Assembly: GCA_036387335.1 (NCBI GenBank) | Contig: DASVTZ010000105.1 | Span: 1-64,000, forward strand | Origin: Longimicrobium sp. | Lineage (GTDB): Bacteria; Gemmatimonadota; Gemmatimonadetes; Longimicrobiales; Longimicrobiaceae | Length of the DNA stretch: 64,000 nucleotides | Direction of reading: 5' to 3' | In this document: positions 1 through 64,000 of the stretch, one piece after another | Layout: every line of letters begins with the position of its first letter | Numbering within the stretch: the stretch's first letter is position 1 | The notes under the pieces: generated by a model | What the model was told of the DNA's origin: nothing | Databases searched by the model: none | The model's input: the letters and a program-made list of their open reading frames with translations, nothing else | Made by a program: the position numbers and the translations under genes

Positions 1-1329
1 CCAGAGATCCCGGTAGCCGAGGACCAGCTCTTCGGCCGGCAGGCCGAGCTCGTTGGTGACCAGCACGTACTTGCCGTCGTGCCGGGCCGCGGCTCGGACG
101 CGGGCGGGGTCGATCCGCAGCTTTCCATCCGCGCCCTTCGCCAGGTAGCGTGCGTAGCCGGGCTTGGTGAGTAGCGATCGGCCGGCGCGCGTGGTTCCGG
201 ATGCAGCGCCCTTCCTCCGGTCGGCGAGCGCCGCCCCGAGCCGCTCCAGGATCGTGGTGCGAGTGCGGGCGTCCCGCTCCGCCCGCGCCTCGCTGCGGCA
301 GAGCAGGTAGCGCAGGGTGCGGGCTCCGTCCTCGATCTGCGTATCCTTGACGCCGAGCCCCTCGCGCACCGGGCGGTAGCGGCCGCGCAGCGAGAGCAGG
401 CGCGCCTCCAGCGCGGGATCGGTCCGCAGCGGAAAGCCGAGAAGGTACTTGAGGCGGCGCGATTCGAGGAAGTCGAGGTTCGCCTGGCTCACCATCCCCC
501 GGTCCCCCACGAACAGGAAGTGCCGGGGCCGCAGGCCCAGGAGGTCTCGCGTGACCTCTTCCACCGTGCTCACGTCGATGCGGTTGCCCGGATAGATCCA
601 GTGACGCACCGGGATGCCGTCGCGGTTGATCGCCAGCGCGACCACGATCTGCGGCAGGTCCGGACGCTTCTTCTTCGAGTACCCGTGGCGCCGGAGCCCT
701 CCCTCGGGGTCCGCCTGTTCGAGGTGGAAGCTGACGCTGGTCGTGTCGTAGAAGAGGACCGAGACGTCGGCGCTGAGCAGGTCCGTCACCTGGAAGTACA
801 GGTGCTCCTGCAGCTCGGGCATCCCGGCGTGGAGGAAGTCCATGGCGCGATACAGGTGCTGCACCTCGATCTCGGCGCCGCCGCGGTCGAGCCCTGGAAT
901 CCAGGCGCTGGCGCCGGCCCAGCGGGAGCAGGCGAGCTTCGAGGCCGGAGCGAGCGCACGGTGCGCGACGAGGGCGAAGAGCGCCCGCTCCACCGGCTGC
1001 GCGAACGCGCGCGCTTCGAGCGCGTGGGTAAAGAACCGGTCCAGCCCCAGCTCCCTCCAGAGCGAATCGAGGAGGTGCGTGCCCCCGAACGTCCACGTGC
1101 GGGTCACTTCCAGGCCCGGGGCAGCCGGCGGCGCAGCGGGATCGAGATACCCGCCGAGCTGGTCTACCAGACGCTGGATCTGCTCGAGGTCGAGCTGGTC
1201 CGTGCGTCCAAAGGAGTGGAGGATGCGGGTTTGCACACGGCCCTGCGCGTCCCGCTCGCCTTCGACGAGCTGGAGGTAGCGGGTGTCAGGGCCGCGCTTG
1301 CGCGGTGAGACGACTTCGCGGAGGTACAT
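1..1329 (-). mobile_element. IS1634-type transposase, 3' end beyond window
   Basis: The minus-strand reading frame is open from the ATG at 1329 to the left edge (about 443 codons). It encodes a DDE transposase that catalyses cut-and-paste transposition of its IS. The N-terminal half (MYLREVVS...) carries the lead-in typical of IS1634 proteins. The RNase H-like core has the first catalytic Asp in 'VLFYDTTSVSF' and the second in 'FLFVGDRGMVS'. The segment 'GYSKKKRPDLPQIVV' between them is typical of IS1634/IS4-like enzymes. The catalytic Glu of the Y-R-E-K region should lie beyond position 1. No frameshift or stop was seen, so the copy could be intact. The long ORF on the opposite strand (520-1308) is its shadow. 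The IS end was not located. Confidence 0.85.
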
Positions 1330-1549
1330 GTGCAACAGGATAGATGATATCCTGATGCGGAGTCAAGGTGGATTATAAATCCATGTACAACAAGTTTTCG
1401 GCAAATCCAACGATTTCGGGTATAAAAGTCCAGCATTGGCGCCAATTCGGTCTGCCGCGTGTAGCTTTAACTGTCGAACACCTGCTGTACGCATCCCGCG
1501 ATAAGAGGTAGACTCAAATCTCCCTCTCTCCTCTACCGCACGAGAACCT
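1330..1549. other. non-coding stretch between transposase and antitoxin-like gene
   Basis: This 220-bp stretch is clearly more AT-rich than its surroundings and holds no convincing gene. It should contain the right terminus of the IS and the promoter of the next gene. A short palindrome GGATT-ATA-AATCC sits at 1370-1382. I could not identify the IS terminal inverted repeat without the other end of the element. Confidence 0.4.
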
Positions 1550-1741
1550 ATGTCCGTGAGTGCCAAGCAGCTGCTCCGCGAGGCGGTGGAGCGGCTCCCG
1601 GAGGATGCGACCGTGGAGGATGCCATGGATCGGCTGTACTTCGTCTCGAAAGTCGCTCGCGGGCTGCAGGCCGCCCATCGCGGTGACGTGGTGACGCACG
1701 AGGAAGCTCGCCGTATCCTGCTGGAGGACCGGCGGGGCTGA
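1550..1741 (+). CDS. small antitoxin-like protein, orphan
   Basis: This 63-residue acidic, helical protein starts MSVSAKQLLREAVERLPEDA and contains 'ATVEDAMDRLYFVSKVARGL' followed by 'THEEARRILLE'. Short proteins of this build are commonly antitoxins of RelE/ParE-type modules: an N-terminal helix, a pro-acidic linker, and a C-terminal 'HEEARRLL' segment that would contact the toxin. No toxin gene follows; the next gene is convergent and ends 15 bp away. The function is inferred from shape only. It lies beside an IS element, so a partner may have been lost. Confidence 0.55.
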   Translation: MSVSAKQLLREAVERLPEDATVEDAMDRLYFVSKVARGLQAAHRGDVVTHEEARRILLEDRRG

Positions 1742-1755
1742 ACGAACGCCTGCCT

Positions 1756-3984
1756 TTACGCAGTAACGGGTGTGCCGGGGGTGGCGGCGAGGAGGCGTTC
1801 GGCGTCGGCGGGGGTGAGGGGGCGGGCGAAGAGGAAGCCCTGGCCGAAGCGGCACCCCATCCGCAGCAGCGCGCTCGCCTCCTCCTCCGTCTCCACGCCC
1901 TCGGCGACCGTTTCCAGGTGCAGGATCTCCGACAGCGAGAGGAGCGTGCGGATCACCGCCTCCAGCGCGGGGTCGGAGCGCATCTGGTGCACGAAGGAGC
2001 GGTCGATCTTGAGCGTGTCCAGCGGAAGCCGGTGGAGGTAGGCCAGCGAGGAGTACCCCGTGCCGAAGTCGTCGATGGCCACGCGCACGCCCGACGCCCG
2101 CAGCCGGTGCAGGAGCGGCCCGACGGCGGCCGGGTCGTCCATGATAACGCTCTCGGTGATCTCCAGGTGCAGGCGGTCCGGCGCGAAGCCCGTCTCGCCG
2201 AGCAGATCCTGGATTTCCTGCGCGAGGGCGGGACGCAGGAAGTGGCGGGTGGACAGGTTCACCGAGAGCCAGAGCTCCTCCATCCATGGGTGCGAGCCGC
2301 GCCACGCCTGCATCTGCCTGCACCCCTCGCGCAGCGCCCACCGCTCCAGCGCCGTCACGATCCCCGTCTGCTCGGCCAGGGGGATGAAGTCGGCGGGAGA
2401 GCAGAGGCCCAGGGTCGGGTGCTCCCAGCGCATCAGCGCCTCGAAGCCCACCAGCTCGCGCGTGTCCAGGCGGACAACGGGCTGGTAGTGCAGCCGCAGC
2501 TCGCCGCGCCCGGTCGCGTGGCGCAGCTCGCCCTCCATGGCGACCTGGGCCAGCGAGTGGGCGTGCAGCTCGTCGTCGGCCACCTCGAAGCGCGACCGGC
2601 CCCGGGCCTTGGCGCGGTACATGGCCGCGTCGGCGTCGCGCAGCGCGTCCTCGGGGCGTGCGAAGCCGGTGGAGCTGACGGCGATCCCCATCGACACCGT
2701 GACCACCACCGGCTCCCCGCCTGCGTCGATGGGCGCCACGAGCGCGTGCTGGATGCGCTGCGCCACCAGCGAGGGCTCGTCCACGTCCTCCACCAGCAGC
2801 GCGAACTCGTCGCCGCCCAGCCGCGCCACGCTGTCGCCGTGGCGAAGGCACTGCTCCAGCCTGCGCGCCACCACCGTCAGCACCGCGTCGGCCGCAACGT
2901 GGCCCACGCGGTCGTTGATGACCTTGAAGCGGTCCAGGTCCAGAAAGATGACGGCGAAGTGGAACGCCGGCTGGCGGTGCGTGCGGGCGATGGCGCGCTC
3001 CAGGCGGTCCAGGAAGAGGGCGCGGTTGGGGAGGCCGGTGAGCGAGTCGTGGAGCGCGTCGTGGACGAGCTGCTCCTCGAAGCGCTTCCGCTCGGAGATG
3101 TCGGACTGCGATCCCACCATCCGCACGATCGAGCCGTCCGGGCCCACCACGCGCACGCCGCGCACCAGCACCCATCGCCAGCTCCCGTCGCTGTGGGAGA
3201 TGCGGTGCTCGGACTCGAAGTGCGTGCCGACCGGGCCGCCTGCCGGGAAGAGCTCCGCGTCCACCCGCGCGCGGTCGGCGGGGTGGATGCGGCCGAGCCA
3301 GGCTTCGGGGCCCTCCTCGTCATCCGGCGCGCCGGCGATCTCGCGCCAGCGCGGCGAGAGGTAGAGGGTGCCCGCGGCCACGTCCCAGTCCCACAGCCCG
3401 TCGTTGGCGCCGAGGGCGGCGAGCGCGTAGCGTTCCTCGCTGGCGGCGATCTCGAGCTCGGCGCGCAGGCGGTTGCGCACCACCACCCAGAACAGCCCCA
3501 GGATCGCCACCAGGTAGCTGGCGAAGAGGAGGGGGCTCATCCGCGGCTCGGCTACGCGTGACGCGACCACCGTAACCGCCGCCAGCGTGGCGAGCCCGTA
3601 GATCGTCAGCGAGATGGTGCCGCGGAAGAGCATGCTGATGACCGCCACGATCACCATCAACCCGAGCGCGTACTCGGGCGCGAAGTCGTTGAGGTCCATC
3701 AGCAGCACGACCCAGCCGGTCACCGTCGCGAACGTCACGTGCATGACGAAGACGAAGCCCGGCCGGCCCGGTACGTACGAGGCGATGTACAGCGCGGCGC
3801 ACACCGCGGCGACCACGAAGCGGTACGACCACGGGTCGTTCGCCCCCGGCATGGCCACGCGGTACACGCCCCCGAATCCCAGGATGCAGGCGACCGCCAG
3901 CAACGCGATCAGCCGGAGGGTGAGCGCTTCTTTTTCAGGAAGACCGGCGGCCACGTGGGACGCCGGACGAACCGGGAGGGCCAT
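1756..3984 (-). CDS. membrane-bound PAS-GGDEF-EAL cyclic-di-GMP enzyme
   Basis: This 742-residue protein is predicted to make and/or degrade cyclic-di-GMP at the inner membrane. Residues about 23-170 form five or six hydrophobic segments. A PAS domain follows at about 185-300, ending in 'GSQSDISERKRFEE', then GGDEF at about 310-475 and EAL at about 490-740. The cyclase motif GGDEF (390-394) is intact and preceded by an RxxD inhibitory site (RHGD, 381-384). The phosphodiesterase motif EAL (515-517) is intact, as are 'DDFGTGYSS' and 'EGVET'. Both activities are therefore possible. The gene is divergent from the UPF0126 gene across about 300 bp without other features. Confidence 0.93.
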   Translation of the reverse strand: MALPVRPASHVAAGLPEKEALTLRLIALLAVACILGFGGVYRVAMPGANDPWSYRFVVAAVCAALYIASYVPGRPGFVFVMHVTFATVTGWVVLLMDLNDFAPEYALGLMVIVAVISMLFRGTISLTIYGLATLAAVTVVASRVAEPRMSPLLFASYLVAILGLFWVVVRNRLRAELEIAASEERYALAALGANDGLWDWDVAAGTLYLSPRWREIAGAPDDEEGPEAWLGRIHPADRARVDAELFPAGGPVGTHFESEHRISHSDGSWRWVLVRGVRVVGPDGSIVRMVGSQSDISERKRFEEQLVHDALHDSLTGLPNRALFLDRLERAIARTHRQPAFHFAVIFLDLDRFKVINDRVGHVAADAVLTVVARRLEQCLRHGDSVARLGGDEFALLVEDVDEPSLVAQRIQHALVAPIDAGGEPVVVTVSMGIAVSSTGFARPEDALRDADAAMYRAKARGRSRFEVADDELHAHSLAQVAMEGELRHATGRGELRLHYQPVVRLDTRELVGFEALMRWEHPTLGLCSPADFIPLAEQTGIVTALERWALREGCRQMQAWRGSHPWMEELWLSVNLSTRHFLRPALAQEIQDLLGETGFAPDRLHLEITESVIMDDPAAVGPLLHRLRASGVRVAIDDFGTGYSSLAYLHRLPLDTLKIDRSFVHQMRSDPALEAVIRTLLSLSEILHLETVAEGVETEEEASALLRMGCRFGQGFLFARPLTPADAERLLAATPGTPVTA

Positions 3985-4280
3985 GCTTACGGCGGTGAGG
4001 GGAGCCGTGGACGGGGCGGTTCAGCCCGGGCGGTCTGGCCGGGGCTGTCCATCCTGCGTGGGAAACAGGTGCAGGACCGGAGGAGGATACCCGCGTTTCC
4101 CTACAGTCGCAACCAACTCGTTGTTCCCAACGTTGGACATCCGCGGCGCCGGCGTCCATAATGGCCGGGGCACCGCCGGCGACTTCGGCAGCTTGGCCCG
4201 CACGTTACCTCGTCCGAGCTTCCGATACGAACCGCTCGGAATGGAAAAGGAATGGCGCCGCTCTTGATGAATCCCCGCGC

Positions 4281-4898
4281 GTGACCGTCTACGTCCTGGA
4301 CCTGCTCGGGGTGGCCGTGTTCGCCATCAGCGGCGCACTCTCGGCCGGGCGAAAGGGCCTGGACCTGCTGGGCGTGCTCGTCATCGCGGTCGTCACGGCC
4401 ATCGGCGGCGGCACCACGCGCGACCTCCTCCTGGACCGGCACCCCATCTTCTGGATCGCCGATCCCACCTACCTGGTCGTCATCACCGTCGCGGCGCTGC
4501 TCACCATCGTCTACGTGCGGCTGTGGCCGGCGCCGCTCAACTCGCTTCTCATCGCGGATGCCCTGGGCCTGGCGCTGTTCTCCATCATGGGCGCCCAGGT
4601 GGCGGAGGCCGCGGGGCTGCCGGGGATCATCGTGGTGCTGATGGGGACCATTACCGGGGTGGCGGGCGGCGTGCTCCGCGACGTGCTCAGCGCCGAGGTC
4701 CCGCTGATCCTGCGCCGCGACATCTACGCGACGGCCGCCATCGCCGGTGCCACGCTCTACCTGCTGGTGCAGGAGGCGGGGGTCGGCCGGCCCGCCGCGG
4801 CGGTGCTGGGGATGTTGGCGGTCGCGGTGCTCCGGCTGCTGGCGATCTTGCGCGGTCTTCGCCTGCCGGTCTTCCGCCTGCCGGAGGAACCGCGATAG
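4281..4898 (+). CDS. TRIC/UPF0126 family membrane channel
   Basis: The product is a 205-residue polytopic membrane protein with two internally similar halves, each with a glycine-rich segment ('[17 protein letters not shown]' and '[12 protein letters not shown]'), characteristic of UPF0126/TRIC proteins. Bacterial members are trimeric cation channels; some (YicG-like) have been linked to glycine transport. I chose the GTG at 4281 because it gives the usual family length. An upstream ATG at 4161 would add 40 charged residues before the first membrane segment. The next gene starts 14 bp downstream, suggesting co-transcription. Confidence 0.85.
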
Positions 4899-4912
4899 CT
4901 TTGAGCGCCCGC

Positions 4913-5866
4913 ATGTCTCCTGAGCTCCGCGCGCGGGCCGCGTACGCCGCGGTTGCGATCGCCACCATCGTAGCCGGACTGGCGGTGCACCTCGGCGGCC
5001 TCCCCTTGTCGCCCGCCGTGCGCGACGTGGCGGGGGATGCGCTGTGGGCGGCGATGCTCACCTGGTGGATCAGCGCCCTCGTGCCGCGGATGGCGCTCGG
5101 CGCGCGGGCCGCGGTTGCCCTGGCCGTGTGCGTCGCGGTGGAGGCGAGCCAGCTGTATCATGCACCCGCGCTGGATGCAGTCCGCGCCACCGGGCTGGGG
5201 CACCTGGTGCTGGGGAGCGGCTTCGACCCGCGCGACTTCGCGGCGTATGCGCTCGGGGTGCTCGGGGCGGCCGCACTCGAGCGCGCGTGGCGCGGGCGTA
5301 CCACCGCGGCCAGATGTCTGACGCGCCATCTCAGGACCACCAGCCACCCGACCATCGCCATGCCAGATCTTCAAACCGCGCTCCAGGCGAATCACGAAGC
5401 AGTGCAGGCATTTCTCGCGTCGGCGCGGGCGCTGCCGCCGGACCGGTGGGATCGGCCGCGCGCGGAGGGCAAGTGGTCGCCGGGGCAGATCGTCGAGCAT
5501 CTCGCGCTGGCGTACGAGACCGGCGGCGAAGTTCTCCATGGCCGCTCGCCAGGCAAGGCCCCGCCACGGTTTCTGCGGCCGCTGATCCGCACGCTGCTGC
5601 TAAAACCCGTGCTGTGGCTCGGGCGTTTCCCGACGGCCAGCAAAGCGCCTTCGGTGATGCGGCCAGGTACCTCCCCCGGGCCCGCGCCCGTGCTCCTGGA
5701 TCGCTTCGAGACCGCTGTGGCGGCGTTTGAAAGCGCCGCGAGAAACCTGCGTAGCCCCACCGTCGACCACCCGGCGTTCGGCCGCCTTCCCGTCGTCGAT
5801 CTCGTGCGGCTGCAGGAGATCCACACGCGGCATCACCACCTGCAGCTGCCGTACGACGCCGCCTGA
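4913..5866 (+). CDS. DUF2809 membrane domain fused to DinB-like domain
   Basis: One frame of 317 codons joins two families. Residues 1 to about 130 are a DUF2809 membrane protein, recognised by 'GDALWAAML', 'EASQLYHAP' and 'RATGLGHLVLGSGF'. Residues about 150-317 are a DinB-type four-helix domain, with 'GKWSPGQIVEHLALAYE' and the C-terminal 'EIHTRHHHLQL', whose histidines could bind metal. The linker is arginine-rich and low in structure. An internal ATG at 5360 would give a separate 168-residue DinB protein. The sequence cannot show whether this is a true fusion or two genes lacking a stop between them. DinB-fold proteins are often metal-dependent thiol transferases; the substrate is unknown. 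Confidence 0.75.
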   Translation: MSPELRARAAYAAVAIATIVAGLAVHLGGLPLSPAVRDVAGDALWAAMLTWWISALVPRMALGARAAVALAVCVAVEASQLYHAPALDAVRATGLGHLVLGSGFDPRDFAAYALGVLGAAALERAWRGRTTAARCLTRHLRTTSHPTIAMPDLQTALQANHEAVQAFLASARALPPDRWDRPRAEGKWSPGQIVEHLALAYETGGEVLHGRSPGKAPPRFLRPLIRTLLLKPVLWLGRFPTASKAPSVMRPGTSPGPAPVLLDRFETAVAAFESAARNLRSPTVDHPAFGRLPVVDLVRLQEIHTRHHHLQLPYDAA

Positions 5867-5981
5867 CCCGCTGCTGCGCACTTGACGCACGCGGGACACC
5901 TATGCTAGTTATCGAGCAAGGTGCTGCTTTTCCACCACCATGGTGAAAAACCAGCATCCCCGCCCCCGAGGAGATCCCTCC

Positions 5982-6953
5982 ATGTCCACCCAGCTCCGCT
6001 TTCGCATCCTGGCTCGTCTGTGCTGTGTGGCCGTCGCGCTGAGCACGGGGTGCGCGCATGCTCGCGCGAGACCGGTGGGCGACTTCCACCAGCACCTGTT
6101 CGGGCCGGGGACGCAGGCGCTCTCGCCTACCCTGGAGCGGGTGACGGCACCGCGGCTGGTCGCGCTGCTCGATTCGGCGGGGATCCGGTACGCGGCCGTG
6201 TTCTCCATCGCGTACCAGTTCTCCAACCCGAACCGGCCTCCCGTGGCCGACGAGTACGCGCGGGTGCGTGCCGAGAACGACTGGACGGCGGAGCAGGTGG
6301 CGCTCTTTCCGGGGCGCCTCCGCGCCTTCTGCGCGGTGAATCCGCTCAGCGACTACGCACCCGTCGAGATCGAGCGGTGCGCGGCGGATGCGCGGCTGCG
6401 GACGGGGCTGAAGCTCCACTTCGGGAACTCGGACGTGCAGCTGGACCTGCCGGAGCAAGTCGAGCGCGTGCGGCGCGTCTTCCGGCTGGCCAACGAGCGG
6501 CGGATGGCGATCGTGGTGCACATGCGCCCTTCGGTCACGCGGCAGCGCCCGTACGGCGCGGCGTACGCGGGGACGTTCCTCACCGAGATCCTTCCCGCGG
6601 CGCCGGACGTCGTGGTGCAGATCGCGCACCTCGCGGGGGCCGGCCGGCTGGACGATGCACCGGTGGAGGCGGCGCTCGAGGTCTTCGTGCGGGCCGCCGC
6701 CGAGCGGGACCCGCGAATGAAGAACGTGTGGTTCGACGTCTCCGGGCTGGGCGGGCTCGGCGAATCGGCGGAGGTGTCGCGGCGCCTCGCGGCGAGCATC
6801 CGGCAGCTCGGCGTACAGCGCGTGCTGTTCGGGTCCGATGGAGCCGTGGGCGGCAACTCGCCGCTCGCTACCTGGAACGCCCTCCAGAAGCTGCCGCTCA
6901 CCGAGAGGGAGTTCGCCACGATCAAGCGGAATGTGCCGCCGTACATGCGATAG
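5982..6953 (+). CDS. amidohydrolase-like TIM-barrel lipoprotein
   Basis: This 323-residue exported protein is related to the metal-dependent amidohydrolases (amidohydrolase 2 type). The N-terminus ends in 'ALSTGC', a plausible lipobox. The metal motif HxH is in 'VGDFHQHLFG', a mid-barrel His is in 'MAIVVHMRPSV', further His in 'VVVQIAHLAGAG', and the C-terminal Asp in 'RVLFGSDGA'. Start choice: GAGGAG at 5968-5973 sits 8 bp before the ATG at 5982, and the signal peptide begins there. The substrate is unknown. It stands alone between a DinB-fusion gene and a GNAT gene. Confidence 0.85.
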   Translation: MSTQLRFRILARLCCVAVALSTGCAHARARPVGDFHQHLFGPGTQALSPTLERVTAPRLVALLDSAGIRYAAVFSIAYQFSNPNRPPVADEYARVRAENDWTAEQVALFPGRLRAFCAVNPLSDYAPVEIERCAADARLRTGLKLHFGNSDVQLDLPEQVERVRRVFRLANERRMAIVVHMRPSVTRQRPYGAAYAGTFLTEILPAAPDVVVQIAHLAGAGRLDDAPVEAALEVFVRAAAERDPRMKNVWFDVSGLGGLGESAEVSRRLAASIRQLGVQRVLFGSDGAVGGNSPLATWNALQKLPLTEREFATIKRNVPPYMR

Positions 6954-7023
6954 CTCCATCGAGGGCCTTGCCACGCACCGCGCCGCGAACGACTCTTCCC
7001 CGGACGCGGAAACCGGGGGCACG

Positions 7024-7479
7024 ATGCGAGTGGTGAGGCTGGGCGAGGGCGACCGCGACGTCGCGAGGCGTTTGTTCACGCTGATGGCGGAGGTGTTCGA
7101 CGAGGGATGCGAGCCGCTGGGCGATGCATACCTCGACCGCCTTCTCGCCCGAGAGGAGTTCTGGGCGGTCGCGGCCTTCGACGACGACGAGCTGGTGGGA
7201 GGGCTGACCGCGCACACGCTGCCCATGACGCGGTCGGAATCGGCGGAGATCTTCATCTTCGACATCGCCGTGCATGCGGACCACCAGCGCAGGGGCGTCG
7301 GACGGCGGCTGGTGACGATGCTGCGTGAAGACGCCGCGCGCGCGGGTATCGAGACCATCTTCGTACCGGCGGACAACGACGACGAGCACGCGCTCGACTT
7401 CTACCACGCGCTTGGAGGAGACCCCGCGCCGGTCACCATCTTCACGTTCTCGTCCACGGACGATTCCCCACACGCCTGA
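7024..7479 (+). CDS. GNAT acetyltransferase resembling AAC(3)-I
   Basis: This 151-residue GNAT protein transfers acetyl from acetyl-CoA. The pantetheine/phosphate loop is 'HADHQRRGVGRRL'. The strand before it, 'AEIFIFDIAV', the early segment 'FWAVAAFDDDELVGGLTAHT' and the C-terminal 'VPADNDDEHALDFYHALGG' resemble aminoglycoside 3-N-acetyltransferases of the AAC(3)-I group ('EIYIYDLAV', 'QADYGDDPA' in that family, from memory). Aminoglycoside acetylation is therefore possible but not shown; many chromosomal relatives have other substrates. The start follows a non-coding gap after the amidohydrolase. Confidence 0.75.
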   Translation: MRVVRLGEGDRDVARRLFTLMAEVFDEGCEPLGDAYLDRLLAREEFWAVAAFDDDELVGGLTAHTLPMTRSESAEIFIFDIAVHADHQRRGVGRRLVTMLREDAARAGIETIFVPADNDDEHALDFYHALGGDPAPVTIFTFSSTDDSPHA

Positions 7480-7496
7480 CTCCCTCCACGGCATCC

Positions 7497-8261
7497 ATGC
7501 AAGCCTCCGCGCCCCAGACCATCGACGAGATCATCGCGGCCCTCAACGCCATTCTGGACAGGGCGTTGCGCGAGGGGGAGCGCATCGGCTACTTCGCCGC
7601 GCTGTACGAGCGCGTCACCACCAACGTGCGGCGTGCGCTGGTGGCCGGCAACGTGTTCCAGGACAACGCGCGCATGGAGCGGCTGGACGTGGTGTTCGCG
7701 AGCCGCTTCCTCCATGCGTGGGAGCAGCACTGCGCGGGAGCCCAGCCCAGCCGGAGCTGGCAGGTGGCGTTCGGCGCGCTGAACGATCCCACTCCGCTCG
7801 TCGTGCAGCACCTGCTCCTGGGGATGAACGCGCACATCAACCTGGACCTGGGGATCGCCGCGGCCACGGTAGCGCCGAACCCCGCCGAGCTGGAAGCGCT
7901 GTGGCCCGACTTCAAAAAGATCAACGAGGTGCTCTCCCGCCTGGTGCGCGTCGTGGAGGATGAGCTCGCCGAGATCTCGCCCCGCCTGGCCCGCATCGAG
8001 GAGATCGCGCCCTCGCTGGAGGACCGCATCTTCGACTTCGGCATCGACGTGGCGCGCGACTTCGCCTGGGCGCTGGCCAGGGATCTCGCGCAGTCGCCGG
8101 CCGACCAGTGGCCACGCGTGATCGCGCAGCGGGACGCGACGGTCGCGGAGCTCGGGGGCGCGCTCTACCCGCTGCACGGCCTGGCCGGCTTCGCGGAGAA
8201 GTGGATCCGCGAAGGGGAGTCGAACGACATCCGCTACAACATCCAGGTCGTCGCCGAATGA
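7497..8261 (+). CDS. DUF5995 family protein
   Basis: This 254-residue, soluble, mostly helical protein matches DUF5995: 'IGYFAALYERVTTNVRRAL', 'RMERLDVVFASRFLHAW', 'LLLGMNAHINLDLGIA' and a C-terminal 'FAEKWIREGE'. The conserved His/Asp positions in 'NAHINLDLG' suggest a possible active site. The family has no established function. The gene starts 17 bp after the GNAT gene and 21 bp before a methyltransferase, so the three are probably co-transcribed. Confidence 0.85.
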   Translation: MQASAPQTIDEIIAALNAILDRALREGERIGYFAALYERVTTNVRRALVAGNVFQDNARMERLDVVFASRFLHAWEQHCAGAQPSRSWQVAFGALNDPTPLVVQHLLLGMNAHINLDLGIAAATVAPNPAELEALWPDFKKINEVLSRLVRVVEDELAEISPRLARIEEIAPSLEDRIFDFGIDVARDFAWALARDLAQSPADQWPRVIAQRDATVAELGGALYPLHGLAGFAEKWIREGESNDIRYNIQVVAE

Positions 8262-8282
8262 GCGTATCGGCGGCGGGGCGGC

Positions 8283-9038
8283 ATGGCTGAGTTCGCGGAC
8301 CACTTCTCTGGCGCCGCCGCCGAGTACGCGCGCTTCCGCCCGCGCTACCCGGCGGCGCTCTTCGCGTACCTGGTCTCGCTGGTGCCGAACCCGGCGCTCA
8401 CCTGGGATTGCGCCACCGGGAGCGGGCAGGCCGCCGTCGCGCTCGCAGAGCATCTTCCGCGGGTGGTCGCCACCGATGCGAGCGCGGAGCAGATCGCGCA
8501 CGCGGAGCCGCATCCGCGCGTCGAGTACCGGGTTGCGCCGGCAGAGCGGAGCGGACTGGAAGCGGCTTCGGCGGATCTGGTCACGGTCGCGCAGGCGCTG
8601 CACTGGTTCGACCTGCCCGCCTTCTACGCGGAGGCGGCGCGGGTGCTGCGGCCCGGCGGCGTGATCGCGGTCTGGTGCTACGGGCACATGGTGATGCCAG
8701 ACACGGCGTTACAGCAGACGCTCGACCGCTTCTATTCGGAGACGGTCGGCCCTTACTGGCCCCCGGAGCGCCGGTTGGTCGAGGAAGGATATGGCGGGCT
8801 GCACTTCCCCTTCATCGAGATCCCGGCTCCTTCCTTTGCGATGGAGATGCGAACGAGCCTGGACGGACTGCTCGGCTACCTCGGCACATGGTCCGCGACG
8901 CAGCGATACGTCCAGGCAACCGGCCGCGATCCGCTCCCGGAGCTGAGGCCCGAGCTGGAGAAGCATTGGGGCGATCCCCAGGCGCAGATCACGGTGCGCT
9001 GGCCTCTGTCGTTGCGCGTCGGGCGCACGCGCGGCTGA
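8283..9038 (+). CDS. class I SAM-dependent methyltransferase
   Basis: The product is a 251-residue Rossmann-fold methyltransferase of the Methyltransf_11 type. Motif I is 'WDCATGSGQAAVAL', the acidic residue at the end of strand 2 is in 'VVATDASAEQ', and motif IV is 'ADLVTVAQALHWFD'. 'RVLRPGGVIAVWCYG' is the typical post-motif. This 'ALHWFD' type resembles a broad group of bacterial and fungal methyltransferases of unknown substrate. It follows DUF5995 with a 21-bp gap. Confidence 0.88.
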   Translation: MAEFADHFSGAAAEYARFRPRYPAALFAYLVSLVPNPALTWDCATGSGQAAVALAEHLPRVVATDASAEQIAHAEPHPRVEYRVAPAERSGLEAASADLVTVAQALHWFDLPAFYAEAARVLRPGGVIAVWCYGHMVMPDTALQQTLDRFYSETVGPYWPPERRLVEEGYGGLHFPFIEIPAPSFAMEMRTSLDGLLGYLGTWSATQRYVQATGRDPLPELRPELEKHWGDPQAQITVRWPLSLRVGRTRG

Positions 9039-9100
9039 TTAAGGTGCATTCACGCTGAACCTTCTTGTTCCGCTCAGCTCGTCCAGGTACATCGACACCA

Positions 9101-9643
9101 ATGCGAGCAGTCTCACTCGAATCGCTGCACACCCTGCGCGACCGGATCGCGTCGCTCCAGGTGACGCGATGCCGCATGTTCCACGAGCGCGTCCGCATCG
9201 AAAACGGAGCCGTTCTGCGGGTGTCGCGCGGCGAGCCGGAGCCGGCCCTGGTGCGCATCGGTCTGTGCAGCCCCGAGGTGCGGGCGCGCAACCTGGCCTG
9301 CGGGCACACCATGGCGCGCTACGTCCTGCTCGATGCCGTGCAGGCGCTCCATGCGGCGGGCATGCTGCCGGAAGATGTACGGGCCCGTCTGCAGCGGGAG
9401 GTGGAGAGCGTCTCCGATGGCATACACCTGCTCGATCACCAGAAAGGACACGCCGAGCGGCATCTCGCCCTCTCAACCGAGGCGAAGCAGGAGCCGTCTC
9501 AAGGAGCCGCGGAGGTCAGGCGCCTGGAAGAGCAGCACGACGCATACGCCGAGCAGATCCGCGCCCTGCGGCGCACGGTGTTGGCGCACCTGGAGGCTGC
9601 TCTCGATGGCGGTCGTGTCCCTGAGCTCACGGCTACCCGGTGA
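9101..9643 (+). CDS. hypothetical protein with C-terminal coiled coil
   Basis: I do not recognise the family. The ATG at 9101 gives 180 residues. A TTG at 9065 would add 12 residues. The first half contains Cys residues ('VTRCRMFHER', 'GLCSPEVRARNLACGH') and the second half is highly charged and helical ('EVRRLEEQHDAYAEQIRALR'), probably a coiled coil. Its stop overlaps the GTG start of the next gene (GGTGA), which indicates translational coupling to the DUF71 protein. Confidence 0.6.
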   Translation: MRAVSLESLHTLRDRIASLQVTRCRMFHERVRIENGAVLRVSRGEPEPALVRIGLCSPEVRARNLACGHTMARYVLLDAVQALHAAGMLPEDVRARLQREVESVSDGIHLLDHQKGHAERHLALSTEAKQEPSQGAAEVRRLEEQHDAYAEQIRALRRTVLAHLEAALDGGRVPELTATR

Positions 9644-10338
9644 CTGCAAGGGAGCCGGTCGTCCTCAGCTGGAGCGGCGGGAAGGACAGCGCGCTCGCCC
9701 TGGCCCGGCTGCGTGCCGATCCGCGCATCGAGGTGGCCGGGCTGCTCACGACCGTGACGGCGGAGTACGACCGGGTGAGCATCCACGGGGTGCGCCGCAC
9801 GCTCCTCCACGCGCAGGCCGATGCGCTGGGGCTGCCGCTCCAGGAGGTCACCCTCGCGCCCCAGAGCACCAACGAGGCGTACGATGCCGCACTCGCCAGC
9901 GCGTTCGGGGAGCTGCGCGATCGCATGCCCGACGTGAAGCAGCTGGCGTTCGGAGACATCTTCCTGGAGGACGTGCGGCGGTATCGAGAGGAGCGAGTGG
10001 AGGCCCTCGGCTTCGGCGCAACCTTCCCGCTCTGGGGCGAGCCGACGAGCGATCTGGCGCGGGAGGTGTTCGCGAGCGGCATCGTGGCGCGGCTGGTCTG
10101 CGTGGACACGCAGGTGCTGTCCGCGACGTTCGCGGGGCGCCCGTACGATGCGGTGCTCCTCGCGGAGCTCCCCGCCGATGTGGACCCGTGTGGCGAAAGG
10201 GGCGAGTTCCACACCTTTGTGTCCGCGGGGCCGGGGTTCCGGCGGCCGGTGCCCTACACGGTGGGCGAGGTGGTGCTGCGCGACGGGCGGTTCGCGTTCT
10301 GCGACCTCGTGCCCAGCAGCCGCAATCAGGGTCCCTGA
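9640..10338 (+). CDS. DUF71/DPH6-like ATP-pyrophosphatase
   Basis: This 232-residue protein belongs to the PP-loop ATP-binding family of diphthine-ammonia ligase (ATP_bind_4, DUF71). The ATP loop is 'LSWSGGKDSALAL' at the N-terminus. 'TTVTAEYDRVSIHGV' and 'FGDIFLEDVRRYREE' are family features. Such enzymes adenylate a carbonyl group before amidation. Bacteria lack diphthamide, so the substrate is not known. The GTG start at 9640 overlaps the previous stop by one base, and its own TGA overlaps the next ATG. Confidence 0.88.
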   Translation: MTAREPVVLSWSGGKDSALALARLRADPRIEVAGLLTTVTAEYDRVSIHGVRRTLLHAQADALGLPLQEVTLAPQSTNEAYDAALASAFGELRDRMPDVKQLAFGDIFLEDVRRYREERVEALGFGATFPLWGEPTSDLAREVFASGIVARLVCVDTQVLSATFAGRPYDAVLLAELPADVDPCGERGEFHTFVSAGPGFRRPVPYTVGEVVLRDGRFAFCDLVPSSRNQGP

Positions 10339-10871
10339 TGATCGCGATTGGGAGCTCGTCGTTGCCCCGTAAGACCGCGCTCTGGCTCGTTCCCCTCCTC
10401 CTGCTGGTGCACAACCTGGAGGAGGCTCTGCTCATGCCGCGCTTCCTCCCGCTCGATCCGGCCCGCTTCCCCGCCGCGCTGCGGCCGCTGGTGCCCGAGG
10501 TCAGATACGCGCAGTTCCTCCCCGCCCTGGTGATCTTTACGCTGCTCCCCTTCATCGTCGCGGCGCTGGGGAAGCTGGAGGCTCGCGGCGCCCGAAGCGT
10601 CTTCATCCTGCTGGTGGTGCAGGCGGTGATGCTGGTGAACGTCGCGTCGCATATCGGTTCCGCATTCCTGCTGGGCGGCTACTCCCCCGGCCTCGTAACC
10701 GCGCTCCTGCTCAACCTCCCCTTCTCCATCTACCTGCTCCGCCGGGCGGCCCGGGAGGAGTGGATCAGCCGCCGCGCGCTGCTGAGCCTGCCCCTGGCGG
10801 CGGTGCTGGTCCACGGACCGCTCCTGATCGGGCTCTTCGTGCTGAGTGGCTGGCTCGCGAACGCGGGGTGA
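10338..10871 (+). CDS. HXXEE domain membrane protein
   Basis: This 177-residue membrane protein has four to five hydrophobic segments and the defining motif 'VHNLEEALLMPRF' (H-x-x-E-E) in the first. The buried His/Glu cluster suggests a metal-binding or intramembrane catalytic site; the family's function is not established. Its ATG overlaps the preceding TGA (TGATG), so it is translationally coupled to the DUF71 gene. Confidence 0.82.
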   Translation: MIAIGSSSLPRKTALWLVPLLLLVHNLEEALLMPRFLPLDPARFPAALRPLVPEVRYAQFLPALVIFTLLPFIVAALGKLEARGARSVFILLVVQAVMLVNVASHIGSAFLLGGYSPGLVTALLLNLPFSIYLLRRAAREEWISRRALLSLPLAAVLVHGPLLIGLFVLSGWLANAG

Positions 10872-10984
10872 CGGCGGTGCTCGAGTACGCCACTCTTGCG
10901 CTTCGTGCCCCCTGCGGCTGAGGTTGGAGGCGTTCGGCGATCGCGGAGCTGGTCGAGTTCCCGGAGAATAGGAATAGCGTGCAT

Positions 10985-11521
10985 ATGAGCTTCGCGTACG
11001 CCTCGCCCGCGCTGTTCTGGCTTCCAATCATCATCCTCGGATTTCCGCTGATCCTATGGATCGGTTTCGCGAGCACTCTGGCCAGGAGGGACGCCGTGGA
11101 CCGGCCGAATCGAATCCCGCAGTGGTACGGATACTCCGTCTGCCTGGTGTGCGTCGTCACGCTGCTGTTCGCCAGCATCGCGGTGGTGAACAGCTTCTTC
11201 ACGCTCGCGAACCCGGTCCAGGGCGAGAACGACTTCGGGCCGTCGCTCTCGTCGTTCGAGGCGTATCGGGCCACCTACCACCAGTCTCCCTTCCTGGACG
11301 AGTCCGAGCGGGAGTCGCTGCGAAAGGCGCCGCCGGGCGAGGCCGAGCTGCGCCGGCGCTTCGAGGCGCTCAGGCTCGATCGCACCGAGCGGAACCGCTA
11401 CCAGGCGCAGCGCTCCCTGGTGACCAGCGGGCTGCTGAGCCTGATCGCGGCCGGGCTCTTTCTGCTGCACTGGCGATGGCTGCGGCGGCTGGATGACGGG
11501 TTCGCCCCGCCTCCGGCTTGA
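10985..11521 (+). CDS. hypothetical membrane protein
   Basis: The family is not recognised. The 178-residue protein has two N-terminal membrane segments ('ALFWLPIIILGFPLILWIGF' and 'CLVCVVTLLFASIAVVNSFF'), a charged loop of about 70 residues, and a C-terminal membrane segment ('SGLLSLIAAGLFLLHW'). A GTG six bases upstream (10979) is an alternative start. GGAG at 10962-10965 and AGG at 10970-10972 are possible ribosome sites. The gene lies in a run of small unknown genes on the + strand. Confidence 0.6.
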   Translation: MSFAYASPALFWLPIIILGFPLILWIGFASTLARRDAVDRPNRIPQWYGYSVCLVCVVTLLFASIAVVNSFFTLANPVQGENDFGPSLSSFEAYRATYHQSPFLDESERESLRKAPPGEAELRRRFEALRLDRTERNRYQAQRSLVTSGLLSLIAAGLFLLHWRWLRRLDDGFAPPPA

Positions 11522-11549
11522 ACGCCTGACGAGCGCGTCGAGTCCGCCC

Positions 11550-12449
11550 ATGCGCACCGTCGTCGCCGCGATCGTGGCCATGGTGTGGATGGCGCCCGCC
11601 GCGGCGCAGACCCCCGCGGCGTCGCAGAACCCGTCGCCGATGGTGGAGGAGACGCGCGCGCACGAACGCCTCGTCCAGCGGGAGATCGCGGGCACCAGGC
11701 GCTCGTTCACGGGTCCGGGCGGGAGGCCCGTGGAGCTCCTGGTGCCGGACGGCGCGCGGAGGCGCGAGGCCATCGACGTCGTCATCCACTTTCACGGCGC
11801 GGCGTGGCTTCCGCAGCAGGCCGCGGACGGACGCGCGGTGGTGGCGGTCGTGAACCTGGGCGCGGGGTCGGGGATCTACCACCGCACCTACGCCGAGCCG
11901 GCCGCCTTCGACTCGCTCCTCGCCGGCATCGCCGCGGAGGTGTCGGCGGTCGGCGGAAGGACGGTGCGGCTGCGGCGCGTGACGCTGTCGGGGTTCTCCG
12001 CCGGGCACGGGGCCGTGCGCGCCATCCTGCGCGAGCCCCGCCACTTCGCGCGGGTGGACGCGGTGCTCCTGCTCGATGGCATGCACACGTCGTACGTCCC
12101 CGAGGGCACGCCGCTGGCCGCGGGAGGCACGCTGGACACCACCAACCTCGCGGCGTTCGCGGCATTCGCGCGCGCGGCCATGCGCGGCGAGAAGCGGTTC
12201 CTCGTCACGCACTCCGAGATCTTTCCCGGCACCTACGCCAGCACCACCGAGACGGCCGACTGGCTGCTGCGCGAGCTGGGCCTGCGCCGCACGCGCCGCC
12301 TGCGCTGGGGCCCTCGCGGGATGCAGCAGCTCAGCGAGGCGCGCGCCGGCCGCTTCCAGGTCATCGGCTACGCGGGCAACGCGGCGCCGGACCACGTCGA
12401 CCACTTCCACGCGATGCCGGAGCTCCTCGCGCGCGTGCTCGGGCGATGA
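11550..12449 (+). CDS. secreted alpha/beta-hydrolase-like protein
   Basis: This 299-residue exported protein has a signal peptide 'MRTVVAAIVAMVWMAPAAAQ'. The hydrolase fold is suggested by 'VVIHFHGAAW' (oxyanion strand), the nucleophile elbow 'LSGFSAGHGAV' (G-x-S-x-G) and a C-terminal His in 'PDHVDHFHAMPE'. The substrate is unknown. The start at 11550 was chosen for the signal peptide; the frame is open further upstream, overlapping the previous gene. Its TGA overlaps the ATG of the next gene. Confidence 0.75.
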   Translation: MRTVVAAIVAMVWMAPAAAQTPAASQNPSPMVEETRAHERLVQREIAGTRRSFTGPGGRPVELLVPDGARRREAIDVVIHFHGAAWLPQQAADGRAVVAVVNLGAGSGIYHRTYAEPAAFDSLLAGIAAEVSAVGGRTVRLRRVTLSGFSAGHGAVRAILREPRHFARVDAVLLLDGMHTSYVPEGTPLAAGGTLDTTNLAAFAAFARAAMRGEKRFLVTHSEIFPGTYASTTETADWLLRELGLRRTRRLRWGPRGMQQLSEARAGRFQVIGYAGNAAPDHVDHFHAMPELLARVLGR

Positions 12450-13171
12450 CCGGCGCCACGCCGCCCCGCATCCGCCGCCTCACGCTGCTCGTGTTCGTGG
12501 GCTACGCCGCGAGCGTTCTGCTCTGGCTGGCCGACCTTTCGGCGGGATTGTATCGGCCCCTGGTGACGTGGTGGGCGCTCTGCGGCTTCCTCGGCATCCT
12601 GATCACCGGCTTCCTGATCTTCCTGTGGGTGCTCCGGTCCCCGGGATCGTGGCGCCGGTGGGGGGCCGCGGCGTCCGCGCTGGTGCTGGGGGTACTGATC
12701 CTCGAGTTCGTTCCGCCGCCGCTGATCCGCCTGAACGACTCGCGCTTTCTGCGGAGGCGGGACGTCAACGAGTTCGCCACGCAGGTGCACGAGTACGGAA
12801 GGATCCGCAAGATGTGGGAGTGGTCGGAGGGTTACACCCATTCCCTCAACGGAACGGTCGTGAGAAGGACGCGCGCCGGGCTCGATTCCATCGGGACCAG
12901 GTGGGGGAGCAGTCGGGCACTGCTCGCGGACGTGCTCGCGCGCGACAGCATCGACCCCGCCGTCTACGAGGACTTCCGGCGCAAGCTGCGGCGCTTCCAC
13001 CTGGAGACGATCTCCATAGAAGGGGATTACGTGCTCTTCGCCCGCACACGCGACTGGGGCCTGGTGCACGCCAGGAAAGGCGCACCGCCGCTCCGGAATG
13101 GGATGGAGGTTCCTGGAACGAATGCCGTGGTGGAACGCGCGGAGGGCCAGTGGTATTACTACTCCTGGTGA
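12446..13171 (+). CDS. hypothetical membrane protein
   Basis: The family is not recognised. This 241-residue protein has three N-terminal membrane segments within about 100 residues, followed by a soluble C-terminal region starting near 'DSRFLRRRDVNEFATQVHEY' and ending in 'EGQWYYYSW'. The start ATG overlaps the preceding stop (ATGA), so it is coupled to the hydrolase gene. Confidence 0.62.
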   Translation: MTGATPPRIRRLTLLVFVGYAASVLLWLADLSAGLYRPLVTWWALCGFLGILITGFLIFLWVLRSPGSWRRWGAAASALVLGVLILEFVPPPLIRLNDSRFLRRRDVNEFATQVHEYGRIRKMWEWSEGYTHSLNGTVVRRTRAGLDSIGTRWGSSRALLADVLARDSIDPAVYEDFRRKLRRFHLETISIEGDYVLFARTRDWGLVHARKGAPPLRNGMEVPGTNAVVERAEGQWYYYSW

Positions 13172-13208
13172 TCGCGTACCGTCCAACTCCAGTGGACTGA
13201 GGCACGGA

Positions 13209-13742
13209 ATGCAGCTTCTCGTACTCGTCGGCCTCACGCTGATCCTCTGCGCGATCGCATGGCGCTACCTTCGCCCGGCGCCGGGCCGCGTTGAGGGGTC
13301 CACGGCCGCGCCCTCCACCCTCGCCGAGTACCGCAATCACCTGAACGGAGCGACGGGAGCGGAGCCGGACGCGCAATGGACCGACTGCCCTTGCTGCGGA
13401 TGTCCCACCATCGACGCCGCCTCGCCGGTTGCCGATTGCGCGGTGTGCGACTGGCTGCACGACCCATCCGCCACGCCCCAGGCGATCGAGCGCGCCCGGG
13501 AGAACTTCGCGCAGCACGGAACGGTGGACCCGCAGCAGTACACCGAGGAATGGTTCGGCCCTCCCCCCGGCGCGCGCGAGATCGCCGCGCGCCGCGCCGT
13601 CGTCGCGGCCTCGGATGCCGCTCGGGCCGGGACGATGGAGCTGCCCGACGCGTGGAGAACGATCCTCGAACATCTCCACATGATGCACGGGGAGGCCGGA
13701 AAGCGCATCGACGCACTCGAGCGCAGGTTCGCCGAGGAGTGA
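13209..13742 (+). CDS. CPCC-type cysteine-rich protein with membrane anchor
   Basis: This 177-residue protein has an N-terminal membrane anchor ('MQLLVLVGLTLILCAIAW') and a central CPCC motif ('TDCPCCGCPTID...CAVCDWLHD') typical of the Cys_rich_CPCC domain, a presumed zinc-binding module of unknown function. The rest is charged and helical ('HMMHGEAGKRIDALERRF'). Most family members are soluble, so the anchor is unusual. The start at 13209 is supported by the anchor. Confidence 0.72.
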   Translation: MQLLVLVGLTLILCAIAWRYLRPAPGRVEGSTAAPSTLAEYRNHLNGATGAEPDAQWTDCPCCGCPTIDAASPVADCAVCDWLHDPSATPQAIERARENFAQHGTVDPQQYTEEWFGPPPGAREIAARRAVVAASDAARAGTMELPDAWRTILEHLHMMHGEAGKRIDALERRFAEE

Positions 13743-13774
13743 GAGCGGCCGAAACCCCATCCACGTACATCCCG

Positions 13775-14395
13775 ATGCCCGCACGCTGGCTCCTCCCCCT
13801 CCTCGCCGCCTCCGCCTGCCTGGCGCCCGCCACGCCCGCGCCGGCTCTCGCGCAGTCGAAATGCCGCACCGCGGCCTCGCTTCCGGCGGCGGTGCGGCCG
13901 TTCGTCAGGCGGGGGACGTGCGCCATCGAGCTCGAGAGCAAGGATCTCGACCTCGATGGGCGCGGCGACTACCTCCTCGTGCTGGAGCGGCTCCAGGCGG
14001 GGCCGGACCCGGACTTCGGGCGCCGCCGCTCGCTCGTGGTGCTGACGGCCTCGCCCGCCGGGAGGCTCAGGGAGGCGGCGCGCAGCGAGAACGCGGTCAT
14101 GTGCTCGCGGTGCGGCGGCGTGTGGGGCGACCCCTTCGAAGGCGTGACCGCGGAGCCGGGGCGGTTCACGGTGGAGCACTACGGCGGCTCGGCGTGGCGG
14201 TGGCGGGTGGACTTCACCTTTGCGTACTCGCGCCGCGACCGCGCCTGGCAGCTCGTGCGCGTGCACCAGCTCAACTACCACACCAGCGACCCGGAAGCGA
14301 CGACGAAGCGGCGCGAGCTGCGTCCTCCGCGCGACTACGGCAAGATCGACCTGCGCTCCTTCGATCCCGACAGCCTGCTGAAGCGGGAGTGGTGA
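13775..14395 (+). CDS. secreted hypothetical protein with DxDxDG loop
   Basis: This 206-residue protein has a signal peptide ('LLPLLAASACLAPATPAPALA'). The mature part starts with a calcium-loop-like 'SKDLDLDGRGDYLLVLE' (DxDxDG followed by a hydrophobic strand), as in FG-GAP/VCBS-like secreted proteins. A CxxC ('MCSRCGG') lies in the middle. No function can be assigned. It is followed by a lipoprotein gene. Confidence 0.62.
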   Translation: MPARWLLPLLAASACLAPATPAPALAQSKCRTAASLPAAVRPFVRRGTCAIELESKDLDLDGRGDYLLVLERLQAGPDPDFGRRRSLVVLTASPAGRLREAARSENAVMCSRCGGVWGDPFEGVTAEPGRFTVEHYGGSAWRWRVDFTFAYSRRDRAWQLVRVHQLNYHTSDPEATTKRRELRPPRDYGKIDLRSFDPDSLLKREW

Positions 14396-14449
14396 GGAGT
14401 GTTCCGATCGATCCGCACACGCCGACGACAACTTTCCGGGGGGAGACCC

Positions 14450-15028
14450 GTGCGCTCCATCTTCCGTGCCGCCTGCCTGGCGCTCGCACTGCCGATCGCT
14501 TCCTGCGGATACGAGGGCTCCAAGCCCGGGCCCTCCTCGAAACCCCAGCTGAACCTTCCGCGCGACCTCGTCGGCTGCTACGCGCTGTTCGACCGCCGGG
14601 GGCGACCCGCGTCGGACAGCCTTTACTTCGCGCCGTCGCACGTGCGGCTCGACTCCGCTGCGCTCGGGAAGGTGGAGCGGGGGAACCCCACCGGCCTCCG
14701 ATGGGCGCTCACCAAACTCGACGCGAACCTCCGGCCGCTTCATGGCGAGCACGATGTGCCGCCGTCGCTCTACTGGTCGGCGGAGTCGAACCCGGTGAGG
14801 GTGCGGATGATGTTCCACACCGGGTTCAGCGGCTCCGAGCTGATCTTCGATGCTCCGCGTACGCGCGACACGCTCCGCGGCCGAGCGTTGGAGTATTGGG
14901 ATTTTGGCCCGCCGTTCACGACGAAGGCAGGCCGCGTCACCGCTGTCCGCGTACCATGCTCCGATTCCACCTCCGACGAAGCATCGCCCCTGGCACTCGC
15001 CCGCGCTCGCGTGAGCCTCGGCCGCTGA
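14450..15028 (+). CDS. hypothetical lipoprotein
   Basis: I chose the GTG at 14450, preceded by a GGGGGA ribosome site (14439-14444). It gives a clear lipoprotein signal (MRSIFRAACLALALPIASC, lipobox IASC) in a 192-residue protein. A GTG at 14399 would add 17 arginine-rich residues. The mature protein contains 'LPRDLVGCYALFDRRGRP' and 'PVRVRMMFHTGFSGSEL'. This resembles small Gemmatimonadota lipoproteins that describe a 'value or property' fold, but I have no family name. Confidence 0.6.
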   Translation: MRSIFRAACLALALPIASCGYEGSKPGPSSKPQLNLPRDLVGCYALFDRRGRPASDSLYFAPSHVRLDSAALGKVERGNPTGLRWALTKLDANLRPLHGEHDVPPSLYWSAESNPVRVRMMFHTGFSGSELIFDAPRTRDTLRGRALEYWDFGPPFTTKAGRVTAVRVPCSDSTSDEASPLALARARVSLGR

Positions 15029-15031
15029 GTC

Positions 15032-15064
15032 TTTCTTTGCGCCTTCGCGCCTTTGCGTGAGACC
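15032..15064 (+). repeat. R1 repeat, solitary right half
   Basis: TTCTTTGCGCC...CTTTGCGTGAGACC matches the right arm of the outer R1 module (the TTTGCG variant). No left arm is present. It begins 4 bp after a stop codon and runs into the leader of the next gene. Confidence 0.75.
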
Positions 15065-15088
15065 ATCTCCTCCCCGCCGGATCACCTG

Positions 15089-15610
15089 ATGCCTCTCTTC
15101 CGGTACTTGTGGTTTTTTTGCGCAGCCGTGATGCTGGCGAACGTCCTGCTGTGGCGGCGGCGTTTGCGCAGGCTCGTGGACGCCGGAACGATGACGAAGC
15201 GGGAGCTGGATGGCTTCCTCAAGGGCGCGGCGCTCCTGCTGGTCGGCGCGCCCGTTCTGCTGGGCGTTATCGGGCTGGTGGCGGGATGGTCCGACCCGTT
15301 CTGCGCCGGCGCGTTTTCCTTTGATGGCCCCGCACGTGCCGCCAACTCCCTGGTGACCCTCGGAACCTGGGCGGCCGGCCTCTGGTGGGTGTGGATGGGG
15401 AACGGCGCGGACGTGCTTGGGCGCGTCGCTCCGGCTCTGAGCAGCCGTCCGAGGTACGACCGGCGCTACTCGCCGCGCCTCGTGAAGCTGGCGACGACCG
15501 GCCTGGTACTGTTATGCGGCATCGGCTTCGCGATGGGGTATCGGGACGTGCCCAGGACTGCTGACGGATGCCTGCTGATTGAGCAGCCTCGCCCACCCAG
15601 CGGACCGTAG
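15089..15610 (+). CDS. hypothetical membrane protein
   Basis: The family is not recognised. This 173-residue protein has four hydrophobic segments: 'YLWFFCAAVMLANVLLW', 'GAALLLVGAPVLLGVIGLVA', a Trp-rich segment 'TWAAGLWWVWMGN', and 'TTGLVLLCGIGFAMGY'. The ATG at 15089 was chosen over one at 15053, which lies in an R1 repeat half. Confidence 0.6.
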   Translation: MPLFRYLWFFCAAVMLANVLLWRRRLRRLVDAGTMTKRELDGFLKGAALLLVGAPVLLGVIGLVAGWSDPFCAGAFSFDGPARAANSLVTLGTWAAGLWWVWMGNGADVLGRVAPALSSRPRYDRRYSPRLVKLATTGLVLLCGIGFAMGYRDVPRTADGCLLIEQPRPPSGP

Positions 15611-15754
15611 ACGCACCCGCGCTTCCGGCCCAACGAGGGACGGCCGCGCCTCGTGCGAGTGGCGGCGATGCCTTATACTTCGCGGCGCTGGCTCCCCTAG
15701 CTTCACGCTCGCCGCGGCTCCGAGTAGTCCCTCCCCCACAGGTTGCTGGTGCTG

Positions 15755-16204
15755 ATGAATCGCCTCTCGCCCGTGCGCCCGGTATCGGCGGTTTGCCTGG
15801 CCGTGCTCCTGGGTGCATGTCACCTGTCGCCACCGCGATCCACCCCCTCGCGCGCCGGAAAGCCACAGCCGGACGTGCTCGCCGCGTCCTCTCGTCCGCG
15901 CTCGGCGCGCGACGTACTTACCGAAGCGGAGATCAGGGCCGCGAACGCCAGCGACGCCTTCGACCTCGTCCAGCGGCTGCGTCCGGCCTGGCTGCGGCAA
16001 AAGGGCGATGCATCGCAGATGGATGCGGACGGGTCGCGCGAGATCCGGGTGTGGGTGAACGGGCGCGATGCAGGGGGGCTCGGCGCGCTGCGGGATTACG
16101 ACTCCAACCAGATCGTATCCATGCGCTGGGTCGACTCCATCAGCGCGCGCGCCACGTATGGCCGGGGGTACGGCCGCGGCGTCATCACCATCGAGACGCG
16201 ATGA
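15755..16204 (+). CDS. free-standing TonB-plug-like lipoprotein
   Basis: This 149-residue lipoprotein (signal 'AVCLAVLLGACHLS', lipobox LGAC) has a mature domain 'DVLTEAEIRAANASDAFDLV ... RPAWLR ... IRVWVNGRDAGG ... DSISARATYGRGYG ... GVITIETR'. This resembles the plug of TonB-dependent receptors without a barrel. Many Gemmatimonadota encode such stand-alone lipoproteins; their role is not established. A TTG at 15743 would add four residues. It is transcribed on its own, 144 bp after the previous gene. Confidence 0.72.
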   Translation: MNRLSPVRPVSAVCLAVLLGACHLSPPRSTPSRAGKPQPDVLAASSRPRSARDVLTEAEIRAANASDAFDLVQRLRPAWLRQKGDASQMDADGSREIRVWVNGRDAGGLGALRDYDSNQIVSMRWVDSISARATYGRGYGRGVITIETR

Positions 16205-16241
16205 AGCCGTTCCCCACCCCGCGCTCAGCGCCGGCACCGCG

Positions 16242-16655
16242 ATGAACCTGAACCAGGTCACCCTTCCCGCGCTCGACGTGGCGACATCGGCGGCGTTCTA
16301 CCGGTCGATGGGCTTCCGGCAGATCGTGGCGACGCCCGCCTACGCGCGCTTCGAGTGCAGCGACGGCGGGGCCACCTTTTCGGTTCACGCGGTGAAAGCC
16401 GTGCCCGCGGACACCGGCGTCGTCGTCTACTTCGAGCACGAGGAGCTGGACGCCCTGGTGAACGAGCTGAAGGCCAAAGGTATCGAGTTCACGCAGGACC
16501 CCACGGACCAGCGCTGGCTCTGGCGCGAGGCGCGGCTCCTCGACCCCGCCGGCAACGTGATCTGCCTCTACTGGGCCGGCGGAAACCGCCGCAACCCGCC
16601 CTGGCGCATCGGCGATCCCACCTTCCGGCCCGCCCGGCGGGGCGCGGCGCGGTAG
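16242..16655 (+). CDS. VOC family (glyoxalase/dioxygenase fold) protein
   Basis: This 137-residue protein has the paired beta-alpha-beta-beta-beta units of the vicinal oxygen chelate fold: 'NQVTLPALDVATSAAFYRSM' at the start and 'REARLLDPAGNVICLYWAG' at the end, with the usual D-P-x-G-N turn and a Glu on a strand ('YFEHEEL'). Members include metal-dependent lyases, dioxygenases and drug-binding resistance proteins. The ligand here is unknown. It precedes the MqsA-like gene by about 20 bp. Confidence 0.85.
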   Translation: MNLNQVTLPALDVATSAAFYRSMGFRQIVATPAYARFECSDGGATFSVHAVKAVPADTGVVVYFEHEELDALVNELKAKGIEFTQDPTDQRWLWREARLLDPAGNVICLYWAGGNRRNPPWRIGDPTFRPARRGAAR

Positions 16656-16675
16656 GGTCTTCAGTGGAATCGCGA

Positions 16676-17095
16676 ATGGAGTGCCCGGTGTGCGGGGGCG
16701 AAGCGCGTCTGGTGAGTGAGCCCAGGAGGGTGGCCGGCGCGCCGCTCGGCACGGTCGCACAGGATGATTTCTATCGTTGCGAGCAGTGCGGAGAGACGTT
16801 CTACACGCCGGGGATGATGGACGCGAGCCTCCGCGCGGAGGCAGACGCCCTCCGCAACGCGAACCAGTTCCTGTCTCCGGCGGAGGTGAAGGAGATCCGG
16901 GGGCGGCTCGGCCTTACGCAGCCCGAGTTCGAGCGCCTCCTCGGGGTCGGGAAGAACACGGTCGTCCGGTGGGAGCGCGGCACGGTTGCGCAGGGCGCCG
17001 CCGCGGATTCGCTCCTGCGCCTCGTCGCGCGCAGCGTGGATAATGCTCGCTATCTAGCGGAGCTGCACGGGGTTGAGCTGGCGGGTTCCTATTGA
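16676..17095 (+). CDS. MqsA/YgiT-type zinc-finger HTH antitoxin, orphan
   Basis: This 139-residue protein has an N-terminal zinc finger with two CxxC pairs ('MECPVCGGEA' and 'YRCEQCGETF') and a C-terminal XRE helix-turn-helix ('LGLTQPEFERLLGVGKNTVV'), the layout of MqsA (HigA2-like) antitoxins that bind DNA and neutralise MqsR-type RNases. No MqsR or RelE gene precedes it; the upstream gene is a VOC protein. It may be an orphan antitoxin or a plain regulator. A GTG at 16664 is an alternative start. Confidence 0.82.
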   Translation: MECPVCGGEARLVSEPRRVAGAPLGTVAQDDFYRCEQCGETFYTPGMMDASLRAEADALRNANQFLSPAEVKEIRGRLGLTQPEFERLLGVGKNTVVRWERGTVAQGAAADSLLRLVARSVDNARYLAELHGVELAGSY

Positions 17096-17121
17096 GCGCA
17101 CCCGGTATGTGACTGCTCCGC

Positions 17122-19782
17122 CTAATCCGCACGGAGCGCCGCCGCGGGGGTGACGGCGAGGGCGCGGCGGGCGGGGAGCAGCATCGCCGCGCCGGCCACG
17201 AGGGCGAAGCATGCGATGGCCGCCGCCAGCGCGCGCAGCTCGATCACGGCGCCGACGGGGAGCGAAGTGGCGATCACCCTACCCATGAGCAGGCTCAGCG
17301 CGACGCCGGCCACACCGCCGATGGCGGTGAGGCGGATGCCCTGCCGCAGCACCAGACCCACGATGCTGGAGCGTCCGGCTCCGAGCGCCGCGCGGATGCC
17401 GATCTCGCGGCTGCGCTGCGCCGTCACGAACGCCACCAGCCCCGACAGCCCGGCGACGGCAAGCACCATCTGCAGCAGCGCGAGGACGCCGGACGCGCGC
17501 GCCGCGATGCGCTGCGGCAGGAAGGCGCGGTCCATGTAGCTGCTCATGGTGGTGACCTCCGGGGCCACCATCTGCGCGTTGTAGCGGCGCAGCTCGCGCG
17601 CAACGGGGGCGGCCAGCGCGCTCGCCGACCCGCCCGCGCGAAGGTGCAGCACCAGCGAGCCGCCGCCCGCCTGGAGCGGCAGGTAGAGCAGCCCCTCGCC
17701 CGGCGACTCCTTCCCCATCTCACCCACGAGCCCCACGACCTCCACGTCGGCGCCGGCGGCATCGACTTGCAGCCGCTTGCCGATGGGGTCGCTTCCGGGC
17801 CAGAGCCGCTCCGCCAGTGCCGTGCTGACGATGGCCACGCGCGCGCTTCCGCCCATCTCCCCCTCGCTGAAGTCGCGGCCGCGCACCAGCGGCAGCCCCA
17901 CTACTTCGAAGAAGCGCGGGCGCACCAGGTTCATGTCCACGGAGCGGCTGCCGCCCGCCTCACGCGTGTCGCGCGGTACGACGCTGGTGGTGGAACGCGA
18001 GCCTGAAAGCGGTACCATCATGGCCGCGCTCGCCGCCTCGATGCCGGGAATCCCGTCGAGTTGGGCGATGACGTCGCGGACGAGCGCCGACGCGCGTACC
18101 GAGTCGCCCGCCGCCTGCAGCAGCGTGGCGGGCGCCACCAGGACGCCGGAAGCGTCGACGCGCCGGTCCTCCGCCAGACGCCTGAACGCGGAGGCGATCA
18201 GCACCGATCCGGCCGTGAACATCAGCGACAGGGCGACCTGCGTCACGACGAGCCCGCCCCGCACCCGCCCTGTCTGGATGCCGAGGCTCCCCGCGTAGCC
18301 GCCGTCCTTGAGGTACGACAGCACGTCCGTGCGCGCGCTCTGGATGGCCGGGACGAGCCCGAACACCAGCAGCGCGACCAGCGTCCCTCCCGCGGTGAAG
18401 AGCAGCGCGCGGCCGTCAAGCGAGAGGTCCACGTTGGGGAACCCGTCCGGCCGGTAGCGCCCGACGGCCACCGAGGTCGCGTAGGCGAGCGCGATGCCGA
18501 GCAGCGCGCCCGGGACCGCCACCACCGCGCCCTCGGTGAGAAGCTGGCGGATCAGCCGACCCCTTCCCGCGCCGAGCGCCAGCCGCGTCGCGATCTCCCG
18601 CCGGCGGGCGAGGGCGCGCGCCATGTACAGGCTCGCAAGGTTGGCGCTTGCAACTAATAGGAAACCGAGCCCCAGTGCGGTCACGCCGCCCACCATCATC
18701 AGGAGCTGGCCTGGCGCGATCCCGGCTACGCGTGATTCGCGCTCCAGCATCACGGTCACGCGGCGGCCGTGCCCCGCCTCCTCGCGCCAGCTCGCAGGGT
18801 CATCCTGGTACAGCCGCGCCGCGACGGTGGCGAGCCTCGCCCGCAGCTCCGCCATCGACGCGCCCTCGCGCAGCCGCCCGACGATCTGGAAGCGCCGGTT
18901 GCCGCGCTGGTCCAGCACGGGCTCGCCGGGAAGGAGCATCGGTGCAAAGGCAGCGTCGACCCAGAACTCGTTCGCGAACTCGCGCGTGATCCCCAGGAAT
19001 TCGCGCGGGGCCACGGCGGCGACGCGGTAGAAGTGGCCGTTGACGCTCACCGTCTTGCCGACCACCGAAGGATCCGCACCGAAGGCGCGCTGCCACACGG
19101 TGTAGCCGAGCACGATCGCCGGCTCGTCGGCGCGCGCGCCCGCGGGGAAGCGCCCCAGCGCCGGCTTCACGCGCAACGCGGCGAAGTACCCGGAGCTCAC
19201 CAGCGCGCCTCGCCGCATCGCCGTGTCGTCGCCGCTGCCGACCGCGGCTGCCACGCCCGACTCGCCCGCGAGCTCCGCGATGCCGCTCGTGCCCGCCGCG
19301 AAGTTGAGCAGGTCCGCGTGCGAGCTGCCACCGAGCAGCTCGCCGCCGTAGTCGCTCGTGTACACCGCCACCAGGTCCCGGCCGCCCGGCACGGGGAGCG
19401 GCCGGTAGAAGAAGCCATCCACCGCCGAGAAGAGCGACGTCCCCACTCCGATGGCAATCCCCAGCGTCACCACGCAGACCGCCACGAATCCGGGCGTCCG
19501 CGCCAGCGAGCGCGCGGCGTAGCGCACGTCGATCAGCGCGTCCTCCACTAAGCGTGTGCCGCGCGCGTCGCGGTGATCCTCGCTGATCCGGTCCACGCCT
19601 CCGAAGACGAGCCGCGCCGCCCGCCGCGCCTCGTCGGGCGACATTCCGGCGCGGATGTTCTTCTCCGTCTCCATCTCGAGGTGGAACTGGATCTCTTCGC
19701 TGAGGCGCGCCTCCACCTCACCGCGGCGGAAGAGGGCACGGTACCGGCCGCGCAGCAGGGCGAGCAGGGCCTTGGAATGCAT
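17122..19782 (-). CDS. ADOP family FtsX/MacB-type permease 1
   Basis: This 886-residue inner-membrane protein contains two MacB-PCD/FtsX units. The N-terminal cytoplasmic segment 'FHLEMETEKNIRAGMSPDEA' is the lead-in typical of ADOP permeases, followed by a first membrane helix 'VAVCVVTLGIAIGVGTSLFS'. FtsX-type cores recur in the middle and at the C-terminus ('RSREIGIRAALGAGRSSIVG'). No ATPase is encoded nearby, as is usual for this acidobacterial-style family. It forms an operon with the PadR gene (10-bp gap). The transported substance is unknown. Confidence 0.9.
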   Translation of the reverse strand: MHSKALLALLRGRYRALFRRGEVEARLSEEIQFHLEMETEKNIRAGMSPDEARRAARLVFGGVDRISEDHRDARGTRLVEDALIDVRYAARSLARTPGFVAVCVVTLGIAIGVGTSLFSAVDGFFYRPLPVPGGRDLVAVYTSDYGGELLGGSSHADLLNFAAGTSGIAELAGESGVAAAVGSGDDTAMRRGALVSSGYFAALRVKPALGRFPAGARADEPAIVLGYTVWQRAFGADPSVVGKTVSVNGHFYRVAAVAPREFLGITREFANEFWVDAAFAPMLLPGEPVLDQRGNRRFQIVGRLREGASMAELRARLATVAARLYQDDPASWREEAGHGRRVTVMLERESRVAGIAPGQLLMMVGGVTALGLGFLLVASANLASLYMARALARRREIATRLALGAGRGRLIRQLLTEGAVVAVPGALLGIALAYATSVAVGRYRPDGFPNVDLSLDGRALLFTAGGTLVALLVFGLVPAIQSARTDVLSYLKDGGYAGSLGIQTGRVRGGLVVTQVALSLMFTAGSVLIASAFRRLAEDRRVDASGVLVAPATLLQAAGDSVRASALVRDVIAQLDGIPGIEAASAAMMVPLSGSRSTTSVVPRDTREAGGSRSVDMNLVRPRFFEVVGLPLVRGRDFSEGEMGGSARVAIVSTALAERLWPGSDPIGKRLQVDAAGADVEVVGLVGEMGKESPGEGLLYLPLQAGGGSLVLHLRAGGSASALAAPVARELRRYNAQMVAPEVTTMSSYMDRAFLPQRIAARASGVLALLQMVLAVAGLSGLVAFVTAQRSREIGIRAALGAGRSSIVGLVLRQGIRLTAIGGVAGVALSLLMGRVIATSLPVGAVIELRALAAAIACFALVAGAAMLLPARRALAVTPAAALRAD

Positions 19783-19792
19783 GGGGCGCCTC

Positions 19793-20128
19793 TCAGGTGG
19801 TTCGGAGGATCAGCTCGACGGCGCGGGCGTAGCTGCGCCACCCCGCCATCTCCACTTCGAGCTGCTCGTGGCCGAGCGGGGTCAGGCTGTAGTACCGGGC
19901 GCGGCGGTTGTTCTCCGTCACCCCCCACTCGCTCGAGATCAGCCCCCGGTCTTCCAGCCGCAGCAGCGCGGGGTACACGGATCCCTGCCCCACGTCGAGG
20001 GCGTTGCGCGACATCTCCTGGATGCGCTGCGCGATCCCCCAGCCGTGCATCGGCTGCAGCGCCAGCGTCTTTAGCACCAGGAGATCGAGCGTCCCCTGCA
20101 GGATGTCAGCCGAGCTGTTTCGCGGCAT
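19793..20128 (-). CDS. PadR family regulator 1
   Basis: This 111-residue winged-helix repressor is the standalone short PadR form. Key segments: 'ILQGTLDLLVLKTLALQPMH', 'GWGIAQRIQEMS', 'GSVYPALLRLEDRGLISSEW' and 'ENNRRARYYSLTPLG'. The ATG at 20128 matches the 111-residue length of the two paralogues in this window. It is the first gene of the operon with ADOP permease 1 and probably represses its own promoter, which carries two operator-like repeats. Confidence 0.93.
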   Translation of the reverse strand: MPRNSSADILQGTLDLLVLKTLALQPMHGWGIAQRIQEMSRNALDVGQGSVYPALLRLEDRGLISSEWGVTENNRRARYYSLTPLGHEQLEVEMAGWRSYARAVELILRTT

Positions 20129-20151
20129 CTGGACGGTTTGCGGAGTGTCTT

Positions 20152-20207
20152 TCCTTCCGAGTGTCGTAAGGAAGTGATACTTCCACTCCTTCCGAATGTC
20201 AATAGGA
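20152..20207 (-). promoter_or_regulatory. PadR1 promoter with two operator repeats
   Basis: Read on the minus strand, TCCTATTGACA...AGGA (20207-20187) contains a -35 box TTGACA (20202-20197). A 17-bp spacer leads to TATCAC (20179-20174) as a weak -10. A second copy, TCCTTACGACA...AGGA (20172-20152), lies just downstream; the two copies match at about 17 of 21 positions. A perfect inverted repeat GGAAGT-GAT-ACTTCC (20170-20184) covers the -10. The design recurs at the other two PadR genes. Confidence 0.7.
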
Positions 20208-20287
20208 GTAGCCCGACATGCGCACCGTCGCCCCGCGTATTGTGCTTCCGGCTTCGGAGCACCGAAGCTACCTTCCGGGTTGGACCC

Positions 20288-20725
20288 ATGCAGAGGAACT
20301 CGATGGCCCAGGCACTCGTCATCAGCGGAGGATCGATCTTCCTGCTGCTGGGCGTGCTGCACGGCATCCTGACGCTCAGAGATCTTAGAAACCCGCGCAC
20401 GTTCACGCCGCGAGATCCCGAGCTTCGGCGAGCGATGCAGCGGTCGAGCATCGCGATCCATCCCGCGACCAACCTTTGGAAAGCGTGGATGGGGTTCAAC
20501 TTCAGCCACAGTCTCGGTCTGATGCTGTTCGGCGGCGCCTTCCTGTACGTCGGCGTCTTCGTGCCTGCGGCGTTCGCGGAGTCGCCGCTGCTGCAGGGGT
20601 GCGCGGTAGGTGTTTCGGCGATCTACCTGGTGCTGTCGCTCCTGTTCTGGTTCTCCAAGCCGGCTGTTGGTTCGGGGCTCGCCCTGGCCTGCTTCATCCT
20701 CGCGGCGATCCAGGCGTACGCCTGA
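20288..20725 (+). CDS. small four-helix membrane protein
   Basis: This 145-residue protein has four membrane segments: 'GGSIFLLLGVLHGILTL', a second containing 'WMGFNFSHSLGLMLFGGAF', 'GCAVGVSAIYLVLSLLFWF', and the C-terminal 'GLALACFILAAIQAYA'. It resembles the LIC_13387-type family, with 'LRDLRNPRTFTPRDPELRRA' after helix 1; this assignment is from memory and tentative. The ATG at 20288 was chosen; 20303 is also possible. It is divergent from PadR1 across 159 bp that hold the PadR operators. Confidence 0.7.
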   Translation: MQRNSMAQALVISGGSIFLLLGVLHGILTLRDLRNPRTFTPRDPELRRAMQRSSIAIHPATNLWKAWMGFNFSHSLGLMLFGGAFLYVGVFVPAAFAESPLLQGCAVGVSAIYLVLSLLFWFSKPAVGSGLALACFILAAIQAYA

Positions 20726-20831
20726 CGAGGCGTTCGAGACTACCATCACGAATCTCTGCTCGCCGTGCCGACTATAGTGTCGGAAGCGAGTGTCCGGCAT
20801 AATGAGTTTCCATCAGCACAGGGCGCCATTC

Positions 20832-21242
20832 ATGAACGAGGTACACAGCCGGAGCGCAGGCAGGATGTCCATCGTGGCCGGAGCACTAGCGCTCCCGCTC
20901 CTCATGGTGCTGGCGGCGTGCGACCCCGAGCCGGTATCTCAGCCGGCCTCCCTCCTCTCTGCACCGCTGCCCATCGAGCACGACACGTCGGCCTTCGTGC
21001 TGATGGACAGCGACCCGCAGCCGACCAGCACCCCCGCGCCCGATCCAGACGCGAGCGTCGCCTCCGAACCGGAACCGGAGCCGGAGGAAGAAGAAGTCGA
21101 GGACAGCAGCCCCTACGCTTATCCCGCATGGAACGGCCACGACCTGGACTGCGCCGACGTAGGGCACAGGGTGAAGGTGACCGGCGACGATCCGCACCGG
21201 CTGGATCGGGACGGCGACGGCTGGGGATGCGAGTCGTACTAA
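20832..21242 (+). CDS. lipoprotein with C-terminal Excalibur calcium-binding domain
   Basis: The signal ends in 'LLMVLAACDPEP' (lipobox LAAC). A linker rich in Pro, Asp and Glu ('EPEPEPEEEEVEDSS') leads to the C-terminal Excalibur domain 'HDLDCADVGHRVKVTG', followed by 'DRDGDGWGCESY', with the DxDxDGxxCE calcium loop. Such domains are extracytoplasmic and often attached to nucleases or cell-wall proteins; here it is the only domain. The start is uncertain: GTG 20790, ATG 20802, ATG 20832 and ATG 20865 are all in frame. Confidence 0.75.
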   Translation: MNEVHSRSAGRMSIVAGALALPLLMVLAACDPEPVSQPASLLSAPLPIEHDTSAFVLMDSDPQPTSTPAPDPDASVASEPEPEPEEEEVEDSSPYAYPAWNGHDLDCADVGHRVKVTGDDPHRLDRDGDGWGCESY

Positions 21243-21272
21243 GTTCTGTGCAATCTCGAAGGGTCAAGAATG

Positions 21273-21348
21273 TCACGCGAAGGCGCGAAGACGCGAAGGA
21301 AAGACACGGAAATCCTTTCTTTGCGCCTTTGCGGCTTTGCGTGAGACC
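21273..21348. repeat. R1 repeat, outer module with both arms
   Basis: The left arm TCACGCGAAGGCGCGAAGAC... (21273-21303) and right arm CTTTCTTTGCG...GCGTGAGA (21315-21346) are imperfect inverted repeats that would form a long hairpin. It lies 31 bp after the Excalibur gene. Confidence 0.75.
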
Positions 21349-21372
21349 ATTTCCCCCGATGCACGCGAAAAA

Positions 21373-21401
21373 GGAGGCACGGAGAATCTCTCCGTGCCTC
21401 C
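21373..21401 (-). terminator. Rho-independent terminator of response regulator gene
   Basis: A perfect 13-bp stem (GGAGGCACGGAGA paired with TCTCCGTGCCTCC) with a 3-nt loop. On the minus strand it is followed directly by TTTTT (21372-21368), so it terminates transcription leaving the response regulator gene, which ends at 21462. Confidence 0.8.
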
Positions 21402-21426
21402 ACCCAAATGCGGATCGAGCGCTTTT

Positions 21427-21455
21427 CTCAGCGCCTCCGCGTCTCCGCGTGAGCC
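21427..21455 (+). repeat. R1 repeat, solitary right half
   Basis: CTCAGCGCCTCCGCG...CCGCGTGAGCC is an R1 right arm (CTCCGCG variant) without a partner. It lies 7 bp past the stop of the minus-strand response regulator. Confidence 0.7.
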
Positions 21456-21461
21456 CCGCCG

Positions 21462-21893
21462 TTACGCCGACTCCGCCACGGGCATCCCCGCCATCGAAAT
21501 GTCCACCACCGGCGGCCCGATGCAGCGGCGCACCGCGGCCAGGAAGTCGGACGGGTAGCACGGCTTGGGGATGTAGCCGTCGGTCACCTCGCGCAGGAGC
21601 CGCATCTGTGCGGGGGTTACGGCGCTGGCGGTGAAGGCGAGCACGGGGATGGGCGCCGTGCGCGGGTCCATCTTGAGGACGCGCGCCGCATCCCACCCGC
21701 CCAGCCGCGGCATCTTGCCGTCCATCACCACCATGTCCGGCAGTGCCTCACGCGCCATCGCCACCCCTTCCTCGCCGTCGCAGGCGCGCAGGACGTGGTA
21801 GCCGGCATAGTCCAGCGCGAGCGAGCAGATCTCGCGCACGTCGGGGTTGTCGTCGACGATGAGCACCGTTTTGCGGGCGGCGTAGGAGGACAT
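21462..21893 (-). CDS. single-domain response regulator
   Basis: This 143-residue protein consists of one receiver domain. The acidic pair is in 'VLIVDDNPDVRE', the phosphoacceptor Asp58 in 'DMVVMDGKMPRLGG', Thr in 'VLAFTAS', and the switch Lys in 'YIPKPCYPSDF'. No output domain follows, so it would act as a phosphoryl relay or by protein contact, like CheY or Spo0F. No histidine kinase is present in the window. The final 15 residues ('VVDISMAGMPVAESA') extend beyond the domain. Confidence 0.92.
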   Translation of the reverse strand: MSSYAARKTVLIVDDNPDVREICSLALDYAGYHVLRACDGEEGVAMAREALPDMVVMDGKMPRLGGWDAARVLKMDPRTAPIPVLAFTASAVTPAQMRLLREVTDGYIPKPCYPSDFLAAVRRCIGPPVVDISMAGMPVAESA

Positions 21894-22056
21894 GCGAGGA
21901 AACCGATGGGGGAGGTGTTGGTGCGGAGTGTACTACTCTAAACGTGCGACTCACCTTAGACAAGTGTTTTGTTCGCGGCACCCCCGGCACGTCCCGTGCG
22001 CTTGGATTCGGGTTTCGCACACAGTGGCCGGAGGGGTGATGAGGCCCGCAACGACG

Positions 22057-22125
22057 CCTCACACAGAGACACAGAGGGGTACGAAAAGGAGGAAAGAAAG
22101 GATCTCTGTGCCTTGCTGTTCTCGC
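22057..22125. repeat. R1 repeat, degenerate inner module
   Basis: CCTCACACAGAGACACAGAG on the left and GATCTCTGTGCC... on the right are the two arms of the inner R1 module, with a purine-rich centre. It lies in the 270-bp gap between the divergent response regulator and membrane protein genes. Confidence 0.65.
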
Positions 22126-22163
22126 GACCTCTGCGTACCACCCGCCCTGGAACGAGGAGAGCC

Positions 22164-22781
22164 TTGCCGCCAGCCGACCCCCTGCCCCACTCACGTTTTC
22201 GCGCCGCACTCCGCGTGGCGGCGGGCATACTCGGCTTCTGCGTGCTCGCTGCATTCGGCGCGACCGTGCTCGCCGCGACCCGGGAGCCGAACCGAACCGG
22301 CATGGTGGTCGCGTTGGCCGCGATCTTCGCCGCATACGCGTCGCTTCACTGGGGTCTGGTGGCGGTGATGAATCGCCCCGCCACAGATCCGCAGGCGCGG
22401 CTGCGCAGGCACCTGCGCGCGTGCCGCGTTACGCTCGGGATCGCGGCTTTCGTGGAGATCTTCCTGCTCTCCGGACTCCCCGTGCCCCGCAGCTTCAGCG
22501 ACCTGGGCGCACACCTGCCTCACCTCGCCTTGCTTGCCGCGACCGTGGGCGCCGCGGTCCTGCTGCGGCGCTCGCCGCGTGCCGCACATGCCCTCCTCCT
22601 GGCTGCATCCGCGTGGTGCTTTTTCGTCGTGGCGCGGCTCGTGTGGGCGCTTGGCCACAGCGAGGTGATCGGTCCCGCGTATGCCGTCGTCTCCCTGTTG
22701 ATCTTCTCCATGGTTGCGGGGATCTGGTTCGCGCTCTGGGCGTTCCGGCGCGTGCGGCCGCTCCTCGACACCGCCCGCTAG
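22164..22781 (+). CDS. hypothetical six-helix membrane protein
   Basis: The family is not recognised. The chosen start is TTG 22164, preceded by GAGGAGAG (22154-22161); the frame is open further upstream only because it runs through an R1 repeat. The 205-residue protein has about six membrane segments, with a conserved-looking 'NRTGMVVALAAIFAAYASLH' and a C-terminal 'GIWFALWAFRRVRPLL'. It may be co-transcribed with the tryptophan dioxygenase gene 100 bp downstream. Confidence 0.58.
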   Translation: MPPADPLPHSRFRAALRVAAGILGFCVLAAFGATVLAATREPNRTGMVVALAAIFAAYASLHWGLVAVMNRPATDPQARLRRHLRACRVTLGIAAFVEIFLLSGLPVPRSFSDLGAHLPHLALLAATVGAAVLLRRSPRAAHALLLAASAWCFFVVARLVWALGHSEVIGPAYAVVSLLIFSMVAGIWFALWAFRRVRPLLDTAR

Positions 22782-22881
22782 CCGCGGCCACGGTTGCGGG
22801 AGTGCGGCGCGGAGCGGACTTTGATGGTGTTCGGCTGCTCCGCCCGGCGCACGCCACGGCCCCTCGCAGGGAGACGCAACG

Positions 22882-23715
22882 ATGTCGTTCGGAAGGGAAG
22901 ACCACGAGCAGGAGCTGAGCTACGGCTCGTACCTCCGCGTGCAGGAGATGCTGGGGATGCAGCAGCTGCGCTCCGACCCCGCGCAGCACGACGAGCTCCT
23001 CTTCATCGTCATCCACCAGGTGTACGAGCTCTGGTTCAAGCAGATCCTGCACGAGATCGACGGCGTGGTGGCGCGGCTGCAGCGCGACGACGTGCTAGGC
23101 GCCACGCGGCTCCTGCGGCGCTGCATCGAGATCCAGCGCGTGCTCGTCAGCCAGATCACGGTGCTGGAGACGATGAGCCCCACCGACTTCCTGACGTTCC
23201 GCGACCACATCATGCCGGCGAGCGGCTTCCAGTCCGCCCAGTTCCGGGAGATCGAGTTCGTGTCGGGGAGCAAGGACCCGGGGATGCTCGTGCACGCGCG
23301 CCCCACGGACGAGGAGCGCGAGCGGCTCCAGGCGCGGCTGGACAACCCGAGCGTGCGCGACGCCTTCTACGAGGTGTGCCGCCGGCGCGGGTTCGACATC
23401 CCGGAGCCGGGGGACGACGCTCCGGAGCAGGCGCGGCAGGAGGCGCGCGACCGGCGCGTCACGCAGCTCTCCACCATCTACTGCGACCAGCAGAGCCACT
23501 TCGACCTCTTCCTGCTCTGCGAGGCGCTGGTGGAGTACGACGAGATGTTCACGCTCTGGCGACTCCGCCACGTGCAGATGGTGGAGCGCGTGATCGGTTG
23601 GAAGCCCGGCACCGGCGGCAGCTCCGGCGCGGCGTATCTGCGCACGACGGTCGAGCGGCGCTTCTTTCCAGACCTGTGGGACCTGCGCACGCATCTTGGA
23701 ATGCCCGTGGTCTGA
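22882..23715 (+). CDS. kynA: tryptophan 2,3-dioxygenase
   Basis: This 277-residue haem enzyme opens the indole ring of L-tryptophan to N-formylkynurenine, the first step of the kynurenine pathway. Family signatures: '[20 protein letters not shown]' with the distal His, '[20 protein letters not shown]', the axial-His region '[13 protein letters not shown]', and the substrate-carboxylate loop '[11 protein letters not shown]'. The length is normal. No kynurenine formamidase or kynureninase lies nearby, so the pathway is not clustered here. GGAGA precedes the ATG at 22882. Confidence 0.95.
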
Positions 23716-23724
23716 ACAGCAGGG

Positions 23725-23760
23725 TCTCACGCGGAGGCGCGGAGACGCGAAGAGAGAAAA
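23725..23760. repeat. R1 repeat, solitary left half
   Basis: TCTCACGCGGAGGCGCGGAG followed by ACGCGAAGAGAGAA is an R1 left arm. It begins 10 bp after the kynA stop and ends at the next gene's start region. Confidence 0.72.
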
Positions 23761-23763
23761 ACC

Positions 23764-24591
23764 GTGAGGAGGAGTGTGGCGTACCTGACGCTGGACCACG
23801 TGCAGATCGCGATGCCGGCGGGGGAGGAGGACACGGCGCGCGCCTTCTACGGCGGCGTGCTGGGGCTGGAGGAGGTGCCCAAGCCCGAGCCGATGATGGC
23901 GAACGGCGGCGCGTGGTTCCGATCCGGCGGCGTGGAGCTGCACCTGGGGGTGGAGGCGGATTTCGAGCCGGCGCGGAAGGCGCATCCCGCGCTGCGCGTG
24001 GACGACGTGGACGCGGTGGCGGCGCGATGCGATGCGGCGGGCCATCCGGCGCGGTGGGACGAGCGGTATCCCGGGATGCGGCGCTTCTACGTGCACGACC
24101 CGTTCGACAATCGCGTCGAGGTCATGCAGCTCGTCGATCCGCGCGGCGTGCACGCGCCTCCGCAAACCGAGCACACCTTTCGGCTCGAAACCGAGCGCGC
24201 CTTCGATGCGCCACCCGCCGCGCTCTACCGCGCGTTCACCGATCGCTTCGACGCCTGGTTCGCCGCGCCGGGGACGGCGAGGATGCGGGCGGAGGAGGGC
24301 GAGCCGTTCGTCTTCGAGGTGCACGCCGGCGGCAAGGTCTACCCGCACTACGGCCGCTTCCTGCGCCTGGAGCGCGACCGGCTCGTGGAGCTGACCTGGG
24401 TCACCGGCACGGGGGGAACGCGCGGCGTCGAGACGGTGCTGACGATCGGTCTCGCGCCCGAGGGCGCCGGAGCCCGGCTGCGCCTGACCCACGCCGGCTT
24501 TCCCGACGAGCCCTCACGCGACGCCCACGCGCAGGCCTGGCCCATGGTGCTGGACCAGCTCGCCGCCCGTCTGGCCGAGACAACGCCATGA
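23764..24591 (+). CDS. VOC domain fused to SRPBCC (AHSA1-like) domain
   Basis: This 275-residue protein has a glyoxalase/VOC unit at about 8-125 ('[20 protein letters not shown]' and '[20 protein letters not shown]') and an AHSA1-type START-like domain at about 140-270 ('[20 protein letters not shown]' and '[15 protein letters not shown]...AQAW'). Both halves are small-ligand binding folds that usually occur as separate genes; the ligand is unknown. GTG 23764 is used as start; GTG 23776, with AGGAGG just before it, is an alternative. Its stop overlaps the next ATG. Confidence 0.82.
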
Positions 24592-24836
24592 CCGACCCGC
24601 AGCCGCAGGCCAAGAACCCGCTCCACGGCGTCACGCTGGAGCGCATGCTGAACGAACTGGTGGAGCACTTCGGATGGGCGGCGATGGGGGAGCGCATCCG
24701 CATCCGCTGCTTCACCGACGATCCCAGCGTGGGCTCCAGCCTAAAGTTCCTGCGCAAGACGCCGTGGGCGCGCGAAAAGGTGGAATCGATGTACCTCTTC
24801 ATGCTGCGCGACAAGGCACGCCGGGCGCGCGGCTGA
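24588..24836 (+). CDS. VF530 family (DUF2132) DNA-binding protein
   Basis: This 82-residue protein matches the VF530 family: '[20 protein letters not shown]', '[20 protein letters not shown]' and '[15 protein letters not shown]'. The family has a compact helical fold proposed to bind DNA. Its ATG overlaps the stop of the VOC-SRPBCC gene (ATGA), so the two are translationally coupled. Confidence 0.88.
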
Positions 24837-24851
24837 TTCAACAACAACAAG

Positions 24852-24985
24852 CCTCACACCGAGACACAGAGCCACAGAGAGAACCGCCAAAGGTTTTCTC
24901 TGTGGCTTTCTGTTCCCTCTGTGCCCTCTGTGTGAGGCTGTTCTTCTGTTGTTCTCTCTGCGTCTCCGCGCCTCCGCGTGAGACC
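24852..24985. repeat. R1 repeat, inner module plus outer right arm
   Basis: CCTCACACCGAGACACAGAG, then a palindromic middle (AGAGAGAACCGCC/AAAGGTTTTCTCTG), then ...CTCTGTGTGAGG complete the inner module. It is followed by the outer right arm TCTCTGCGTCTCCGCG...GTGAGAC. It sits between two convergent genes, 16 bp after one stop and 6 bp from the other. Confidence 0.8.
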
Positions 24986-24990
24986 CGCTG

Positions 24991-27078
24991 TTATCGCGTG
25001 CCCGCCGTGCGCGGCATCGCCTGCCCGCGCTTGCCGGCCCACCGCTCGTACCAGCTCATCATGTACAGCTGCGTGCGCATCCAATTGGACGGCCGCGAGC
25101 TGGTGCCGTGGAACTCGCCCTCGAAGCGCAGCAGCGCCGTCGGCACGCCGCGGGTCTTGAGCGCGGCGTAGTACTCCTCGCTCTGCGACATGGGCGTGCG
25201 CAGGTCCAGCTCGCCCGTCATCAGCAGCACCGGCGTCTTCACGTTGCCCACGTACATCAGCGGCGACTGCTTGAGCCACGGCTGCGGGTCTTCCCAGAAC
25301 GGCTTGTCGAAGAAGTTGGCCGTGAAGAGCGGCACGTCGGTGGCGCCCGCGAAGCTCATCCAGTTGATGACGGGGCAGCGCACGGCCGCCGCGGAGAAGC
25401 GGTCGGTGTGCCCCACCGTCCAGCTGGAGAGCACCCCGCCGCCGCTGCACCCGCCCACGAACATCCGCTCCGCGTCCACGTAGCCGCGGGCCAGGACGGT
25501 GTCCACGCCCACCATCAGGTCCTCGTAGTCCACGCTGGGATACGCGCGCTCGATGGCGTTGCCGAAGGAGCTGCCGTAGCCCGTGCTCCCCCGCGGATTC
25601 GTGTACAGAACCACGTAGCCGTTCGCCGCGAAGTTCTGATACATGGGGCTGAAGCCGACGTCGTACATGGCGTGCGGCCCGCCGTGGATCTCCATGATCA
25701 GCGGATACTTCTTCGTCGGGGTGAAGTCGGGCGGCTTCACGATCCACCCCTGCACGCGCGCGCCGCCGGTGGAGGTGTACCACACTTCCTCCACCGCGCC
25801 GAGGCGCATGCCGGCCAGCAGGTCCTCGTTGACGCGGGTGAGCTGCACCGGCTCGCCGCCGCGCCGCAGGTCCACGCGCACCACGTCCGGCGGGGATTGG
25901 GGAGCGGTGCGCACCGCCGCGCCGATGCCGCCGCGCGAGATGGAGGCGAGCCCCAGCACGTGCGTGCCGCGCGTGAGCTGGCGCGCCGCACCGCCGCGCG
26001 CGGAGGCGAAGTGGACGTTGCGCGTGCCGCGGTCGGCGGTGGTGAAGTAGACCCCGCTCCCGTCCGGAGCCCAGGTGATCCCGTTCGGGTCGCGGTCCAA
26101 CCCGTCGGCCAGGCGCCGCATCCCGCTGCCGTCCGCGTTCATCACGTACAGGTCCTGGGCGCGGTAGCTCTGGCGGTTGTACGCGTGGCCGGAGAAGGCG
26201 ATCGTCCGTCCGTCCGGCGACACCACCGGCTGCGTCCAGGTGCCGCGCTCCGGGGTCAGACGGCGGATGGTGCCGCCGGCCACGTCCACGGCGTACAGGT
26301 TGGCGTCGCGGTAGCTCAGGTCCGCGTCGGGCTCGTTGAGGCCTTCCACGATGACGGTGCGCCCGTCCGGCATCCACGACCAGCTCACCTCGCCGGGGAT
26401 CTGGTCGAAACGGAAGCCCACGCTCCAGTCGCCCGAGGTGACGGCGCGCGGCGTGCCGCCCTCCGCCGGGACGACGAAGAGGTGCACGAAGCCCGGCTCG
26501 GTGAGGCCGCGCCGGTCCGCGCGGTAGTGCAGGCGCTCCACCACCCGCGGCGCGCGCGTCCAGGTGGCGCCGGTGGGGGCGGAGGGCATGCCGATCTTCC
26601 AGTCGCCGGGCTTGGCCACGAACTGCGTGAAGCCCAGCGTGCGCCCGTCCGGCGACCAGCGCACGTTCCCCGGCGCCTCGGTACCGCGCGTCACCTGCGT
26701 GCCGGCGCCCTCCACGTCCAGGTAGCGCACCCACAGCTGCGGCCCCTTCGGCTCCCCTTCCGCCACGTAGGCGATGCGGGTGCCGTCCGGCGACCAGACG
26801 GGGCTGGAGCCCTTGGTGAGGAAGCGGTTGCGCGACCCGTCCGCCTCCACGATCCAGAGGGCGCTCTCCCAGCGGTCGGCCATGCGGTCCACCCAGCGGC
26901 GGGTGTACACGATGCGCCTGCCGTCCGGCGAGATCTGCGGGTCGCTGACGGTCTCGTAGTCCAGGTACTTCTCGACGGAGAAGGTGCCGGGCACGGTGCG
27001 CGGGGCCTGCGCGGCGGCGGGGGCGGCCAGCGCGGCGGTCCAGAGCACCAGCGCCGCGGCCATACGGGGGCGAAGCAT
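24991..27078 (-). CDS. secreted S9 family peptidase (prolyl oligopeptidase type)
   Basis: This 695-residue exported serine peptidase has a signal peptide ending 'LAAPAAAQ'. An N-terminal WD40-like beta-propeller shows repeated '[14 protein letters not shown]', '[11 protein letters not shown]' and '[13 protein letters not shown]' blades. The C-terminal alpha/beta-hydrolase domain has the nucleophile in '[14 protein letters not shown]' (the nucleophile elbow GxSxG reads GCSGG), Asp in '[11 protein letters not shown]' and His in 'FEGEFHGTS'. '[15 protein letters not shown]' is the oxyanion region. The ATG at 27078 follows AGGAGG by 5 bp. It probably degrades periplasmic peptides. Confidence 0.93.
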
Positions 27079-27227
27079 GCGACCTCCTGGGTGGTTTGCG
27101 ATGGGGGATCGCTGCACCCTACCGCTCCGGCCGTGCCGCTGCAAGACCGCGCGGGTTGCACGAGCGGCGCGGCGCGCCGAAATTCGTCGTCGGACATCCG
27201 CGCGCTCCCCGTCCCCTCGACCCGCGC

Positions 27228-27989
27228 ATGAGCTTTCTCGGCTGGCTTCCCTGGTATTGGGCCCTCGCCATGCTGGCGGTGCAGGTGTTCTTCGCCGTGC
27301 ACGCCGTCCGCCAGGGGAAGACGTGGTGGCTCTTCATCCTCTTCTTCTTTCCCGGGGTGGGCGTCCTGGTGTACTTCTTCGCGGAGTACCTTCCGGACGT
27401 GCGCACGGGCGGCCTGCGCTCGGCGGGCAAGCGGCTGGCCCGGCGCCTGAACCCCGCGGCCGAGGTGAAGCGCCTGGAAGACGAGGTGGCGCTCAGCAAC
27501 ACCGTCAACAACCGCCTCGCCCTGGCCGAGGCCTACCTGGAAGCCGGCCGCGCCGGCGACGCGGTGGCCCTGGTGCGCACCTGCCTGAGCGGGATCCACG
27601 AAGACGACCCGCGCGTACTGGGCGCCCTGGCGCGCGCCTGCCACGCGGCGGGGCAGATGGACGAGGCGCGCGACGCCATGGAGCGCCTCAAGCGGACGGG
27701 CACCATGCTCACCGCCTCCATCCAGCTCCTGGACGCCCGCATCGCCGAGGACGCAGGCGACGTGGAGGGCGCCCTGCGCGCGTACGCCGTCCTTTCCCGC
27801 GGCGCCGCCGGCGAGGAGGCCCGCTGCCGCTACGCCCTCCTGCTGAAGCGCGTCGGCCGCGTGGACGAGGCGTACGCCGTCTTCGAGGAGATGCTGCGCC
27901 ACGCCCGCGTCTCCAGCGGCCACTACCGCCGCGAGGAGAAGAAGTGGCTGGACGTCGCCCGCCGCGAGCTCAAGGAGCGCACGCGGTAG
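27228..27989 (+). CDS. TPR membrane protein
   Basis: This 253-residue protein has two N-terminal membrane segments ('[19 protein letters not shown]' and '[20 protein letters not shown]', like the PLDc_N anchor). A cytoplasmic or periplasmic tetratricopeptide region of about four to five repeats follows ('[20 protein letters not shown]', '[19 protein letters not shown]', '[20 protein letters not shown]'). TPRs mediate protein contacts; no partner is evident. It is divergent from the S9 peptidase gene. Confidence 0.78.
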
Positions 27990-28063
27990 CGCGCCGGGGT
28001 GCGACCGCCGCAGCACCGATCTTGCTCCGGCGGGCGCGCTCACCGCGAGAACGGAGCGAAACG

Positions 28064-30052
28064 TTGGAGACTCACGCCGAAGGGCCGGCCCCCGTCACGC
28101 AGCGGCAGATCTGGGTGATCTTCAGCGGGCTGCTGCTGGCCATGCTGCTGGCCGCGCTCGACTCCACCATCGTGGCCACCGCCCTCCCCACCATCGTCGG
28201 CGAGCTGGGAGGGCTGGAGCGGCTGGCCTGGGTGGTGACGGCCTACCTGCTGGCGCAGACCATCGTCACCCCGCTGTACGGCAAGCTGGGCGACCTGTAC
28301 GGCCGCAAGCCCGTGCTGCAGGCGGGGATCGTCATCTTCCTCGCCGGCTCCGTGCTGTGCGGGATGAGCCGGTCGATGGAGCAGTTGATCCTCTTCCGCT
28401 TCATCCAGGGGCTGGGCGGCGGCGGGCTGATGGTGACCACCCAGGCCGTGGTGGGCGACATCATCCCTCCGCGCGAGCGGGGGCGCTACCAGGGGATCTT
28501 CGGCGCCGTGTTCGGGGTGAGCAGCGTGGCGGGGCCGCTGCTGGGCGGCTTCTTCACCACCCACCTGTCGTGGCGCTGGATCTTTTACATCAACCTGCCG
28601 CTGGGCGTGGCCGCCATCGCGGTGCTCGCCGCCACGCTGCCCGCGCGCGGCGCGCGGGTGAGCCGCTCGATCGACTACGCGGGTGCCGGGCTGCTGGCGG
28701 TGGTGCTCAGCTCCATCGTCCTGTACACGGACCTCGGCGGCTCGGCGTACGCGTGGGGGTCGCCCACGATGCTCGCGCTGGGCGCCGTGGCCCTGGTGGC
28801 GCTGGTGCTCTTTCTGCTGGCCGAGCGGCGCGCCGCGGAGCCCGTGCTCCCCCTCCCCCTGTTCCGCAACCGCGCCTTCTCCACCACCAGCGCGGTGGGG
28901 CTGATCGTGGGCTTCGCGCTCTTTGGATCGGTCACCTACATCCCGCTCTTCCTGCAGGTGGTGAAGGGGTCCACGCCCACCGGGTCGGGGCTGCAGATGC
29001 TCCCCATGATGGGCGGGATGCTGGTGACGTCCATCGTCTCGGGCCAGGTGATCAGCCGCACGGGGCGCTACAAGATCTTCCCCGTGATGGGGACGGGGGT
29101 GATGACGCTGGGGCTCTTTCTCCTCTCCCGCATGAGCACGCACACCAGCCTGGCCGGCGCGTTGGGGATCATGCTGCTGCTGGGGCTGGGGCTCGGGATG
29201 GTGATGCAGGTGCTGGTGATCACGGTGCAGAACGCGGTGGACTACCGCGACCTGGGGGTGGCGACCTCGGGTGCGACGCTCTTCCGCCTGATCGGCGGCT
29301 CGCTGGGCACGGCGATGCTGGGGGCGATCTTCGCGCAGCGGCTGGCCGCCAACGTGGCGCGATTGGTTCCCGATGCGCCCGGCGGCGGTGCCGGCCTCAG
29401 CCCCCAGTCGCTGGCGACCCTCCCCCCGGCGCTGCGCGCGGCCTACGCGGAGGCGTTCACCGCCTCGCTCGGCACCGTCTTCCTGGTGGCGACGGCCATC
29501 GCGGCGGTGGGCTTCCTCCTCACCTGGTTCCTTCCGGAGCGGCCGCTGCGTGCCACCGTGGCCGCCGCCGCCGCGGAGCCCGGCCAGGAAGCCGGCGAGG
29601 CGTTCGCCATGCCCGCCGACCCCGAATCCGCGCAGCACCTCTTGCGGGGCCTGGCGGTGCTCGCCGACCGCGACGTGCAGCGCAGCTACATCCAGGCTGT
29701 GATCGACCGCGCGGGGCTGTCGCTGAGCCCGGCCGCGGCGTGGCTCCTGATCCGCCTGGAAGAAGACGCCGCCCTCGACCCCGTGGAGCTGGGCCGCACC
29801 CGCCAGATCCCGCCGGAGCGCATGGCCGCCGCGCTGGACGAGCTGGCGGGCCGCGGCCTGGTGGAGCGGTCGGAGAACGGGAATCCGGTGACGGACGAGG
29901 GGTGCGAAGCGGTCAACCGCCTGGTCGCCGCGCGCCGCGCGCACCTCTCCGAGCTGATCTCGGACTGGGAGCCGGAGCGGCACGAGGAGCTGGCCGGCGT
30001 TCTCCGCCGCATCGCCGCCGACCTGGTGCCGGAGGCGCGCACCCCGCGATGA
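28064..30052 (+). CDS. DHA2-type MFS drug pump with C-terminal MarR-like domain
   Basis: This 662-residue protein has 14 predicted membrane helices (EmrB/QacA type). Motif C-like and A-like signatures include '[17 protein letters not shown]', '[13 protein letters not shown]' and '[13 protein letters not shown]'. It exports drugs or lipophilic compounds by proton antiport. Beyond about residue 535 a soluble winged-helix-like segment follows ('[20 protein letters not shown]', '[20 protein letters not shown]', '[15 protein letters not shown]'), similar to MarR regulators. The TTG at 28064, with GGAG at 28053-28056, is the likely start. Confidence 0.85.
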
Positions 30053-30104
30053 GCGAACGGACGCGGGTTTGGCTGTAGGCTTGTACGATGATCGGCATGA
30101 TGCT

Positions 30105-30128
30105 AGTGTTCGGAAAATTACGAACACT
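30105..30128. promoter_or_regulatory. palindromic operator upstream of AbiE-type pair
   Basis: A perfect 8-bp inverted repeat, AGTGTTCG-GAAAATTA-CGAACACT, ends 15 bp before the ATG at 30144. A further half-site-like CGAACA overlaps the start region. The spacing and position suggest binding by the adjacent HTH antitoxin for autoregulation. Confidence 0.65.
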
Positions 30129-30143
30129 CCGCAATAACCGAAC

Positions 30144-31232
30144 ATGAGTACGGGCGAGAGCGCGCTGGCCAGCCAGATCGAGGCCCTTCTGCGGGAGCGC
30201 CTCGACTTGCCGGTTTGGTCAGCGGAAGACGTGAGATGTGACGGCCTGCTCCGCCTGGACGTAGGCGGGAAGCCGCGCGAGCTGTGCCTGGAGGTCCACG
30301 GGAGCATCAGCAGTGCCCAACTCGACGCCCTCAGCAACGGAGCCAAGCGTCGGAACCGGCGAGCCCGCCTTCTCGCTGCACCCGTGCTTTCGGTCCGCGT
30401 TCGAGCGGAACTGCGGGAGCGCATGATCAACCACGCCGACCTGAGCGGCAACGTCTTCATCCGCGAGCCCGGGTGGTACGTCTGGCTGGATGCGGATCGA
30501 GAGCCGCCGCCGCGGCGTCAATGGGAAGCGCGCCCCCTCAACCCGTTCTCGAAAAAGGCATCGCTGGTGCTGCGCGCGCTCCTGGAGGAGCCCGCGCGTG
30601 CCTGGGGAATCCGCGAGATCGCCGCGGAGACGAGGCTCTCCATCGGCCACGCCTCGGACGTCGCGCGCGAGCTTGTGCGGCGGGGATACGCGCGCGATGA
30701 GGAGGGGAGGATTCTACTCGGGAACGGGATCGCGGCACTCCGCGACTGGCTCGGCGCCTACCACTGGTCGAAGAACCGGTTGAGCTCCTTTGTCGTCCCG
30801 TTCGAACACCAGGAACTTAGCCTCGAGCTCAGGAGCGCGATGGACGCGGCGGGAGTCCGCTTCGCGCTGACCATGCTCGCCGGAGCGGACCGGATCGCCC
30901 CGCACGTGCAGCACGCGCAAATGCACCTGTACGTGCCGGATGAGCAGGCCGCGCACGCACGCGACGTCGTACAGCGCGCGCTGTACGGGGAGCGGGTCCA
31001 CACAGGAGGCAACCTCCACGTGATGACGCCCTACTATGGCGACGCCGTCTTCCAGGGCGCGCGCGAGGTGGACGGGATGCCGGTGGTCTCGTCCGTCCAG
31101 CTCTTCCTCGACCTCGCCGGCTTCCCCCTGCGCGGCGCCGAGGCGGCCCGGATGCTCGCGTTGGGACCGCTGCGGCAACAGCTTGGCCTGGATGCGCGCC
31201 AGATCCAGGAACTGACGCGTACGCTGGAGTAA
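30144..31232 (+). CDS. type IV antitoxin, AbiEi family (long form)
   Basis: This 362-residue protein matches the longer AbiEi-type antitoxins. An N-terminal restriction-endonuclease-like region contains 'LCLEVHGSISSAQLDALSNG' and 'HADLSGNVFIREPGWYVW'. A winged helix lies in the middle ('LRALLEEPARAWGIREIAAE', 'LSIGHASDVARELVRRGY'), with a C-terminal domain of about 170 residues. In AbiE systems this protein represses the operon and blocks the nucleotidyltransferase toxin. It is immediately followed by a nucleotidyltransferase gene (5-bp gap) and preceded by a palindromic operator. Confidence 0.8.
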   Translation: MSTGESALASQIEALLRERLDLPVWSAEDVRCDGLLRLDVGGKPRELCLEVHGSISSAQLDALSNGAKRRNRRARLLAAPVLSVRVRAELRERMINHADLSGNVFIREPGWYVWLDADREPPPRRQWEARPLNPFSKKASLVLRALLEEPARAWGIREIAAETRLSIGHASDVARELVRRGYARDEEGRILLGNGIAALRDWLGAYHWSKNRLSSFVVPFEHQELSLELRSAMDAAGVRFALTMLAGADRIAPHVQHAQMHLYVPDEQAAHARDVVQRALYGERVHTGGNLHVMTPYYGDAVFQGAREVDGMPVVSSVQLFLDLAGFPLRGAEAARMLALGPLRQQLGLDARQIQELTRTLE

Positions 31233-31237
31233 CGCTC

Positions 31238-32056
31238 GTGCCCACCGGCTCCGAGGTGTTCGCGCGCACGGTGAGGGCGCTGCAGCCCTACGCCGCCGAG
31301 GTCGTGTTCATCGGCGGGTGGGTCCACGCGCTTTACCTGGCCGAGGTGAATGCCGGCGAGCAGGCCATCCGCACGGAAGACATTGACCTCACGATTCCGC
31401 ATCGCCTCCTGGCGGCGGGCCGGCCCGCGCTGCTGGACCTGGTTTTCAACGCGGGCTACGAGATCCAGGAGGTGCTCGGCGGAAACGGAATGGTGGAGAT
31501 CTTTCAGCCTGGCCCAGGCCAGAGCGTGATCGAGCTGGACATCCTGACCGAATCGGCGAACCCCAAGGACGAAATCGTCATCGAGGGGCAGGCGAACCTC
31601 AAGGTGCAGGGCTATCCGGGCCAGCACGTGCTTCTCGACAACGCCCGCTGGATGGAGGTCGGTGCCGAGATCCACGAGATGCTGGATCCGCCGGTACGCA
31701 TCCGTGTTCCCACGCTTTCGGCGTACCTGCTCGCGAAAGGGCTCTCGTCCCGCACTCGCACGAGGCTGCCGAAACAGGCCAAGGATCTCGTGTACCTCGT
31801 CGAGATCGTCAGGAATCCGGCGCTGGGCCGAGCCGCCGTGGAAGGGATGGGTGAGATGGCGTCCAGGTACCCGGATGATTACGCGCGCTGGCGCGGCTAC
31901 CTGACGGAGTCTTTGGGGAACGCGCCCCTGCTTTCCGAAGTGGCCGAACAACTGATTCTCGGCCACCGTTCCATAGGCGAACCCGCCGCGGTGGTGAGGA
32001 CCGTCGTGGCGCGTTTGCGTCGTCTGCTGGGCGAGACCCCTGACCCGGATCGATAG
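31238..32056 (+). CDS. nucleotidyltransferase toxin of AbiE-type pair
   Basis: This 272-residue protein has a minimal nucleotidyltransferase core: 'VVFIGGWVHALYL' (the GG/GS motif) and 'RTEDIDLTIP' with the metal-binding Asp48 and Asp50, and a third acidic residue probably in 'VIELDILTES'. In AbiE-type modules the toxin transfers nucleotides onto tRNA or a related target and halts growth. The start is GTG 31238, 5 bp after the antitoxin stop. No frameshift was seen, so the pair looks intact. Confidence 0.78.
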   Translation: MPTGSEVFARTVRALQPYAAEVVFIGGWVHALYLAEVNAGEQAIRTEDIDLTIPHRLLAAGRPALLDLVFNAGYEIQEVLGGNGMVEIFQPGPGQSVIELDILTESANPKDEIVIEGQANLKVQGYPGQHVLLDNARWMEVGAEIHEMLDPPVRIRVPTLSAYLLAKGLSSRTRTRLPKQAKDLVYLVEIVRNPALGRAAVEGMGEMASRYPDDYARWRGYLTESLGNAPLLSEVAEQLILGHRSIGEPAAVVRTVVARLRRLLGETPDPDR

Positions 32057-32136
32057 CACGTGGCCCGGTGAGCTGATGCTTCGCACATTGCGTGTGGGGT
32101 CGACGTCGCGGGCGCGCGATCCGCGGGCGCTCAGGA

Positions 32137-33018
32137 TCACTTCAGCGGCAGGAACAGATCCGTGCTGGCCGCGTGCTCGGGGACGTCGGGGAAGAACGTG
32201 ACGCGCTGGCAGAAGAGCGGGAAGTCGCGCGCCTCCTCGCCGCTGGCGGGGAGCCAGTCGCGGTAGAGGAAGAGCGCGGCCGGCTCCAGATCGTCTGCCG
32301 AGCCCACGACGCGGAGGACCGCGCAGCGCCCGCCGGGGATCGTGCCCGCCTCGACACCGTCGTCGTTCGCTGTGATCGGGCCGGCGGTCGCGGCGCAGAG
32401 GTCCAGGCGGTACTCGGCCGGGGGCGTGGTGCGCGGATCGTCGTGGAAGACGTTGAACGTCGCGCTCACCTTCGGTGGCACGCCGGCCGCCCGGCGCCAC
32501 GAGATGAACCGCTGGATCGTCTCGCCGATGCGCGCGGGGTCGCCCACGTGCCGCATCACCGCGACGGGAGTCTCGGGGACCTCGCGGATGTGCACGTCGG
32601 CGGCGGAAAAGTTCGTCATCAGCTTGCTCCTTGCTTGGGAGAGGGGTTCGAGGGCCTCGGTCCAGCGCTCCCAGTCGGGAGAGCCGCGGAAGGCGGAGGG
32701 CGCCTGCCCGATTAGGCCGCGAAAGGCCCGGGTGAACGCGTCCGACGCCTCGTAGCCGGCGTCCAGCGCGATCTCGGTGACGCTGGCGTCGTCCCTGAAC
32801 GCCAGCCGGTACGATGCCCTCTTCATCCGCGCGAGCTGGACGTAACGGTGCACGGTGATGCCGAACGTCACCGCGAACTGCCGGTGGAAGTGGTACTTCG
32901 AGAACGACGCGACGCGCGCGAGTGCCGCCAGCCCCAGGTCGCTGTCGAGGTTCTCATCGATGTGGTCCAGCACCCGCCGCATTCGCGCCCGGTAGCTTTC
33001 CAGCGCCGCTGTCGTCAT
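32137..33018 (-). CDS. AraC regulator with GyrI-like effector domain
   Basis: This 293-residue protein has an N-terminal AraC DNA-binding domain (two helix-turn-helix units, 'LGLAALARVASFSKYHFHRQ' and 'VTEIALDAGYEASDAFTRAF') and a C-terminal GyrI/SbmC-like small-molecule binding domain ('HIREVPETPVAVMRHVGD' to 'FLPLK'), the Rob/TipA-like layout. Such regulators sense drugs or toxic compounds. The ATG at 33018 is preceded by GGAGG. It is divergent from a CPBP protease gene. Confidence 0.9.
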   Translation of the reverse strand: MTTAALESYRARMRRVLDHIDENLDSDLGLAALARVASFSKYHFHRQFAVTFGITVHRYVQLARMKRASYRLAFRDDASVTEIALDAGYEASDAFTRAFRGLIGQAPSAFRGSPDWERWTEALEPLSQARSKLMTNFSAADVHIREVPETPVAVMRHVGDPARIGETIQRFISWRRAAGVPPKVSATFNVFHDDPRTTPPAEYRLDLCAATAGPITANDDGVEAGTIPGGRCAVLRVVGSADDLEPAALFLYRDWLPASGEEARDFPLFCQRVTFFPDVPEHAASTDLFLPLK

Positions 33019-33180
33019 CGCGTTCCTCCGTGGTGTTGCGGCGAATGTAGGCGGCTGGCCGGCGCAGCGCTCCACCGATCTTGCTGTTCTTTGCGGCGGG
33101 TCGCCCTCGGGTGTCGCGCGGGCGCGGTGCCTCGTAGATTCCGCGCGTCCGTTCCCGCCGACGCCCCACACGCCCTCCCC

Positions 33181-34131
33181 ATGCCGGCCCAAGCCGATGC
33201 CCCGCGCGGGCGGCCCCTGCGCGCCCTGCTGCTGTACCTGCTGGCGGTGTTCGTCGGGGGCGCGCTGCTGGCGCCATGGCTATACCACGCGGTGCATGCG
33301 CTGGCCGGCGAGCAGGGGACGCTGGCGAAGCTGGCGCGCATGCCCTTCGCCCGCTACGTCAACCGCGCGCTGCTGATCACGGCGCTCGTCGGGCTGCCGT
33401 TCTTCATCCGCGCCGCGGGGATACGGCGCTGGGCGGACGTGGGGGTGGCGCCGGGGCTGGTGCGGTGGCGTAGGTTCGCGGCGGGTTTCGGGCTGGGGTT
33501 CGCGTCGCTCGCCATCGTCTGCGTGGTGGCGCTGGTTGCGGGCGGGCGGCTGCCGCGCGCGCGCACGCCGGGCGACCTGGCCGCACAGTTCCTCGGCGCG
33601 CTGGCGACGGCGCTGGTGGTGGCGGTGGTCGAGGAGCTGCTCTTTCGCGGCGCCTTCTTTGGCGGGTTGAAGCGCGCGGTGGGGTGGAAGCCGGCGCTCG
33701 CGGCCAGCAGCGTGCTGTACGGCATCGTCCACTTCATGGCCCGGCCCGCGAACCCGCCCACGGTGGACTGGGTCTCGGGGCTGCGCGTGTTGCCGACCAT
33801 GCTCGCGGGGATGACGGAGCTGCGGACGCTCGTGCCCGGGTTCCTGAGCCTGGCGCTCGCGGGCGTCATCCTGGGCCTGGCGTACCAGTGGACGGGCGAG
33901 CTCTCCGCATCCATCGGCGTCCACGCGGGGTGGATCTTCTGGCTGAAGTACTACGGCTTGGTCACCAAGTCCGCCCCCGGCGCCAACATTTGGTTCTGGG
34001 GCACGCGCAAGCTCACCGACGGGTGGCTGGCGTTCGTCGCCATCGTCGTCGTGCTGGCGCTGCTGGGCCTCGCCGCGCGGGCGCGGAGCCGCGGTGGAGC
34101 GCGCACCTCAATGATCATGGAGAGAGGATGA
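33181..34131 (+). CDS. CPBP family intramembrane metalloprotease
   Basis: This 316-residue polytopic membrane protein belongs to the CAAX protease/bacteriocin-processing (CPBP, Abi) family. Motif 1 is 'VVEELLFRGAFFG' (Glu151-Glu152 and Arg), motif 2 the His in 'LYGIVHFMA', and motif 3 'SIGVHAGWIFWL'. About eight membrane helices are visible. Bacterial members take part in peptide maturation or self-immunity; the substrate is unknown. Its stop overlaps the next ATG, coupling it to the oxidoreductase gene. Confidence 0.88.
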   Translation: MPAQADAPRGRPLRALLLYLLAVFVGGALLAPWLYHAVHALAGEQGTLAKLARMPFARYVNRALLITALVGLPFFIRAAGIRRWADVGVAPGLVRWRRFAAGFGLGFASLAIVCVVALVAGGRLPRARTPGDLAAQFLGALATALVVAVVEELLFRGAFFGGLKRAVGWKPALAASSVLYGIVHFMARPANPPTVDWVSGLRVLPTMLAGMTELRTLVPGFLSLALAGVILGLAYQWTGELSASIGVHAGWIFWLKYYGLVTKSAPGANIWFWGTRKLTDGWLAFVAIVVVLALLGLAARARSRGGARTSMIMERG

Positions 34132-35186
34132 CGGAGCCGATCCGGGTGGGGCTGATCGGGACCAGCGGCTGGTCCGAGCGGATGTACCTGTCGTCGGTGG
34201 CCAGCGAGCCGCGCGCGCGGGTGGTCGCACTCTGCGGGCGAAGGGCGGAGCGGACGCGGGAGGTGGCGGAGCGCTTCGGCGTGGCGCGGTGCTATACGGA
34301 TTTCCGCGCGATGCTCGCGGATGGAGGGCTCGACGCCGTGATCGTCGCGGCGCCGGATGACGAGCACCACGAGATGGCGCTCGCGGCGATCGACGCGGGG
34401 CTGCACGTGCTCTGCGAGAAGCCGCTGGCCCGCAGCGCCGCGCACGCGCACGAGATGTGGACGCGCGCCCGCGATGCCGGCGTGGTGCACATGACGCTCT
34501 TCACCTTTCGCTGGCTCCCCGCGCACCGCTTTCTGGGCGAGCTGGTGGCGGCCGGGCGCATCGGCGAGCCGCGCGGCTTCACCTTTCGCTTCGTGCACGG
34601 GCTGGGCGTGCGCGAGGACCTGCGCTGGCGCTCGGATCCGGCGCGGTCAGACGGGGTGCTCGCGGACCTGGGCTCGCACCTCTTCGACCTGGTCCACTGG
34701 TGGCTGGGGCCGGTCGCCGAGGTCAGCGCGGACCTGCACAGCTTCGGCACGGTGCACACGGCGGGGCGCGCGGTGGCGAACGATTCGGCGGCGGTCTCGC
34801 TGCGGCTGGAATCGGGCGCACACGGCACGGTGCACCTGAGCAGCATCGCGCACGTGGACGACGCGATGCCCGGCCAGGAGTTCACCATCTTCGGCAGCGA
34901 GGGCACCCTGGAAGGACGCCTGTCGCGCTCCGGCTCCGAGATCCGGCTGATCACGGCGGACGAGGGCTGGCGGCTTCTTCCGGTCCCGGAGCGACTCTTC
35001 GGCGGCGCGCCGCTCGACCAGCAGTTGAAGGTGTTCACGAGCGGCAGCGCTGGGCCGCGGGCGTGGATCGACGCGATCATCGAGGGGCGGGCCGTGGCGC
35101 CGGACTTCGAGGATGGGTGGCGTGCGCAGCGCGTGATCGACGCCGCGCTGGAGTCCGCGCGCAGCCGGTGCTGGGTCGCGGTCTGA
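34128..35186 (+). CDS. Gfo/Idh/MocA family oxidoreductase
   Basis: This 352-residue NAD(P)-dependent dehydrogenase has the nucleotide-binding N-terminus 'RVGLIGTSGWSERMYLSSVA', the 'VLCEKPLARSAA' motif with catalytic Lys, and the C-terminal domain with 'LADLGSHLFDLVHWWLGPV' (the D-x-x-x-H signature). Members oxidise sugars, inositols or related alcohols; the substrate is not evident. It overlaps the CPBP gene by 4 bp. Confidence 0.9.
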   Translation: MTEPIRVGLIGTSGWSERMYLSSVASEPRARVVALCGRRAERTREVAERFGVARCYTDFRAMLADGGLDAVIVAAPDDEHHEMALAAIDAGLHVLCEKPLARSAAHAHEMWTRARDAGVVHMTLFTFRWLPAHRFLGELVAAGRIGEPRGFTFRFVHGLGVREDLRWRSDPARSDGVLADLGSHLFDLVHWWLGPVAEVSADLHSFGTVHTAGRAVANDSAAVSLRLESGAHGTVHLSSIAHVDDAMPGQEFTIFGSEGTLEGRLSRSGSEIRLITADEGWRLLPVPERLFGGAPLDQQLKVFTSGSAGPRAWIDAIIEGRAVAPDFEDGWRAQRVIDAALESARSRCWVAV

Positions 35187-35197
35187 TCAACAGACAA

Positions 35198-35290
35198 CCT
35201 CACACAGAAAAGAGACACAGAGGAAACAGCAAGAACGGCAAAGGGCGTCCTCTGTTGCCTTGCAGTGCCCTCCGCGTTCTTTGGGAGACG
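35198..35290. repeat. R1 repeat, degenerate composite
   Basis: CCTCACACAGAAAAGAGACA at the left, TCCTCTGTTGCC in the middle and a decayed right arm (CCCTCCGCGTTCTTTGGGAGAC) mark an old R1 copy, 12 bp after the oxidoreductase stop. Confidence 0.6.
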
Positions 35291-35363
35291 GTTTTCGAGT
35301 TGCGTCTTTGGGGTGCTCTCACGACCGAGGTCACGGCGCGGCGCGTTCAGTGCGGATGCGCAA

Positions 35364-35906
35364 ATGCCCGCGAGTGGAGCGTGCGCGCATGACGAGCGAG
35401 TACTGATACAGGGGGGGCCGGCGATCGAGACGCGCGGCGCGCTCACACGAATTTCCCGGTGCGGTGAAGCCGTGTGGGGGCGGTCGATTGCGGGCGCAGT
35501 CACGCGGCTCAGGCACTCCACCGATCAGCGCGAGCTCGAGCGTATCTGGCGCGCTACCGGTTGGTTGCGGGACGCGCAACTCTTCTCTGCCTCGCTGGCG
35601 ATCGCCCGCGACCGCTCCGCCAGCACGCCCTCGCGCCTGTACGCGCTCCGGGCTCTCCTGATCGTGGGGCGCCCTGATCTAGCACCGAACGTCGAGGAGA
35701 TGACCGCTCCCACGGATCGACGCTCTCGAGCACAGGGGGGGTGCCATTTCGCACGACGTATCGGCGAGCCGCCTTACCATGGTGCTCCGATGCCGAGCGA
35801 TGCTCGGGCCCAGGTGCTCTCAATTGCAAGCAAACTGCAGAACGATCAGCGCGAGCCCGCCGCGGTGAAGGCAGCCGCAATCTGCGTGGCGGAGCAACTC
35901 AGGTAG
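35364..35906 (+). CDS. possible truncated gene of unknown function
   Basis: An open frame of 180 codons from ATG 35364 encodes a helix-rich, arginine-rich sequence ('DQRELERIWRATGWLRDAQL', 'LYALRALLIVGRPDLAPN', 'AQVLSIASKLQNDQ'), reminiscent of HEAT-like repeat proteins. Its C-terminus, ending 'AAICVAEQLR', looks natural, but there is no signal peptide or clear ribosome site. The upstream extension of the frame runs into an R1 repeat. It may be the 3' part of a gene whose 5' end was lost. No family was recognised. Confidence 0.35.
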   Translation: MPASGACAHDERVLIQGGPAIETRGALTRISRCGEAVWGRSIAGAVTRLRHSTDQRELERIWRATGWLRDAQLFSASLAIARDRSASTPSRLYALRALLIVGRPDLAPNVEEMTAPTDRRSRAQGGCHFARRIGEPPYHGAPMPSDARAQVLSIASKLQNDQREPAAVKAAAICVAEQLR

Positions 35907-35980
35907 GGCAGTAAACCCCTGAAGGCTGAGCACCGTCCGTGCGGACCCGGTGCTGGGTCTCGATCCGATCGAACGGCGGG

Positions 35981-36103
35981 TCTCACGCGGAGGCGCGGAG
36001 AGAACTGCACCTGCTTGGCTCACACAGAGCCACAGAGCCACAGAGAGAACCGCAAAAGGTTTTCTCTGTGGCTTTCGGCTCCTTCTGTGTACTCCGTGTG
36101 AGC
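35981..36103. repeat. R1 repeat, outer left arm plus inner module
   Basis: TCTCACGCGGAGGCGCGGAG is followed by AGAACTGC, then CTCACACAGAGCCACAGAG... and the palindromic AAAGGTTTTCTCTGTGGCTT, ending CTCCGTGTGAGC. It ends 12 bp before the PadR2 operator. Confidence 0.78.
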
Positions 36104-36114
36104 TTTTCTGCCGT

Positions 36115-36168
36115 TCCTATTGACAACGACAGGAGAGGCGCGCACTCTTCCTATCGACAACTACAGGT
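36115..36168 (+). promoter_or_regulatory. PadR2 promoter with two operator repeats
   Basis: TCCTATTGACAACGACAGGA (36115-36134) includes a -35 box TTGACA (36120-36125). After 17 bp comes a weak -10-like CACTCT (36143-36148), followed by TCCTATCGACAACTACAGGT (36149-36168). The two repeats match at 17 of 20 positions and start 34 bp apart, as at PadR1 and PadR3. Confidence 0.72.
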
Positions 36169-36190
36169 ACTCTCCTCCGGGAACTCCCGC

Positions 36191-36526
36191 ATGGCCCCTC
36201 GAAGCCAGACCGACGCGCTACGTGGCTCGCTCGACCTCCTGATCCTCAAGACGCTCTCGCTGGAGCCGATGCACGGCTGGGGAATCAGCCAGCGCGTGCA
36301 GCAGATCTCGCGCGGGGTGCTGGAGGTGAACCAGGGCTCGCTCTACCCCGCGCTCCAGCGGCTGGAGAAGGAAGGGGTGATCGCAAGCGGCTGGGGAACC
36401 AGCGAGAACAACCGCCGCGCCCGCTACTATGAGATCACCCCCGCAGGCCGCCGCGCCCTCGGCACCGAGCTGGAGAGCTGGAAGCGCTTCGCCGCGGCCC
36501 TCGATCTCGTGCTCGAAAGTGCCTAG
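36191..36526 (+). CDS. PadR family regulator 2
   Basis: This 111-residue winged-helix repressor is closely similar to the other two in the window: 'LRGSLDLLILKTLSLEPMHG', 'NQGSLYPALQRLEKEGVIAS', 'SENNRRARYYEITPAGRRAL'. It is the first gene of an operon with ADOP permease 2 (78-bp gap) and is preceded by two operator-like repeats. Its last codons and stop lie inside a TAGTGCC-type repeat. Confidence 0.93.
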   Translation: MAPRSQTDALRGSLDLLILKTLSLEPMHGWGISQRVQQISRGVLEVNQGSLYPALQRLEKEGVIASGWGTSENNRRARYYEITPAGRRALGTELESWKRFAAALDLVLESA

Positions 36527-36582
36527 TGCCTGGTGCCTAGTTCTGAACCGCGGTTACTGAGCACTTGGCACTTAGCACTATC
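36518..36582. repeat. TAGTGCC-type imperfect inverted repeat
   Basis: Tandem AGTGCCTAGTGCCTGGTGCC on the left and AGCACTTGGCACTTAGCACT on the right are inverted copies of a TAGTGCC/GGCACTA unit around a short centre (AACCGCGGTT, itself palindromic). It supplies the PadR2 stop codon and fills the PadR2-ADOP2 gap. Confidence 0.7.
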
Positions 36583-36604
36583 CCTTCCGCAATCATATCC
36601 CAAT

Positions 36605-39235
36605 ATGAAATCGATCATCGCCCGGCTGCGGCTGCTCCGCCGCAGCGAGGCCGAGGAGCGCATGGAGGACGAGATGCGCTTCCACCTGGAGATGGAGACC
36701 GAGAAGCTCATCCGCGAGGGGGTGAGCCCCGCGGAGGCACGGCGCAGGGCGCGGGTGGCGTTCGGCGGGGTGGAGGGGCACAAGGAGGCGATGCGCGACG
36801 GGCGCACCTTTGCCTGGATGGGCACCCTGTCGCTCGACGCGCGGCTCGGGCTGCGGCTGCTGGTGCGGCACCGCGGTCTGGCGCTCATCGGCGGCTTCGC
36901 CATGGCGACGGCGATCGCGGTGGGTTCGGTGACCTTCGAGGCCCTTTCGCAGGTTCTGCGCGGCACCCTTCCGTTGGACGAGGGCGATCGGGTGGTCGCG
37001 GTCCACTGGTTCTCGGACAGCACGGAGAGCGCCGAGCGGCAGGTGCTGCACGACTTCGCGGAGTGGCGCGGCGGGCTGCGCACCGTGCGGGAGCTGGCCG
37101 CGTTCCGCACCGTGGAGCACAACCTGATGTCCGTGGCGGGCGACCCGCTCCCCGTGGCGGTGGCTGAGATGACCGCGTCGGGGTTCCGCGTAGCCCGCAC
37201 GCCGCCGCTGCTGGGGCGCTACCTGGTGCCGGAGGACGAGCGCCCCGGCGCGCCCGCGGTGGTGGTGATCGGCCACGAGGCGTGGCGCACCCGCTTCGCC
37301 GCCGACCCGCGCATCGTGGGGCGCACCGTGCGGCTCGGCTCCACGCCGCACGTTGTGGCGGGGGTGATGCCGGAGGGGTTCCGCTTCCCCTACGACCACC
37401 AGTACTGGGTGCCGCTGCGCGAGAGCCCGCTGGCGCACGCCCGGCTGGAGGGGCCGTGGCTGTACGTGTTCGGGCGGCTGGCGCCCGGCGCATCCCTCGC
37501 CGAAGCACGGGCCGAGCTGGCGACGGTCGGGCGGCGCACGGCGGCGGCGCACCCCGGGATGTACGACCGGCTCCGGCTCACGGCGATCCCCTTCACCTAC
37601 GACCAAATGGACCTGCAGAGCCCCACGATGCGGCTGGCACTACGCGCGGTGCAACTGCTGGTGGGCGGGCTGCTGGTGGTGGTGGCGGTGAATCTGGCCG
37701 TGCTGCTGTACGCCCGCACCGTGTCGCGCCTGGGCGAGATCGCCGTCCGCAGCGCGCTGGGCGCCAGCCGACGCCGCATCCTGGCGCAGCTCTTCATGGA
37801 GGCGCTCGCCCACTCGGTGCTGGGCGCGCTGGTGGGGCTGGTGGTGGCGAACGGGGTGCTCCGCATGACGCGGCGCTGGATCGCCGCGGCGGGAGGGGGG
37901 AATGGCCTTCCGTTCTGGGTAGACCTGCGCCTGTCGCCCGCCACGGTAGCGTACGCGCTGGCGCTGGCGGCGGTCGCCGCCTTCATCATGGGCGTGCTCC
38001 CCGGCCTCAAGGCGACCGGCGACGGGATGCAGGCCAACCTGCGCGAGCTGCGCTCCGGTCCGCGCCTGGGGCCCGTCTGGAGTGGGCTGATCGTGGCGCA
38101 GGTGGCGTTCGCCATGGCCGTGCTGCCGCCCGCCGTCTACGCCGTGTGGCAGATCATGCGCATGGAGACGGCCAAGATCGGGTTCGCGCCGGACGAGTTC
38201 GTGGTGGGGCAGGTGGAGCTGGGCGAGCCGCCCGCGGGGCTGGACTCGGCCGGGGTGGCGGCGCGCAACGCCTCGCGGCGTACGGCGCTGATGGCGAGGC
38301 TGGCGGCGGAGCCCGGGGTCACCGCCGTCGCCCTTGCATCCTTTGTCCCCGGCCTGGACGAGCCCACCCAGGACGTGGAGATCGACGGTGCCGCCGGGCC
38401 GCAGCAGGGCGCGAGCGCCATCCGCACAACGCCGGAGCTGTTCGGTACGTACGGCGCGCGCATCGCCGAGGGGCGCGCGCTGGCCGAGGGCGATGCGGAC
38501 GCCGTGGTCGTCAACCGCACCTTTGTGCGGCGCCACCTGGGGAACCGCGGCGCCGTGGGCCAGCGGCTGCGCTACAGGAAGGCGGATGGGCCGGGCCGCT
38601 GGTACGAGATCGTCGGCGTGGTGGAGGACTTCCCCGCGGTGCCGCTCGTGATCACCTCGGCGAACGGGGTGGCCAACGTGTACCACGCCGCCCTGCCGGG
38701 CGACGTCCCCGACCCTACCCTCTCGGTGCGCCTGCGCGGCGGGATCCCCGCGGGATTCGTGAGGCGCGTGCAGCGGCTGGGCGTGGAGGTCGATCCCGAG
38801 CTGCAGCTGGGCGTGCGCCCGCTGGCGGAGGTATACGCCTCCGTCCGCTCCTTCTCGCGCTTCATGTCCTGGGCGCTCGCGCTGGTCACGGGGAGCGTGC
38901 TCCTCCTTTCCGCGGCGGGGATCTACGCGCTGATGTCGTTCACCGTGGTCCAGCGCACCCGCGAGATCGGCATCCGCACCGCGCTGGGGGCACAGCCGCG
39001 GCGCATCGTGGCGAGCATCTTTGCGCCGGTGGGGCGCAGGCTGGCCGTGGGCGTGGCGATCGGCGGGGTGCTGGCGGGGGGCATCACCGCCGGCGCGGGC
39101 GTAAGCATGGGGCGGGCCGCACCGCTGATGGCTGCCGTCTGCGCCATCATGCTGGGCGTGGGGCTGCTGGCGGTGCTGGGGCCCGCGCGGCGCGGCCTGC
39201 GCATCCAGCCCATGGAGGCGCTGCGGGAGGCCTGA
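36605..39235 (+). CDS. ADOP family FtsX/MacB-type permease 2
   Basis: This 876-residue membrane protein has the same layout as the other two ADOP permeases. The N-terminal helix 'MEDEMRFHLEMETEKLIREG' is followed by a membrane helix, a large periplasmic MacB-PCD domain ('GYRVARTP..GRYLVPEDE'-type region), central membrane helices, a second periplasmic domain, and three C-terminal helices with 'RTREIGIRTALGAQPRRIV'. No ATPase is nearby. The start at 36605 excludes 24 upstream codons that lie in the TAGTGCC repeat. Confidence 0.9.
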   Translation: MKSIIARLRLLRRSEAEERMEDEMRFHLEMETEKLIREGVSPAEARRRARVAFGGVEGHKEAMRDGRTFAWMGTLSLDARLGLRLLVRHRGLALIGGFAMATAIAVGSVTFEALSQVLRGTLPLDEGDRVVAVHWFSDSTESAERQVLHDFAEWRGGLRTVRELAAFRTVEHNLMSVAGDPLPVAVAEMTASGFRVARTPPLLGRYLVPEDERPGAPAVVVIGHEAWRTRFAADPRIVGRTVRLGSTPHVVAGVMPEGFRFPYDHQYWVPLRESPLAHARLEGPWLYVFGRLAPGASLAEARAELATVGRRTAAAHPGMYDRLRLTAIPFTYDQMDLQSPTMRLALRAVQLLVGGLLVVVAVNLAVLLYARTVSRLGEIAVRSALGASRRRILAQLFMEALAHSVLGALVGLVVANGVLRMTRRWIAAAGGGNGLPFWVDLRLSPATVAYALALAAVAAFIMGVLPGLKATGDGMQANLRELRSGPRLGPVWSGLIVAQVAFAMAVLPPAVYAVWQIMRMETAKIGFAPDEFVVGQVELGEPPAGLDSAGVAARNASRRTALMARLAAEPGVTAVALASFVPGLDEPTQDVEIDGAAGPQQGASAIRTTPELFGTYGARIAEGRALAEGDADAVVVNRTFVRRHLGNRGAVGQRLRYRKADGPGRWYEIVGVVEDFPAVPLVITSANGVANVYHAALPGDVPDPTLSVRLRGGIPAGFVRRVQRLGVEVDPELQLGVRPLAEVYASVRSFSRFMSWALALVTGSVLLLSAAGIYALMSFTVVQRTREIGIRTALGAQPRRIVASIFAPVGRRLAVGVAIGGVLAGGITAGAGVSMGRAAPLMAAVCAIMLGVGLLAVLGPARRGLRIQPMEALREA

Positions 39236-39250
39236 AACAACAGCAAAAAG

Positions 39251-39378
39251 CCTCACACAGAGAACACAGAGGGAACTACAAGCCACAGAGGAAGCCTTGA
39301 TCTGTTCTCTCTGTGTCTCTGTGTCTCTGTGTGAGCCATGCGGTTGCAGTTCCCTCCGCATCTCCGCGTCTCCGCCTA
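39251..39378. repeat. R1 repeat, inner module plus decayed outer right arm
   Basis: CCTCACACAGAGAACACAGA at the left and TCTCTGTGTCTCTGTGTGAG at the right frame the inner module. It is followed by TCCCTCCGCATCTCCGCGTC, a decayed outer right arm. It begins 16 bp after the ADOP2 stop. Confidence 0.78.
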
Positions 39379-39394
39379 CTTGCGTGCCAGGGGG

Positions 39395-39425
39395 AAACGT
39401 ATACATTAGAACAAACGTATACATT
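39395..39425 (+). promoter_or_regulatory. twin 13-bp direct repeat before exported-protein cluster
   Basis: AAACGTATACATT occurs twice, at 39395-39407 and 39413-39425, an 18-bp period. Each copy contains the palindrome GTATAC. The pair lies about 43 bp before the first gene of the cluster and is far more AT-rich than its surroundings, so it may be a regulator binding site or part of the promoter. Confidence 0.55.
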
Positions 39426-39467
39426 GGGATCAGTGTCGACGGGAGCCCCGGGTTCTGGAGAGCGCAC

Positions 39468-40697
39468 ATGAGACGGGCAATCGCGTGGGTGGCTGTATCG
39501 GTGTCGGCTGCCGCCCTCCTGGCCTGCGGCAAGGACCCGGTCGCGAAGGGCGGTGATCCCAAGCTCGCGCTTTCCCTGGACAGCGTGACCGTCGATCTGG
39601 GCACTTCCGCCTCGGTGGCCGCGACGGTGGTCAACACCAGCGGGACGGCACAGTTCGTCTCGCGCGATCCGGGTGTGGCGACCGTGAATGCCAGCGGCGC
39701 CATCAGCGGCGTCGCGGTCGGCTCGACGTACGTGGTCGCCACGCTCGCGGGCAACGCGGAGGTGCGTGACTCCGTGCGCGTTCGCGTGCGGGAGCCGATC
39801 GACGGCGAGTGGGGGATCAAGGCGAATCTGCTCGAGAACCAGTCGGAGTTCGCCCTCGCCGAAGCGAACGGCAAGCTCTACGTCATGGGCGGTTATCCTC
39901 CCTCCCGGGTGACGTCCCGCACGGTGCAGGTCTATGACATCGCGCTCGACCGCTGGCAGCTCGGCCCACAGCTCCCGCAGCCCAACAACCACGGGATGGC
40001 GGCGGGCGTCAACGGGAAGATCTACCTGCTCGGCGGCCAGTTCACGGACGACCAGGAGGGCGCCACGGCCGTCAACACGTTGTACGAGCTGGACCCGGCG
40101 GTGGGTGCATGGGTGCAGAAGGCCCCGATGCCCACCGCGCGCAGCGGAGGTGTGGCGGTAGTGCTCGGCGGCAAGATCTACGTCGCCGGGGGACGGGTGC
40201 CGCGCGGAAACGACTTCGCCGTGTACGACCCGGCGGCGGACCGGTGGGAGGTGCTGCCCAATCTGCCTTCCCAGCGCAACCACATCGCTGGCGCGGCGAT
40301 CAACGGGCGCATCCACATCGTTGGCGGGCGCCTGGGCAACGGCCTGTCGCCCCTGAAGTCGGATGCGCACGAAGTCTACGACCCGCAGACGCGCACCTGG
40401 ACGACCGCGGCTCCCATGCTGAGCGGCCGCAGCGGGATCAACAGCGTCATGGCCCGCGGCTGCTTCCACGTCTGGGGCGGCGAGGCGCCGAGCGGCATGA
40501 CCCCCCAGCACGAGTACTACGATCCCCGCACCAGCCAGTGGACGAGCCTCCGTCCCATGCCTCTGCCCGTGCACGGGGTGGTCGGGTCGGCCTTCGTGAA
40601 CGGACTGATCTGGGTAACCGGTGGCGGCACCCAGGTGGGCGGCGCCTCCGGCAGTCTGCACAACCAGACCTACCGGCCGATCGTGAGCTGCGAATGA
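39468..40697 (+). CDS. Big_2-kelch lipoprotein
   Basis: This 409-residue lipoprotein (signal ending 'AAALLACGKDP') has a Big_2 immunoglobulin-like domain at about 25-110 ('VSRDPGVATVNASGAISGV', 'GSTYVVATL') and a C-terminal kelch beta-propeller of about six blades ('ANGKLYVMGGY', 'VNGKIYLLGGQ', 'LGGKIYVAGGR', 'INGRIHIVGGRL'). Kelch propellers bind ligands or proteins; some act in sialic acid metabolism. No catalytic motif was seen. The Big_2 unit is nearly identical in layout to that of the hydrolase at 46480. It is the first gene of the cluster. Confidence 0.85.
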   Translation: MRRAIAWVAVSVSAAALLACGKDPVAKGGDPKLALSLDSVTVDLGTSASVAATVVNTSGTAQFVSRDPGVATVNASGAISGVAVGSTYVVATLAGNAEVRDSVRVRVREPIDGEWGIKANLLENQSEFALAEANGKLYVMGGYPPSRVTSRTVQVYDIALDRWQLGPQLPQPNNHGMAAGVNGKIYLLGGQFTDDQEGATAVNTLYELDPAVGAWVQKAPMPTARSGGVAVVLGGKIYVAGGRVPRGNDFAVYDPAADRWEVLPNLPSQRNHIAGAAINGRIHIVGGRLGNGLSPLKSDAHEVYDPQTRTWTTAAPMLSGRSGINSVMARGCFHVWGGEAPSGMTPQHEYYDPRTSQWTSLRPMPLPVHGVVGSAFVNGLIWVTGGGTQVGGASGSLHNQTYRPIVSCE

Positions 40698-40726
40698 CGC
40701 CGCGCGACGCGTAGGGAGACCCGCTC

Positions 40727-43117
40727 ATGCCGCGCATGGCTGCACGGGCGGCGGCGATCGCCGTTGCGTGCGGTGCCCTGGCGGCCATCTCCGCACCGGC
40801 GGCGGCGCAGCACGAACATCACGGGATTCCGGCCGGCGGCTCCCAGGCGGTGCTGACCGGAACGGCTTCGTGCGCGGAAGGCGCGCCGTCGAGCGGCGCT
40901 ATCGTACAGCTCTTCCATGGCGACGGCTCCGGCCGTCACCTCATGGCGGCATCGGCGGCCGATGCCGCCGGCCGCTTTTCCCTCCGCGCCCTCCCCGGCA
41001 CCTACACGCTCGAGATCGGCTACCCGGGGCATGCGCCGCACCGCCAGCAGGTGAGCGTCGCCGGCGCCGCCGTGCGCGTGGGCAACGTGCGCCTCCGCTG
41101 CGGACCGCTGGGGCTGGATACGCTGACGGTGAGGGCGGAGCGCGAGGCGGTCCAGCTCCGCAGCGGCGCGACCGTCGTGGATGTGCGCGCGTCCGCCACG
41201 GCGGGGGGCAGCATCGCGGACCTCCTGCGCACCGTCCCCGGCGTCGAGCTGGACGCGGACGGGCGCATCGCCATGCGCGGCGGCACGGGGGTGCTGGTGC
41301 TGATGAACGGGCGGCGCATCCCGCTGGCCGGCGATGCGCTCGCCGCGTTTCTGCGCCAGATGCCGGCGGCGGCGCTGGACCGCATCGAGGCGGGCACCAC
41401 GGCGTCCGCGCGGCAGGATGCGGACGGCGCGGCCGGTGTGGTGAACCTCGTCTTCCGCGACGATGCCACGCGGCGCACCGGGATGCGCTCGCTGGCGGGC
41501 TCCATGGCGTCGGACGATCACTACGCGGGCTCCGCCGCCGCCGCGGGCCACGTGCGCGGCGTGCTGAGCTGGGATGCGACGTACTCCTTCTCCGGCATGC
41601 GGCCGCGCACGGACTCCAGGACGGCGCGCTGGAGCCTCGTGCCCGGCGACCTCCCTCTCCAGACCGACGAGGACAGCCGCGGGCGGGCGAGGCACCGCCT
41701 GCACTCCGTCATGGCGGGCGCGGCGCTGACGCCGGCGCCGGGCGCGTCGCTGGCGCTGCGCGGCGCGTACTCCTGGATGGAAGGCGCGTCACGAAACAGC
41801 ACCGCGTTCGTTTACACCAATGCGGCCGGAGACACGGGAACGAGCGCCACCGGCAGCCTGGTGGAGCACGTGATCCCGTCCGCCGAGCTGAGCGCCGCCG
41901 CGAGTGTGGACCGGGGGCGCTTCCGCTTCGCTTCGGAGGCGCGCACCAGCCTGGTGGATGAGGACTTCCGGGGCGACTACGACGACGTGGGCGCGGGCTT
42001 CCGCTACAAGTCCACCGCCATGACCTCGCGGCAGCGCGAGCACGTACTGCGCAACGACCTCGCTGTCCACTTTCCGGGGATCGATCTGGAGGTGGGGCAG
42101 GAGTCGCGGTTCCGCACCATCAACGCGGAGCACGATGCGACCCACTTCGGCGCGACCGTTTCGCAGGACTACCGCTACCGGACGGAGGTGCACGCCGGCT
42201 ACCTGGCCGCGCACCGCGTCACCGGCAGCGTGCGCGCGGAGGCGGGGCTGCGCCTGGAGGCGGACCGGACCCGCATCGAGCTGGAGGCCGCCAGCGAACG
42301 GACGGACGTGCGCCTATTCCCCAGCATCAGCGGCGAATGGACCGATGCGCGCCGCGGACTCGTGTACCGGCTCGCGTACGGCCGCCGCATCAACCGGCCC
42401 GGTCCCGAGATGCTGAATCCGTTCCCCATGGCCGAGAACGACGCGCACGAAGTCGTCGGCAACCCGTCGCTGCGGCCGGAGCTTTCGGACCAGGTGGAGT
42501 TCGGCGTGGAGCGGCCCGGCTCGCTGCTGACGCTGCAGCTCACGCCGTTCCTCCGCTGGACGCGCGACCCGATCCGCCCACTCATGGCGGCGACGGAGAG
42601 GGGCGGCTCCACGACCACGCTGGCGAACCTGGACCGGACGCGTGCCGGCGGCGCCGACGGCAGCGCGCGTGCGCGGCTGGCGCCCGGCACGGTCGTGACG
42701 CTTGCGGGCAGCGTCATCCACGCGGAGACGACGGGCGACGCGTTCGGCAGCAGCGGCGTGTACGCCACGGCGCGGCTCACCGTCGATATGCGGGTGGCCG
42801 AGAACACGGCGGTGCAGCTCTACGCGTACCGCCGCAGCGCCCAGGCGATCGAACAGGGCGAGATCCTGCCGGCGTTCACCAGCGAGCTGGCGGTTACGCG
42901 GCGGCTCGCCGCCGACCGGGGGCGCGTGACGCTTCGCCTCAACGATCCGTGGCGAGGCGACCGTACCGAGTTCCGGGTCGCCGATACGGGCTTCACGCAG
43001 GAGAGCCGCCGGCGCACGGCGCGGCCGCTGCTGTCGCTGTTCGCGTCGTACGCGGTGGGCGGCGCGCCGCGCGACGATGCACCCGCCCGCCCCGAGGGTC
43101 CGCCGCGCATCTTTTGA
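40727..43117 (+). CDS. TonB-dependent-receptor-like outer membrane beta-barrel
   Basis: This 796-residue protein has a signal peptide ('LAAISAPAAAQ'), a carboxypeptidase-regulatory-like domain ('LPGTYTLEIGYPGHAPHRQQ') and a TonB plug ('GSIADLLRTVPGVELDADGR', 'ASARQDADGAAGVVNLVF'). A long beta-barrel follows ('VGNPSLRPELSDQVEFGVER', a barrel motif of the OMP_b-brl_3 type), ending in aromatic/Phe residues (RIF). No clear N-terminal TonB box is seen. It would import or bind a ligand at the outer membrane. It follows the kelch gene by 29 bp. Confidence 0.88.
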   Translation: MPRMAARAAAIAVACGALAAISAPAAAQHEHHGIPAGGSQAVLTGTASCAEGAPSSGAIVQLFHGDGSGRHLMAASAADAAGRFSLRALPGTYTLEIGYPGHAPHRQQVSVAGAAVRVGNVRLRCGPLGLDTLTVRAEREAVQLRSGATVVDVRASATAGGSIADLLRTVPGVELDADGRIAMRGGTGVLVLMNGRRIPLAGDALAAFLRQMPAAALDRIEAGTTASARQDADGAAGVVNLVFRDDATRRTGMRSLAGSMASDDHYAGSAAAAGHVRGVLSWDATYSFSGMRPRTDSRTARWSLVPGDLPLQTDEDSRGRARHRLHSVMAGAALTPAPGASLALRGAYSWMEGASRNSTAFVYTNAAGDTGTSATGSLVEHVIPSAELSAAASVDRGRFRFASEARTSLVDEDFRGDYDDVGAGFRYKSTAMTSRQREHVLRNDLAVHFPGIDLEVGQESRFRTINAEHDATHFGATVSQDYRYRTEVHAGYLAAHRVTGSVRAEAGLRLEADRTRIELEAASERTDVRLFPSISGEWTDARRGLVYRLAYGRRINRPGPEMLNPFPMAENDAHEVVGNPSLRPELSDQVEFGVERPGSLLTLQLTPFLRWTRDPIRPLMAATERGGSTTTLANLDRTRAGGADGSARARLAPGTVVTLAGSVIHAETTGDAFGSSGVYATARLTVDMRVAENTAVQLYAYRRSAQAIEQGEILPAFTSELAVTRRLAADRGRVTLRLNDPWRGDRTEFRVADTGFTQESRRRTARPLLSLFASYAVGGAPRDDAPARPEGPPRIF

Positions 43118-43122
43118 CATCA

Positions 43123-43171
43123 AGTCACAGAGAACTCTTCTGCTTTCCTCTCTGTGGCTCTGTGTGAGGCC
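43123..43171. repeat. R1 repeat, partial inner module
   Basis: AGTCACAGAGAACTC at the left and CTCTGTGGCTCTGTGTGAGG at the right form a short inner module, 6 bp after the barrel gene stop and inside the gene cluster. Confidence 0.7.
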
Positions 43172-43202
43172 ATCTGTTCAGCCCACGACCCGGAGGTCGC
43201 TC

Positions 43203-45056
43203 ATGCGCCCCGCCCCGCTGCTCCCCGCGCTCATCGCCGCGCTCGTCGCCGCCTGCGATGGAGGCGGACCCGTAGAAACGGCGGGGCCGATCCACGTGAT
43301 CTCCGTCGATACGCTTCATCCTGGGCAGATCGCCCACGTGCGCGGCACCGGCCTCGCCAGCCTGCGCTCGCTCATGCTGGACGGCGTGGAAGCAAAGGAG
43401 CTCGTTGCGCTGTCCGACAGCGTCGCCGAGTTCCGGGTGCCTTCCATGCGCGCCTGCGAGACCGACATGCGCGCCGTGAAGCTGTCCGCGAACGGATCGG
43501 CGCCGGTCGGCGGCATCGTACGCGTCCCACCCAGTTTCTCGCTGCGCCCGGCTGAGTCGCGCGTCCTGACCGAGGACGACCTGCGCTGCCTGCGCCTGCC
43601 GGCCGCCGACGAGGACTACGTGCTGAGCGCCGCCAACCTCGCGATCCCGACGGCGGAGGTGGAGTCCCCGCGCACGCTGGTTTCCGTCCGCCTCCTGGGC
43701 ACCGGCGACGCCGCCCCGGCACTCTCATCGTCCGCCGCACCCGGACCGCTCGCGACCTTCTCCGCACCCGGTGCCGGCACGCCGCTGGAGCCCGCGATCC
43801 CCGCACTGGCCGCGCCGGTGGGCAGCTACTCGCAGGCGCCGGCGCCATTCGACCCGCGCTACGCCACGGCGGTCATGGGGGACACGCTGCGCTTCGTCGA
43901 CTGGTTCTCCGGCAAGCCGGGGATCTGCCACCTGCCGGCGGACTCGGTGCCCACCTTCCAGGCCAAGGTCGTCGCCGTCTCGGGCCGCGTCGCCGTCGTC
44001 GTCGATCTGCGGCACCCGCTGGCGGCGGGGTTCATCGATCCGGCGAAGAACGGCTGGCTGCGCGACGCGGCGGCGATGGCGGACCGATGGCTGCTGCCGA
44101 CGATGCGCTCCGTCTTCGACGCCGACTTCCAGCCTCCCGCCGGGGGCGGCGGCCGCTTCTACGTGCTGCTCGGCACGCTGCAGCTCGGCACCGGCTTCGC
44201 CTACGACGGGCCGCTGCCGACCGTGAACGTCGCGAGCCAGGCGAGCTGCCCGCGTGCCTCGGAGATGGTCGTCAGCCTGCACAGCGCCGACCGGCTGGCG
44301 CTGCCGCAGAACCAGAACGCGAGCTACGCGGCGGGGGTGTTCCTCCACGAGTACGCCCACAACGCCGACCTGATCACCAGCCACCGCGACCGCACGCAGA
44401 GCATCCTGAACGAGGGCCTGGCCACGCTCGCCATGGAGACGGCCAGCCGTATCGGCTCGGGGCAGCCGCTCCACGCGCTGCACTCGCGCGCCGGCGGCGA
44501 CGCACCGTTGCCGTTCGAGGGCGCGGTCGGCCTGTGGGGCACGGAGCCGGCGCTCGGGCCCTGGCAGAGCAACGGCCGCTACGGCGCGAATGCGCGCATG
44601 CTCCTCTTCCTGCGCGAGCTGGCGGGCGAGGCCTCGGTCGATCACGGGCGCCGGCCGACGCTGTATCAGCGCCTCATCTACGCGCCGGTCGACTGGCTCA
44701 ATCGCCCCGCGGTCATCGCCCACATCACCTCGACGCTCGGCATCAGCTACGCCGACCTGACCGACCGGCAGACGCTGGCGAGCGTCACCGCCGGGCTCAT
44801 CGACCCGGGCGTCGCGCACGACCTGCCGCGCTACACCTCGTGGGACCATTCCGAGCGCGCACGCGTGTCCGGCCCGCTCTCCGTGGGGTTCCCCGGCCGC
44901 GCCGGCCGCCGCGCCAACGGCGAGCACACCCTGGCGGCCGCGGACGGCGGCCACGCGGCGCTGTACCTGATGGCGGACGGGCCACGCGGGGTCTCGCTGG
45001 AGCTCGTGTCGATGGCGCAGTCGGCGCGCATCGTACGGGTGACCCGGCTGCGCTGA
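43203..45056 (+). CDS. HEXXH metalloprotease-like lipoprotein
   Basis: This 617-residue lipoprotein (signal ending 'LVAACDGGG') has an N-terminal IPT/TIG-like stretch ('ISVDTLHPGQIAHVRGTGLA'). The zinc motif HEYAH is at 382-386 ('VFLHEYAHNADLI'), and a Glu ligand candidate at 404 in 'ILNEGLATLAME' makes it a gluzincin-like metallopeptidase, recalling M30 hyicolysin-type enzymes. The C-terminal part after 'RYTSWDHSERARVSG' is a beta-sandwich-like region. It is the third gene of the cluster. The substrate is unknown. Confidence 0.78.
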   Translation: MRPAPLLPALIAALVAACDGGGPVETAGPIHVISVDTLHPGQIAHVRGTGLASLRSLMLDGVEAKELVALSDSVAEFRVPSMRACETDMRAVKLSANGSAPVGGIVRVPPSFSLRPAESRVLTEDDLRCLRLPAADEDYVLSAANLAIPTAEVESPRTLVSVRLLGTGDAAPALSSSAAPGPLATFSAPGAGTPLEPAIPALAAPVGSYSQAPAPFDPRYATAVMGDTLRFVDWFSGKPGICHLPADSVPTFQAKVVAVSGRVAVVVDLRHPLAAGFIDPAKNGWLRDAAAMADRWLLPTMRSVFDADFQPPAGGGGRFYVLLGTLQLGTGFAYDGPLPTVNVASQASCPRASEMVVSLHSADRLALPQNQNASYAAGVFLHEYAHNADLITSHRDRTQSILNEGLATLAMETASRIGSGQPLHALHSRAGGDAPLPFEGAVGLWGTEPALGPWQSNGRYGANARMLLFLRELAGEASVDHGRRPTLYQRLIYAPVDWLNRPAVIAHITSTLGISYADLTDRQTLASVTAGLIDPGVAHDLPRYTSWDHSERARVSGPLSVGFPGRAGRRANGEHTLAAADGGHAALYLMADGPRGVSLELVSMAQSARIVRVTRLR

Positions 45057-45171
45057 GCGGCCGCATTCCACCCCCAACCACGGGCAACCCATGCGTGAGC
45101 GTGCATCCCTCTGCCTGCATCGTCCCACCGGACGCGCACGCGGCGGCGCCAGCGGATCGATCGCGGTTGCG

Positions 45172-46464
45172 ATGGTCAGGATCGCGTTTCTCGCGGCCCT
45201 GCTTTCCTGCAGCGGAGAGCCGGCCGCGCCGCACGTCGATCCCCCGGTCACGCCTCCCGCGGAACAGGAGATCCCCATCAGCGGCGCCGCGGTGCCGGGG
45301 ATGGGGTCGTACGATCAGGTCATCCCCGCACTCATGCGCAAGCACGGCATTCCCGGCGGCGCGGTCGCCGTGGTGCGCGACGGACGGCTGATCTACGCGC
45401 GCGGCTTCGGCTACGCGGACGTCGAGAACAAGACGGTGGTGCAGCCCGACGCGCTGTTCCGGATCGCCAGCATGTCCAAGCCGATCACCGCCGCCGCCAT
45501 CATGAAGCTCGTCGAGGAGGGCAAGCTCAGGCTGGACGACCGCGTGGCGCCCCTCATCGCGCACCTGGCGCCCGCGCCGGCAGCGACCGTCGATCCGCGG
45601 TGGGAGCAGATCACCATCCGGCACCTGCTCAACCACAGCGGGGGCTGGGATCGTGGCAAGCCGAACGGCGGATTCGACCCGATCGACCGGCCGCTGATCG
45701 CCGCCGCCGCCGTCAACGCTCCCGCCCCGGCGTCCTCTGAGACGCTCGTCCGCTACATGAAGGGAATGCCGCTGGACTTCAACCCCGGCGAGAAGTTCGC
45801 CTACTCGAACTTCGGCTACATCATCCTGGGCCGCGTGATCGAGCGCCTGAGCGGCATGCGCTACGAGGAATACGTGCGCGCACGCGTGCTGCAGCCCGTG
45901 GGCGCCAACCGCACGCAGCAGGGCAGGTCGCTCATGCGCAACGCGCTCCCGGGCGAGGTGAAGTACTACTGGCCGGGCATGGGGGTGAACGCGCCCGCGG
46001 TGCCGTCGGTTTTTCCGGGCGAGGGCACGGTGCCCTTCAACTACGGCGGCTTCCACCTGGAAGCGGGGGATGCGAGCGGCGCGTGGGTGTCGTCCACCAT
46101 CGATCTCCTGCGCTTCCTGACCGCCGTCGATGGCCGCGCCAGCCGTCCGGACATCCTCAGCACCGCGCTCGTGGCGGAGATGACCGGCAGCGGCGCAATG
46201 GTGTGTCCGGATGGCGGATGCTATTACGGCGCCGGCTGGTTCGTCCGCCCGATGCAGGGCGACGCGAACTGGTGGCACGGCGGAACGCTGCCCGGCAACA
46301 CGAGCATGATGGTGCGCACGTACCACAACTTCGCGTTCGTCGGGCTGTTGAACACCCGCTCGCTGACCGCCAACCTGGAGGCCGAGCTCTATGCCGCGCT
46401 GTGGAATGCGCACGAGGGCGCCACGTCGTTCCCCACGCACGACCTGTTTTCGAACTTCCCGTGA
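45172..46464 (+). CDS. class-C beta-lactamase-like serine hydrolase 1
   Basis: This 430-residue lipoprotein (signal 'MVRIAFLAALLSC') belongs to the beta-lactamase/PBP-like serine hydrolase family (PF00144). The catalytic SxxK is 'SMSK' (Ser100, Lys103), the second motif YxN is in 'KFAYSNFGYIILG', and the third is 'WWHGGTLPGN' (HGG). Family members include esterases, D-aminopeptidases and AmpC enzymes; the substrate is undetermined. An upstream ATG at 45091 would add 27 residues with a long charged leader; 45172 gives a cleaner lipoprotein signal. It is followed by a 15-bp gap. Confidence 0.88.
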   Translation: MVRIAFLAALLSCSGEPAAPHVDPPVTPPAEQEIPISGAAVPGMGSYDQVIPALMRKHGIPGGAVAVVRDGRLIYARGFGYADVENKTVVQPDALFRIASMSKPITAAAIMKLVEEGKLRLDDRVAPLIAHLAPAPAATVDPRWEQITIRHLLNHSGGWDRGKPNGGFDPIDRPLIAAAAVNAPAPASSETLVRYMKGMPLDFNPGEKFAYSNFGYIILGRVIERLSGMRYEEYVRARVLQPVGANRTQQGRSLMRNALPGEVKYYWPGMGVNAPAVPSVFPGEGTVPFNYGGFHLEAGDASGAWVSSTIDLLRFLTAVDGRASRPDILSTALVAEMTGSGAMVCPDGGCYYGAGWFVRPMQGDANWWHGGTLPGNTSMMVRTYHNFAFVGLLNTRSLTANLEAELYAALWNAHEGATSFPTHDLFSNFP

Positions 46465-46479
46465 CGTGAGGCGCGTACG

Positions 46480-47676
46480 ATGAAATCGGCGAAGTCTATC
46501 GCCGCCGTTGCGCTGGCGTGCGCCGCGTTCGTGGCGTGCGACGGGAACCCGGTCGAACAGAGTGGCGATCCGCGGCTCACGCTCTCCGCGGACAGCGTGG
46601 TGGTGGGCGTATACGAATCGTCTCCGCTGACCGCCACGGTGCGCAACGCCAGCGGGGCGGTACTGTACGTATCGCGCGATCCGGGCGTTGCTACCGTGAA
46701 CGCCGGCGGGGCCATCAGCGCCGTGGCGGCGGGCTCCACGTACGTCGTCGCCTCGCTCCTCGACCGCCCGGAGGTGCGCGACTCCGTGAGGGTGCGCGTG
46801 CACGCCGATTCCTGCACGGGTGCGCGTCCCGCTTTCGGCGTGGCGACCGCGGAGGACCGGAAGCTGTTCAGCTACGACGCCGGTGCACCGCTGAACCTGC
46901 AGAAGACGGTCGAAAGCACGACCAACGGCGTGGAGGCCAGCAGCATCTCGTTCAGCGGTCCGGACGGCGTGGTGACAGGAATGCTGTGGGACCCGGTCAC
47001 GCACACGGGTCCGCGCCCCGGCATGGTGCTGATGCACGGCCTGCCCGGCAACGCGAAAGCCATGGCGGGCATCGCGCAGAACTACGCGAAGTACGGCGCG
47101 GTCGTCATCGCCATCGACGCGCCGTGGAATCACCGCACGACGCCGCCCTACCTGACGATCACCGACCAGGACCGGACCGAGCAGATCCAGGTGATCAAGG
47201 ATCTGCAGCGCGCCGTGGACGTACTGCGCTCGCGCCCCAACGTGGACGCCGGCCGCATCGCGTTCGTGGGCTTCAGCTGGGGCGGCGCGACGGGCGCGCT
47301 GTTCGTCGGCATCGAACGGCGCCTCAAGGCGGCGGCGCTGGTGGTGGGGCACGGCGGCCAGGTCTCGCACGCCACGGGTCCGGAAGGCTTCAAGCTCATC
47401 TCCGGCTTCCCGTGTGCCCGGCGCGTCGCCTGGATCCGGGCGATGGCGCCCATCGAGCCGATTCGCTTCATCGGGAACGCCAACGTCCCGCTATACCTGC
47501 AGAACGGGAAGTTCGACCCGCTGATCCCCTATGCCGATGCGGCGGAGCTGCACGCCGCCGCGCCGCAGCCCAAGACGGTTCTCTGGTACGACGCGGGACA
47601 CGACCTCAGCCAGCAGGCCCGCGACAACCGGCACGACTGGCTGGTCGAACAGATCGGGATCGACGCTCGCCTGTAA
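46480..47676 (+). CDS. Big_2 domain fused to alpha/beta hydrolase (dienelactone-hydrolase-like)
   Basis: This 398-residue lipoprotein (signal ending 'AAFVACDGNP') has a Big_2 domain at about 25-110 and an alpha/beta hydrolase from about 145. Catalytic elements: the oxyanion strand 'GMVLMHGLPGNAKAM', the nucleophile 'VGFSWGGATGALF', Asp in 'LQNGKFDPLIPYAD' and His in 'YDAGHDLSQQA'. It resembles dienelactone hydrolase or acetyl-esterase-like proteins. The Big_2 unit closely resembles that of the kelch protein at 39468. Confidence 0.85.
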   Translation: MKSAKSIAAVALACAAFVACDGNPVEQSGDPRLTLSADSVVVGVYESSPLTATVRNASGAVLYVSRDPGVATVNAGGAISAVAAGSTYVVASLLDRPEVRDSVRVRVHADSCTGARPAFGVATAEDRKLFSYDAGAPLNLQKTVESTTNGVEASSISFSGPDGVVTGMLWDPVTHTGPRPGMVLMHGLPGNAKAMAGIAQNYAKYGAVVIAIDAPWNHRTTPPYLTITDQDRTEQIQVIKDLQRAVDVLRSRPNVDAGRIAFVGFSWGGATGALFVGIERRLKAAALVVGHGGQVSHATGPEGFKLISGFPCARRVAWIRAMAPIEPIRFIGNANVPLYLQNGKFDPLIPYADAAELHAAAPQPKTVLWYDAGHDLSQQARDNRHDWLVEQIGIDARL

Positions 47677-47711
47677 TCGCACGCAACCGCCTTTCGAACC
47701 CGGAGGACGCC

Positions 47712-48818
47712 ATGCGGATCGTCGCTGCCCTCACCCTGCTGGCCTGCGTCGCGTGCGGCGCCGGCGAGGCCACCACCCCCGACGCGGCCGCCACGCAGGC
47801 GGCGGCCGACTCGGCCTTCGTGGCCGCCCTGCGCGCGCACCTCGACGCCGCCACGGCGGCCGGCGAGTTTTCGGGCGCCGTGCTCGTGGCCCGCGACGGG
47901 AGCACGCTGTTCGAGGGCGCCTACGGCCTCGCGGACCGGGAGCGGGGCGTGCCGAACACGCCGCTCACGCAGTTCCGCGTCGGCTCGATGAACAAGATGC
48001 TGACCGCGGTCGCGACGATGCAGCTGGTGCAGGCCGGCACGCTGCGCCTGGACGTGCCGATCGCCACGTACCTGCCGGACTACCCGAACGCGGAGCTGGC
48101 GTCCAAGGTGACGCCGCACCACCTGCTGACCCACACCGGCGGCACGGGCGACATCTTCGGGCCGGAGTTCATGGCCCGCCGGCTGGAGCTCCGCAACCCG
48201 GGCGACTACCTGCGGCTCTACGGCGCGCGCGGCCTGCGCTTCGAGCCCGGCGCGCGGTGGGAGTACAGCAACTACGGCTTCATGCTCCTGGGCGCCCTCA
48301 TGGAGCGGGTGGGCGGCAGGAGCTACGACGAGCAGGTGGCCGCGCGCATCCACGCCCCGGCCGGGATGACGGCCACCGGCGCGGCGCCCGAGGACTCGGT
48401 CGTGCCCGGGCGTTCTCTGGGCTACATGCGGCAGGCGTCCGGCGCACTCGTGTCGAACGCGCCGACGCTCCCGTATCGCGGCACGCCGGCAGGGGGCGGC
48501 TACTCCACCGTGGGCGACCTGGCGCGCTTCGCCGTCGCCCTGCGCGAGCACCGGCTCCTGGACGCCGCACACACCTCCCAGCTCCTCGCCGGAAAGGTGG
48601 ACGTCGGCCCAGGGACGCGGTATGCGTACGGATTCTTTGACCGCATGGTGAGCGGCCGTCGCATCCTGGGGCACAGCGGCGGCGCGCCGGGGATGAACGG
48701 AGAGCTCGCCTTCGAGCCGAATGGCGGGTACGTGGTCGTGGTCCTGTCGAACTTCGACCCTCCGGCCGCCAGCCAGGTCTCGGCCTTCATCCTCAGCCGC
48801 CTGCCGGCCGGCGGCTGA
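47712..48818 (+). CDS. class-C beta-lactamase-like serine hydrolase 2
   Basis: This 368-residue lipoprotein (signal 'LTLLACVACGAGE') is a second member of the PF00144 family: SxxK 'SMNK' (Ser92, Lys95), YxN 'EYSNYGFMLLG', and 'LGHSGGAPGM' as third motif. It is clearly diverged from the protein at 45172, so this is probably not a recent duplication. The ATG is preceded by GGAGG. It is the last gene of the exported cluster, ending 12 bp before an R1 repeat. Confidence 0.9.
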   Translation: MRIVAALTLLACVACGAGEATTPDAAATQAAADSAFVAALRAHLDAATAAGEFSGAVLVARDGSTLFEGAYGLADRERGVPNTPLTQFRVGSMNKMLTAVATMQLVQAGTLRLDVPIATYLPDYPNAELASKVTPHHLLTHTGGTGDIFGPEFMARRLELRNPGDYLRLYGARGLRFEPGARWEYSNYGFMLLGALMERVGGRSYDEQVAARIHAPAGMTATGAAPEDSVVPGRSLGYMRQASGALVSNAPTLPYRGTPAGGGYSTVGDLARFAVALREHRLLDAAHTSQLLAGKVDVGPGTRYAYGFFDRMVSGRRILGHSGGAPGMNGELAFEPNGGYVVVVLSNFDPPAASQVSAFILSRLPAGG

Positions 48819-48829
48819 CCACCGCTTAT

Positions 48830-48975
48830 CTCACGCAGAGGCGCAGAGACGCAGGGAGAGAACAACAGAGAAAGCCACGCGGAAAACCTTTTGCGGTTCT
48901 CTCTGTGGCTCTGTGTCTCTGTGTGAGCCATGCCGTTGCGGTCCTCTCCTGCGTCTCTGCGCCTCTGCGTGAGAC
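48830..48975. repeat. R1 repeat, complete composite
   Basis: This is the clearest full copy: outer left arm TCTCACGCAGAGGCGCAGAG, inner palindrome (AAAACCTTTTGCGG), inner right arm TCTCTGTGTCTCTGTGTGAG, and outer right arm TGCGTCTCTGCGCCTCTGCG ending GTGAGAC. It sits between convergent genes, 12 bp after one stop and 11 bp from the other. Confidence 0.85.
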
Positions 48976-48985
48976 TTCCGTCGCA

Positions 48986-49753
48986 TCAGCCGGCGACATT
49001 CCCCCGCTGCTGGGCGGCCGAGAACACGCTGTGGAACCCGGCTTCGCCCACCTGTTCCACGATCCTGGCGAGACGATCGGCGCCGTTGAACCAGTTGGTG
49101 CGCACCGCCGCCTCCGCCACGTCCGCGCGCCCCGACTCGATCGCCGCGATGATCGCGTCGTGCTCCTCGAACGTCTCCTCGAAGCTCCCCGCGCCGTAGA
49201 GCGGACCGCAGAAGTACTCGTACCGGTCGAGGTGCGAGCGCAGCCCGTCCAGGATCAGGCAGAGGCGCGGCCCGGCGAGCCTGGCCCTCAGCAGCCCGTG
49301 AAACGCGTGGTGCAGCTCGAACAGCCGGTCCCAGTGAGGCGTGCGCTTCGTGGCCTCGCGCCGGAATGCCGCCTGCGCCTTGGCCAGATCCGCCGCCAGC
49401 GCGAGCCGCTCGCCCTCGCCGCAAACGGCCACGTTGCGGACGATGACACCCTCCAGCGCGCCCGCCGCGGTGCCCAGCTCGCGCGCCTCGCCGGCGGTCA
49501 TGGGAGCCACCGCGAGGCGCATCTTGGCGCCGTCGCTCGCCCCGGTAGGCACGAGCAGCCGCTCCTGCTGCAGGCGCCGCAGCGCTTCGCGGGCGGGCGT
49601 GCGGCTGACCCCCAGCTCCTTTGCGACATCCGCCTCGGTGACCCGCGTGCCCGGCAGGAGCCGGCCGCACACGATGAGGGCGCGTACCTCGTCGTAGATC
49701 GCGAGCGAGGCGGGTGCGGGAGCCGGGGGCGATGCGTCGGTGCGCCGGGGCAT
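48986..49753 (-). CDS. GntR family regulator with FCD domain
   Basis: This 255-residue protein has an N-terminal GntR winged helix ('LLPGTRVTEADVAKELGVSR', 'TPAREALRRLQQERLL') and a C-terminal all-helical FCD effector domain with metal-ligand-like residues ('WDRLFELHHAFHGLL', 'FEEHDAIIAAIESG'), the FadR subfamily. Such proteins sense carboxylate metabolites. No target operon is evident beside it. The ATG at 49753 is preferred; the open frame extends to 49825. Confidence 0.9.
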   Translation of the reverse strand: MPRRTDASPPAPAPASLAIYDEVRALIVCGRLLPGTRVTEADVAKELGVSRTPAREALRRLQQERLLVPTGASDGAKMRLAVAPMTAGEARELGTAAGALEGVIVRNVAVCGEGERLALAADLAKAQAAFRREATKRTPHWDRLFELHHAFHGLLRARLAGPRLCLILDGLRSHLDRYEYFCGPLYGAGSFEETFEEHDAIIAAIESGRADVAEAAVRTNWFNGADRLARIVEQVGEAGFHSVFSAAQQRGNVAG

Positions 49754-49925
49754 TCGGCTCGGGGAGGGGGTGAGGGATCGCCCGGGAAAATTATCGACCC
49801 CGCCCGCGGCCCGCCATACCGCCACACCGAGAGAACAACAGAGAAAAGCAGGCTCCTCGCCATTCCGTAGGGCACCGCACGCCGATGCGCCCGCGCCTCA
49901 ACCATGCCGAGGCCTAGTTACCTGC

Positions 49926-50729
49926 TCAGTGCGTGCGATAACGGTGAATGGTCGCAGGACCGAGTTTCGTGTAGACGCGCACCGAGGATCCCCCCAAACC
50001 CACCTCTCCACTAATCCACTGCGCACCAGGAGCGGCACTCAAATAACGGTTGTTCATCTCTACGGGAGGGCCGCTTCGCGTGCCGGCTTCCAACTGGGCG
50101 GAGTACCGTTCAGGGATGTCGAGGAACATTGGCCCGTTTGCGGTAGCGACGTCCAGGCCCCTGCCCTCCCACGATTGACCATCAAGGATGACGTGCACCG
50201 GCCCGACGCCGGTTCGGCCGTGGACGTAACCCCCGACATGGGTGAGCGACAGCGGACCGGAGTTCAGCTCGGCCGAGATGTCACCCTTGACCCCCGTCAC
50301 TGCAAGGGGCCCTGCGTTGGCGCGTAGCACCAGATCGGAGTTCCTCGGCACGTGAACCACGAACAAAACCCACCACGCAGCCTCCGCCCCGTCCAGATCA
50401 GCCCGGATGTCACCACCCGACGCTTGAACGCGGACGCGCTTGAGAATTTCCGTCGAGATCGCCACATCGTCACTACGTGCCTGCAGGCGTGCTTCCACAT
50501 GCACACTGTCGCGGTCCCAACCGACGACCTCCGCGCCTCCCGCCCCAGTGACGGTTAGACGGGTGGTTCCGTTCGCACGGAACCCGAGTTCGCGGACCTC
50601 GCACGCCTCTTCTTGTGTCTTGCAGCGGCCGAGCCATCCAGCGGCGTCGTTCTGCGCGTGCGCCGCTCCAGTGCCCGGTGCGGAAGCCAGCAGCGCGCCA
50701 ACCGCGATTGTGCGTTTGATCAGATTCAT
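49926..50729 (-). CDS. exported DUF4097-like beta-repeat protein
   Basis: This 267-residue protein has a signal peptide ('TIAVGALLASAPGTGAAHAQ') and repeated short beta strands with Asn/Gly turns ('LRANAGPLAVTGVKGDISAE', 'LNSGPLSLTHVGGYVHGR', 'TANGPMFLDIPERYSAQL'), typical of DUF4097/adhesin-like beta-helix proteins. The function is not established. The ATG at 50729 has GGAGAG 8 bp upstream. It stands alone. Confidence 0.75.
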   Translation of the reverse strand: MNLIKRTIAVGALLASAPGTGAAHAQNDAAGWLGRCKTQEEACEVRELGFRANGTTRLTVTGAGGAEVVGWDRDSVHVEARLQARSDDVAISTEILKRVRVQASGGDIRADLDGAEAAWWVLFVVHVPRNSDLVLRANAGPLAVTGVKGDISAELNSGPLSLTHVGGYVHGRTGVGPVHVILDGQSWEGRGLDVATANGPMFLDIPERYSAQLEAGTRSGPPVEMNNRYLSAAPGAQWISGEVGLGGSSVRVYTKLGPATIHRYRTH

Positions 50730-50865
50730 CGTCTTCGCTCTCCAGATTGGTTGTTGAGAACTCCGACCGAGTACGGGTTTGCGGTGGTGAGTCTCTGGGA
50801 ATTCGCACTGAAGGTGACCGTCCCGTCGGGTCAGCGCGACCAGCAGAGGTAACCCGAGCGGACCG

Positions 50866-51117
50866 GTGGTGAGTGCCGTCGTGACCCCTTCTGAACTCAC
50901 ATCGAGCGCCGCAGCGGATCGCCGGTCGCGAATGGGTGCCCCGATCACCAACGCCCAACCCTATTTTGATCTAGGGGAGATTACCGCGACTCCCCCAGAC
51001 GCGCAAGGGGAAGATGCTGGAGCATTTGAAAGAGAGGCCACTCGCAAAGAGAAGGAGGCGTGCAGGCAGGCTTTCATTCATGCCCTGCTGAGACACGAAT
51101 CGGGACCGCGCCCATAA
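50866..51117 (+). CDS. possible small protein
   Basis: This open frame of 83 codons has a charged C-terminal half ('EREATRKEKEACRQAFIHAL') and no recognised family. A hairpin starts 10 bp after its stop (51128-51156), which supports it modestly. An internal ATG at 50932 would give 61 residues. It lies in a 690-bp stretch (50730-51420) with no other credible gene, and the frame overlaps the upstream region of the DUF4097 gene. Confidence 0.35.
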   Translation: MVSAVVTPSELTSSAAADRRSRMGAPITNAQPYFDLGEITATPPDAQGEDAGAFEREATRKEKEACRQAFIHALLRHESGPRP

Positions 51118-51127
51118 GCGAACAGGA

Positions 51128-51156
51128 GTGCCCACGAAGGGATCTTTCGTGGGCAC
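51128..51156. terminator. terminator-like hairpin
   Basis: A perfect 11-bp stem GTGCCCACGAA/TTCGTGGGCAC with a 7-nt loop. There is no U-tract on either strand, so its role as a terminator is uncertain. It lies 10 bp after the possible small gene and 265 bp beyond the ADOP3 stop. Confidence 0.5.
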
Positions 51157-51267
51157 CTCATGTCTATTCGCACGACCTCCAACGCGATTCAGCCCGCTTA
51201 CACCGCGCTCAACTCCGCGTACCCCCCGCCCGGCGGCACAGCAGTGTCGGTAGGAAAAAGAAAAGCA

Positions 51268-51404
51268 TCACGCAGGGGCCACAGGAAGGAACAGAAAGCC
51301 ACAGAGCAAACCTTGCGGTTCTCTCTCTGTGGCTCTGTGTCTCTGTGTCTCTGTGTGAGCCCTGCAGGTGCGGTTCTCCCGCGCCTCCGCGTCTCCGCGT
51401 GAGC
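51268..51404. repeat. R1 repeat, composite
   Basis: A decayed outer left arm (TCACGCAGGGGCC), inner right arm TCTGTGTCTCTGTGTCTCTG...TGAGCC and outer right arm CGCGCCTCCGCGTCTCCGCG ending GTGAGCC. It ends 17 bp from the stop of minus-strand ADOP permease 3. Confidence 0.78.
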
Positions 51405-51420
51405 CCTGCTGTTGCCCGCC

Positions 51421-54141
51421 CTACTCCGCCCGCAACGCCTCGCTGGGCTGCACGCGCAGGGCACGGCGGGTGGGCACCACGCAGGCGAGCATGCAGATGG
51501 CCAGCATGACCAGCGCGTTGGCCACGAGCAGCGCAATGTTCCCCATCGTCAGGGCCGCGTCGGGATCCCGGGGCGCGCCGTCGGGACGGTGGCCGACCGC
51601 GATGTACGCGGCGGCCGTCACCAGGATGAACCCGACCGTGATGCCGGCGCCCACCTGCGTGAGCGGCTTGCGGAAGATGGCGGCGACGACGCGCGCGCGC
51701 GGGGCACCCAGCGCCACGCGCACGCCGATCTCGCGCGTCCGCCGCGCCACCGTGAACGACAGCACCGCGTAGATGCCGGCCAGCGAGAGCAGGAGCACGA
51801 CCCCGGTCAGCAGGAGCGTGATCTTGAACCACATGCCGAGGATCCAGAGGTTGGCGCTGGTCACCTGGTCCACGGGCTGGAGCTCCGTGAGCCGCAGCAT
51901 GGGGTCCACCTCAGCGGCGATCTCGCGGATGCGCGGGGCCAGCGACATCGGGTCGCCCGGCACGTGGACGATCATGTTGAGCGGCAGCTCGCGGCCCGGA
52001 GCGGCCGGCAGGTACACCCCCGCCGCGCGATCGTCGTCGTACGCGGAATTCATCCCGAGATCCCTGACGACGCCGACGATCTCGTACCACGGGGCGGAGG
52101 GTTCGGGGGTCTGCTCGCCGCGCTTCAGGAAGCGCAGGTGCCGGCCCACCGGGCTGCGCCCCCGCAGCATGCGGTCGACGAATCCCTGGTCCACGATCAC
52201 CACGTGCGCGTCGGGCCCCAGATCGGCGGCGCCGAAGCCGCGGCCAGCCATGACCGGCGCCTTCAGCACGTCGAAGTACGAGGGATCGACGGCCGCGGTG
52301 CGCACCACCGGGTTGGCCAGCGGCGGGCCGGCCGCCGCCGAGGGGCCGGAGGGGGCGTCCAGCTCGATCCGCCGCCCGTTGTGGTGGTCGAGCGGCACGG
52401 CGTCCACGAAGGTGGCGCCCGCGACGCCGGGCTCCGCCTCCAGGCGCTGGCGCAGCGTCCCCACCGCCGCCGCGAAGCGGGCCATCTGCGCGGCCGTGTC
52501 CGCGCCCACCTCGGAGTCCAGCTGCACCCTCAGGTACTCGCCGGACGCGAACCCCGGGTCGAGCGAGCGCACCCGCGCCGCCTCCCGCTGCACCGTGAAG
52601 GTGACCGCCGGAAAGGCGACCGTGAGCGCGACCTGCGTGACGATCACCGCCGTCCACACGCCGCCGAACCGCACCCCGCCGCCCCCGCCCGTGCCCTGCT
52701 TCAGCCGCGAGCCCAGGCCGCGCGTGATCTTGCGCGCGGGCACCATGCCGGCGATGGCGGCGCCCAGCAGGGTGAGCGCGCAGGCGTAGAGCACGGTGCC
52801 GGGCGTCAGGTTCAGGTTGAACCAGAAGGGGAGCGCCCCCAGGTTGCGCTCCAGGAACTCGACGCCCCAGTCGCGGAGCGCGAGCTGCGCCAGGGCCAGC
52901 CCCACCACGGCCGCTACGGCGCCCAGCACCAGCGCCTCGGCCACGAGCTGCGCCACGATGCGGCCGCGGGTGGCGCCCAGCGCGCTGCGCACCACCAGCT
53001 CGGACTCGCGCCCGGCCGCGCGCGCAAAGAGCAGCAGCGCCACGTTTGAGCAGATGACGACCAGCAGCATCACGGCGAACACGTTGAACGACCCCATGAG
53101 GGCCATGTCGTCCATGGATGCGGTGGCCGGGTCCGTGTAGCGCGCGACTCGCGGCTGCAGGTGGCGGTGCGTGTCCGGCCGCTCGGCGGCGGCGCGGCGG
53201 CCCATGGCGGCCAGCTCCGTCTGTGCCTGCTGGATGGTGACGCCCGGCGCAAGGCGGCCGAAGACCTGAATGGCCGGCCCCTCGCGCGGCGCGGGGACGA
53301 TGGCGTCCGGCCTGAACGGCGTCCACAGCTCGTGCGCCACGGGGAAGGCGAAGCCTTCCGGCATCACACCCACCACCGTCGCCTGCGTGTCGCCGAGCCG
53401 CACGGTGCGGCCCACGATGCCGGCGTCGCCCGCGAAGCGCGTCCGCCACACCTCGTAGCCAAGCACGGCCACCGGCGCCGCGCCCGGCCGCTCGTCGCCC
53501 GGCACCAGCGCGCGGCCCAGGAGCGGCGCCTCAGGGGCGATGCGGAACGCCGACGCGCTGATCTCCGCCCCCCGCAGCGGGCGCCCCGCCTCGCTGCCGG
53601 CGATCAGGTTGATGGAGATCTCGCGGTAGGCGCCGAGATCGGCCACCGAGCGCAGGCCGCCGCGCCACGCGAGGAAGTCGCTCAGCGCGCGCGGCTCCTC
53701 CTCGTTCGCCGCTGCGTCCCAGTTGCGGATGCGCACGATGCGCTCGGCGTGCGGAAGGGGGAGCGTCGGATTCAGGAACTGGTTGACGAGCACGAACGTG
53801 ACGGATCCGGCCCAGATGGCGAACGCCATCGCCAGCCCGCCGACGATCGTGAGGCCGGGGTACTTCACCAGCATCCGGAAGCCGAGCTTGAAGTCGAGCG
53901 AGAGGCCGCTGAGCCACGCCAGCCCCCGCCCGTCGCGCAGCGCCTCCTTGTGCCCCTCCACCCCGCCGAACGCCACCAGCGCCCGCCGCCGCGCCTCCAC
54001 CGGCTCCAGCCCCTCCTCGCGGACGAGCCGCTCCGTCTCCATCTCGATGTGGAAGCCGATCTCCTCGTCCATCCGCTCCTCGGCCGCGCGCCGCCCGAAC
54101 AGCAGGGCGAGGCGCGCGCGGATTCCATCGATCCATCTCAT
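51421..54141 (-). CDS. ADOP family FtsX/MacB-type permease 3
   Basis: This 906-residue membrane protein is built like the other two: 'MDEEIGFHIEMETERLVREE' at the N-terminus, a membrane helix 'GLAMAFAIWAGSVTFVLVNQ', two MacB-PCD periplasmic domains, and FtsX-type cores ('RTREIGVRVALGAPRARVV' near the C-terminus). It is most similar in layout to permease 2, including 'VAFGGVEGHKEALRDGR'. It lies in an operon with PadR3 (34-bp gap). No ATPase is nearby and the substrate is unknown. Confidence 0.9.
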   Translation of the reverse strand: MRWIDGIRARLALLFGRRAAEERMDEEIGFHIEMETERLVREEGLEPVEARRRALVAFGGVEGHKEALRDGRGLAWLSGLSLDFKLGFRMLVKYPGLTIVGGLAMAFAIWAGSVTFVLVNQFLNPTLPLPHAERIVRIRNWDAAANEEEPRALSDFLAWRGGLRSVADLGAYREISINLIAGSEAGRPLRGAEISASAFRIAPEAPLLGRALVPGDERPGAAPVAVLGYEVWRTRFAGDAGIVGRTVRLGDTQATVVGVMPEGFAFPVAHELWTPFRPDAIVPAPREGPAIQVFGRLAPGVTIQQAQTELAAMGRRAAAERPDTHRHLQPRVARYTDPATASMDDMALMGSFNVFAVMLLVVICSNVALLLFARAAGRESELVVRSALGATRGRIVAQLVAEALVLGAVAAVVGLALAQLALRDWGVEFLERNLGALPFWFNLNLTPGTVLYACALTLLGAAIAGMVPARKITRGLGSRLKQGTGGGGGVRFGGVWTAVIVTQVALTVAFPAVTFTVQREAARVRSLDPGFASGEYLRVQLDSEVGADTAAQMARFAAAVGTLRQRLEAEPGVAGATFVDAVPLDHHNGRRIELDAPSGPSAAAGPPLANPVVRTAAVDPSYFDVLKAPVMAGRGFGAADLGPDAHVVIVDQGFVDRMLRGRSPVGRHLRFLKRGEQTPEPSAPWYEIVGVVRDLGMNSAYDDDRAAGVYLPAAPGRELPLNMIVHVPGDPMSLAPRIREIAAEVDPMLRLTELQPVDQVTSANLWILGMWFKITLLLTGVVLLLSLAGIYAVLSFTVARRTREIGVRVALGAPRARVVAAIFRKPLTQVGAGITVGFILVTAAAYIAVGHRPDGAPRDPDAALTMGNIALLVANALVMLAICMLACVVPTRRALRVQPSEALRAE

Positions 54142-54175
54142 GGGGGTGCTCCAGGGGGGTGTTTGCGGGGGTCGA

Positions 54176-54511
54176 TCAGGAGGTGCGGAGCACGGCTTCG
54201 AGGCCGGCGGCGAACTTCCGCCAGCTCTCCAGCTCGGTGCCGAGCGCGCGGCTGCCGGCGGCGGTGAGGTGGTAGTAGCGGGCGCGGCGGTTGTTCTCCG
54301 TCACGCCCCACTCGCTCGTGATGAAGCCATCCTTCTCCAGCCGCTGCAGCGCCGGGTAGAGCGACCCCTGGTTCACCTCGAGCACTCCCTGCGTGATCTG
54401 CTGCACGCGCTGGCTGATCCCCCACCCGTGCATCGGCGCCAGGGAGAGCGTCTTGAGTACGAGCAGGTCGAGCGAGCCCCGGAGGGCGTCGATGTGCGGG
54501 CGTGGAGTCAC
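54176..54511 (-). CDS. PadR family regulator 3
   Basis: This 111-residue winged-helix repressor closely resembles PadR2: 'LRGSLDLLVLKTLSLAPMHG', 'NQGSLYPALQRLEKDGFITS', 'TENNRRARYYHLTAAGSRAL'. The GTG start at 54511 reproduces the 111-residue length of the paralogues. It is the first gene of the operon with ADOP permease 3. Confidence 0.92.
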   Translation of the reverse strand: MTPRPHIDALRGSLDLLVLKTLSLAPMHGWGISQRVQQITQGVLEVNQGSLYPALQRLEKDGFITSEWGVTENNRRARYYHLTAAGSRALGTELESWRKFAAGLEAVLRTS

Positions 54512-54531
54512 GGTCGTCTCGGCGGGTGGGT

Positions 54532-54584
54532 TCCTATAGCCGTCTACAGTAAGGTAGGCGCGTCTCCTATAGGCGTCAAGAGGA
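54532..54584 (-). promoter_or_regulatory. PadR3 promoter with two operator repeats
   Basis: On the minus strand, TCCTCTTGACGCCTATAGGA (54584-54565) contains a -35-like TTGACG (54579-54574). After 17 bp comes TACCTT (54556-54551). TACTGTAGACGGCTATAGGA (54551-54532) is the second repeat; the two match at 15 of 20 positions and start 33 bp apart. Confidence 0.7.
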
Positions 54585-54713
54585 ATGTGGGGGTGCCGCA
54601 CAGCCGTGGGGGCGTACAGCACGCCCGTGGGTCGCCCCCCGTGACAAGCGGTGCCGTTGGAGCCAGATTCCAGTTCAGGGTTCGCTATCTATCACCAGTG
54701 TTTGATTGCTACG

Positions 54714-55491
54714 ATGCCTCGTTTCTGGATGGTTCGCGCGGGCGAGGGTGGTTATCTGGTTGACGAGTTCGAAAAGGCTAGCCACATAGGAATCGGCTTT
54801 GAGGGTGCAGGGGCATTTACCAATTTCAAGACGCAGAACCAAATACGGGCGCTCTTGGCGGAAGTGTACCCAGAAATCGCGCCAAACGCCTTGGCAAACG
54901 CTGCCTCGATGGCTTACAAGTTCCGGCACGTAATGAAGAACGGTGATCGTGTGGTTACGTATGATCCCAAGCGCCGGGAATATCTCGTTGGGACTATTGA
55001 AGGTGATTACCGGTACGCCACCGACGTGTTACCCGATTACTTCCATGTTCGAAAGGTACACTGGTCCGGCCGCGTAAGCCGCGACTCACTCAGCACTACG
55101 TCCAAGAACACACTGGGCAGCACGTTGTCGGTGTTCGAGCCGGGTGAGGAGGTGCTGAAAGCGTGATCGAGGCAGGGATGTCGTAGCGTCGCCGGATGGA
55201 CTTGGGTTTCTTCAGCCCCGGATCATCGCGCAGGTAAAGCATACTCGTGACCCGGTCAGCCGGGACATCATGCTGGCGTTCGCGGGGGTGCTTCAGGACG
55301 GCGATAAGGCACTGTTCGTCAGTACCGGCGGATTTAGCTATGACGCGAAATTCGAATCAGAGCGCGTGCGGACGCCAATCACGCTGGTGGACCTCGATGA
55401 GCTCGCGAATCTTGTGGTCGAATACTACGACAAGTTCGACTCACAGGGTCGAAGCCTTCTGCCGCTCGTGCGTATGTACTGGCCTGCATAA
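54714..55491 (+). pseudogene. decayed Mrr-type restriction endonuclease
   Basis: The 5' part (54714-55166, 150 codons) is the N-terminal domain found on Mrr-family restriction proteins: 'MPRFWMVRAGEGGYLVDEFE', 'DRVVTYDPKRREYLVGTIEG', 'DYFHVRKVHWSGRVSRDSLS', 'NTLGSTLSVFEPGEEVLKA'. From 55168, in the +1 frame, the 3' part of the Mrr nuclease domain resumes: 'RGRDVVASPDGLGF' with the catalytic Asp, 'AQVKHTRDPVSRD' with the Q-x-K motif, and 'ALFVSTGGFSYDAKFESERV' to 'LPLVRMYWPA'. The linker and the start of the nuclease domain are missing, so an internal deletion has broken the gene. Confidence 0.82.
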
Positions 55492-55756
55492 GCACGTCGG
55501 CCGGATCCAGCGGCTCTCTGCTGCTCCTCTTTACACCCGCCGCCTGCGCGATCCGGCCGGAGAGACGAGAGAAACGGTCGCTTGCACGTCCGCATTAGTC
55601 GCCGTGCTGTTGAGTGTGTCAGCGACGGTGGGTGCGAGCGAGTTGGGTAAGTGCGCTGATGAGACGTGCTAAGCCAGAGGTGTGGTGAGGCAAGTAGATT
55701 TGCGGAGAGGATACTACCGTGCAAATGCAAACTGACCTTCCACTAGACACTGCCCG

Positions 55757-56617
55757 ATGGCGCTACTGAACTGGTCGCTGGTGAAGGCAAGCCCAACGTT
55801 CGCCGCAATTCGAGAGCGTTGGATCGCGATGCTCGCGGACGAGACTTTAAAGGAGGAAGCATACCAGAAGTTTTTGTCCCAGCACGCGGGCTTCTTTTTC
55901 TCACATGCGTTAGCAGGGACGGATCAACTCGTTAGCGCTAAGGTCAGACTCGGTAGCGATTTTACTACGGATTTCGTTGTTGCAAAAAGTGAGAGAAGCC
56001 TTGGGGTAAACTATACGTTGATCGAGATCGAATCTCCTCATACCTCACCCTACACCGCAGCAGGCGCTCCATCCGCTCGCCTGAACACCGCAGTACAACA
56101 GATCCTGAATTGGAAACGCTGGATGGAACGCAACAGAGAAGAGGCTAAGCGGCTATTTCCGTCCAAGCAGTTCATCCGCCACGACGACCCCAACTTCTCG
56201 TACATGATTGTAATCGGTAGGCGTGGGAGGGAGAACGAGGCGCTGAGGAATCAGTACGCGAGGGAAGTGGGCATCACCATCAGGAGCTTCGACTACTTTA
56301 CAGACGCGCTAAGTTCGCGCGCGTTCAACGCGTTTCTGTGGATCTCGCGAGACATCGTCCCGACTGTTTCTGCAGAGGACAACAACGCCTATGCAAATCC
56401 GTTTTGGATGGCATACTCGGATCCAGAGTGGAGGAGAATAGCCAGTCAAGGTGAGTACAACGAAAGCCATATGGTTGCGGTTAACCTTGATCTGCTCATG
56501 CGCTACCGAAGTTACAACGCAGATGCTCAACGTGATTTCGAGGCATTTTTAGCGACTTTGCCGGCAGACGAGAAGGAGATACCGGAGCACCAATTCGAGT
56601 GGCTTGAATTCACCTGA
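55757..56617 (+). CDS. sduA: Shedu-family (DUF4263) immune nuclease
   Basis: This 286-residue protein has a PD-(D/E)xK-like core of the Shedu/DUF4263 type: 'VRLGSDFTTDFVVAKSER' (Asp72), 'YTLIEIESPHTSPY' (Glu90, Glu92), a helix 'NTAVQQILNWKRWMERN', and a strand 'FSYMIVIGRRG'. Shedu is a single-gene anti-phage system whose nuclease is released on infection. The usual Lys of the E-x-K motif is Glu-x-Glu here, which should be checked. The gene lies in an AT-richer patch beside a decayed Mrr gene, suggesting a transferred defence patch. Confidence 0.75.
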   Translation: MALLNWSLVKASPTFAAIRERWIAMLADETLKEEAYQKFLSQHAGFFFSHALAGTDQLVSAKVRLGSDFTTDFVVAKSERSLGVNYTLIEIESPHTSPYTAAGAPSARLNTAVQQILNWKRWMERNREEAKRLFPSKQFIRHDDPNFSYMIVIGRRGRENEALRNQYAREVGITIRSFDYFTDALSSRAFNAFLWISRDIVPTVSAEDNNAYANPFWMAYSDPEWRRIASQGEYNESHMVAVNLDLLMRYRSYNADAQRDFEAFLATLPADEKEIPEHQFEWLEFT

Positions 56618-56665
56618 TTTGTACTGCTACCATGATAGCCCCTCCGACGTGGTTTGATAAACAGC

Positions 56666-59008
56666 TCACTCACCTCTCACCGAGAGTATCGGCCGCATGC
56701 TCGCGGCGGAGGGGGCGAAGAGGGAGAGCTGGTCGGGGCCTGCGAAGAGGGTGGAGAAGTCCTCGGGGGTGAGGGCGCGGGCGAGGCGCGCGGCGAAGTG
56801 GGTGCGGAGGGTGCGGGCGTAGTGCTCCGCGTCGTAGTCGCGCAGGGCGGCACGCGCGGCTTCGTCCTGCGGCAGGACGGCGGCGCCGCCGTTCTGGGTG
56901 CGGTACACGTCCACGCGCTCACCCACGCGCCACGTCGTGCGGCCGCTCGCGAGGAGCGCCTCGTAGGCCAGCTCGCGTCTGTTTGAGCGGGTGGCGGCGT
57001 ACGCGTCGGGCGATTTCGTCAGGCGGATGCGCGATGCGACGTCGGAGGCGGGGAGCTCGCGGCGGCGGAGCGCGCGCACGGTGGCGAGGTACGCCTCCCG
57101 GACGCCGGCGAGGTCGCGCGCGAAGAGGCGTTCGAGGGCGCGGCGCAGAAAGGCCTCTCCGAACGCTTCCGAGCGGCTGCTGCGGAAGGCGACGCCGCGG
57201 AGCGTCAGCGTGCCGTCGTAGCCCAGCAGCGCGTAGTTCTTGGGCTCGTGCGAGAGCATCGCGGCGTAGCGCCCCTCGAACTCCAGCTGCACCAGCGGAG
57301 GGAGGAGCGCCCCCACCTCCGCCACCACGCGCCGCTCGTCCGCCTCGCTCCACCCCTCCGGCACGGCGAAGTAGACGCCGTCCGTGTCCGCCTCCAGAAG
57401 CGTGACCCCGCGCGCGGCCAGCTCGCGGCACATAAGCGCCAGGGTGTCGCGGCCGCGGCGCGTAACCTCGTTGGCGGCGTGCACGTCCGCGAAGCGCGTC
57501 AGGCCGGGGGCCGCCAGGTAGCCGTACGCGGAGTTGACGACCACCTTCATGGCGGACGAGATGGCTTCCTGGGTGTGGCGCTCGGCCGAATCGGGGGGCG
57601 CCGCCCGCGCGCTCGTCTTGGCGGCGAGGCGGTGCTCCACCAGCCGGTCGACCAGCGCCAGCAGCGCCCCCAAGTGATCGCGAGCGGGCCCGATGCGGTA
57701 CGCGCGCATCAGCGACGGGTACAGGCTGGCCACGTCCGCCTTCACCACGCGCCACGCCACGCCGGTGGCGAAGAGGTGCAGCGCCGCGCCCTGGTGTGGG
57801 GTGCCGTCCCCGGGGTGGTGCACGGGGAGCGCCGCGCCCGCGCGCAGATACGCGCGCACCAGGAGCGGATCGATCACCCCCGTGGCGGGGCCCGCGTCGG
57901 CGAGGCGCTCGTAACGGCGCGGGGCCATGCGGGCCAGGGCGAACGCGGCGCCGCCCAGCAGCCGGGCCAGGGCCGCGACCTCCTCCACGTCGTCGGACGC
58001 GTAGCGCCGCACCCGCTCGGCGTCGCGGCGGTAGACGGCGTACACCTGGCTCCCGGGCACGTACTCCCGCTCCGGCGCCGCCACGCCGAAGTGCCGCGCG
58101 ACCGCCTTGAGGCCGTGCCCCGGCAGCTCGCGCGCGCTGAAGTCGTAGCGGATCACCGCGTCCATCGTGTCGATCAGCTCGCGCCCGGGGGCCAGGAGCC
58201 GCACCCGCCGCCCCTCGTCGCCGCGCGCGGTGCCGCGGCGGGCGGCGCGCTCGCGCAGGCCCACGCCGGCCAGGCGCCCCAGCGGGAGCGGCACCCCCAA
58301 TCGGCGGGCCCGCTCGGCCACGAACGGCAGGTCGAAGCCGTGCAGGTTGTGGTTCTCGATCACGTCCGGATCGGCCGCGCGCACCGCCGCAACCAGCCGC
58401 CGGATCAGCTCCGCCTCGGCATCGTCGCCGCGGCCGTCCGCCTCCAGCACGTGCGTCTCGCCCGCCGGATCGCGCACGGCGACCATGAAGATGCGGTCGC
58501 GCGTGGCATCCAGCCCCGTCGTCTCCAGGTCGAACTGCAGACGGTGCAGGTCGTCGAAGGCGAGGCCGCGAAAGTACGTTCGCCCGGTGGCCACCAGGTA
58601 CTGCTCCTCTGGCGGCAGCGCGAGCACATGGTCGGCGCCCAGCGCGCGCAGGTGCTCCACGGGCCGGTCCAGGCGGCGGGAGGCTCCGTGCAGCACCGCC
58701 CTGGCCAGCTCCGCGCCGCTCCGTGCGGATACCAGGACGCGCAGCTCGCCCGGCCCCTCCATCTCGCGGTACCAGACGCGCGCGTCCGGCGTCCCCTCAC
58801 GCCCGAGCCGCGGGCCGAGGTGGCGCAGGTCGTCCAGCGCGTCGAGAAGAATCCAGGGCCGGAACCGCTCCTCCTCCTGCACCAGCGCACCCGTTTCTTT
58901 GACCCGCCGCCACACGAACGCGCGCCCGTTCGCATCCGCCCACACGGAGACGATGCCGGGCGTGGTATCCCAGCCCCACAGCCACTCGTCTTCGCGGGTG
59001 GTGCTCAT
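56666..59008 (-). CDS. polB: family B DNA polymerase (DNA polymerase II-like)
   Basis: This 780-residue polymerase has a full exonuclease: Exo I 'LQFDLETTGLD' (Asp160, Glu162), Exo II 'VIENHNLHGFDLPF', Exo III 'RYASDDVEEV'. The polymerase motifs are also complete: A 'VVKADVASLYPSLMRAY', B 'AMKVVVNSAYGYLAAP', C 'LLEADTDGVYFA'. It resembles bacterial Pol II proteins for replication restart or translesion synthesis. The ATG at 59008 is preferred over GTG 59020. It has no partner genes; the Shedu gene lies on the opposite strand about 50 bp from its 3' end. Confidence 0.93.
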   Translation of the reverse strand: MSTTREDEWLWGWDTTPGIVSVWADANGRAFVWRRVKETGALVQEEERFRPWILLDALDDLRHLGPRLGREGTPDARVWYREMEGPGELRVLVSARSGAELARAVLHGASRRLDRPVEHLRALGADHVLALPPEEQYLVATGRTYFRGLAFDDLHRLQFDLETTGLDATRDRIFMVAVRDPAGETHVLEADGRGDDAEAELIRRLVAAVRAADPDVIENHNLHGFDLPFVAERARRLGVPLPLGRLAGVGLRERAARRGTARGDEGRRVRLLAPGRELIDTMDAVIRYDFSARELPGHGLKAVARHFGVAAPEREYVPGSQVYAVYRRDAERVRRYASDDVEEVAALARLLGGAAFALARMAPRRYERLADAGPATGVIDPLLVRAYLRAGAALPVHHPGDGTPHQGAALHLFATGVAWRVVKADVASLYPSLMRAYRIGPARDHLGALLALVDRLVEHRLAAKTSARAAPPDSAERHTQEAISSAMKVVVNSAYGYLAAPGLTRFADVHAANEVTRRGRDTLALMCRELAARGVTLLEADTDGVYFAVPEGWSEADERRVVAEVGALLPPLVQLEFEGRYAAMLSHEPKNYALLGYDGTLTLRGVAFRSSRSEAFGEAFLRRALERLFARDLAGVREAYLATVRALRRRELPASDVASRIRLTKSPDAYAATRSNRRELAYEALLASGRTTWRVGERVDVYRTQNGGAAVLPQDEAARAALRDYDAEHYARTLRTHFAARLARALTPEDFSTLFAGPDQLSLFAPSAASMRPILSVRGE

Positions 59009-59042
59009 GGCGTTTATCACGAATTCGCGAGCATCCGAATGG

Positions 59043-59116
59043 CCTCACGCGAAGGCGCAAAGGCGCAAAGAAAGGGCTTTCGTTTCTTTCCTTGGCGTCT
59101 CCGCGCCTTTGCGTGA
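59043..59116. repeat. R1 repeat, outer module with both arms
   Basis: The left arm CCTCACGCGAAGGCGCAAAG and right arm TTGGCGTCTCCGCGCCTTTG...GTGA are imperfect inverted repeats (CGCAAAG variant). It lies 34 bp upstream of the polB start rather than after a stop. Confidence 0.75.
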
Positions 59117-59224
59117 CATCCTGTTCCTTGCGTTGAAGGTAAGGCGATGGCGTGCGTTGCGGGAGCGGCCGCGGGGCAGCGCTGTTGACCTGCTTTGTAT
59201 TGTAGAGTACTTTGATTACAAGCT

Positions 59225-60136
59225 GTGACTGATCCTCAAGAAACGGAGCGCGCGGTGCGCGATCGTAGCAAGCGACGCTGGCCGGTGATCCTGATCGGAG
59301 TCGTAGCCATCCTCGCCGGGTTCCTCGTCGCGCAGTGGAAGGCGAGCTCCGATAAAGGCGGGCAGAAGTACGCGAAGCCGTTCCGGATCGCGGGCAACTT
59401 CTACTACGTCGGCGCCAACGACGTGTCGGCGTTTCTGATCGCGGGGCCGCAGGGGCACGTGGTGATCGACGGCGGCTATCCAGGGACGGCGACGATGATC
59501 GAGGCGAGCATCAAGGAGCTCGGCTTCGACATCAAGGACGTAAAGGTGCTGCTGAACTCGGAGCCGCACGGTGACCACGCCGGCGGGCTGGCTTCACTGA
59601 AGCGGATGTCCGGCGCCGAGCTGTGGGCCAGCGACGCCAGCGCGGACGTCATCGAATCCGGCGGCGACGACCGGGACCTGATCCTGCCGCTGCGGGCGCT
59701 GATGTGGAGCGGGCTGATCGGTTACCCGGCCGCGCGCGTCGACCACCGCATCAGGGACGGCGACACGGTCCGCGTGGGCCCGGTCGCGCTCACGGCGCAC
59801 ATCACGGGCGGCCACACGCGCGGCTGCACCACCTGGTCGTTCCCCGTGCGCGACGGCGGGCGCGTGCTGACCGTGGTGAGCGCGTGCAGCCTCAAGGTGC
59901 TGGGCGGGATGAAGTACCCGGAGCAGCCGGCCGACCTGGAGCGCAGCTTCCGCGTGCTGCGCGGCCTCCCCGCCGACATCTGGGTAACGTCGCACGGCAG
60001 GCTGTGGGGACGGTACCCCAAGTTCGCCGGGCGCGACACGGCAAAGGACCCGGCGGCGCCGTTCATCGACCCCGCTGGCTACCGCGCCTACATCGACTCC
60101 GCCCAGGCGCAGGTCCGCCGCGGCGTCACGCACTAG
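59225..60136 (+). CDS. subclass B3 metallo-beta-lactamase, B3-E type
   Basis: This 303-residue protein has an N-terminal membrane anchor/signal ('VILIGVVAILAGFLVAQW') and a metallo-beta-lactamase fold. The metal motif is 'LLNSEPHGDHAGG': Glu113, His115, Asp117 and His118 replace the usual His-x-His-x-Asp-His. His197 is in 'ITGGHTRGCTTW' and His257 in 'VTSHGRLWGRYP'. Spacing and context match subclass B3, and Glu at the first position corresponds to the B3-E variant. It would hydrolyse beta-lactams in the periplasm if active. The start is GTG 59225. Confidence 0.85.
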   Translation: MTDPQETERAVRDRSKRRWPVILIGVVAILAGFLVAQWKASSDKGGQKYAKPFRIAGNFYYVGANDVSAFLIAGPQGHVVIDGGYPGTATMIEASIKELGFDIKDVKVLLNSEPHGDHAGGLASLKRMSGAELWASDASADVIESGGDDRDLILPLRALMWSGLIGYPAARVDHRIRDGDTVRVGPVALTAHITGGHTRGCTTWSFPVRDGGRVLTVVSACSLKVLGGMKYPEQPADLERSFRVLRGLPADIWVTSHGRLWGRYPKFAGRDTAKDPAAPFIDPAGYRAYIDSAQAQVRRGVTH

Positions 60137-60155
60137 CCGCAGCACTGCCCCCCCA

Positions 60156-60357
60156 TTTTGTCATTCTGAGGGAGCCGCTCCACAGGCCTCGCAGATCGTT
60201 CCGATCTCGGGCGGCGGCCGAAGAATCTAGCCGGGGCTGGGCCGGGCACCGTGCATCGCAACCGGGCCCTCGGCACGCACAGTAGATCCCTCGCTCCGCG
60301 CCACGGTTCGGAGACGCGGAGAGGACGGTGAAGCGCGTCGCTCATGATGACAAAAAA
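60156..60357. repeat. second dispersed element (R2) with inverted ends
   Basis: The ends are TTTTGTCATTCTGA on the left and TCATGATGACAAAAA on the right (inverted TTTTGTCAT/ATGACAAAA). The interior holds GAAGAATCTAGCCGGGG... and AGTAGATCCCTCGCTCCGCG. There is no ORF. From memory, sequences of this kind recur in related genomes, with 'GTCATTCTGAGG' starts and 'AGATCC' centres. Only one copy lies in this window. Confidence 0.5.
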
Positions 60358-60375
60358 ACTTAACCGAGGTTCATC

Positions 60376-61194
60376 GTGGCTGATTTCGTGGATCGAGGTT
60401 CCATCGTGCGGCGGATCTGGGGGGATGGAGACATGGTGCTCCTCGCCTTCGCGGGCTCCGCGGCCGAGTTCGCGCTCAACCGCGCGATCGACTGGCTGTT
60501 CTTCACCGGAAAGCTGCCGAACGACCCCATCAACCGGCTCTTCTCCACCGCGGGCTACGCGCAGGGGATCGTCTTCGCGGACGCGCAGACGGCGGCGCGC
60601 ACGCTGGACCGCATCGTGGCGGTTCACCAGGCGGTGGAGCGCGAGCGTGGGCAGTCGATCCCGGACTGGGCGCACCGCGATGTGCTCTACATGCTCATCG
60701 ACTACTCCGAGCGGGCGCACGAGCTGCTCGCGAGGCCGCTGACTGCGGATGAGCGGGAGGAGCTCTTCGACGTGTTCCGCCGCGTGGGCATCGGCCTCCA
60801 GATCCCCGATCTCCCCGCGTCGCACGCGGAGTGGCGAGCGGATCGCGACCTCCACCTGCGCCGCGACCTGGTCAGGGGCGAGGGCACCGATGCGCTGTAC
60901 GCCCAGTACCGCAAGCACCTCGGCCCCTGGCGCTATCATCTCCTGCTGCGGGTGCAGGCGATCCTGGCGCCCGCGCACGTGCGAGGCCTGCTGCGGCTGA
61001 AGCGCGCCGAGTGGCTGCGCCCCCTGATCCGCTTCTATCCCCTCCTGGTCCGCGCCGGACTGCGCTCGTTCGTCCAGCGTCTGCTGATGCCGCCTGCCTA
61101 TCTTCGGGCGATCCGCGCGCTGGACCACGTTCCGGCGAGCCGTCCCGAGCCGCGCAGCCTGAAGCCCCTCCACGCCCCATCCCCGGCCGGCTGA
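60376..61194 (+). CDS. MpaB-like oxygenase (DUF2236)
   Basis: This 272-residue, mostly helical protein matches the MpaB/latex-clearing DUF2236 family: an N-terminal helix pair 'MVLLAFAGSAAEFALNRAID', 'RTLDRIVAVHQAVERERGQS' with a putative haem His, 'DVLYMLIDYSERAHELL', and a C-terminal region of basic helices. Members are haem-containing oxygenases acting on hydrophobic substrates. The exact substrate is unknown. The start is GTG 60376. Confidence 0.75.
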   Translation: MADFVDRGSIVRRIWGDGDMVLLAFAGSAAEFALNRAIDWLFFTGKLPNDPINRLFSTAGYAQGIVFADAQTAARTLDRIVAVHQAVERERGQSIPDWAHRDVLYMLIDYSERAHELLARPLTADEREELFDVFRRVGIGLQIPDLPASHAEWRADRDLHLRRDLVRGEGTDALYAQYRKHLGPWRYHLLLRVQAILAPAHVRGLLRLKRAEWLRPLIRFYPLLVRAGLRSFVQRLLMPPAYLRAIRALDHVPASRPEPRSLKPLHAPSPAG

Positions 61195-61269
61195 CGGCGC
61201 CTGCACCCTCGCTTGACTCCCTCCCGCGCCATTCGTACACTTTCCGCCCGAACCCCGGCCGAAGGTGAG

Positions 61270-61683
61270 ATGAACGTCGACCTGAACGAGCTGCGGCGGC
61301 TGCGCAGGGCCCGCGACCGGATGGACCGCGAGTACGCGAAGCCGCTCGACGTGCCGGCGCTGGCCCGCACGGCGCTGATGTCCACGGCGCACTTCAGCCG
61401 CCGCTTCCGCGAGGCGTACTCCGAGACGCCGTACGGGTACCTGATGACGCGGCGCATCGAGCGGGCGAAGGCGCTGCTCCGCCGAGGCGACCTGAGCGTG
61501 ACGGCCGTCTGCTTCGAGGTCGGCTGCACGAGCCTCGGCTCCTTCTCCGCCCGCTTCACCGAGCTGGTGGGCGAGACGCCGTCCAGCTACCGCGCTCGCA
61601 GCCACGACGAGCTGCGCGCCGTCCCCACTTGCCAGACGATGGTGGTCACCCGCCCGCGCAAGCGCGAGGACGCGGCGAAGTGA
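61270..61683 (+). CDS. AraC family regulator, DNA-binding domain only
   Basis: This 137-residue protein consists of a double helix-turn-helix of the AraC/XylS family: 'LDVPALARTALMSTAHFSRR', 'TPYGYLMTRRIERAKALLRR', 'VTAVCFEVGCTSLGSFSARF', 'TPSSYRARS'. There is no effector domain. The ATG at 61270 follows GAAGGTGAG. It is 88 bp upstream of a VOC gene and probably regulates it. Confidence 0.92.
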   Translation: MNVDLNELRRLRRARDRMDREYAKPLDVPALARTALMSTAHFSRRFREAYSETPYGYLMTRRIERAKALLRRGDLSVTAVCFEVGCTSLGSFSARFTELVGETPSSYRARSHDELRAVPTCQTMVVTRPRKREDAAK

Positions 61684-61771
61684 GCAGTTTTCGAGAAGCG
61701 ATCCCCGCCGCACCCGCTTAGCTTCAACGCCATCACCGTTTCAGCAAAGCATCCCCACCAAGCGAGGTGCC

Positions 61772-62176
61772 ATGCCCGTATCACTCAGCGCCGTCCACGT
61801 CCTGGTCGACGACCCCGACGCCGCGCTCGTTTTCTACCGCGACACCCTGGGCCTGACGGTGCGCGACGAGGTGGCCCACGGCGGATTCCGCTGGATCACC
61901 CTTGCCACCGAGAGCCAGCCAGAGATCAAGATCGTACTCTCGCAGCCGCACGCCGGCCGCTCCAAGCAGGATGGCGACGCCGTCGCGGCGCTGCTGGCCA
62001 AGGGTGAGCTGGGCGCGGTCTTCCTGCGCACCGACGACCTGAACGCCACCTTCGCCAGGGTCGCCGCCGCGCCGGGCGTGGAGGTGCTGGAGGAGCCCGC
62101 CGACCGCTTCTGGGGCGCCCGCGACGCCGCCGTGCGCGATCCCGCGGGCAACCTGGTGCGCATCGAGCAGGGCTGA
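61772..62176 (+). CDS. VOC family protein
   Basis: This 134-residue protein of the vicinal oxygen chelate fold has 'SAVHVLVDDPDAALVFYRDT', 'VRDEVAHGGFRWITL' and a C-terminal 'WGARDAAVRDPAGNLVRIEQ'. Such proteins pair with AraC regulators in many genomes and act as lyases or drug-binding proteins; the ligand is unknown. Its last 12 codons are duplicated 225 bp downstream. Confidence 0.88.
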   Translation: MPVSLSAVHVLVDDPDAALVFYRDTLGLTVRDEVAHGGFRWITLATESQPEIKIVLSQPHAGRSKQDGDAVAALLAKGELGAVFLRTDDLNATFARVAAAPGVEVLEEPADRFWGARDAAVRDPAGNLVRIEQG

Positions 62177-62187
62177 GAACCGCATTG

Positions 62188-62318
62188 CCTCACGCGGAGG
62201 CGCGGAGACGCAGAGAGAACAGCACGAGTTTTTCTCTGTGGCTTGTAGTTCCCTCTGTGTTCTCTGTGTGAGGCTTTTCGGGGTTCTTTCTCTGCGCCTC
62301 CGCGTCTCCGCGTGAGAC
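62188..62318. repeat. R1 repeat, complete composite (copy in duplication unit 1)
   Basis: Outer left arm CCTCACGCGGAGGCGCGGAG, inner part AGTTTTTCTCTGTGGC...TGTGTGAGG, outer right arm TCTCTGCGCCTCCGCGTCTC ending GTGAGAC. It begins 12 bp after the VOC stop. Confidence 0.85.
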
Positions 62319-62412
62319 TTCCTTTTTTGGATCTACGATGAGCGAGCCCATGCAGCCGCACGCCGCCCGCGGGCAAGCTGGTGCGCATCGAGCAGGGCTG
62401 AGAACCGCATTG

Positions 62413-62543
62413 CCTCACGCGGAGGCGCGGAGACGCAGAGAGAACAGCACGAGTTTTTCTCAGTGGCTTGTAGTTCTCTCTGTGTTCTCTGTGTGAGGCT
62501 TTTCGGGGTTCTTTCTCTGCGCCTCCGCGTCTCCGCGTGAGAC
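62413..62543. repeat. R1 repeat, complete composite (copy in duplication unit 2)
   Basis: It is nearly identical to 62188-62318, with substitutions such as CAGTGGCTTG for CTGTGGCTTG. It ends 22 bp before the start codon of the UvrA-like gene. Confidence 0.85.
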
Positions 62544-62564
62544 TTCCTTTTTTTAGGATCTACG

Positions 62565-64000
<1,436 letters not shown>

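Follow-up and report, generated by a model that had tools for sequence, protein, structure and literature searches.

Short intergenic palindromes of a Longimicrobium genome are associated with the gene for a predicted GxxExxY nuclease

R1 is a family of palindromic repeats found in a 64,000-nucleotide stretch of DNA from Longimicrobium sp. (the window). With a probability that we put at roughly two in three, R1 elements are short, non-autonomous intergenic palindromes with a dedicated partner, the GxxExxY gene. The arms of these palindromes flank GxxExxY genes in the genome of the window (G000) and in those of relatives (G157, G158 and others; a further relative, G154, is compared site by site below), and we infer that the encoded protein mobilises or converts the repeats. 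Our analysis suggests that in many bacterial groups the spread or upkeep of such repeats depends on a GxxExxY nuclease and not on a transposase.

Results

A first-pass annotation of the window had described about fourteen copies of one repeat type in 64 kb, and clustering of the arm matches gave 14 R1 copies at 12 sites, two of which hold two copies each, as a 225-bp tandem duplication (62188-62542) and as a neighbouring pair (21273-21454). R1 was analysed by pattern searches and by counting changes at paired positions. The inner arm has 7 matches in the window when up to three mismatches are allowed (0 expected), the outer arm 11 (0.05 expected) and the CTTTGCG-type arm 5 (0.01 expected); searched with Rfam at gathering thresholds, the whole window gave no match. 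Elements are about 60-150 bp long, their ends carry a degenerate conserved extension, and their modules are indeed interchangeable and of several styles (CGCGGAG, CGCGAAG/CGCAAAG and CGCAGAG, with CACAGAG for the inner module).

The nested two-module sites of the earlier description were recovered at 48829-48974, a full element with a CACAGAG-style inner module within CGCAGAG outer arms, and at 62188-62317, where a CACAGAG inner module lies within CGCGGAG outer arms. The latter is copy 1 of the tandem duplication and the nested element at 62413-62542 is copy 2; the corresponding gap in G154 contains a CACAGAG palindrome, and the G154 gap matching 48829-48974 holds another form of the element. 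CACAGAG-style palindromes are joined by a CGCGGAG right arm at 24852-24983 and 51268-51404, by a decayed right arm of that style at 39252-39376, and by a preceding CGCGGAG left arm at 35981-36103. Simple palindromes of the GAAG/CAAAG style lie at 21273-21344 (72 bp, also at the orthologous place in G154) and 59043-59118 (kept in G154, with changes). These nested and palindromic copies are given without strand. Right arms on the plus strand occur singly at 15031-15062 (GAAG/CAAAG style, the style that frames the GxxExxY gene of this genome) and 21423-21454 (CGCGGAG style; G154 has one too), and at 43137-43169 (CACAGAG style). On the minus strand are a single CGCGGAG left arm (23725-23754), a degenerate partial CACAGAG arm (35198-35222) and a decaying CACAGAG-style element (22057-22116), of which G154 has, by eye, a fuller copy in the corresponding position.

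Neither of the two outcomes that the first-pass annotation had named as refuting the family was observed: the arms are strongly enriched beyond the window, and they covary. The exact arm CTCYGYGYCTCYGYGTGAG has 552 matches in the 5.82-Mb genome and the reversed pattern none. In G157, where the two arms form a 26-bp stem, 5 of the 26 pairs were altered on both sides among 15 copies, a count reached in 0 of 500 shuffles, and arm-to-arm identity was 0.984 compared with 0.946 after shuffling (largest of 300 shuffles, 0.971), the one clear signal that the identity test gave. The identity test was uninformative in G000 (0.692 versus 0.687 shuffled) because nested copies were mis-paired, and in G158 identity fell below the shuffled value (0.797 versus 0.853) because elements in both orientations were left un-oriented. 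G154, a mixed-style genome, gave 0.655 versus 0.661 shuffled. For G155 the value was 0.879, above the 0.719 obtained by shuffling, but shuffling within style gave 0.880. G151 and G153 contain too few copies for this test.

R1 is intergenic: in samples of four genomes, 0 of 73 sites lay within a gene predicted by a purpose-built codon-score caller, with 6 of the 73 at stretch edges. Eleven of 32 placed G000 sites are in gaps between convergent genes, compared with 18 of 94 gaps overall, and several copies, by eye, directly follow stop codons. Such positions would suit hairpins that serve the host, as terminators or as nucleoid or supercoiling sites, and that are held by selection and homogenised by ordinary recombination, with GxxExxY a housekeeping nuclease drawn to them. 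We consider this improbable, since the number of arm matches ranges from 2 to 1564 per genome within one genus, elements turn over between relatives, and a single host function would hardly explain the paralog-specific units described below.

At fixed sites, one style has been replaced by another between relatives. Such replacement is compatible with gene conversion, as proposed in the first-pass annotation. Neither clean empty sites nor target-site duplications could be recognised when G000 was compared with G154 and G157, the intergenic DNA being highly diverged; as a consequence of this divergence, and of different elements occupying several gaps in both genomes, no element boundary is proven, nor was any insertion event seen. 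The idea that R1 elements are MITEs of an undetected DDE transposon with R1 ends is disfavoured by the identity of the one gene found within closely spaced arms in G158, GxxExxY (see below); the lack of a recognisable duplication in these diverged sequences may count against it too. Although inverted arms, a gene-less interior and ends with a degenerate conserved extension would fit a MITE, we give this explanation hardly any credence.

The first-pass annotation had suggested dependence on a RAYT/TnpA-REP-like transposase. REPIN-like elements mobilised by a Y1 transposase of the IS200/RAYT type would likewise be short intergenic palindromes in inverted arrangement, and Y1_Tnp genes are at hand, with 2 in G000 and some in 9 of 10 genomes of the genus. 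However, at the 21 loci examined, drawn from 39 Y1_Tnp matches in 33 genomes, no R1-like arms were present within 400 bp on either side, and 14 of these loci carry a different inverted repeat, which itself recurs in samples of three genomes. Moreover, R1 occurs without a Y1 match in G080 (90 arm matches), G052 (34) and G151 (179; genome 86% complete), while G150, with 3 Y1 matches, has just 2 arm matches. On the strength of the 21 loci and the Y1-less genomes, we rejected dependence on RAYT; movement by a Y1 transposase seems to us very improbable.

The draft genome contains one detected GxxExxY gene (G000:C29:40388-40735), which was invisible to the first-pass annotation because it lies outside the window. 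The protein scores 143.3 bits against the TIGR04256 profile, and the gene is located between R1 arms of the same style as the window sites at 15031, 21273 and 59043. In G158, from a sister genus, 51 arm matches form 19 pairs less than 600 bp apart; 18 of these pairs enclose no gene, and the remaining one, 532 bp apart, encloses the only GxxExxY gene of that genome. The ends of this element match, by eye, 76-bp palindromes that include the inner GAACGGCAGGAG. Gene-less palindromes look, also by eye, like the two ends of a gene-bearing element joined together with the gene missing.

This arrangement recurs widely. Within the phylum, strong flanking inverted repeats (score 16 or more) are present at 26 of 42 GxxExxY loci, a set that includes orthologous loci of one family, and at 2 of 153 control positions. 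The 42 loci are 30 plus 14 defined by profile coordinates, minus L089 and L112 (2 of the 44); L209 and L213-L216, which are decayed or partial, had been excluded beforehand, as had matches without a locus. An earlier, motif-based version of the test missed 5 of the 30 loci and was redone with profile coordinates. Among 75 named loci from many phyla, 45 have flanking inverted repeats that reach this score and 30 are without a strong one, compared with 0 of 247 control positions; these loci derive from the best 80 of at least 590 stretches, 5 of which were dropped for short flanks. Ten of 20 further loci are likewise flanked. An arm comprises roughly three 7-11-nt units in tandem. The first-pass annotation had placed similar repeats in cyanobacteria and suggested that the family may be widespread. 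Plasmids of Nostoc sp. HK-01 and Candidatus Thiodictyon syntrophicum match 22% and 41% of the query, respectively, and these matches, together with the flanked loci in many phyla, support that spread. Plasmids seldom carry GxxExxY: among 72,556 records, 3 matched at E <= 1e-15, and 0 of 50,697 phages matched at E <= 1e-10.

The GxxExxY gene either occupies the loop of one palindrome or is bracketed by two complete ones. This position would be expected if the palindromes predated the gene and spread independently of it, with GxxExxY being a selfish nuclease gene of the homing type whose product cuts such palindromes, so that the gene is copied into them; some homing enzymes have a PD-(D/E)XK fold. 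Against this scenario, which we regard as unlikely, the gene occupies one orthologous locus with the same neighbours in 10 genomes of the window's family (by tblastn) and is mostly single copy, despite hundreds of palindromes. In addition, four of five framed paralogs in Gemmatirosa have their own palindrome family. At the orthologous locus of the 10 genomes, the arms or adjoining palindromes vary in style.

The arms of a gene can match palindromes dispersed in the same genome. In Gemmatirosa kalamazoonensis (G080), strong repeats flank 5 of 7 GxxExxY loci, each with a sequence of its own; of these five sequences, CGCGGAG and CGCAGAGG are alike and the other three dissimilar. Scanning 520 kb of this genome with the L100 locus masked (score cut 31 bits, versus 33 in the style-sample scan) placed four of the five arms at 9, 12, 6 and 5 dispersed sites, respectively; neither the fifth arm nor reversed arms had any. 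Two of the four dispersed arms are absent from 1,178 kb of nine other genomes. In the style-sample scan, at 33 bits, the L100 arm had no copy in the first 120 kb of G080. The gene arms of G157 are of the CACAGAG style, which has 33 matching sites in 120 kb of that genome; CGCGGAG, CGCAGAG and GAAG arms, tested in the same 120 kb, have 0.

We also scanned 18 genomes, chosen by arm style (16 of clear style, 2 of another), for three tandem copies of a unit. For CACGGAG, 137 of 138 matches fell in the six genomes with this unit in their GxxExxY arms. CACAGAG was widespread, with 246 of 345 matches in genomes of its own style, and CACGAAG was unspecific, with 13 of 47. Reversed patterns gave 1, 6 and 0 matches, respectively.

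Other counts run against the partnership. In G000, the arm style of the gene is in the minority, with 6 sites in 222 kb versus about 18-20 for each of two others, counts that are inflated, like those for G154 and G151, by stretches picked for their repeats. Two of the sites shared with G154 (21273 and 59043) are of the gene's style as well, so there is no clear sign that this style is the most active. Samples of 56 to 100 kb from G156, G162, G088, G127 and G135 contain no copy of the arms of their own gene. Several of the low counts (1 to 4) may represent the gene's own arms only.

Across genomes, GxxExxY was found in 9 of 11 with R1 arms versus 40 of 139 without the CTYY..GTGAG arms, and the corresponding figures in a second genome set were 11 of 11 versus 4 of 10; both statistics ignore shared ancestry. 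G152 has 275 arm matches, yet GxxExxY remnants only, and GxxExxY is missing from G006, G137, G161, G165 and G167, each with 1 to 4 arm matches. Gene-less palindromes with the unit of the gene are scattered through many of the same genomes.

The framed gene at L084 encodes a member of TIGR04256 and PF13366 PDDEXK_3 (E 6.1e-40 and 1.7e-39; 136.2 bits, compared with a curated TIGR04256 cut-off of 35). D62, E72 and K74 are invariant in an alignment of 14 sequences (A2); in a second alignment of 66 sequences (A3), which includes 47 of the 80 named loci, K79 is invariant and D67 and E77 are present in 90% or more. Values of dN/dS are 0.11-0.27, most of them rough because dS is mostly above 1. A structure model (pLDDT 93) has a PD-(D/E)XK fold. 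Its best matches are to nucleases of the Cas4 and lambda-exonuclease-like kind, led by the Cas4 protein SSO0001 (4ic1; Z 9.2, rmsd 4.7, 103 residues aligned; Foldseek E 1.2e-3). Other PD-(D/E)XK members are close (3ijm, Z 8.1; Hjc 1gef, Z 6.5), and a sequence search of the PDB up to E 1 returned no match to GxxExxY. From the modelled fold and the D...ExK active site, GxxExxY is a small, stand-alone predicted PD-(D/E)XK nuclease.

Discussion

If GxxExxY drives R1, how might it act? The protein would recognise the arms as duplex, hairpin or cruciform and cut there. Repair and recombination after the cut could then copy palindromes into new intergenic sites and also overwrite old copies, resulting in concerted evolution. 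The GxxExxY gene itself would be retained as a resident gene, in the way that RAYT transposases are retained for REPINs.

The REPIN/RAYT system, or REPtron, offers close parallels. RAYTs are described as domesticated transposases, present in single copy and inherited vertically (PMC8049555), and REPtrons as repeat-specific (PMC3733652). Like REPINs, R1 elements are high-copy, short intergenic palindromes with an enzyme gene that is flanked by the same repeats, and in the window's family GxxExxY is mostly a single-copy gene with a constant location. However, the R1 partner is a predicted PD-(D/E)XK nuclease instead of a Y1 HUH transposase, R1 stems are about 26 bp and built of tandem 7-11-nt units, and other repeats accompany the Y1 genes that we examined in the genus. 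No conserved GTAG, the type of tag that in REPIN/RAYT systems stands next to a hairpin of 20-40 nt, was present beside R1 arms in four genomes. A GxxExxY gene framed by inverted repeats that also occur dispersed resembles the TIRYT/TIRtron, in which terminal inverted repeats frame the gene and are also dispersed as families (PMC3733652), but TIRYTs are Y1 transposases, and a system of that kind exists here alongside R1, with a repeat of its own. CGTC-tagged REPs are dispersed palindromes for which the same source reports no transposase, with a stem of 8-9 bp and a CGTC tag (PMC3733652); R1 is similarly dispersed but has a stem of about 26 bp. In the parts of the open-licence literature available to us, no partner repeat is described for GxxExxY, a family seldom named there, and the R1 arm sequences were not found in the open-licence literature searched. 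Wider searches, covering titles and the starts of abstracts, gave no link between arms and GxxExxY.

A broader proposal, for which we judge the odds to be even, is that GxxExxY genes and their palindromes make up a class of resident mobile-repeat system, spanning multiple phyla, that has so far gone unrecognised. One small PD-(D/E)XK nuclease, without a transposase or integrase, would recognise palindromes of tandem 7-11-nt units and, through cutting and repair, cause them to multiply and to evolve in concert. Each paralog would be specific for its unit, and many intergenic repeats of the CACAGAG, CACGGAG and CGCGGAG types would be its products.

Our findings give the common GxxExxY family a testable role and provide a candidate driver for widespread, unexplained intergenic repeats. 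The five framed paralogs and five arm sequences of Gemmatirosa constitute a ready specificity matrix. If the proposal is true, REPIN-like repeat populations arose with an enzyme unrelated to RAYT transposases.

Results

The R1 repeat family and its turnover

The palindromic family R1, which the first-pass annotation described in the window, is real: in a sequence of 70% G+C, arm matches with at most three mismatches far exceed chance expectation (inner arm, 7 versus 0 expected; outer arm, 11 versus 0.05; CTTTGCG form, 5 versus 0.01). Clustering yields 14 copies at 12 sites, one of which is a 225-bp tandem duplication. Along with a nested R1 element, this duplication (62188–62542) takes in the tail of the upstream gene and the beginning of the one that follows. 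R1 arms are also enriched outside the window, since CTCYGYGYCTCYGYGTGAG occurs 552 times in the genome holding it (G000; draft, 5.82 Mb, 265 contigs) and the same pattern read backwards 0 times. A wider arm pattern is present in 11 of 150 genomes of the phylum, Gemmatimonadota, with 2 (in a 76% complete genome) to 1564 matches per genome within the genus and 90 in Gemmatirosa kalamazoonensis, of the same class.

Each R1 unit is a palindrome whose arm repeats an 8-nt motif (CTCYGYGY on one strand) about three times in tandem and terminates in GTGAG. For two relatives in the family, G157 and G158, 15 of 17 parsed elements are 59–65 bp, with a variable loop enclosed by two 26-nt arms, and 16 of 19 are 75–77 bp, with an orientable loop, respectively. 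The arms covary: across 15 G157 copies, pairing holds in 97.7% of arm-pair cells, and 5 of the 26 pairs have changed on both sides, a value reached by 0 of 500 shuffles (slid controls, 0 to 1). The proposed build of outer arms around an inner hairpin module is recognizable by eye in G000, where a CACAGAG-style module with its own hairpin core often has CGCGGAG-style arms outside it. Outside the arms, four genomes have a degenerate 12-nt extension that is A-rich, followed by G at −3 (70–89%) and C at −1 (75–95%); no target-site duplication is visible there. In samples of four genomes, 0 of 73 R1 sites fall within predicted genes; 67 have a predicted gene on either side, and the other 6 are at stretch edges.

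G000 was compared with its relative G154 across collinear stretches of 81–96% identity. Sites 21273, 21423 and 59043 are common to both, as is 22057, which has decayed in G000. By eye, the gaps at 48829, 51268 and 62188 hold elements of differing form in the two genomes, and thus style replacement at fixed places is seen. No clean empty sites were found in this comparison. A small separate hairpin (GGAGGCACGGAGA/TCTCCGTGCCTCC) lies between two R1 copies at 21373–21401 and is also present in G154. Elsewhere in the window (19559–20116, 36203–38991, 51674–54496) are long diverged direct and inverted repeats resembling paralogous genes, presumably encoding large transporters or permeases.

R1-type arms frame many GxxExxY genes

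Among the 51 arm matches in G158, listed in full, are 19 close pairs (<600 bp apart); 18 are gene-less and one, 532 bp apart, encloses an ORF encoding a GxxExxY protein (TIGR04256, E = 6.1e-40; PF13366, E = 1.7e-39), the sole one found in G158. Both ends of this element carry the genome's own palindrome sequence, inner GAACGGCAGGAG included. Likewise, the one GxxExxY gene found in G000 (C29:40388–40735) lies between GAAG/CAAAG-style R1 arms.

A strong flanking inverted repeat (score at least 16) occurs at 26 of 42 GxxExxY loci of the phylum versus 2 of 153 control positions; 14 of the 42 are from the window's family, mostly orthologs of one locus, and 18 of the remaining 28 reach this score. 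In a scan of 84,980 genomes, 75 of the best 80 loci listed were scored, and 45 reached 16 versus 0 of 247 control positions. Judged by record titles, these named loci come from one archaeal MAG and from Proteobacteria, Chloroflexota, Cyanobacteria, Acidobacteria, Planctomycetota, Bacteroidota, Armatimonadetes, Nitrospinota and Cloacimonadota. Scores stay below 16 for the cyanobacterium Stenomitos (11.0) and the archaeon Methanothrix (8.5), a second cyanobacterial locus, L147, having been excluded as unusable. When upstream and downstream flanks were swapped between different named loci, 22 of 225 pairs reached 16, because the motif itself is common to several phyla. Strong repeats also flank 10 of 20 further loci.

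GxxExxY is found in 9 of 11 arm-positive genomes of the phylum versus 40 of 139 others (Fisher p = 0.00075) and, within the family, in 11 of 11 genomes with at least 20 arm matches versus 4 of 10 (p = 0.0039), both p values ignoring relatedness and G152 being scored positive via decayed pieces alone, below the family cut-off. We put the probability that GxxExxY is associated with R1-type palindromes at roughly 95%.

Most Y1 transposase loci examined carry a different repeat

Dependence of R1 on a RAYT/TnpA-REP-like transposase, as initially suggested, was not borne out. The Y1 family does not track R1 over 33 genomes: R1-bearing G080 (Gemmatirosa), G052 and G151 (86% complete) have no Y1 hits, and G150 has 2 arm matches despite 3 Y1 hits. 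Within 400 bp on either side, 0 of the 21 Y1 loci examined (of 39 matches) have R1-like arms; the same arm pattern is found on both sides of 18 of 44 GxxExxY loci and on at least one side of 24. The lack of such arms at the loci examined and the R1 genomes with no Y1 hit speak against a Y1 transposase as the R1 partner. G000 contains two Y1_Tnp genes, of which one is interrupted by an internal stop. A different strong inverted repeat, long and with hairpins (e.g., ...GGCAACAACNGCACAAAGTCCGCCTTCGCGGACT...), occurs at 14 of the 21 loci (L003, L004 and L049–L067) and recurs in samples of G000, G157 and G158; a separate, TIRYT-like Y1/TIR system therefore exists beside R1.

A resident gene with changing arms

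By tblastn with queries from G158, GxxExxY has the same neighbors in 10 family members (G000, G154, G151, G157, G155, G153, G156, G158, G032 and G162): QueG on one side and, on the other, an AhpD-like protein and/or an aminotransferase (names assigned by eye). This placement, with QueG to one side and the AhpD-like/aminotransferase V pair to the other (L084/L201 in G158, L093 in G000), recurs in several genera; we know of no functional link to these neighbors. The gene is under purifying selection, with dN/dS versus G000 of 0.11 (G154) and 0.16 (G151), other values reaching 0.27 at dS above 1.

The arms of the resident gene are GAAG/CAAAG in G000, G154 and G151, CACAGAG in G157 and CGCGGAG in G158 and G156. 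Palindromes lie on both sides in G155 and only downstream in G153, G032 (second copy) and G162. In G157, the resident CACAGAG style has 33 sites in 120 kb and CGCGGAG, CGCAGAG and GAAG arms 0; the G158 sample contains CGCGGAG-type sites and 0 CACAGAG sites. In G000, the resident style has 6 sites versus 18 and ~20 for other styles. Samples of G155, G153, G032 and G065 hold 2 to 4 copies of their own gene's arms, and those of G156, G162, G088, G127 and G135 hold none. The minority status of the G000 resident arms is what speaks most against a simple current-master model; the pattern fits a history in which these arms would have been replaced while older palindromes persisted.

Several arm units have palindrome families of their own

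Strong repeats flank five of seven Gemmatirosa GxxExxY loci inspected (none at L297 and L301), with five different sequences. CGCGGAG and CGCAGAGG arms are alike; GGACTGAAGAA, ACAGGATG and GGATCGA are unlike these and each other. By eye, two complete palindromes flank four of the five framed loci. The CGCGGAG-armed gene is broken, as its profile match comes in two pieces. Dispersed sites in 520 kb number 9 (CGCGGAG), 12 (CGCAGAGG), 6 (GGACTGAAGAA), 5 (ACAGGATG) and 0 (GGATCGA), with 0 for the reversed arms; the first four number 29, 2, 0 and 0 in 1,178 kb sampled from nine other genomes. Since two Gemmatirosa units are unrelated to CACAGAG, base composition explains the link poorly.

Among 18 named genomes, 137 of 138 occurrences of three tandem CACGGAG units fall in the six genomes with that unit in their GxxExxY arms; for CACAGAG, 246 of 345 fall in the seven genomes of its own style, and CACGAAG is unspecific (13 of 47 in genomes of its style). 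Low counts per genome may reflect the gene's own arms alone. An alphaproteobacterium also combines two styles: on contigs C128, C181 and C195 of G173 (genome of L158), CACGAAG palindromes are found next to CACAGAG arms or between them. In the planctomycetote G181 (genome of L129), contigs C1, C11, C92, C202, C230 and C490 start within ~60 bases of palindromes, which suggests that recent, nearly identical copies interrupted the assembly.

Discussion

Judged by the nearest solved structures to an AlphaFold2 model (pLDDT 93.4, pTM 0.88), GxxExxY is predicted to have a PD-(D/E)XK nuclease fold. The best match is SSO0001 (4ic1; Z 9.2, rmsd 4.7, 103 aligned), which we take to be a Cas4 protein, followed by the restriction-type enzymes 3ijm (Z 8.1) and BpuSI (7.7) and the Holliday junction resolvase Hjc (6.5), where Z below 8 may reflect a common arrangement only. 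Across 66 sequences, G22, G24, E27, Y30, K79, Y95 and N108 are invariant, with D67, E77 and Q91 conserved in at least 90%.

The R1 arm sequences were not found in the open-licence papers searched. GxxExxY is named in 2 of these papers, one of which, PMC8934634, mentions it beside a reverse transcriptase gene; REPtrons and TIRtrons are described in PMC3733652. As in the REPIN/RAYT system (RAYTs are described in PMC8049555), many non-autonomous palindromes accompany a resident enzyme gene whose ends are the same; unlike in that system, the partner is a predicted PD-(D/E)XK nuclease, the Y1 test being negative. R1/GxxExxY therefore works like a REPIN/RAYT pair without being a member. We consider it fairly likely that R1 is driven by this nuclease, with GxxExxY acting on the palindromes through putative cutting, copying and gene conversion.

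Follow-up and report, generated by a model that had tools for sequence, protein, structure and literature searches.

Background

In the Sus-like polysaccharide utilization loci (PULs) of Bacteroidota, a TonB-type receptor, surface lipoproteins and secreted enzymes are encoded together with a local regulator as a single exchangeable locus, and lipidated Ig-like N-terminal spacers (DUF1735/BACON) are known from their proteins (PMC11216935). Serine hydrolases of peptidase family S12 (PF00144), such as the R61 DD-peptidase and alkaline D-peptidase, carry the motifs SxxK, YSN and HxG. Lasso peptide isopeptidase loci combine a TonB receptor with a secreted serine hydrolase that opens the imported peptide. 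The mlr cluster for microcystin degradation directs a PF00144-type serine peptidase, MlrB, and a metallopeptidase, MlrC, at a peptide substrate (PMC4810221). Regulators of the FadR subfamily join a GntR helix-turn-helix (HTH) to an FCD domain, bind carboxylic acids and have the operator consensus NyGTM-N0-1-KACNy (PMC4494728).

We describe a locus of six genes for exported proteins and a regulator gene in a 64,000-nt stretch of Longimicrobium sp. DNA (the window) that resembles each of these systems in part. With PULs it has in common a TonB-type receptor, a local regulator, enzymes, and lipoproteins whose lipidated spacers are Ig-like, all in a single exchangeable locus, but its hydrolases are of the S12, alpha/beta and metallopeptidase-like kinds and its regulator is of the GntR/FCD type. 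Since none of the six proteins has a SusD-type Pfam match or falls in a glycoside hydrolase or lyase family, we do not class the locus as a PUL, although it is Sus-like in logic; its receptor is of the PF14905/Plug TonB type, with no SusC-family match among the matches listed. The S12 motifs are found here in two diverged, lipid-anchored copies that share a locus with a receptor and a regulator. The likeness to mlr lies in the published description of that cluster; the block contains no MlrA, its metallopeptidase is an HExxH lipoprotein of a family of its own, and a TonB receptor and a GntR gene are present. The alpha/beta hydrolase reaches 19 bits with the lasso isopeptidase model, whose cut-off is 400, and the GntR protein reaches no equivalog cut-off (best phnR_burk, 61 vs 271.5 bits).

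Judged by sequence, all parts except the metallopeptidase belong to known families, and no paper in the library searched names a system with this composition. Gemmatimonadota has very few cultured species, six (PMC10581226), and in this phylum the locus would define a conserved and exchangeable capture system. It also contributes a candidate family of metallopeptidases that matched no library entry, and its regulator, four enzymes and pair of operator-like sites offer testable handles.

Organization of the locus

Six consecutive open reading frames (ORFs) on the + strand span 39468-48818, with successive gaps of 29, 85, 115, 15 and 35 nt, as a first-pass annotation of the window had described. 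KELCH (39468..40697) is a predicted lipoprotein with an N-terminal Big_2-like stalk and a kelch propeller (PF01344, E 1e-34); its orthologues are 71-85% identical. BARREL (40727..43117) is an outer-membrane protein of the TonB-dependent receptor type with CarboxypepD_reg, Plug and OMP_b-brl_3 domains (PF14905, E 5.5e-40) and, by eye, a Sec-type signal; it is one of many such barrels in the window's genome. It is followed by METALLO (43203..45056), a lipoprotein with an HEYAH...E zinc motif of the gluzincin type; BLA1 (45172..46464), an S12-type serine hydrolase lipoprotein with SMSK, YSN and HGG; ABH (46480..47676), in which a Big_2 stalk precedes an alpha/beta hydrolase of the DLH type with the nucleophile motif GFSWG; and BLA2 (47712..48818), a second S12-type lipoprotein with SMNK, YSN and HSG. 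Convergent with BLA2 on the - strand lies a GntR/FCD regulator gene (48986..49753).

The first-pass annotation had assigned lipoboxes to five of the six proteins, and inspection by eye finds the corresponding cysteines in KELCH (LLAC), METALLO (VAAC), BLA1 (LLSC) and BLA2 (LLAC), with a weaker one in ABH (FVAC). The block contains no inner-membrane transporter and no cytosolic catabolic enzyme, and scans for promoters and terminators gave no more matches than chance. The cluster genes are under purifying selection (dN/dS 0.24-0.39).

The hydrolases

BLA1 and BLA2 both match PF00144 above cut-off (E 2e-68 and 2e-63), and SxxK, YSN (YxN in the family pattern) and HxG are kept in their orthologues wherever each motif could be read. 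The third motif is HGG or HTG in BLA1 and HSG in BLA2, not KTG. The best PDB sequence matches of the pair are D-peptidases, penicillin-binding proteins (PBPs) and the R61 DD-peptidase, the latter two being nearest to BLA2 across its whole length; against the class C beta-lactamase model bla_class_C the two proteins score 64.6 and 58.5 with a cut-off of 415. "Beta-lactamase-like" is therefore best read as S12-type. The earlier domain calls of kelch, barrel and Big_2-alpha/beta hydrolase thus hold, but the class C beta-lactamase label does not, as HxG stands in place of KTG. A total of 16 PF00144 genes exceed the cut-off in the window's genome.

METALLO has no significant match in Pfam, NCBIfam or PDB sequences. 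All of 12 homologues, at 29-84% identity, keep residues H383, E384, H387 and E405 (P0003 numbering); the protein thus combines HExxH with an invariant downstream Glu ligand, the gluzincin pattern. Because of this invariance METALLO is probably an active gluzincin-type zinc peptidase, which agrees with the HEXXH metalloprotease first proposed. AlphaFold2 models had pLDDT values of only 30 and 32. The gene was found in 15 of 395 genomes, with no relative outside Gemmatimonadota in the bacterial genome collection and none on plasmids.

Members of a distant METALLO subfamily, about 31-38% identical, are encoded opposite a large Ig-rich protein of ~1365 aa at loci L036, L037, L040, L041 and L042, with an M23-type peptidase gene nearby in all five. 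An N-terminal stretch covering roughly residues 1-200 of METALLO recurs in other large ORFs of 700-900 aa (L063, L064 and L065; G221, G187 and G260) and may be a separate mobile domain. In Roseisolibacter (L022 2584-5325 = L079) this N-terminus is in frame with a ClpV/ClpB-like ATPase, and the next gene is VgrG-like. We discarded this fusion as a probable assembly misjoin; METALLO is intact in the congeneric genome G177, and the join falls in a GC-rich linker.

Conservation across Gemmatimonadota

The locus was compared between the window's family (f1, 21 genomes) and a second family (f5) that includes Roseisolibacter (Gemmatimonadaceae). Roseisolibacter sp. H3M3-2, a culturable carrier, has some of the genes. 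Within f1, orthologues are grouped on one strand in G013, G016, G005 and G015; KELCH adjoins a more distant ABH relative (about 48%) in G014; BLA1 stands isolated in G011, G012, G014 and G017; and no BARREL orthologue was found in G016 or G005. In f5, G177 carries all six genes within 13.3 kb on one strand of a single contig; the arrangement is BLA2, a 143-aa protein, ABH', ABH, KELCH, an aldo/keto reductase, METALLO, BLA1, CPD402 and BARREL, with GntR on the opposite strand. Best-match identities to the window's proteins are 64-75%, and 80% for GntR. Such a grouping in another family is not a chance association. CPD402 is another alpha/beta hydrolase, as judged by its GHSQG motif; its relationship to ABH is remote, with an hhalign probability of 26%.

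G260, also in f5, has KELCH, BLA1, ABH (71%, with Big_2), a BLA2 remnant and GntR, which is the window's order minus BARREL and METALLO, and G419 has KELCH, BARREL and CPD402. BARREL directly follows KELCH in four genomes (the window's, G013, G015 and G419), and a convergent GntR orthologue sits at the same cluster end in the window, G013, G177 and G260. The neighbours differ in G016, G005, G015 and G177, yet the cluster genes remain grouped.

Conservation of gene order had been suggested as a check on the original proposal, and the outcome does not refute it. Order is kept in G013, across two contigs and with inserted genes, and in G260, but is permuted in G177, G188, G016, G005 and G015. The additional genes of the G013 block encode another TonB receptor, accompanied by an ECF sigma factor, as well as an M23 peptidase and a further ABH. 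Since G013 has a broken METALLO and four genomes have an isolated BLA1, a fixed stoichiometric system is not needed. The neighbourhood is therefore real and wider than the genus, with fluid order and membership.

Divergence and exchange of the block

G013 is a near relative, with background proteins at 90-96% identity. DNA identity to it is 90-92% in the flanks (32.1-39.2 kb and 51.4-58.8 kb) and falls to 81-88% across 39455..49821 (no strand assigned), a block that runs from 13 nt 5' of KELCH to just beyond GntR and delimits the unit. The six genes first recognized thus belong together, but the conserved unit also takes in the GntR gene outside their span. Synonymous divergence (dS) is 0.25-0.43 inside the block and 0.19-0.20 in the flanks, so faster protein evolution alone is insufficient as a cause; replacement with a diverged copy explains the pattern. 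The BLA1 tree intermixes f1 and f5, and a single f5 clade is rejected (p-AU 0.0038). Together, the divergence block and the mixed tree indicate that the block moves or recombines as a unit within the phylum, and on this sequence evidence two Gemmatimonadota families keep and exchange the seven-gene block as a whole. A simple argument for horizontal transfer from raw interfamily identity was rejected, since a DNA polymerase of the B type, the sole background gene that could be compared, likewise reaches 71%. PilT was excluded as a divergence baseline because paralogues confuse the comparison.

Lipidated stalks

KELCH and ABH share a lipobox and a Big_2 module, as had been noticed at the outset; the stretches 39613..39789 in KELCH and 46625..46801 in ABH, both on the + strand, are 80% identical in DNA over 177 nt, and the modules are 64.7% identical as protein. 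No other protein of the window's genome (G000) matched this module at the thresholds used. The ABH relatives in G177, G014 and G016 have no Big_2 stalk. In G177 and G188, KELCH has the same propeller behind a CarboxypepD_reg-like N-terminal module, which matches the N-terminus of CPD402 from the same locus at 65% (G177) and 58% (G188). Propeller and hydrolase therefore share a stalk in both families, while the stalk and the hydrolase themselves differ.

Simple recombination within the locus could account for this concerted swap, and so could selection for a shared docking partner; should the swap be selected and not accidental, it would suggest how the surface lipoproteins of one locus stay together. 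A more speculative proposal, which we consider doubtful, is that KELCH and BARREL form a new SusCD-like capture pair in which the stalk would be a locus-specific docking tag swapped in concert, perhaps assembling propeller and hydrolase on a common partner.

Regulator and candidate operators

The GntR gene product matches PF00392 (HTH, E 4e-14) and PF07729 (FCD, E 5e-12), the domain pair of the FadR subfamily. Two copies of a motif with a GTATAC core, by which it was located, lie 5' of KELCH on the + strand: AACGTATACATTAG at 39396..39409, with one mismatch to AACGTATACATTGG, and an exact AACGTATACATTGG at 39414..39427, 41 nt 5' of the KELCH start. Copies with one mismatch precede KELCH in two genomes (G013 and G260), METALLO in G015 and ABH in G177, which with the window makes five genomes that have the motif 5' of one of these three genes; G419 has a copy with two mismatches just before KELCH. 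The core matches the FadR-subfamily operator consensus (PMC4494728); we treat the sites as candidate operators.

Across 587 kb of loci no further sequence comes within one mismatch of the motif, and the 969 kb of background searched (569 kb from G000, 400 kb from G177) has nothing within two. Because the consensus derives from these very sites, what counts as evidence is the clean background and not the fit. The G177 part of that background lacks the GTATAC core, in a sequence where TATA is rare. A scan with the general FadR pattern gave intragenic matches only. The motif is present in four loci with an adjacent GntR gene and absent from G016, G005, G014 and G188, where no GntR was seen on short contigs; this co-occurrence is no more than a hint that the two belong together, and the GntR/FCD protein is the likely switch of the block. 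TATA is found just 10 times in the 400 kb of G177 (L080-L099), a sequence of 74% GC, and GTATAC is missing altogether; such scarcity looks like strong avoidance.

Proposed function and alternatives

The first-pass annotation had taken the six genes for a candidate undescribed envelope system for capture and processing, and conservation in a second family, interfamily exchange, a common candidate operator and a local GntR gene now support the view of a co-selected locus of this kind, although the annotation had overlooked the regulator and the operator-like sites, and also that the composition varies. We favor, at roughly even confidence, a regulated surface locus that captures and hydrolyses a compound with amide or ester bonds from outside the cell; a peptide, muropeptide or depsipeptide is the likeliest. 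The KELCH lipoprotein would bind the substrate beside the TonB-dependent BARREL; the lipid-anchored BLA1, BLA2, ABH and METALLO would cut it at the outer membrane, their presumed surface location; and BARREL, if TonB-coupled, would import the pieces. The GntR/FCD protein would repress the block through the GTATAC operators upstream of KELCH until released by a small carboxylate product. Gene content, conservation, exchange as one block, the common motif and intact catalytic motifs are direct observations on this locus; the substrate class, an amide or ester compound, we infer. The lean towards D-peptides or muropeptides comes from the nearest S12 structures and from the M23 genes in G013 and near the distant METALLO subfamily in five loci; a beta-lactam target, along the lines of the lactam first suggested, is no likelier than any other amide or ester.

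We prefer capture and hydrolysis because the six genes and GntR occur together in G177, G260 keeps the order minus two genes and the genes stay grouped as flanks differ; because divergence is block-wise, BLA1 has been exchanged between families, the motif is locus-specific and the regulator's subfamily binds carboxylates; and because catalytic residues are invariant, selection is purifying and KELCH adjoins BARREL in four genomes. We counted against it the many barrels in the genome, the BARREL orthologues missing from G016 and G005, the broken METALLO of G013, the isolated BLA1 genes, the often permuted order and the lack of a transporter or catabolic gene in the block. Some of these points would suit an accretion zone, in which exported lipoprotein genes gather by recombination at a tolerant site without joint function: order and composition vary, repeats lie on either side (39239-39369 and 48830-48980) with a part copy inside (43124-43175), the genome has 16 PF00144 genes above the cut-off, and BLA1 is solitary in four genomes. 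Such gathering seems unlikely, however, given that all six genes and GntR share a locus in another family, the six on one strand, and that they stay together in varying flanks, share a motif and are under purifying selection.

The hydrolases might instead act at the surface against an antibiotic, either a peptide or a beta-lactam, and inactivate it, a defensive role already raised in the first-pass annotation and one that the PF00144 fold, four unlike hydrolases in one exchangeable block and the patchy distribution would fit. We think this quite unlikely: the third motif is HxG, not KTG, scores fall far below every beta-lactamase cut-off, none of the seven proteins matches a PADLOC defence model, an uptake receptor would be odd in a detoxification set, and the adjoining ADOP permeases lie outside the divergent block. 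The resemblance of BLA2 to the R61 DD-peptidase and PBPs, together with the M23 genes, would also accord with S12 enzymes that trim the cell's own peptidoglycan while the other proteins help to remodel the wall. Envelope maintenance of this kind is improbable in a block so patchy and exchangeable (METALLO in 15 of the 395 genomes), unlike housekeeping genes, and a TonB-type receptor with a FadR-subfamily regulator suits import better.

Repeats and adjoining neighbourhoods

An intergenic repeat family, defined by CTCTGTGGCTCTGTGTCTCTGTGTGAG and its complement, occurs in the window at about 24866-24958, 35985-36115, 39239-39369, 43124-43175, 48830-48980, 51285-51420 and 62199-62523, never within a called gene, and the G013 contigs C34 and C86 both end near a copy. 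Three ADOP/MacB-type permeases, each with a PadR-type regulator, lie at 17122-20128, 36191-39235 and 51421-54511; two of these pairs flank the locus outside the divergent block. At the window's edge (1-1329), the product of a - strand ORF looks by eye like an IS-type transposase. A second conserved neighbourhood (L068 4918-13898 and L077 1996-12639; G016 and G013) comprises a twin-arginine-type aldo/keto reductase with DUF3471, two DUF3471 proteins, an MFS protein, an M16 peptidase, a LytTR response regulator and a histidine kinase. In G177 and G188 the reductase, like a LytTR pair, is found within the main locus or next to it.
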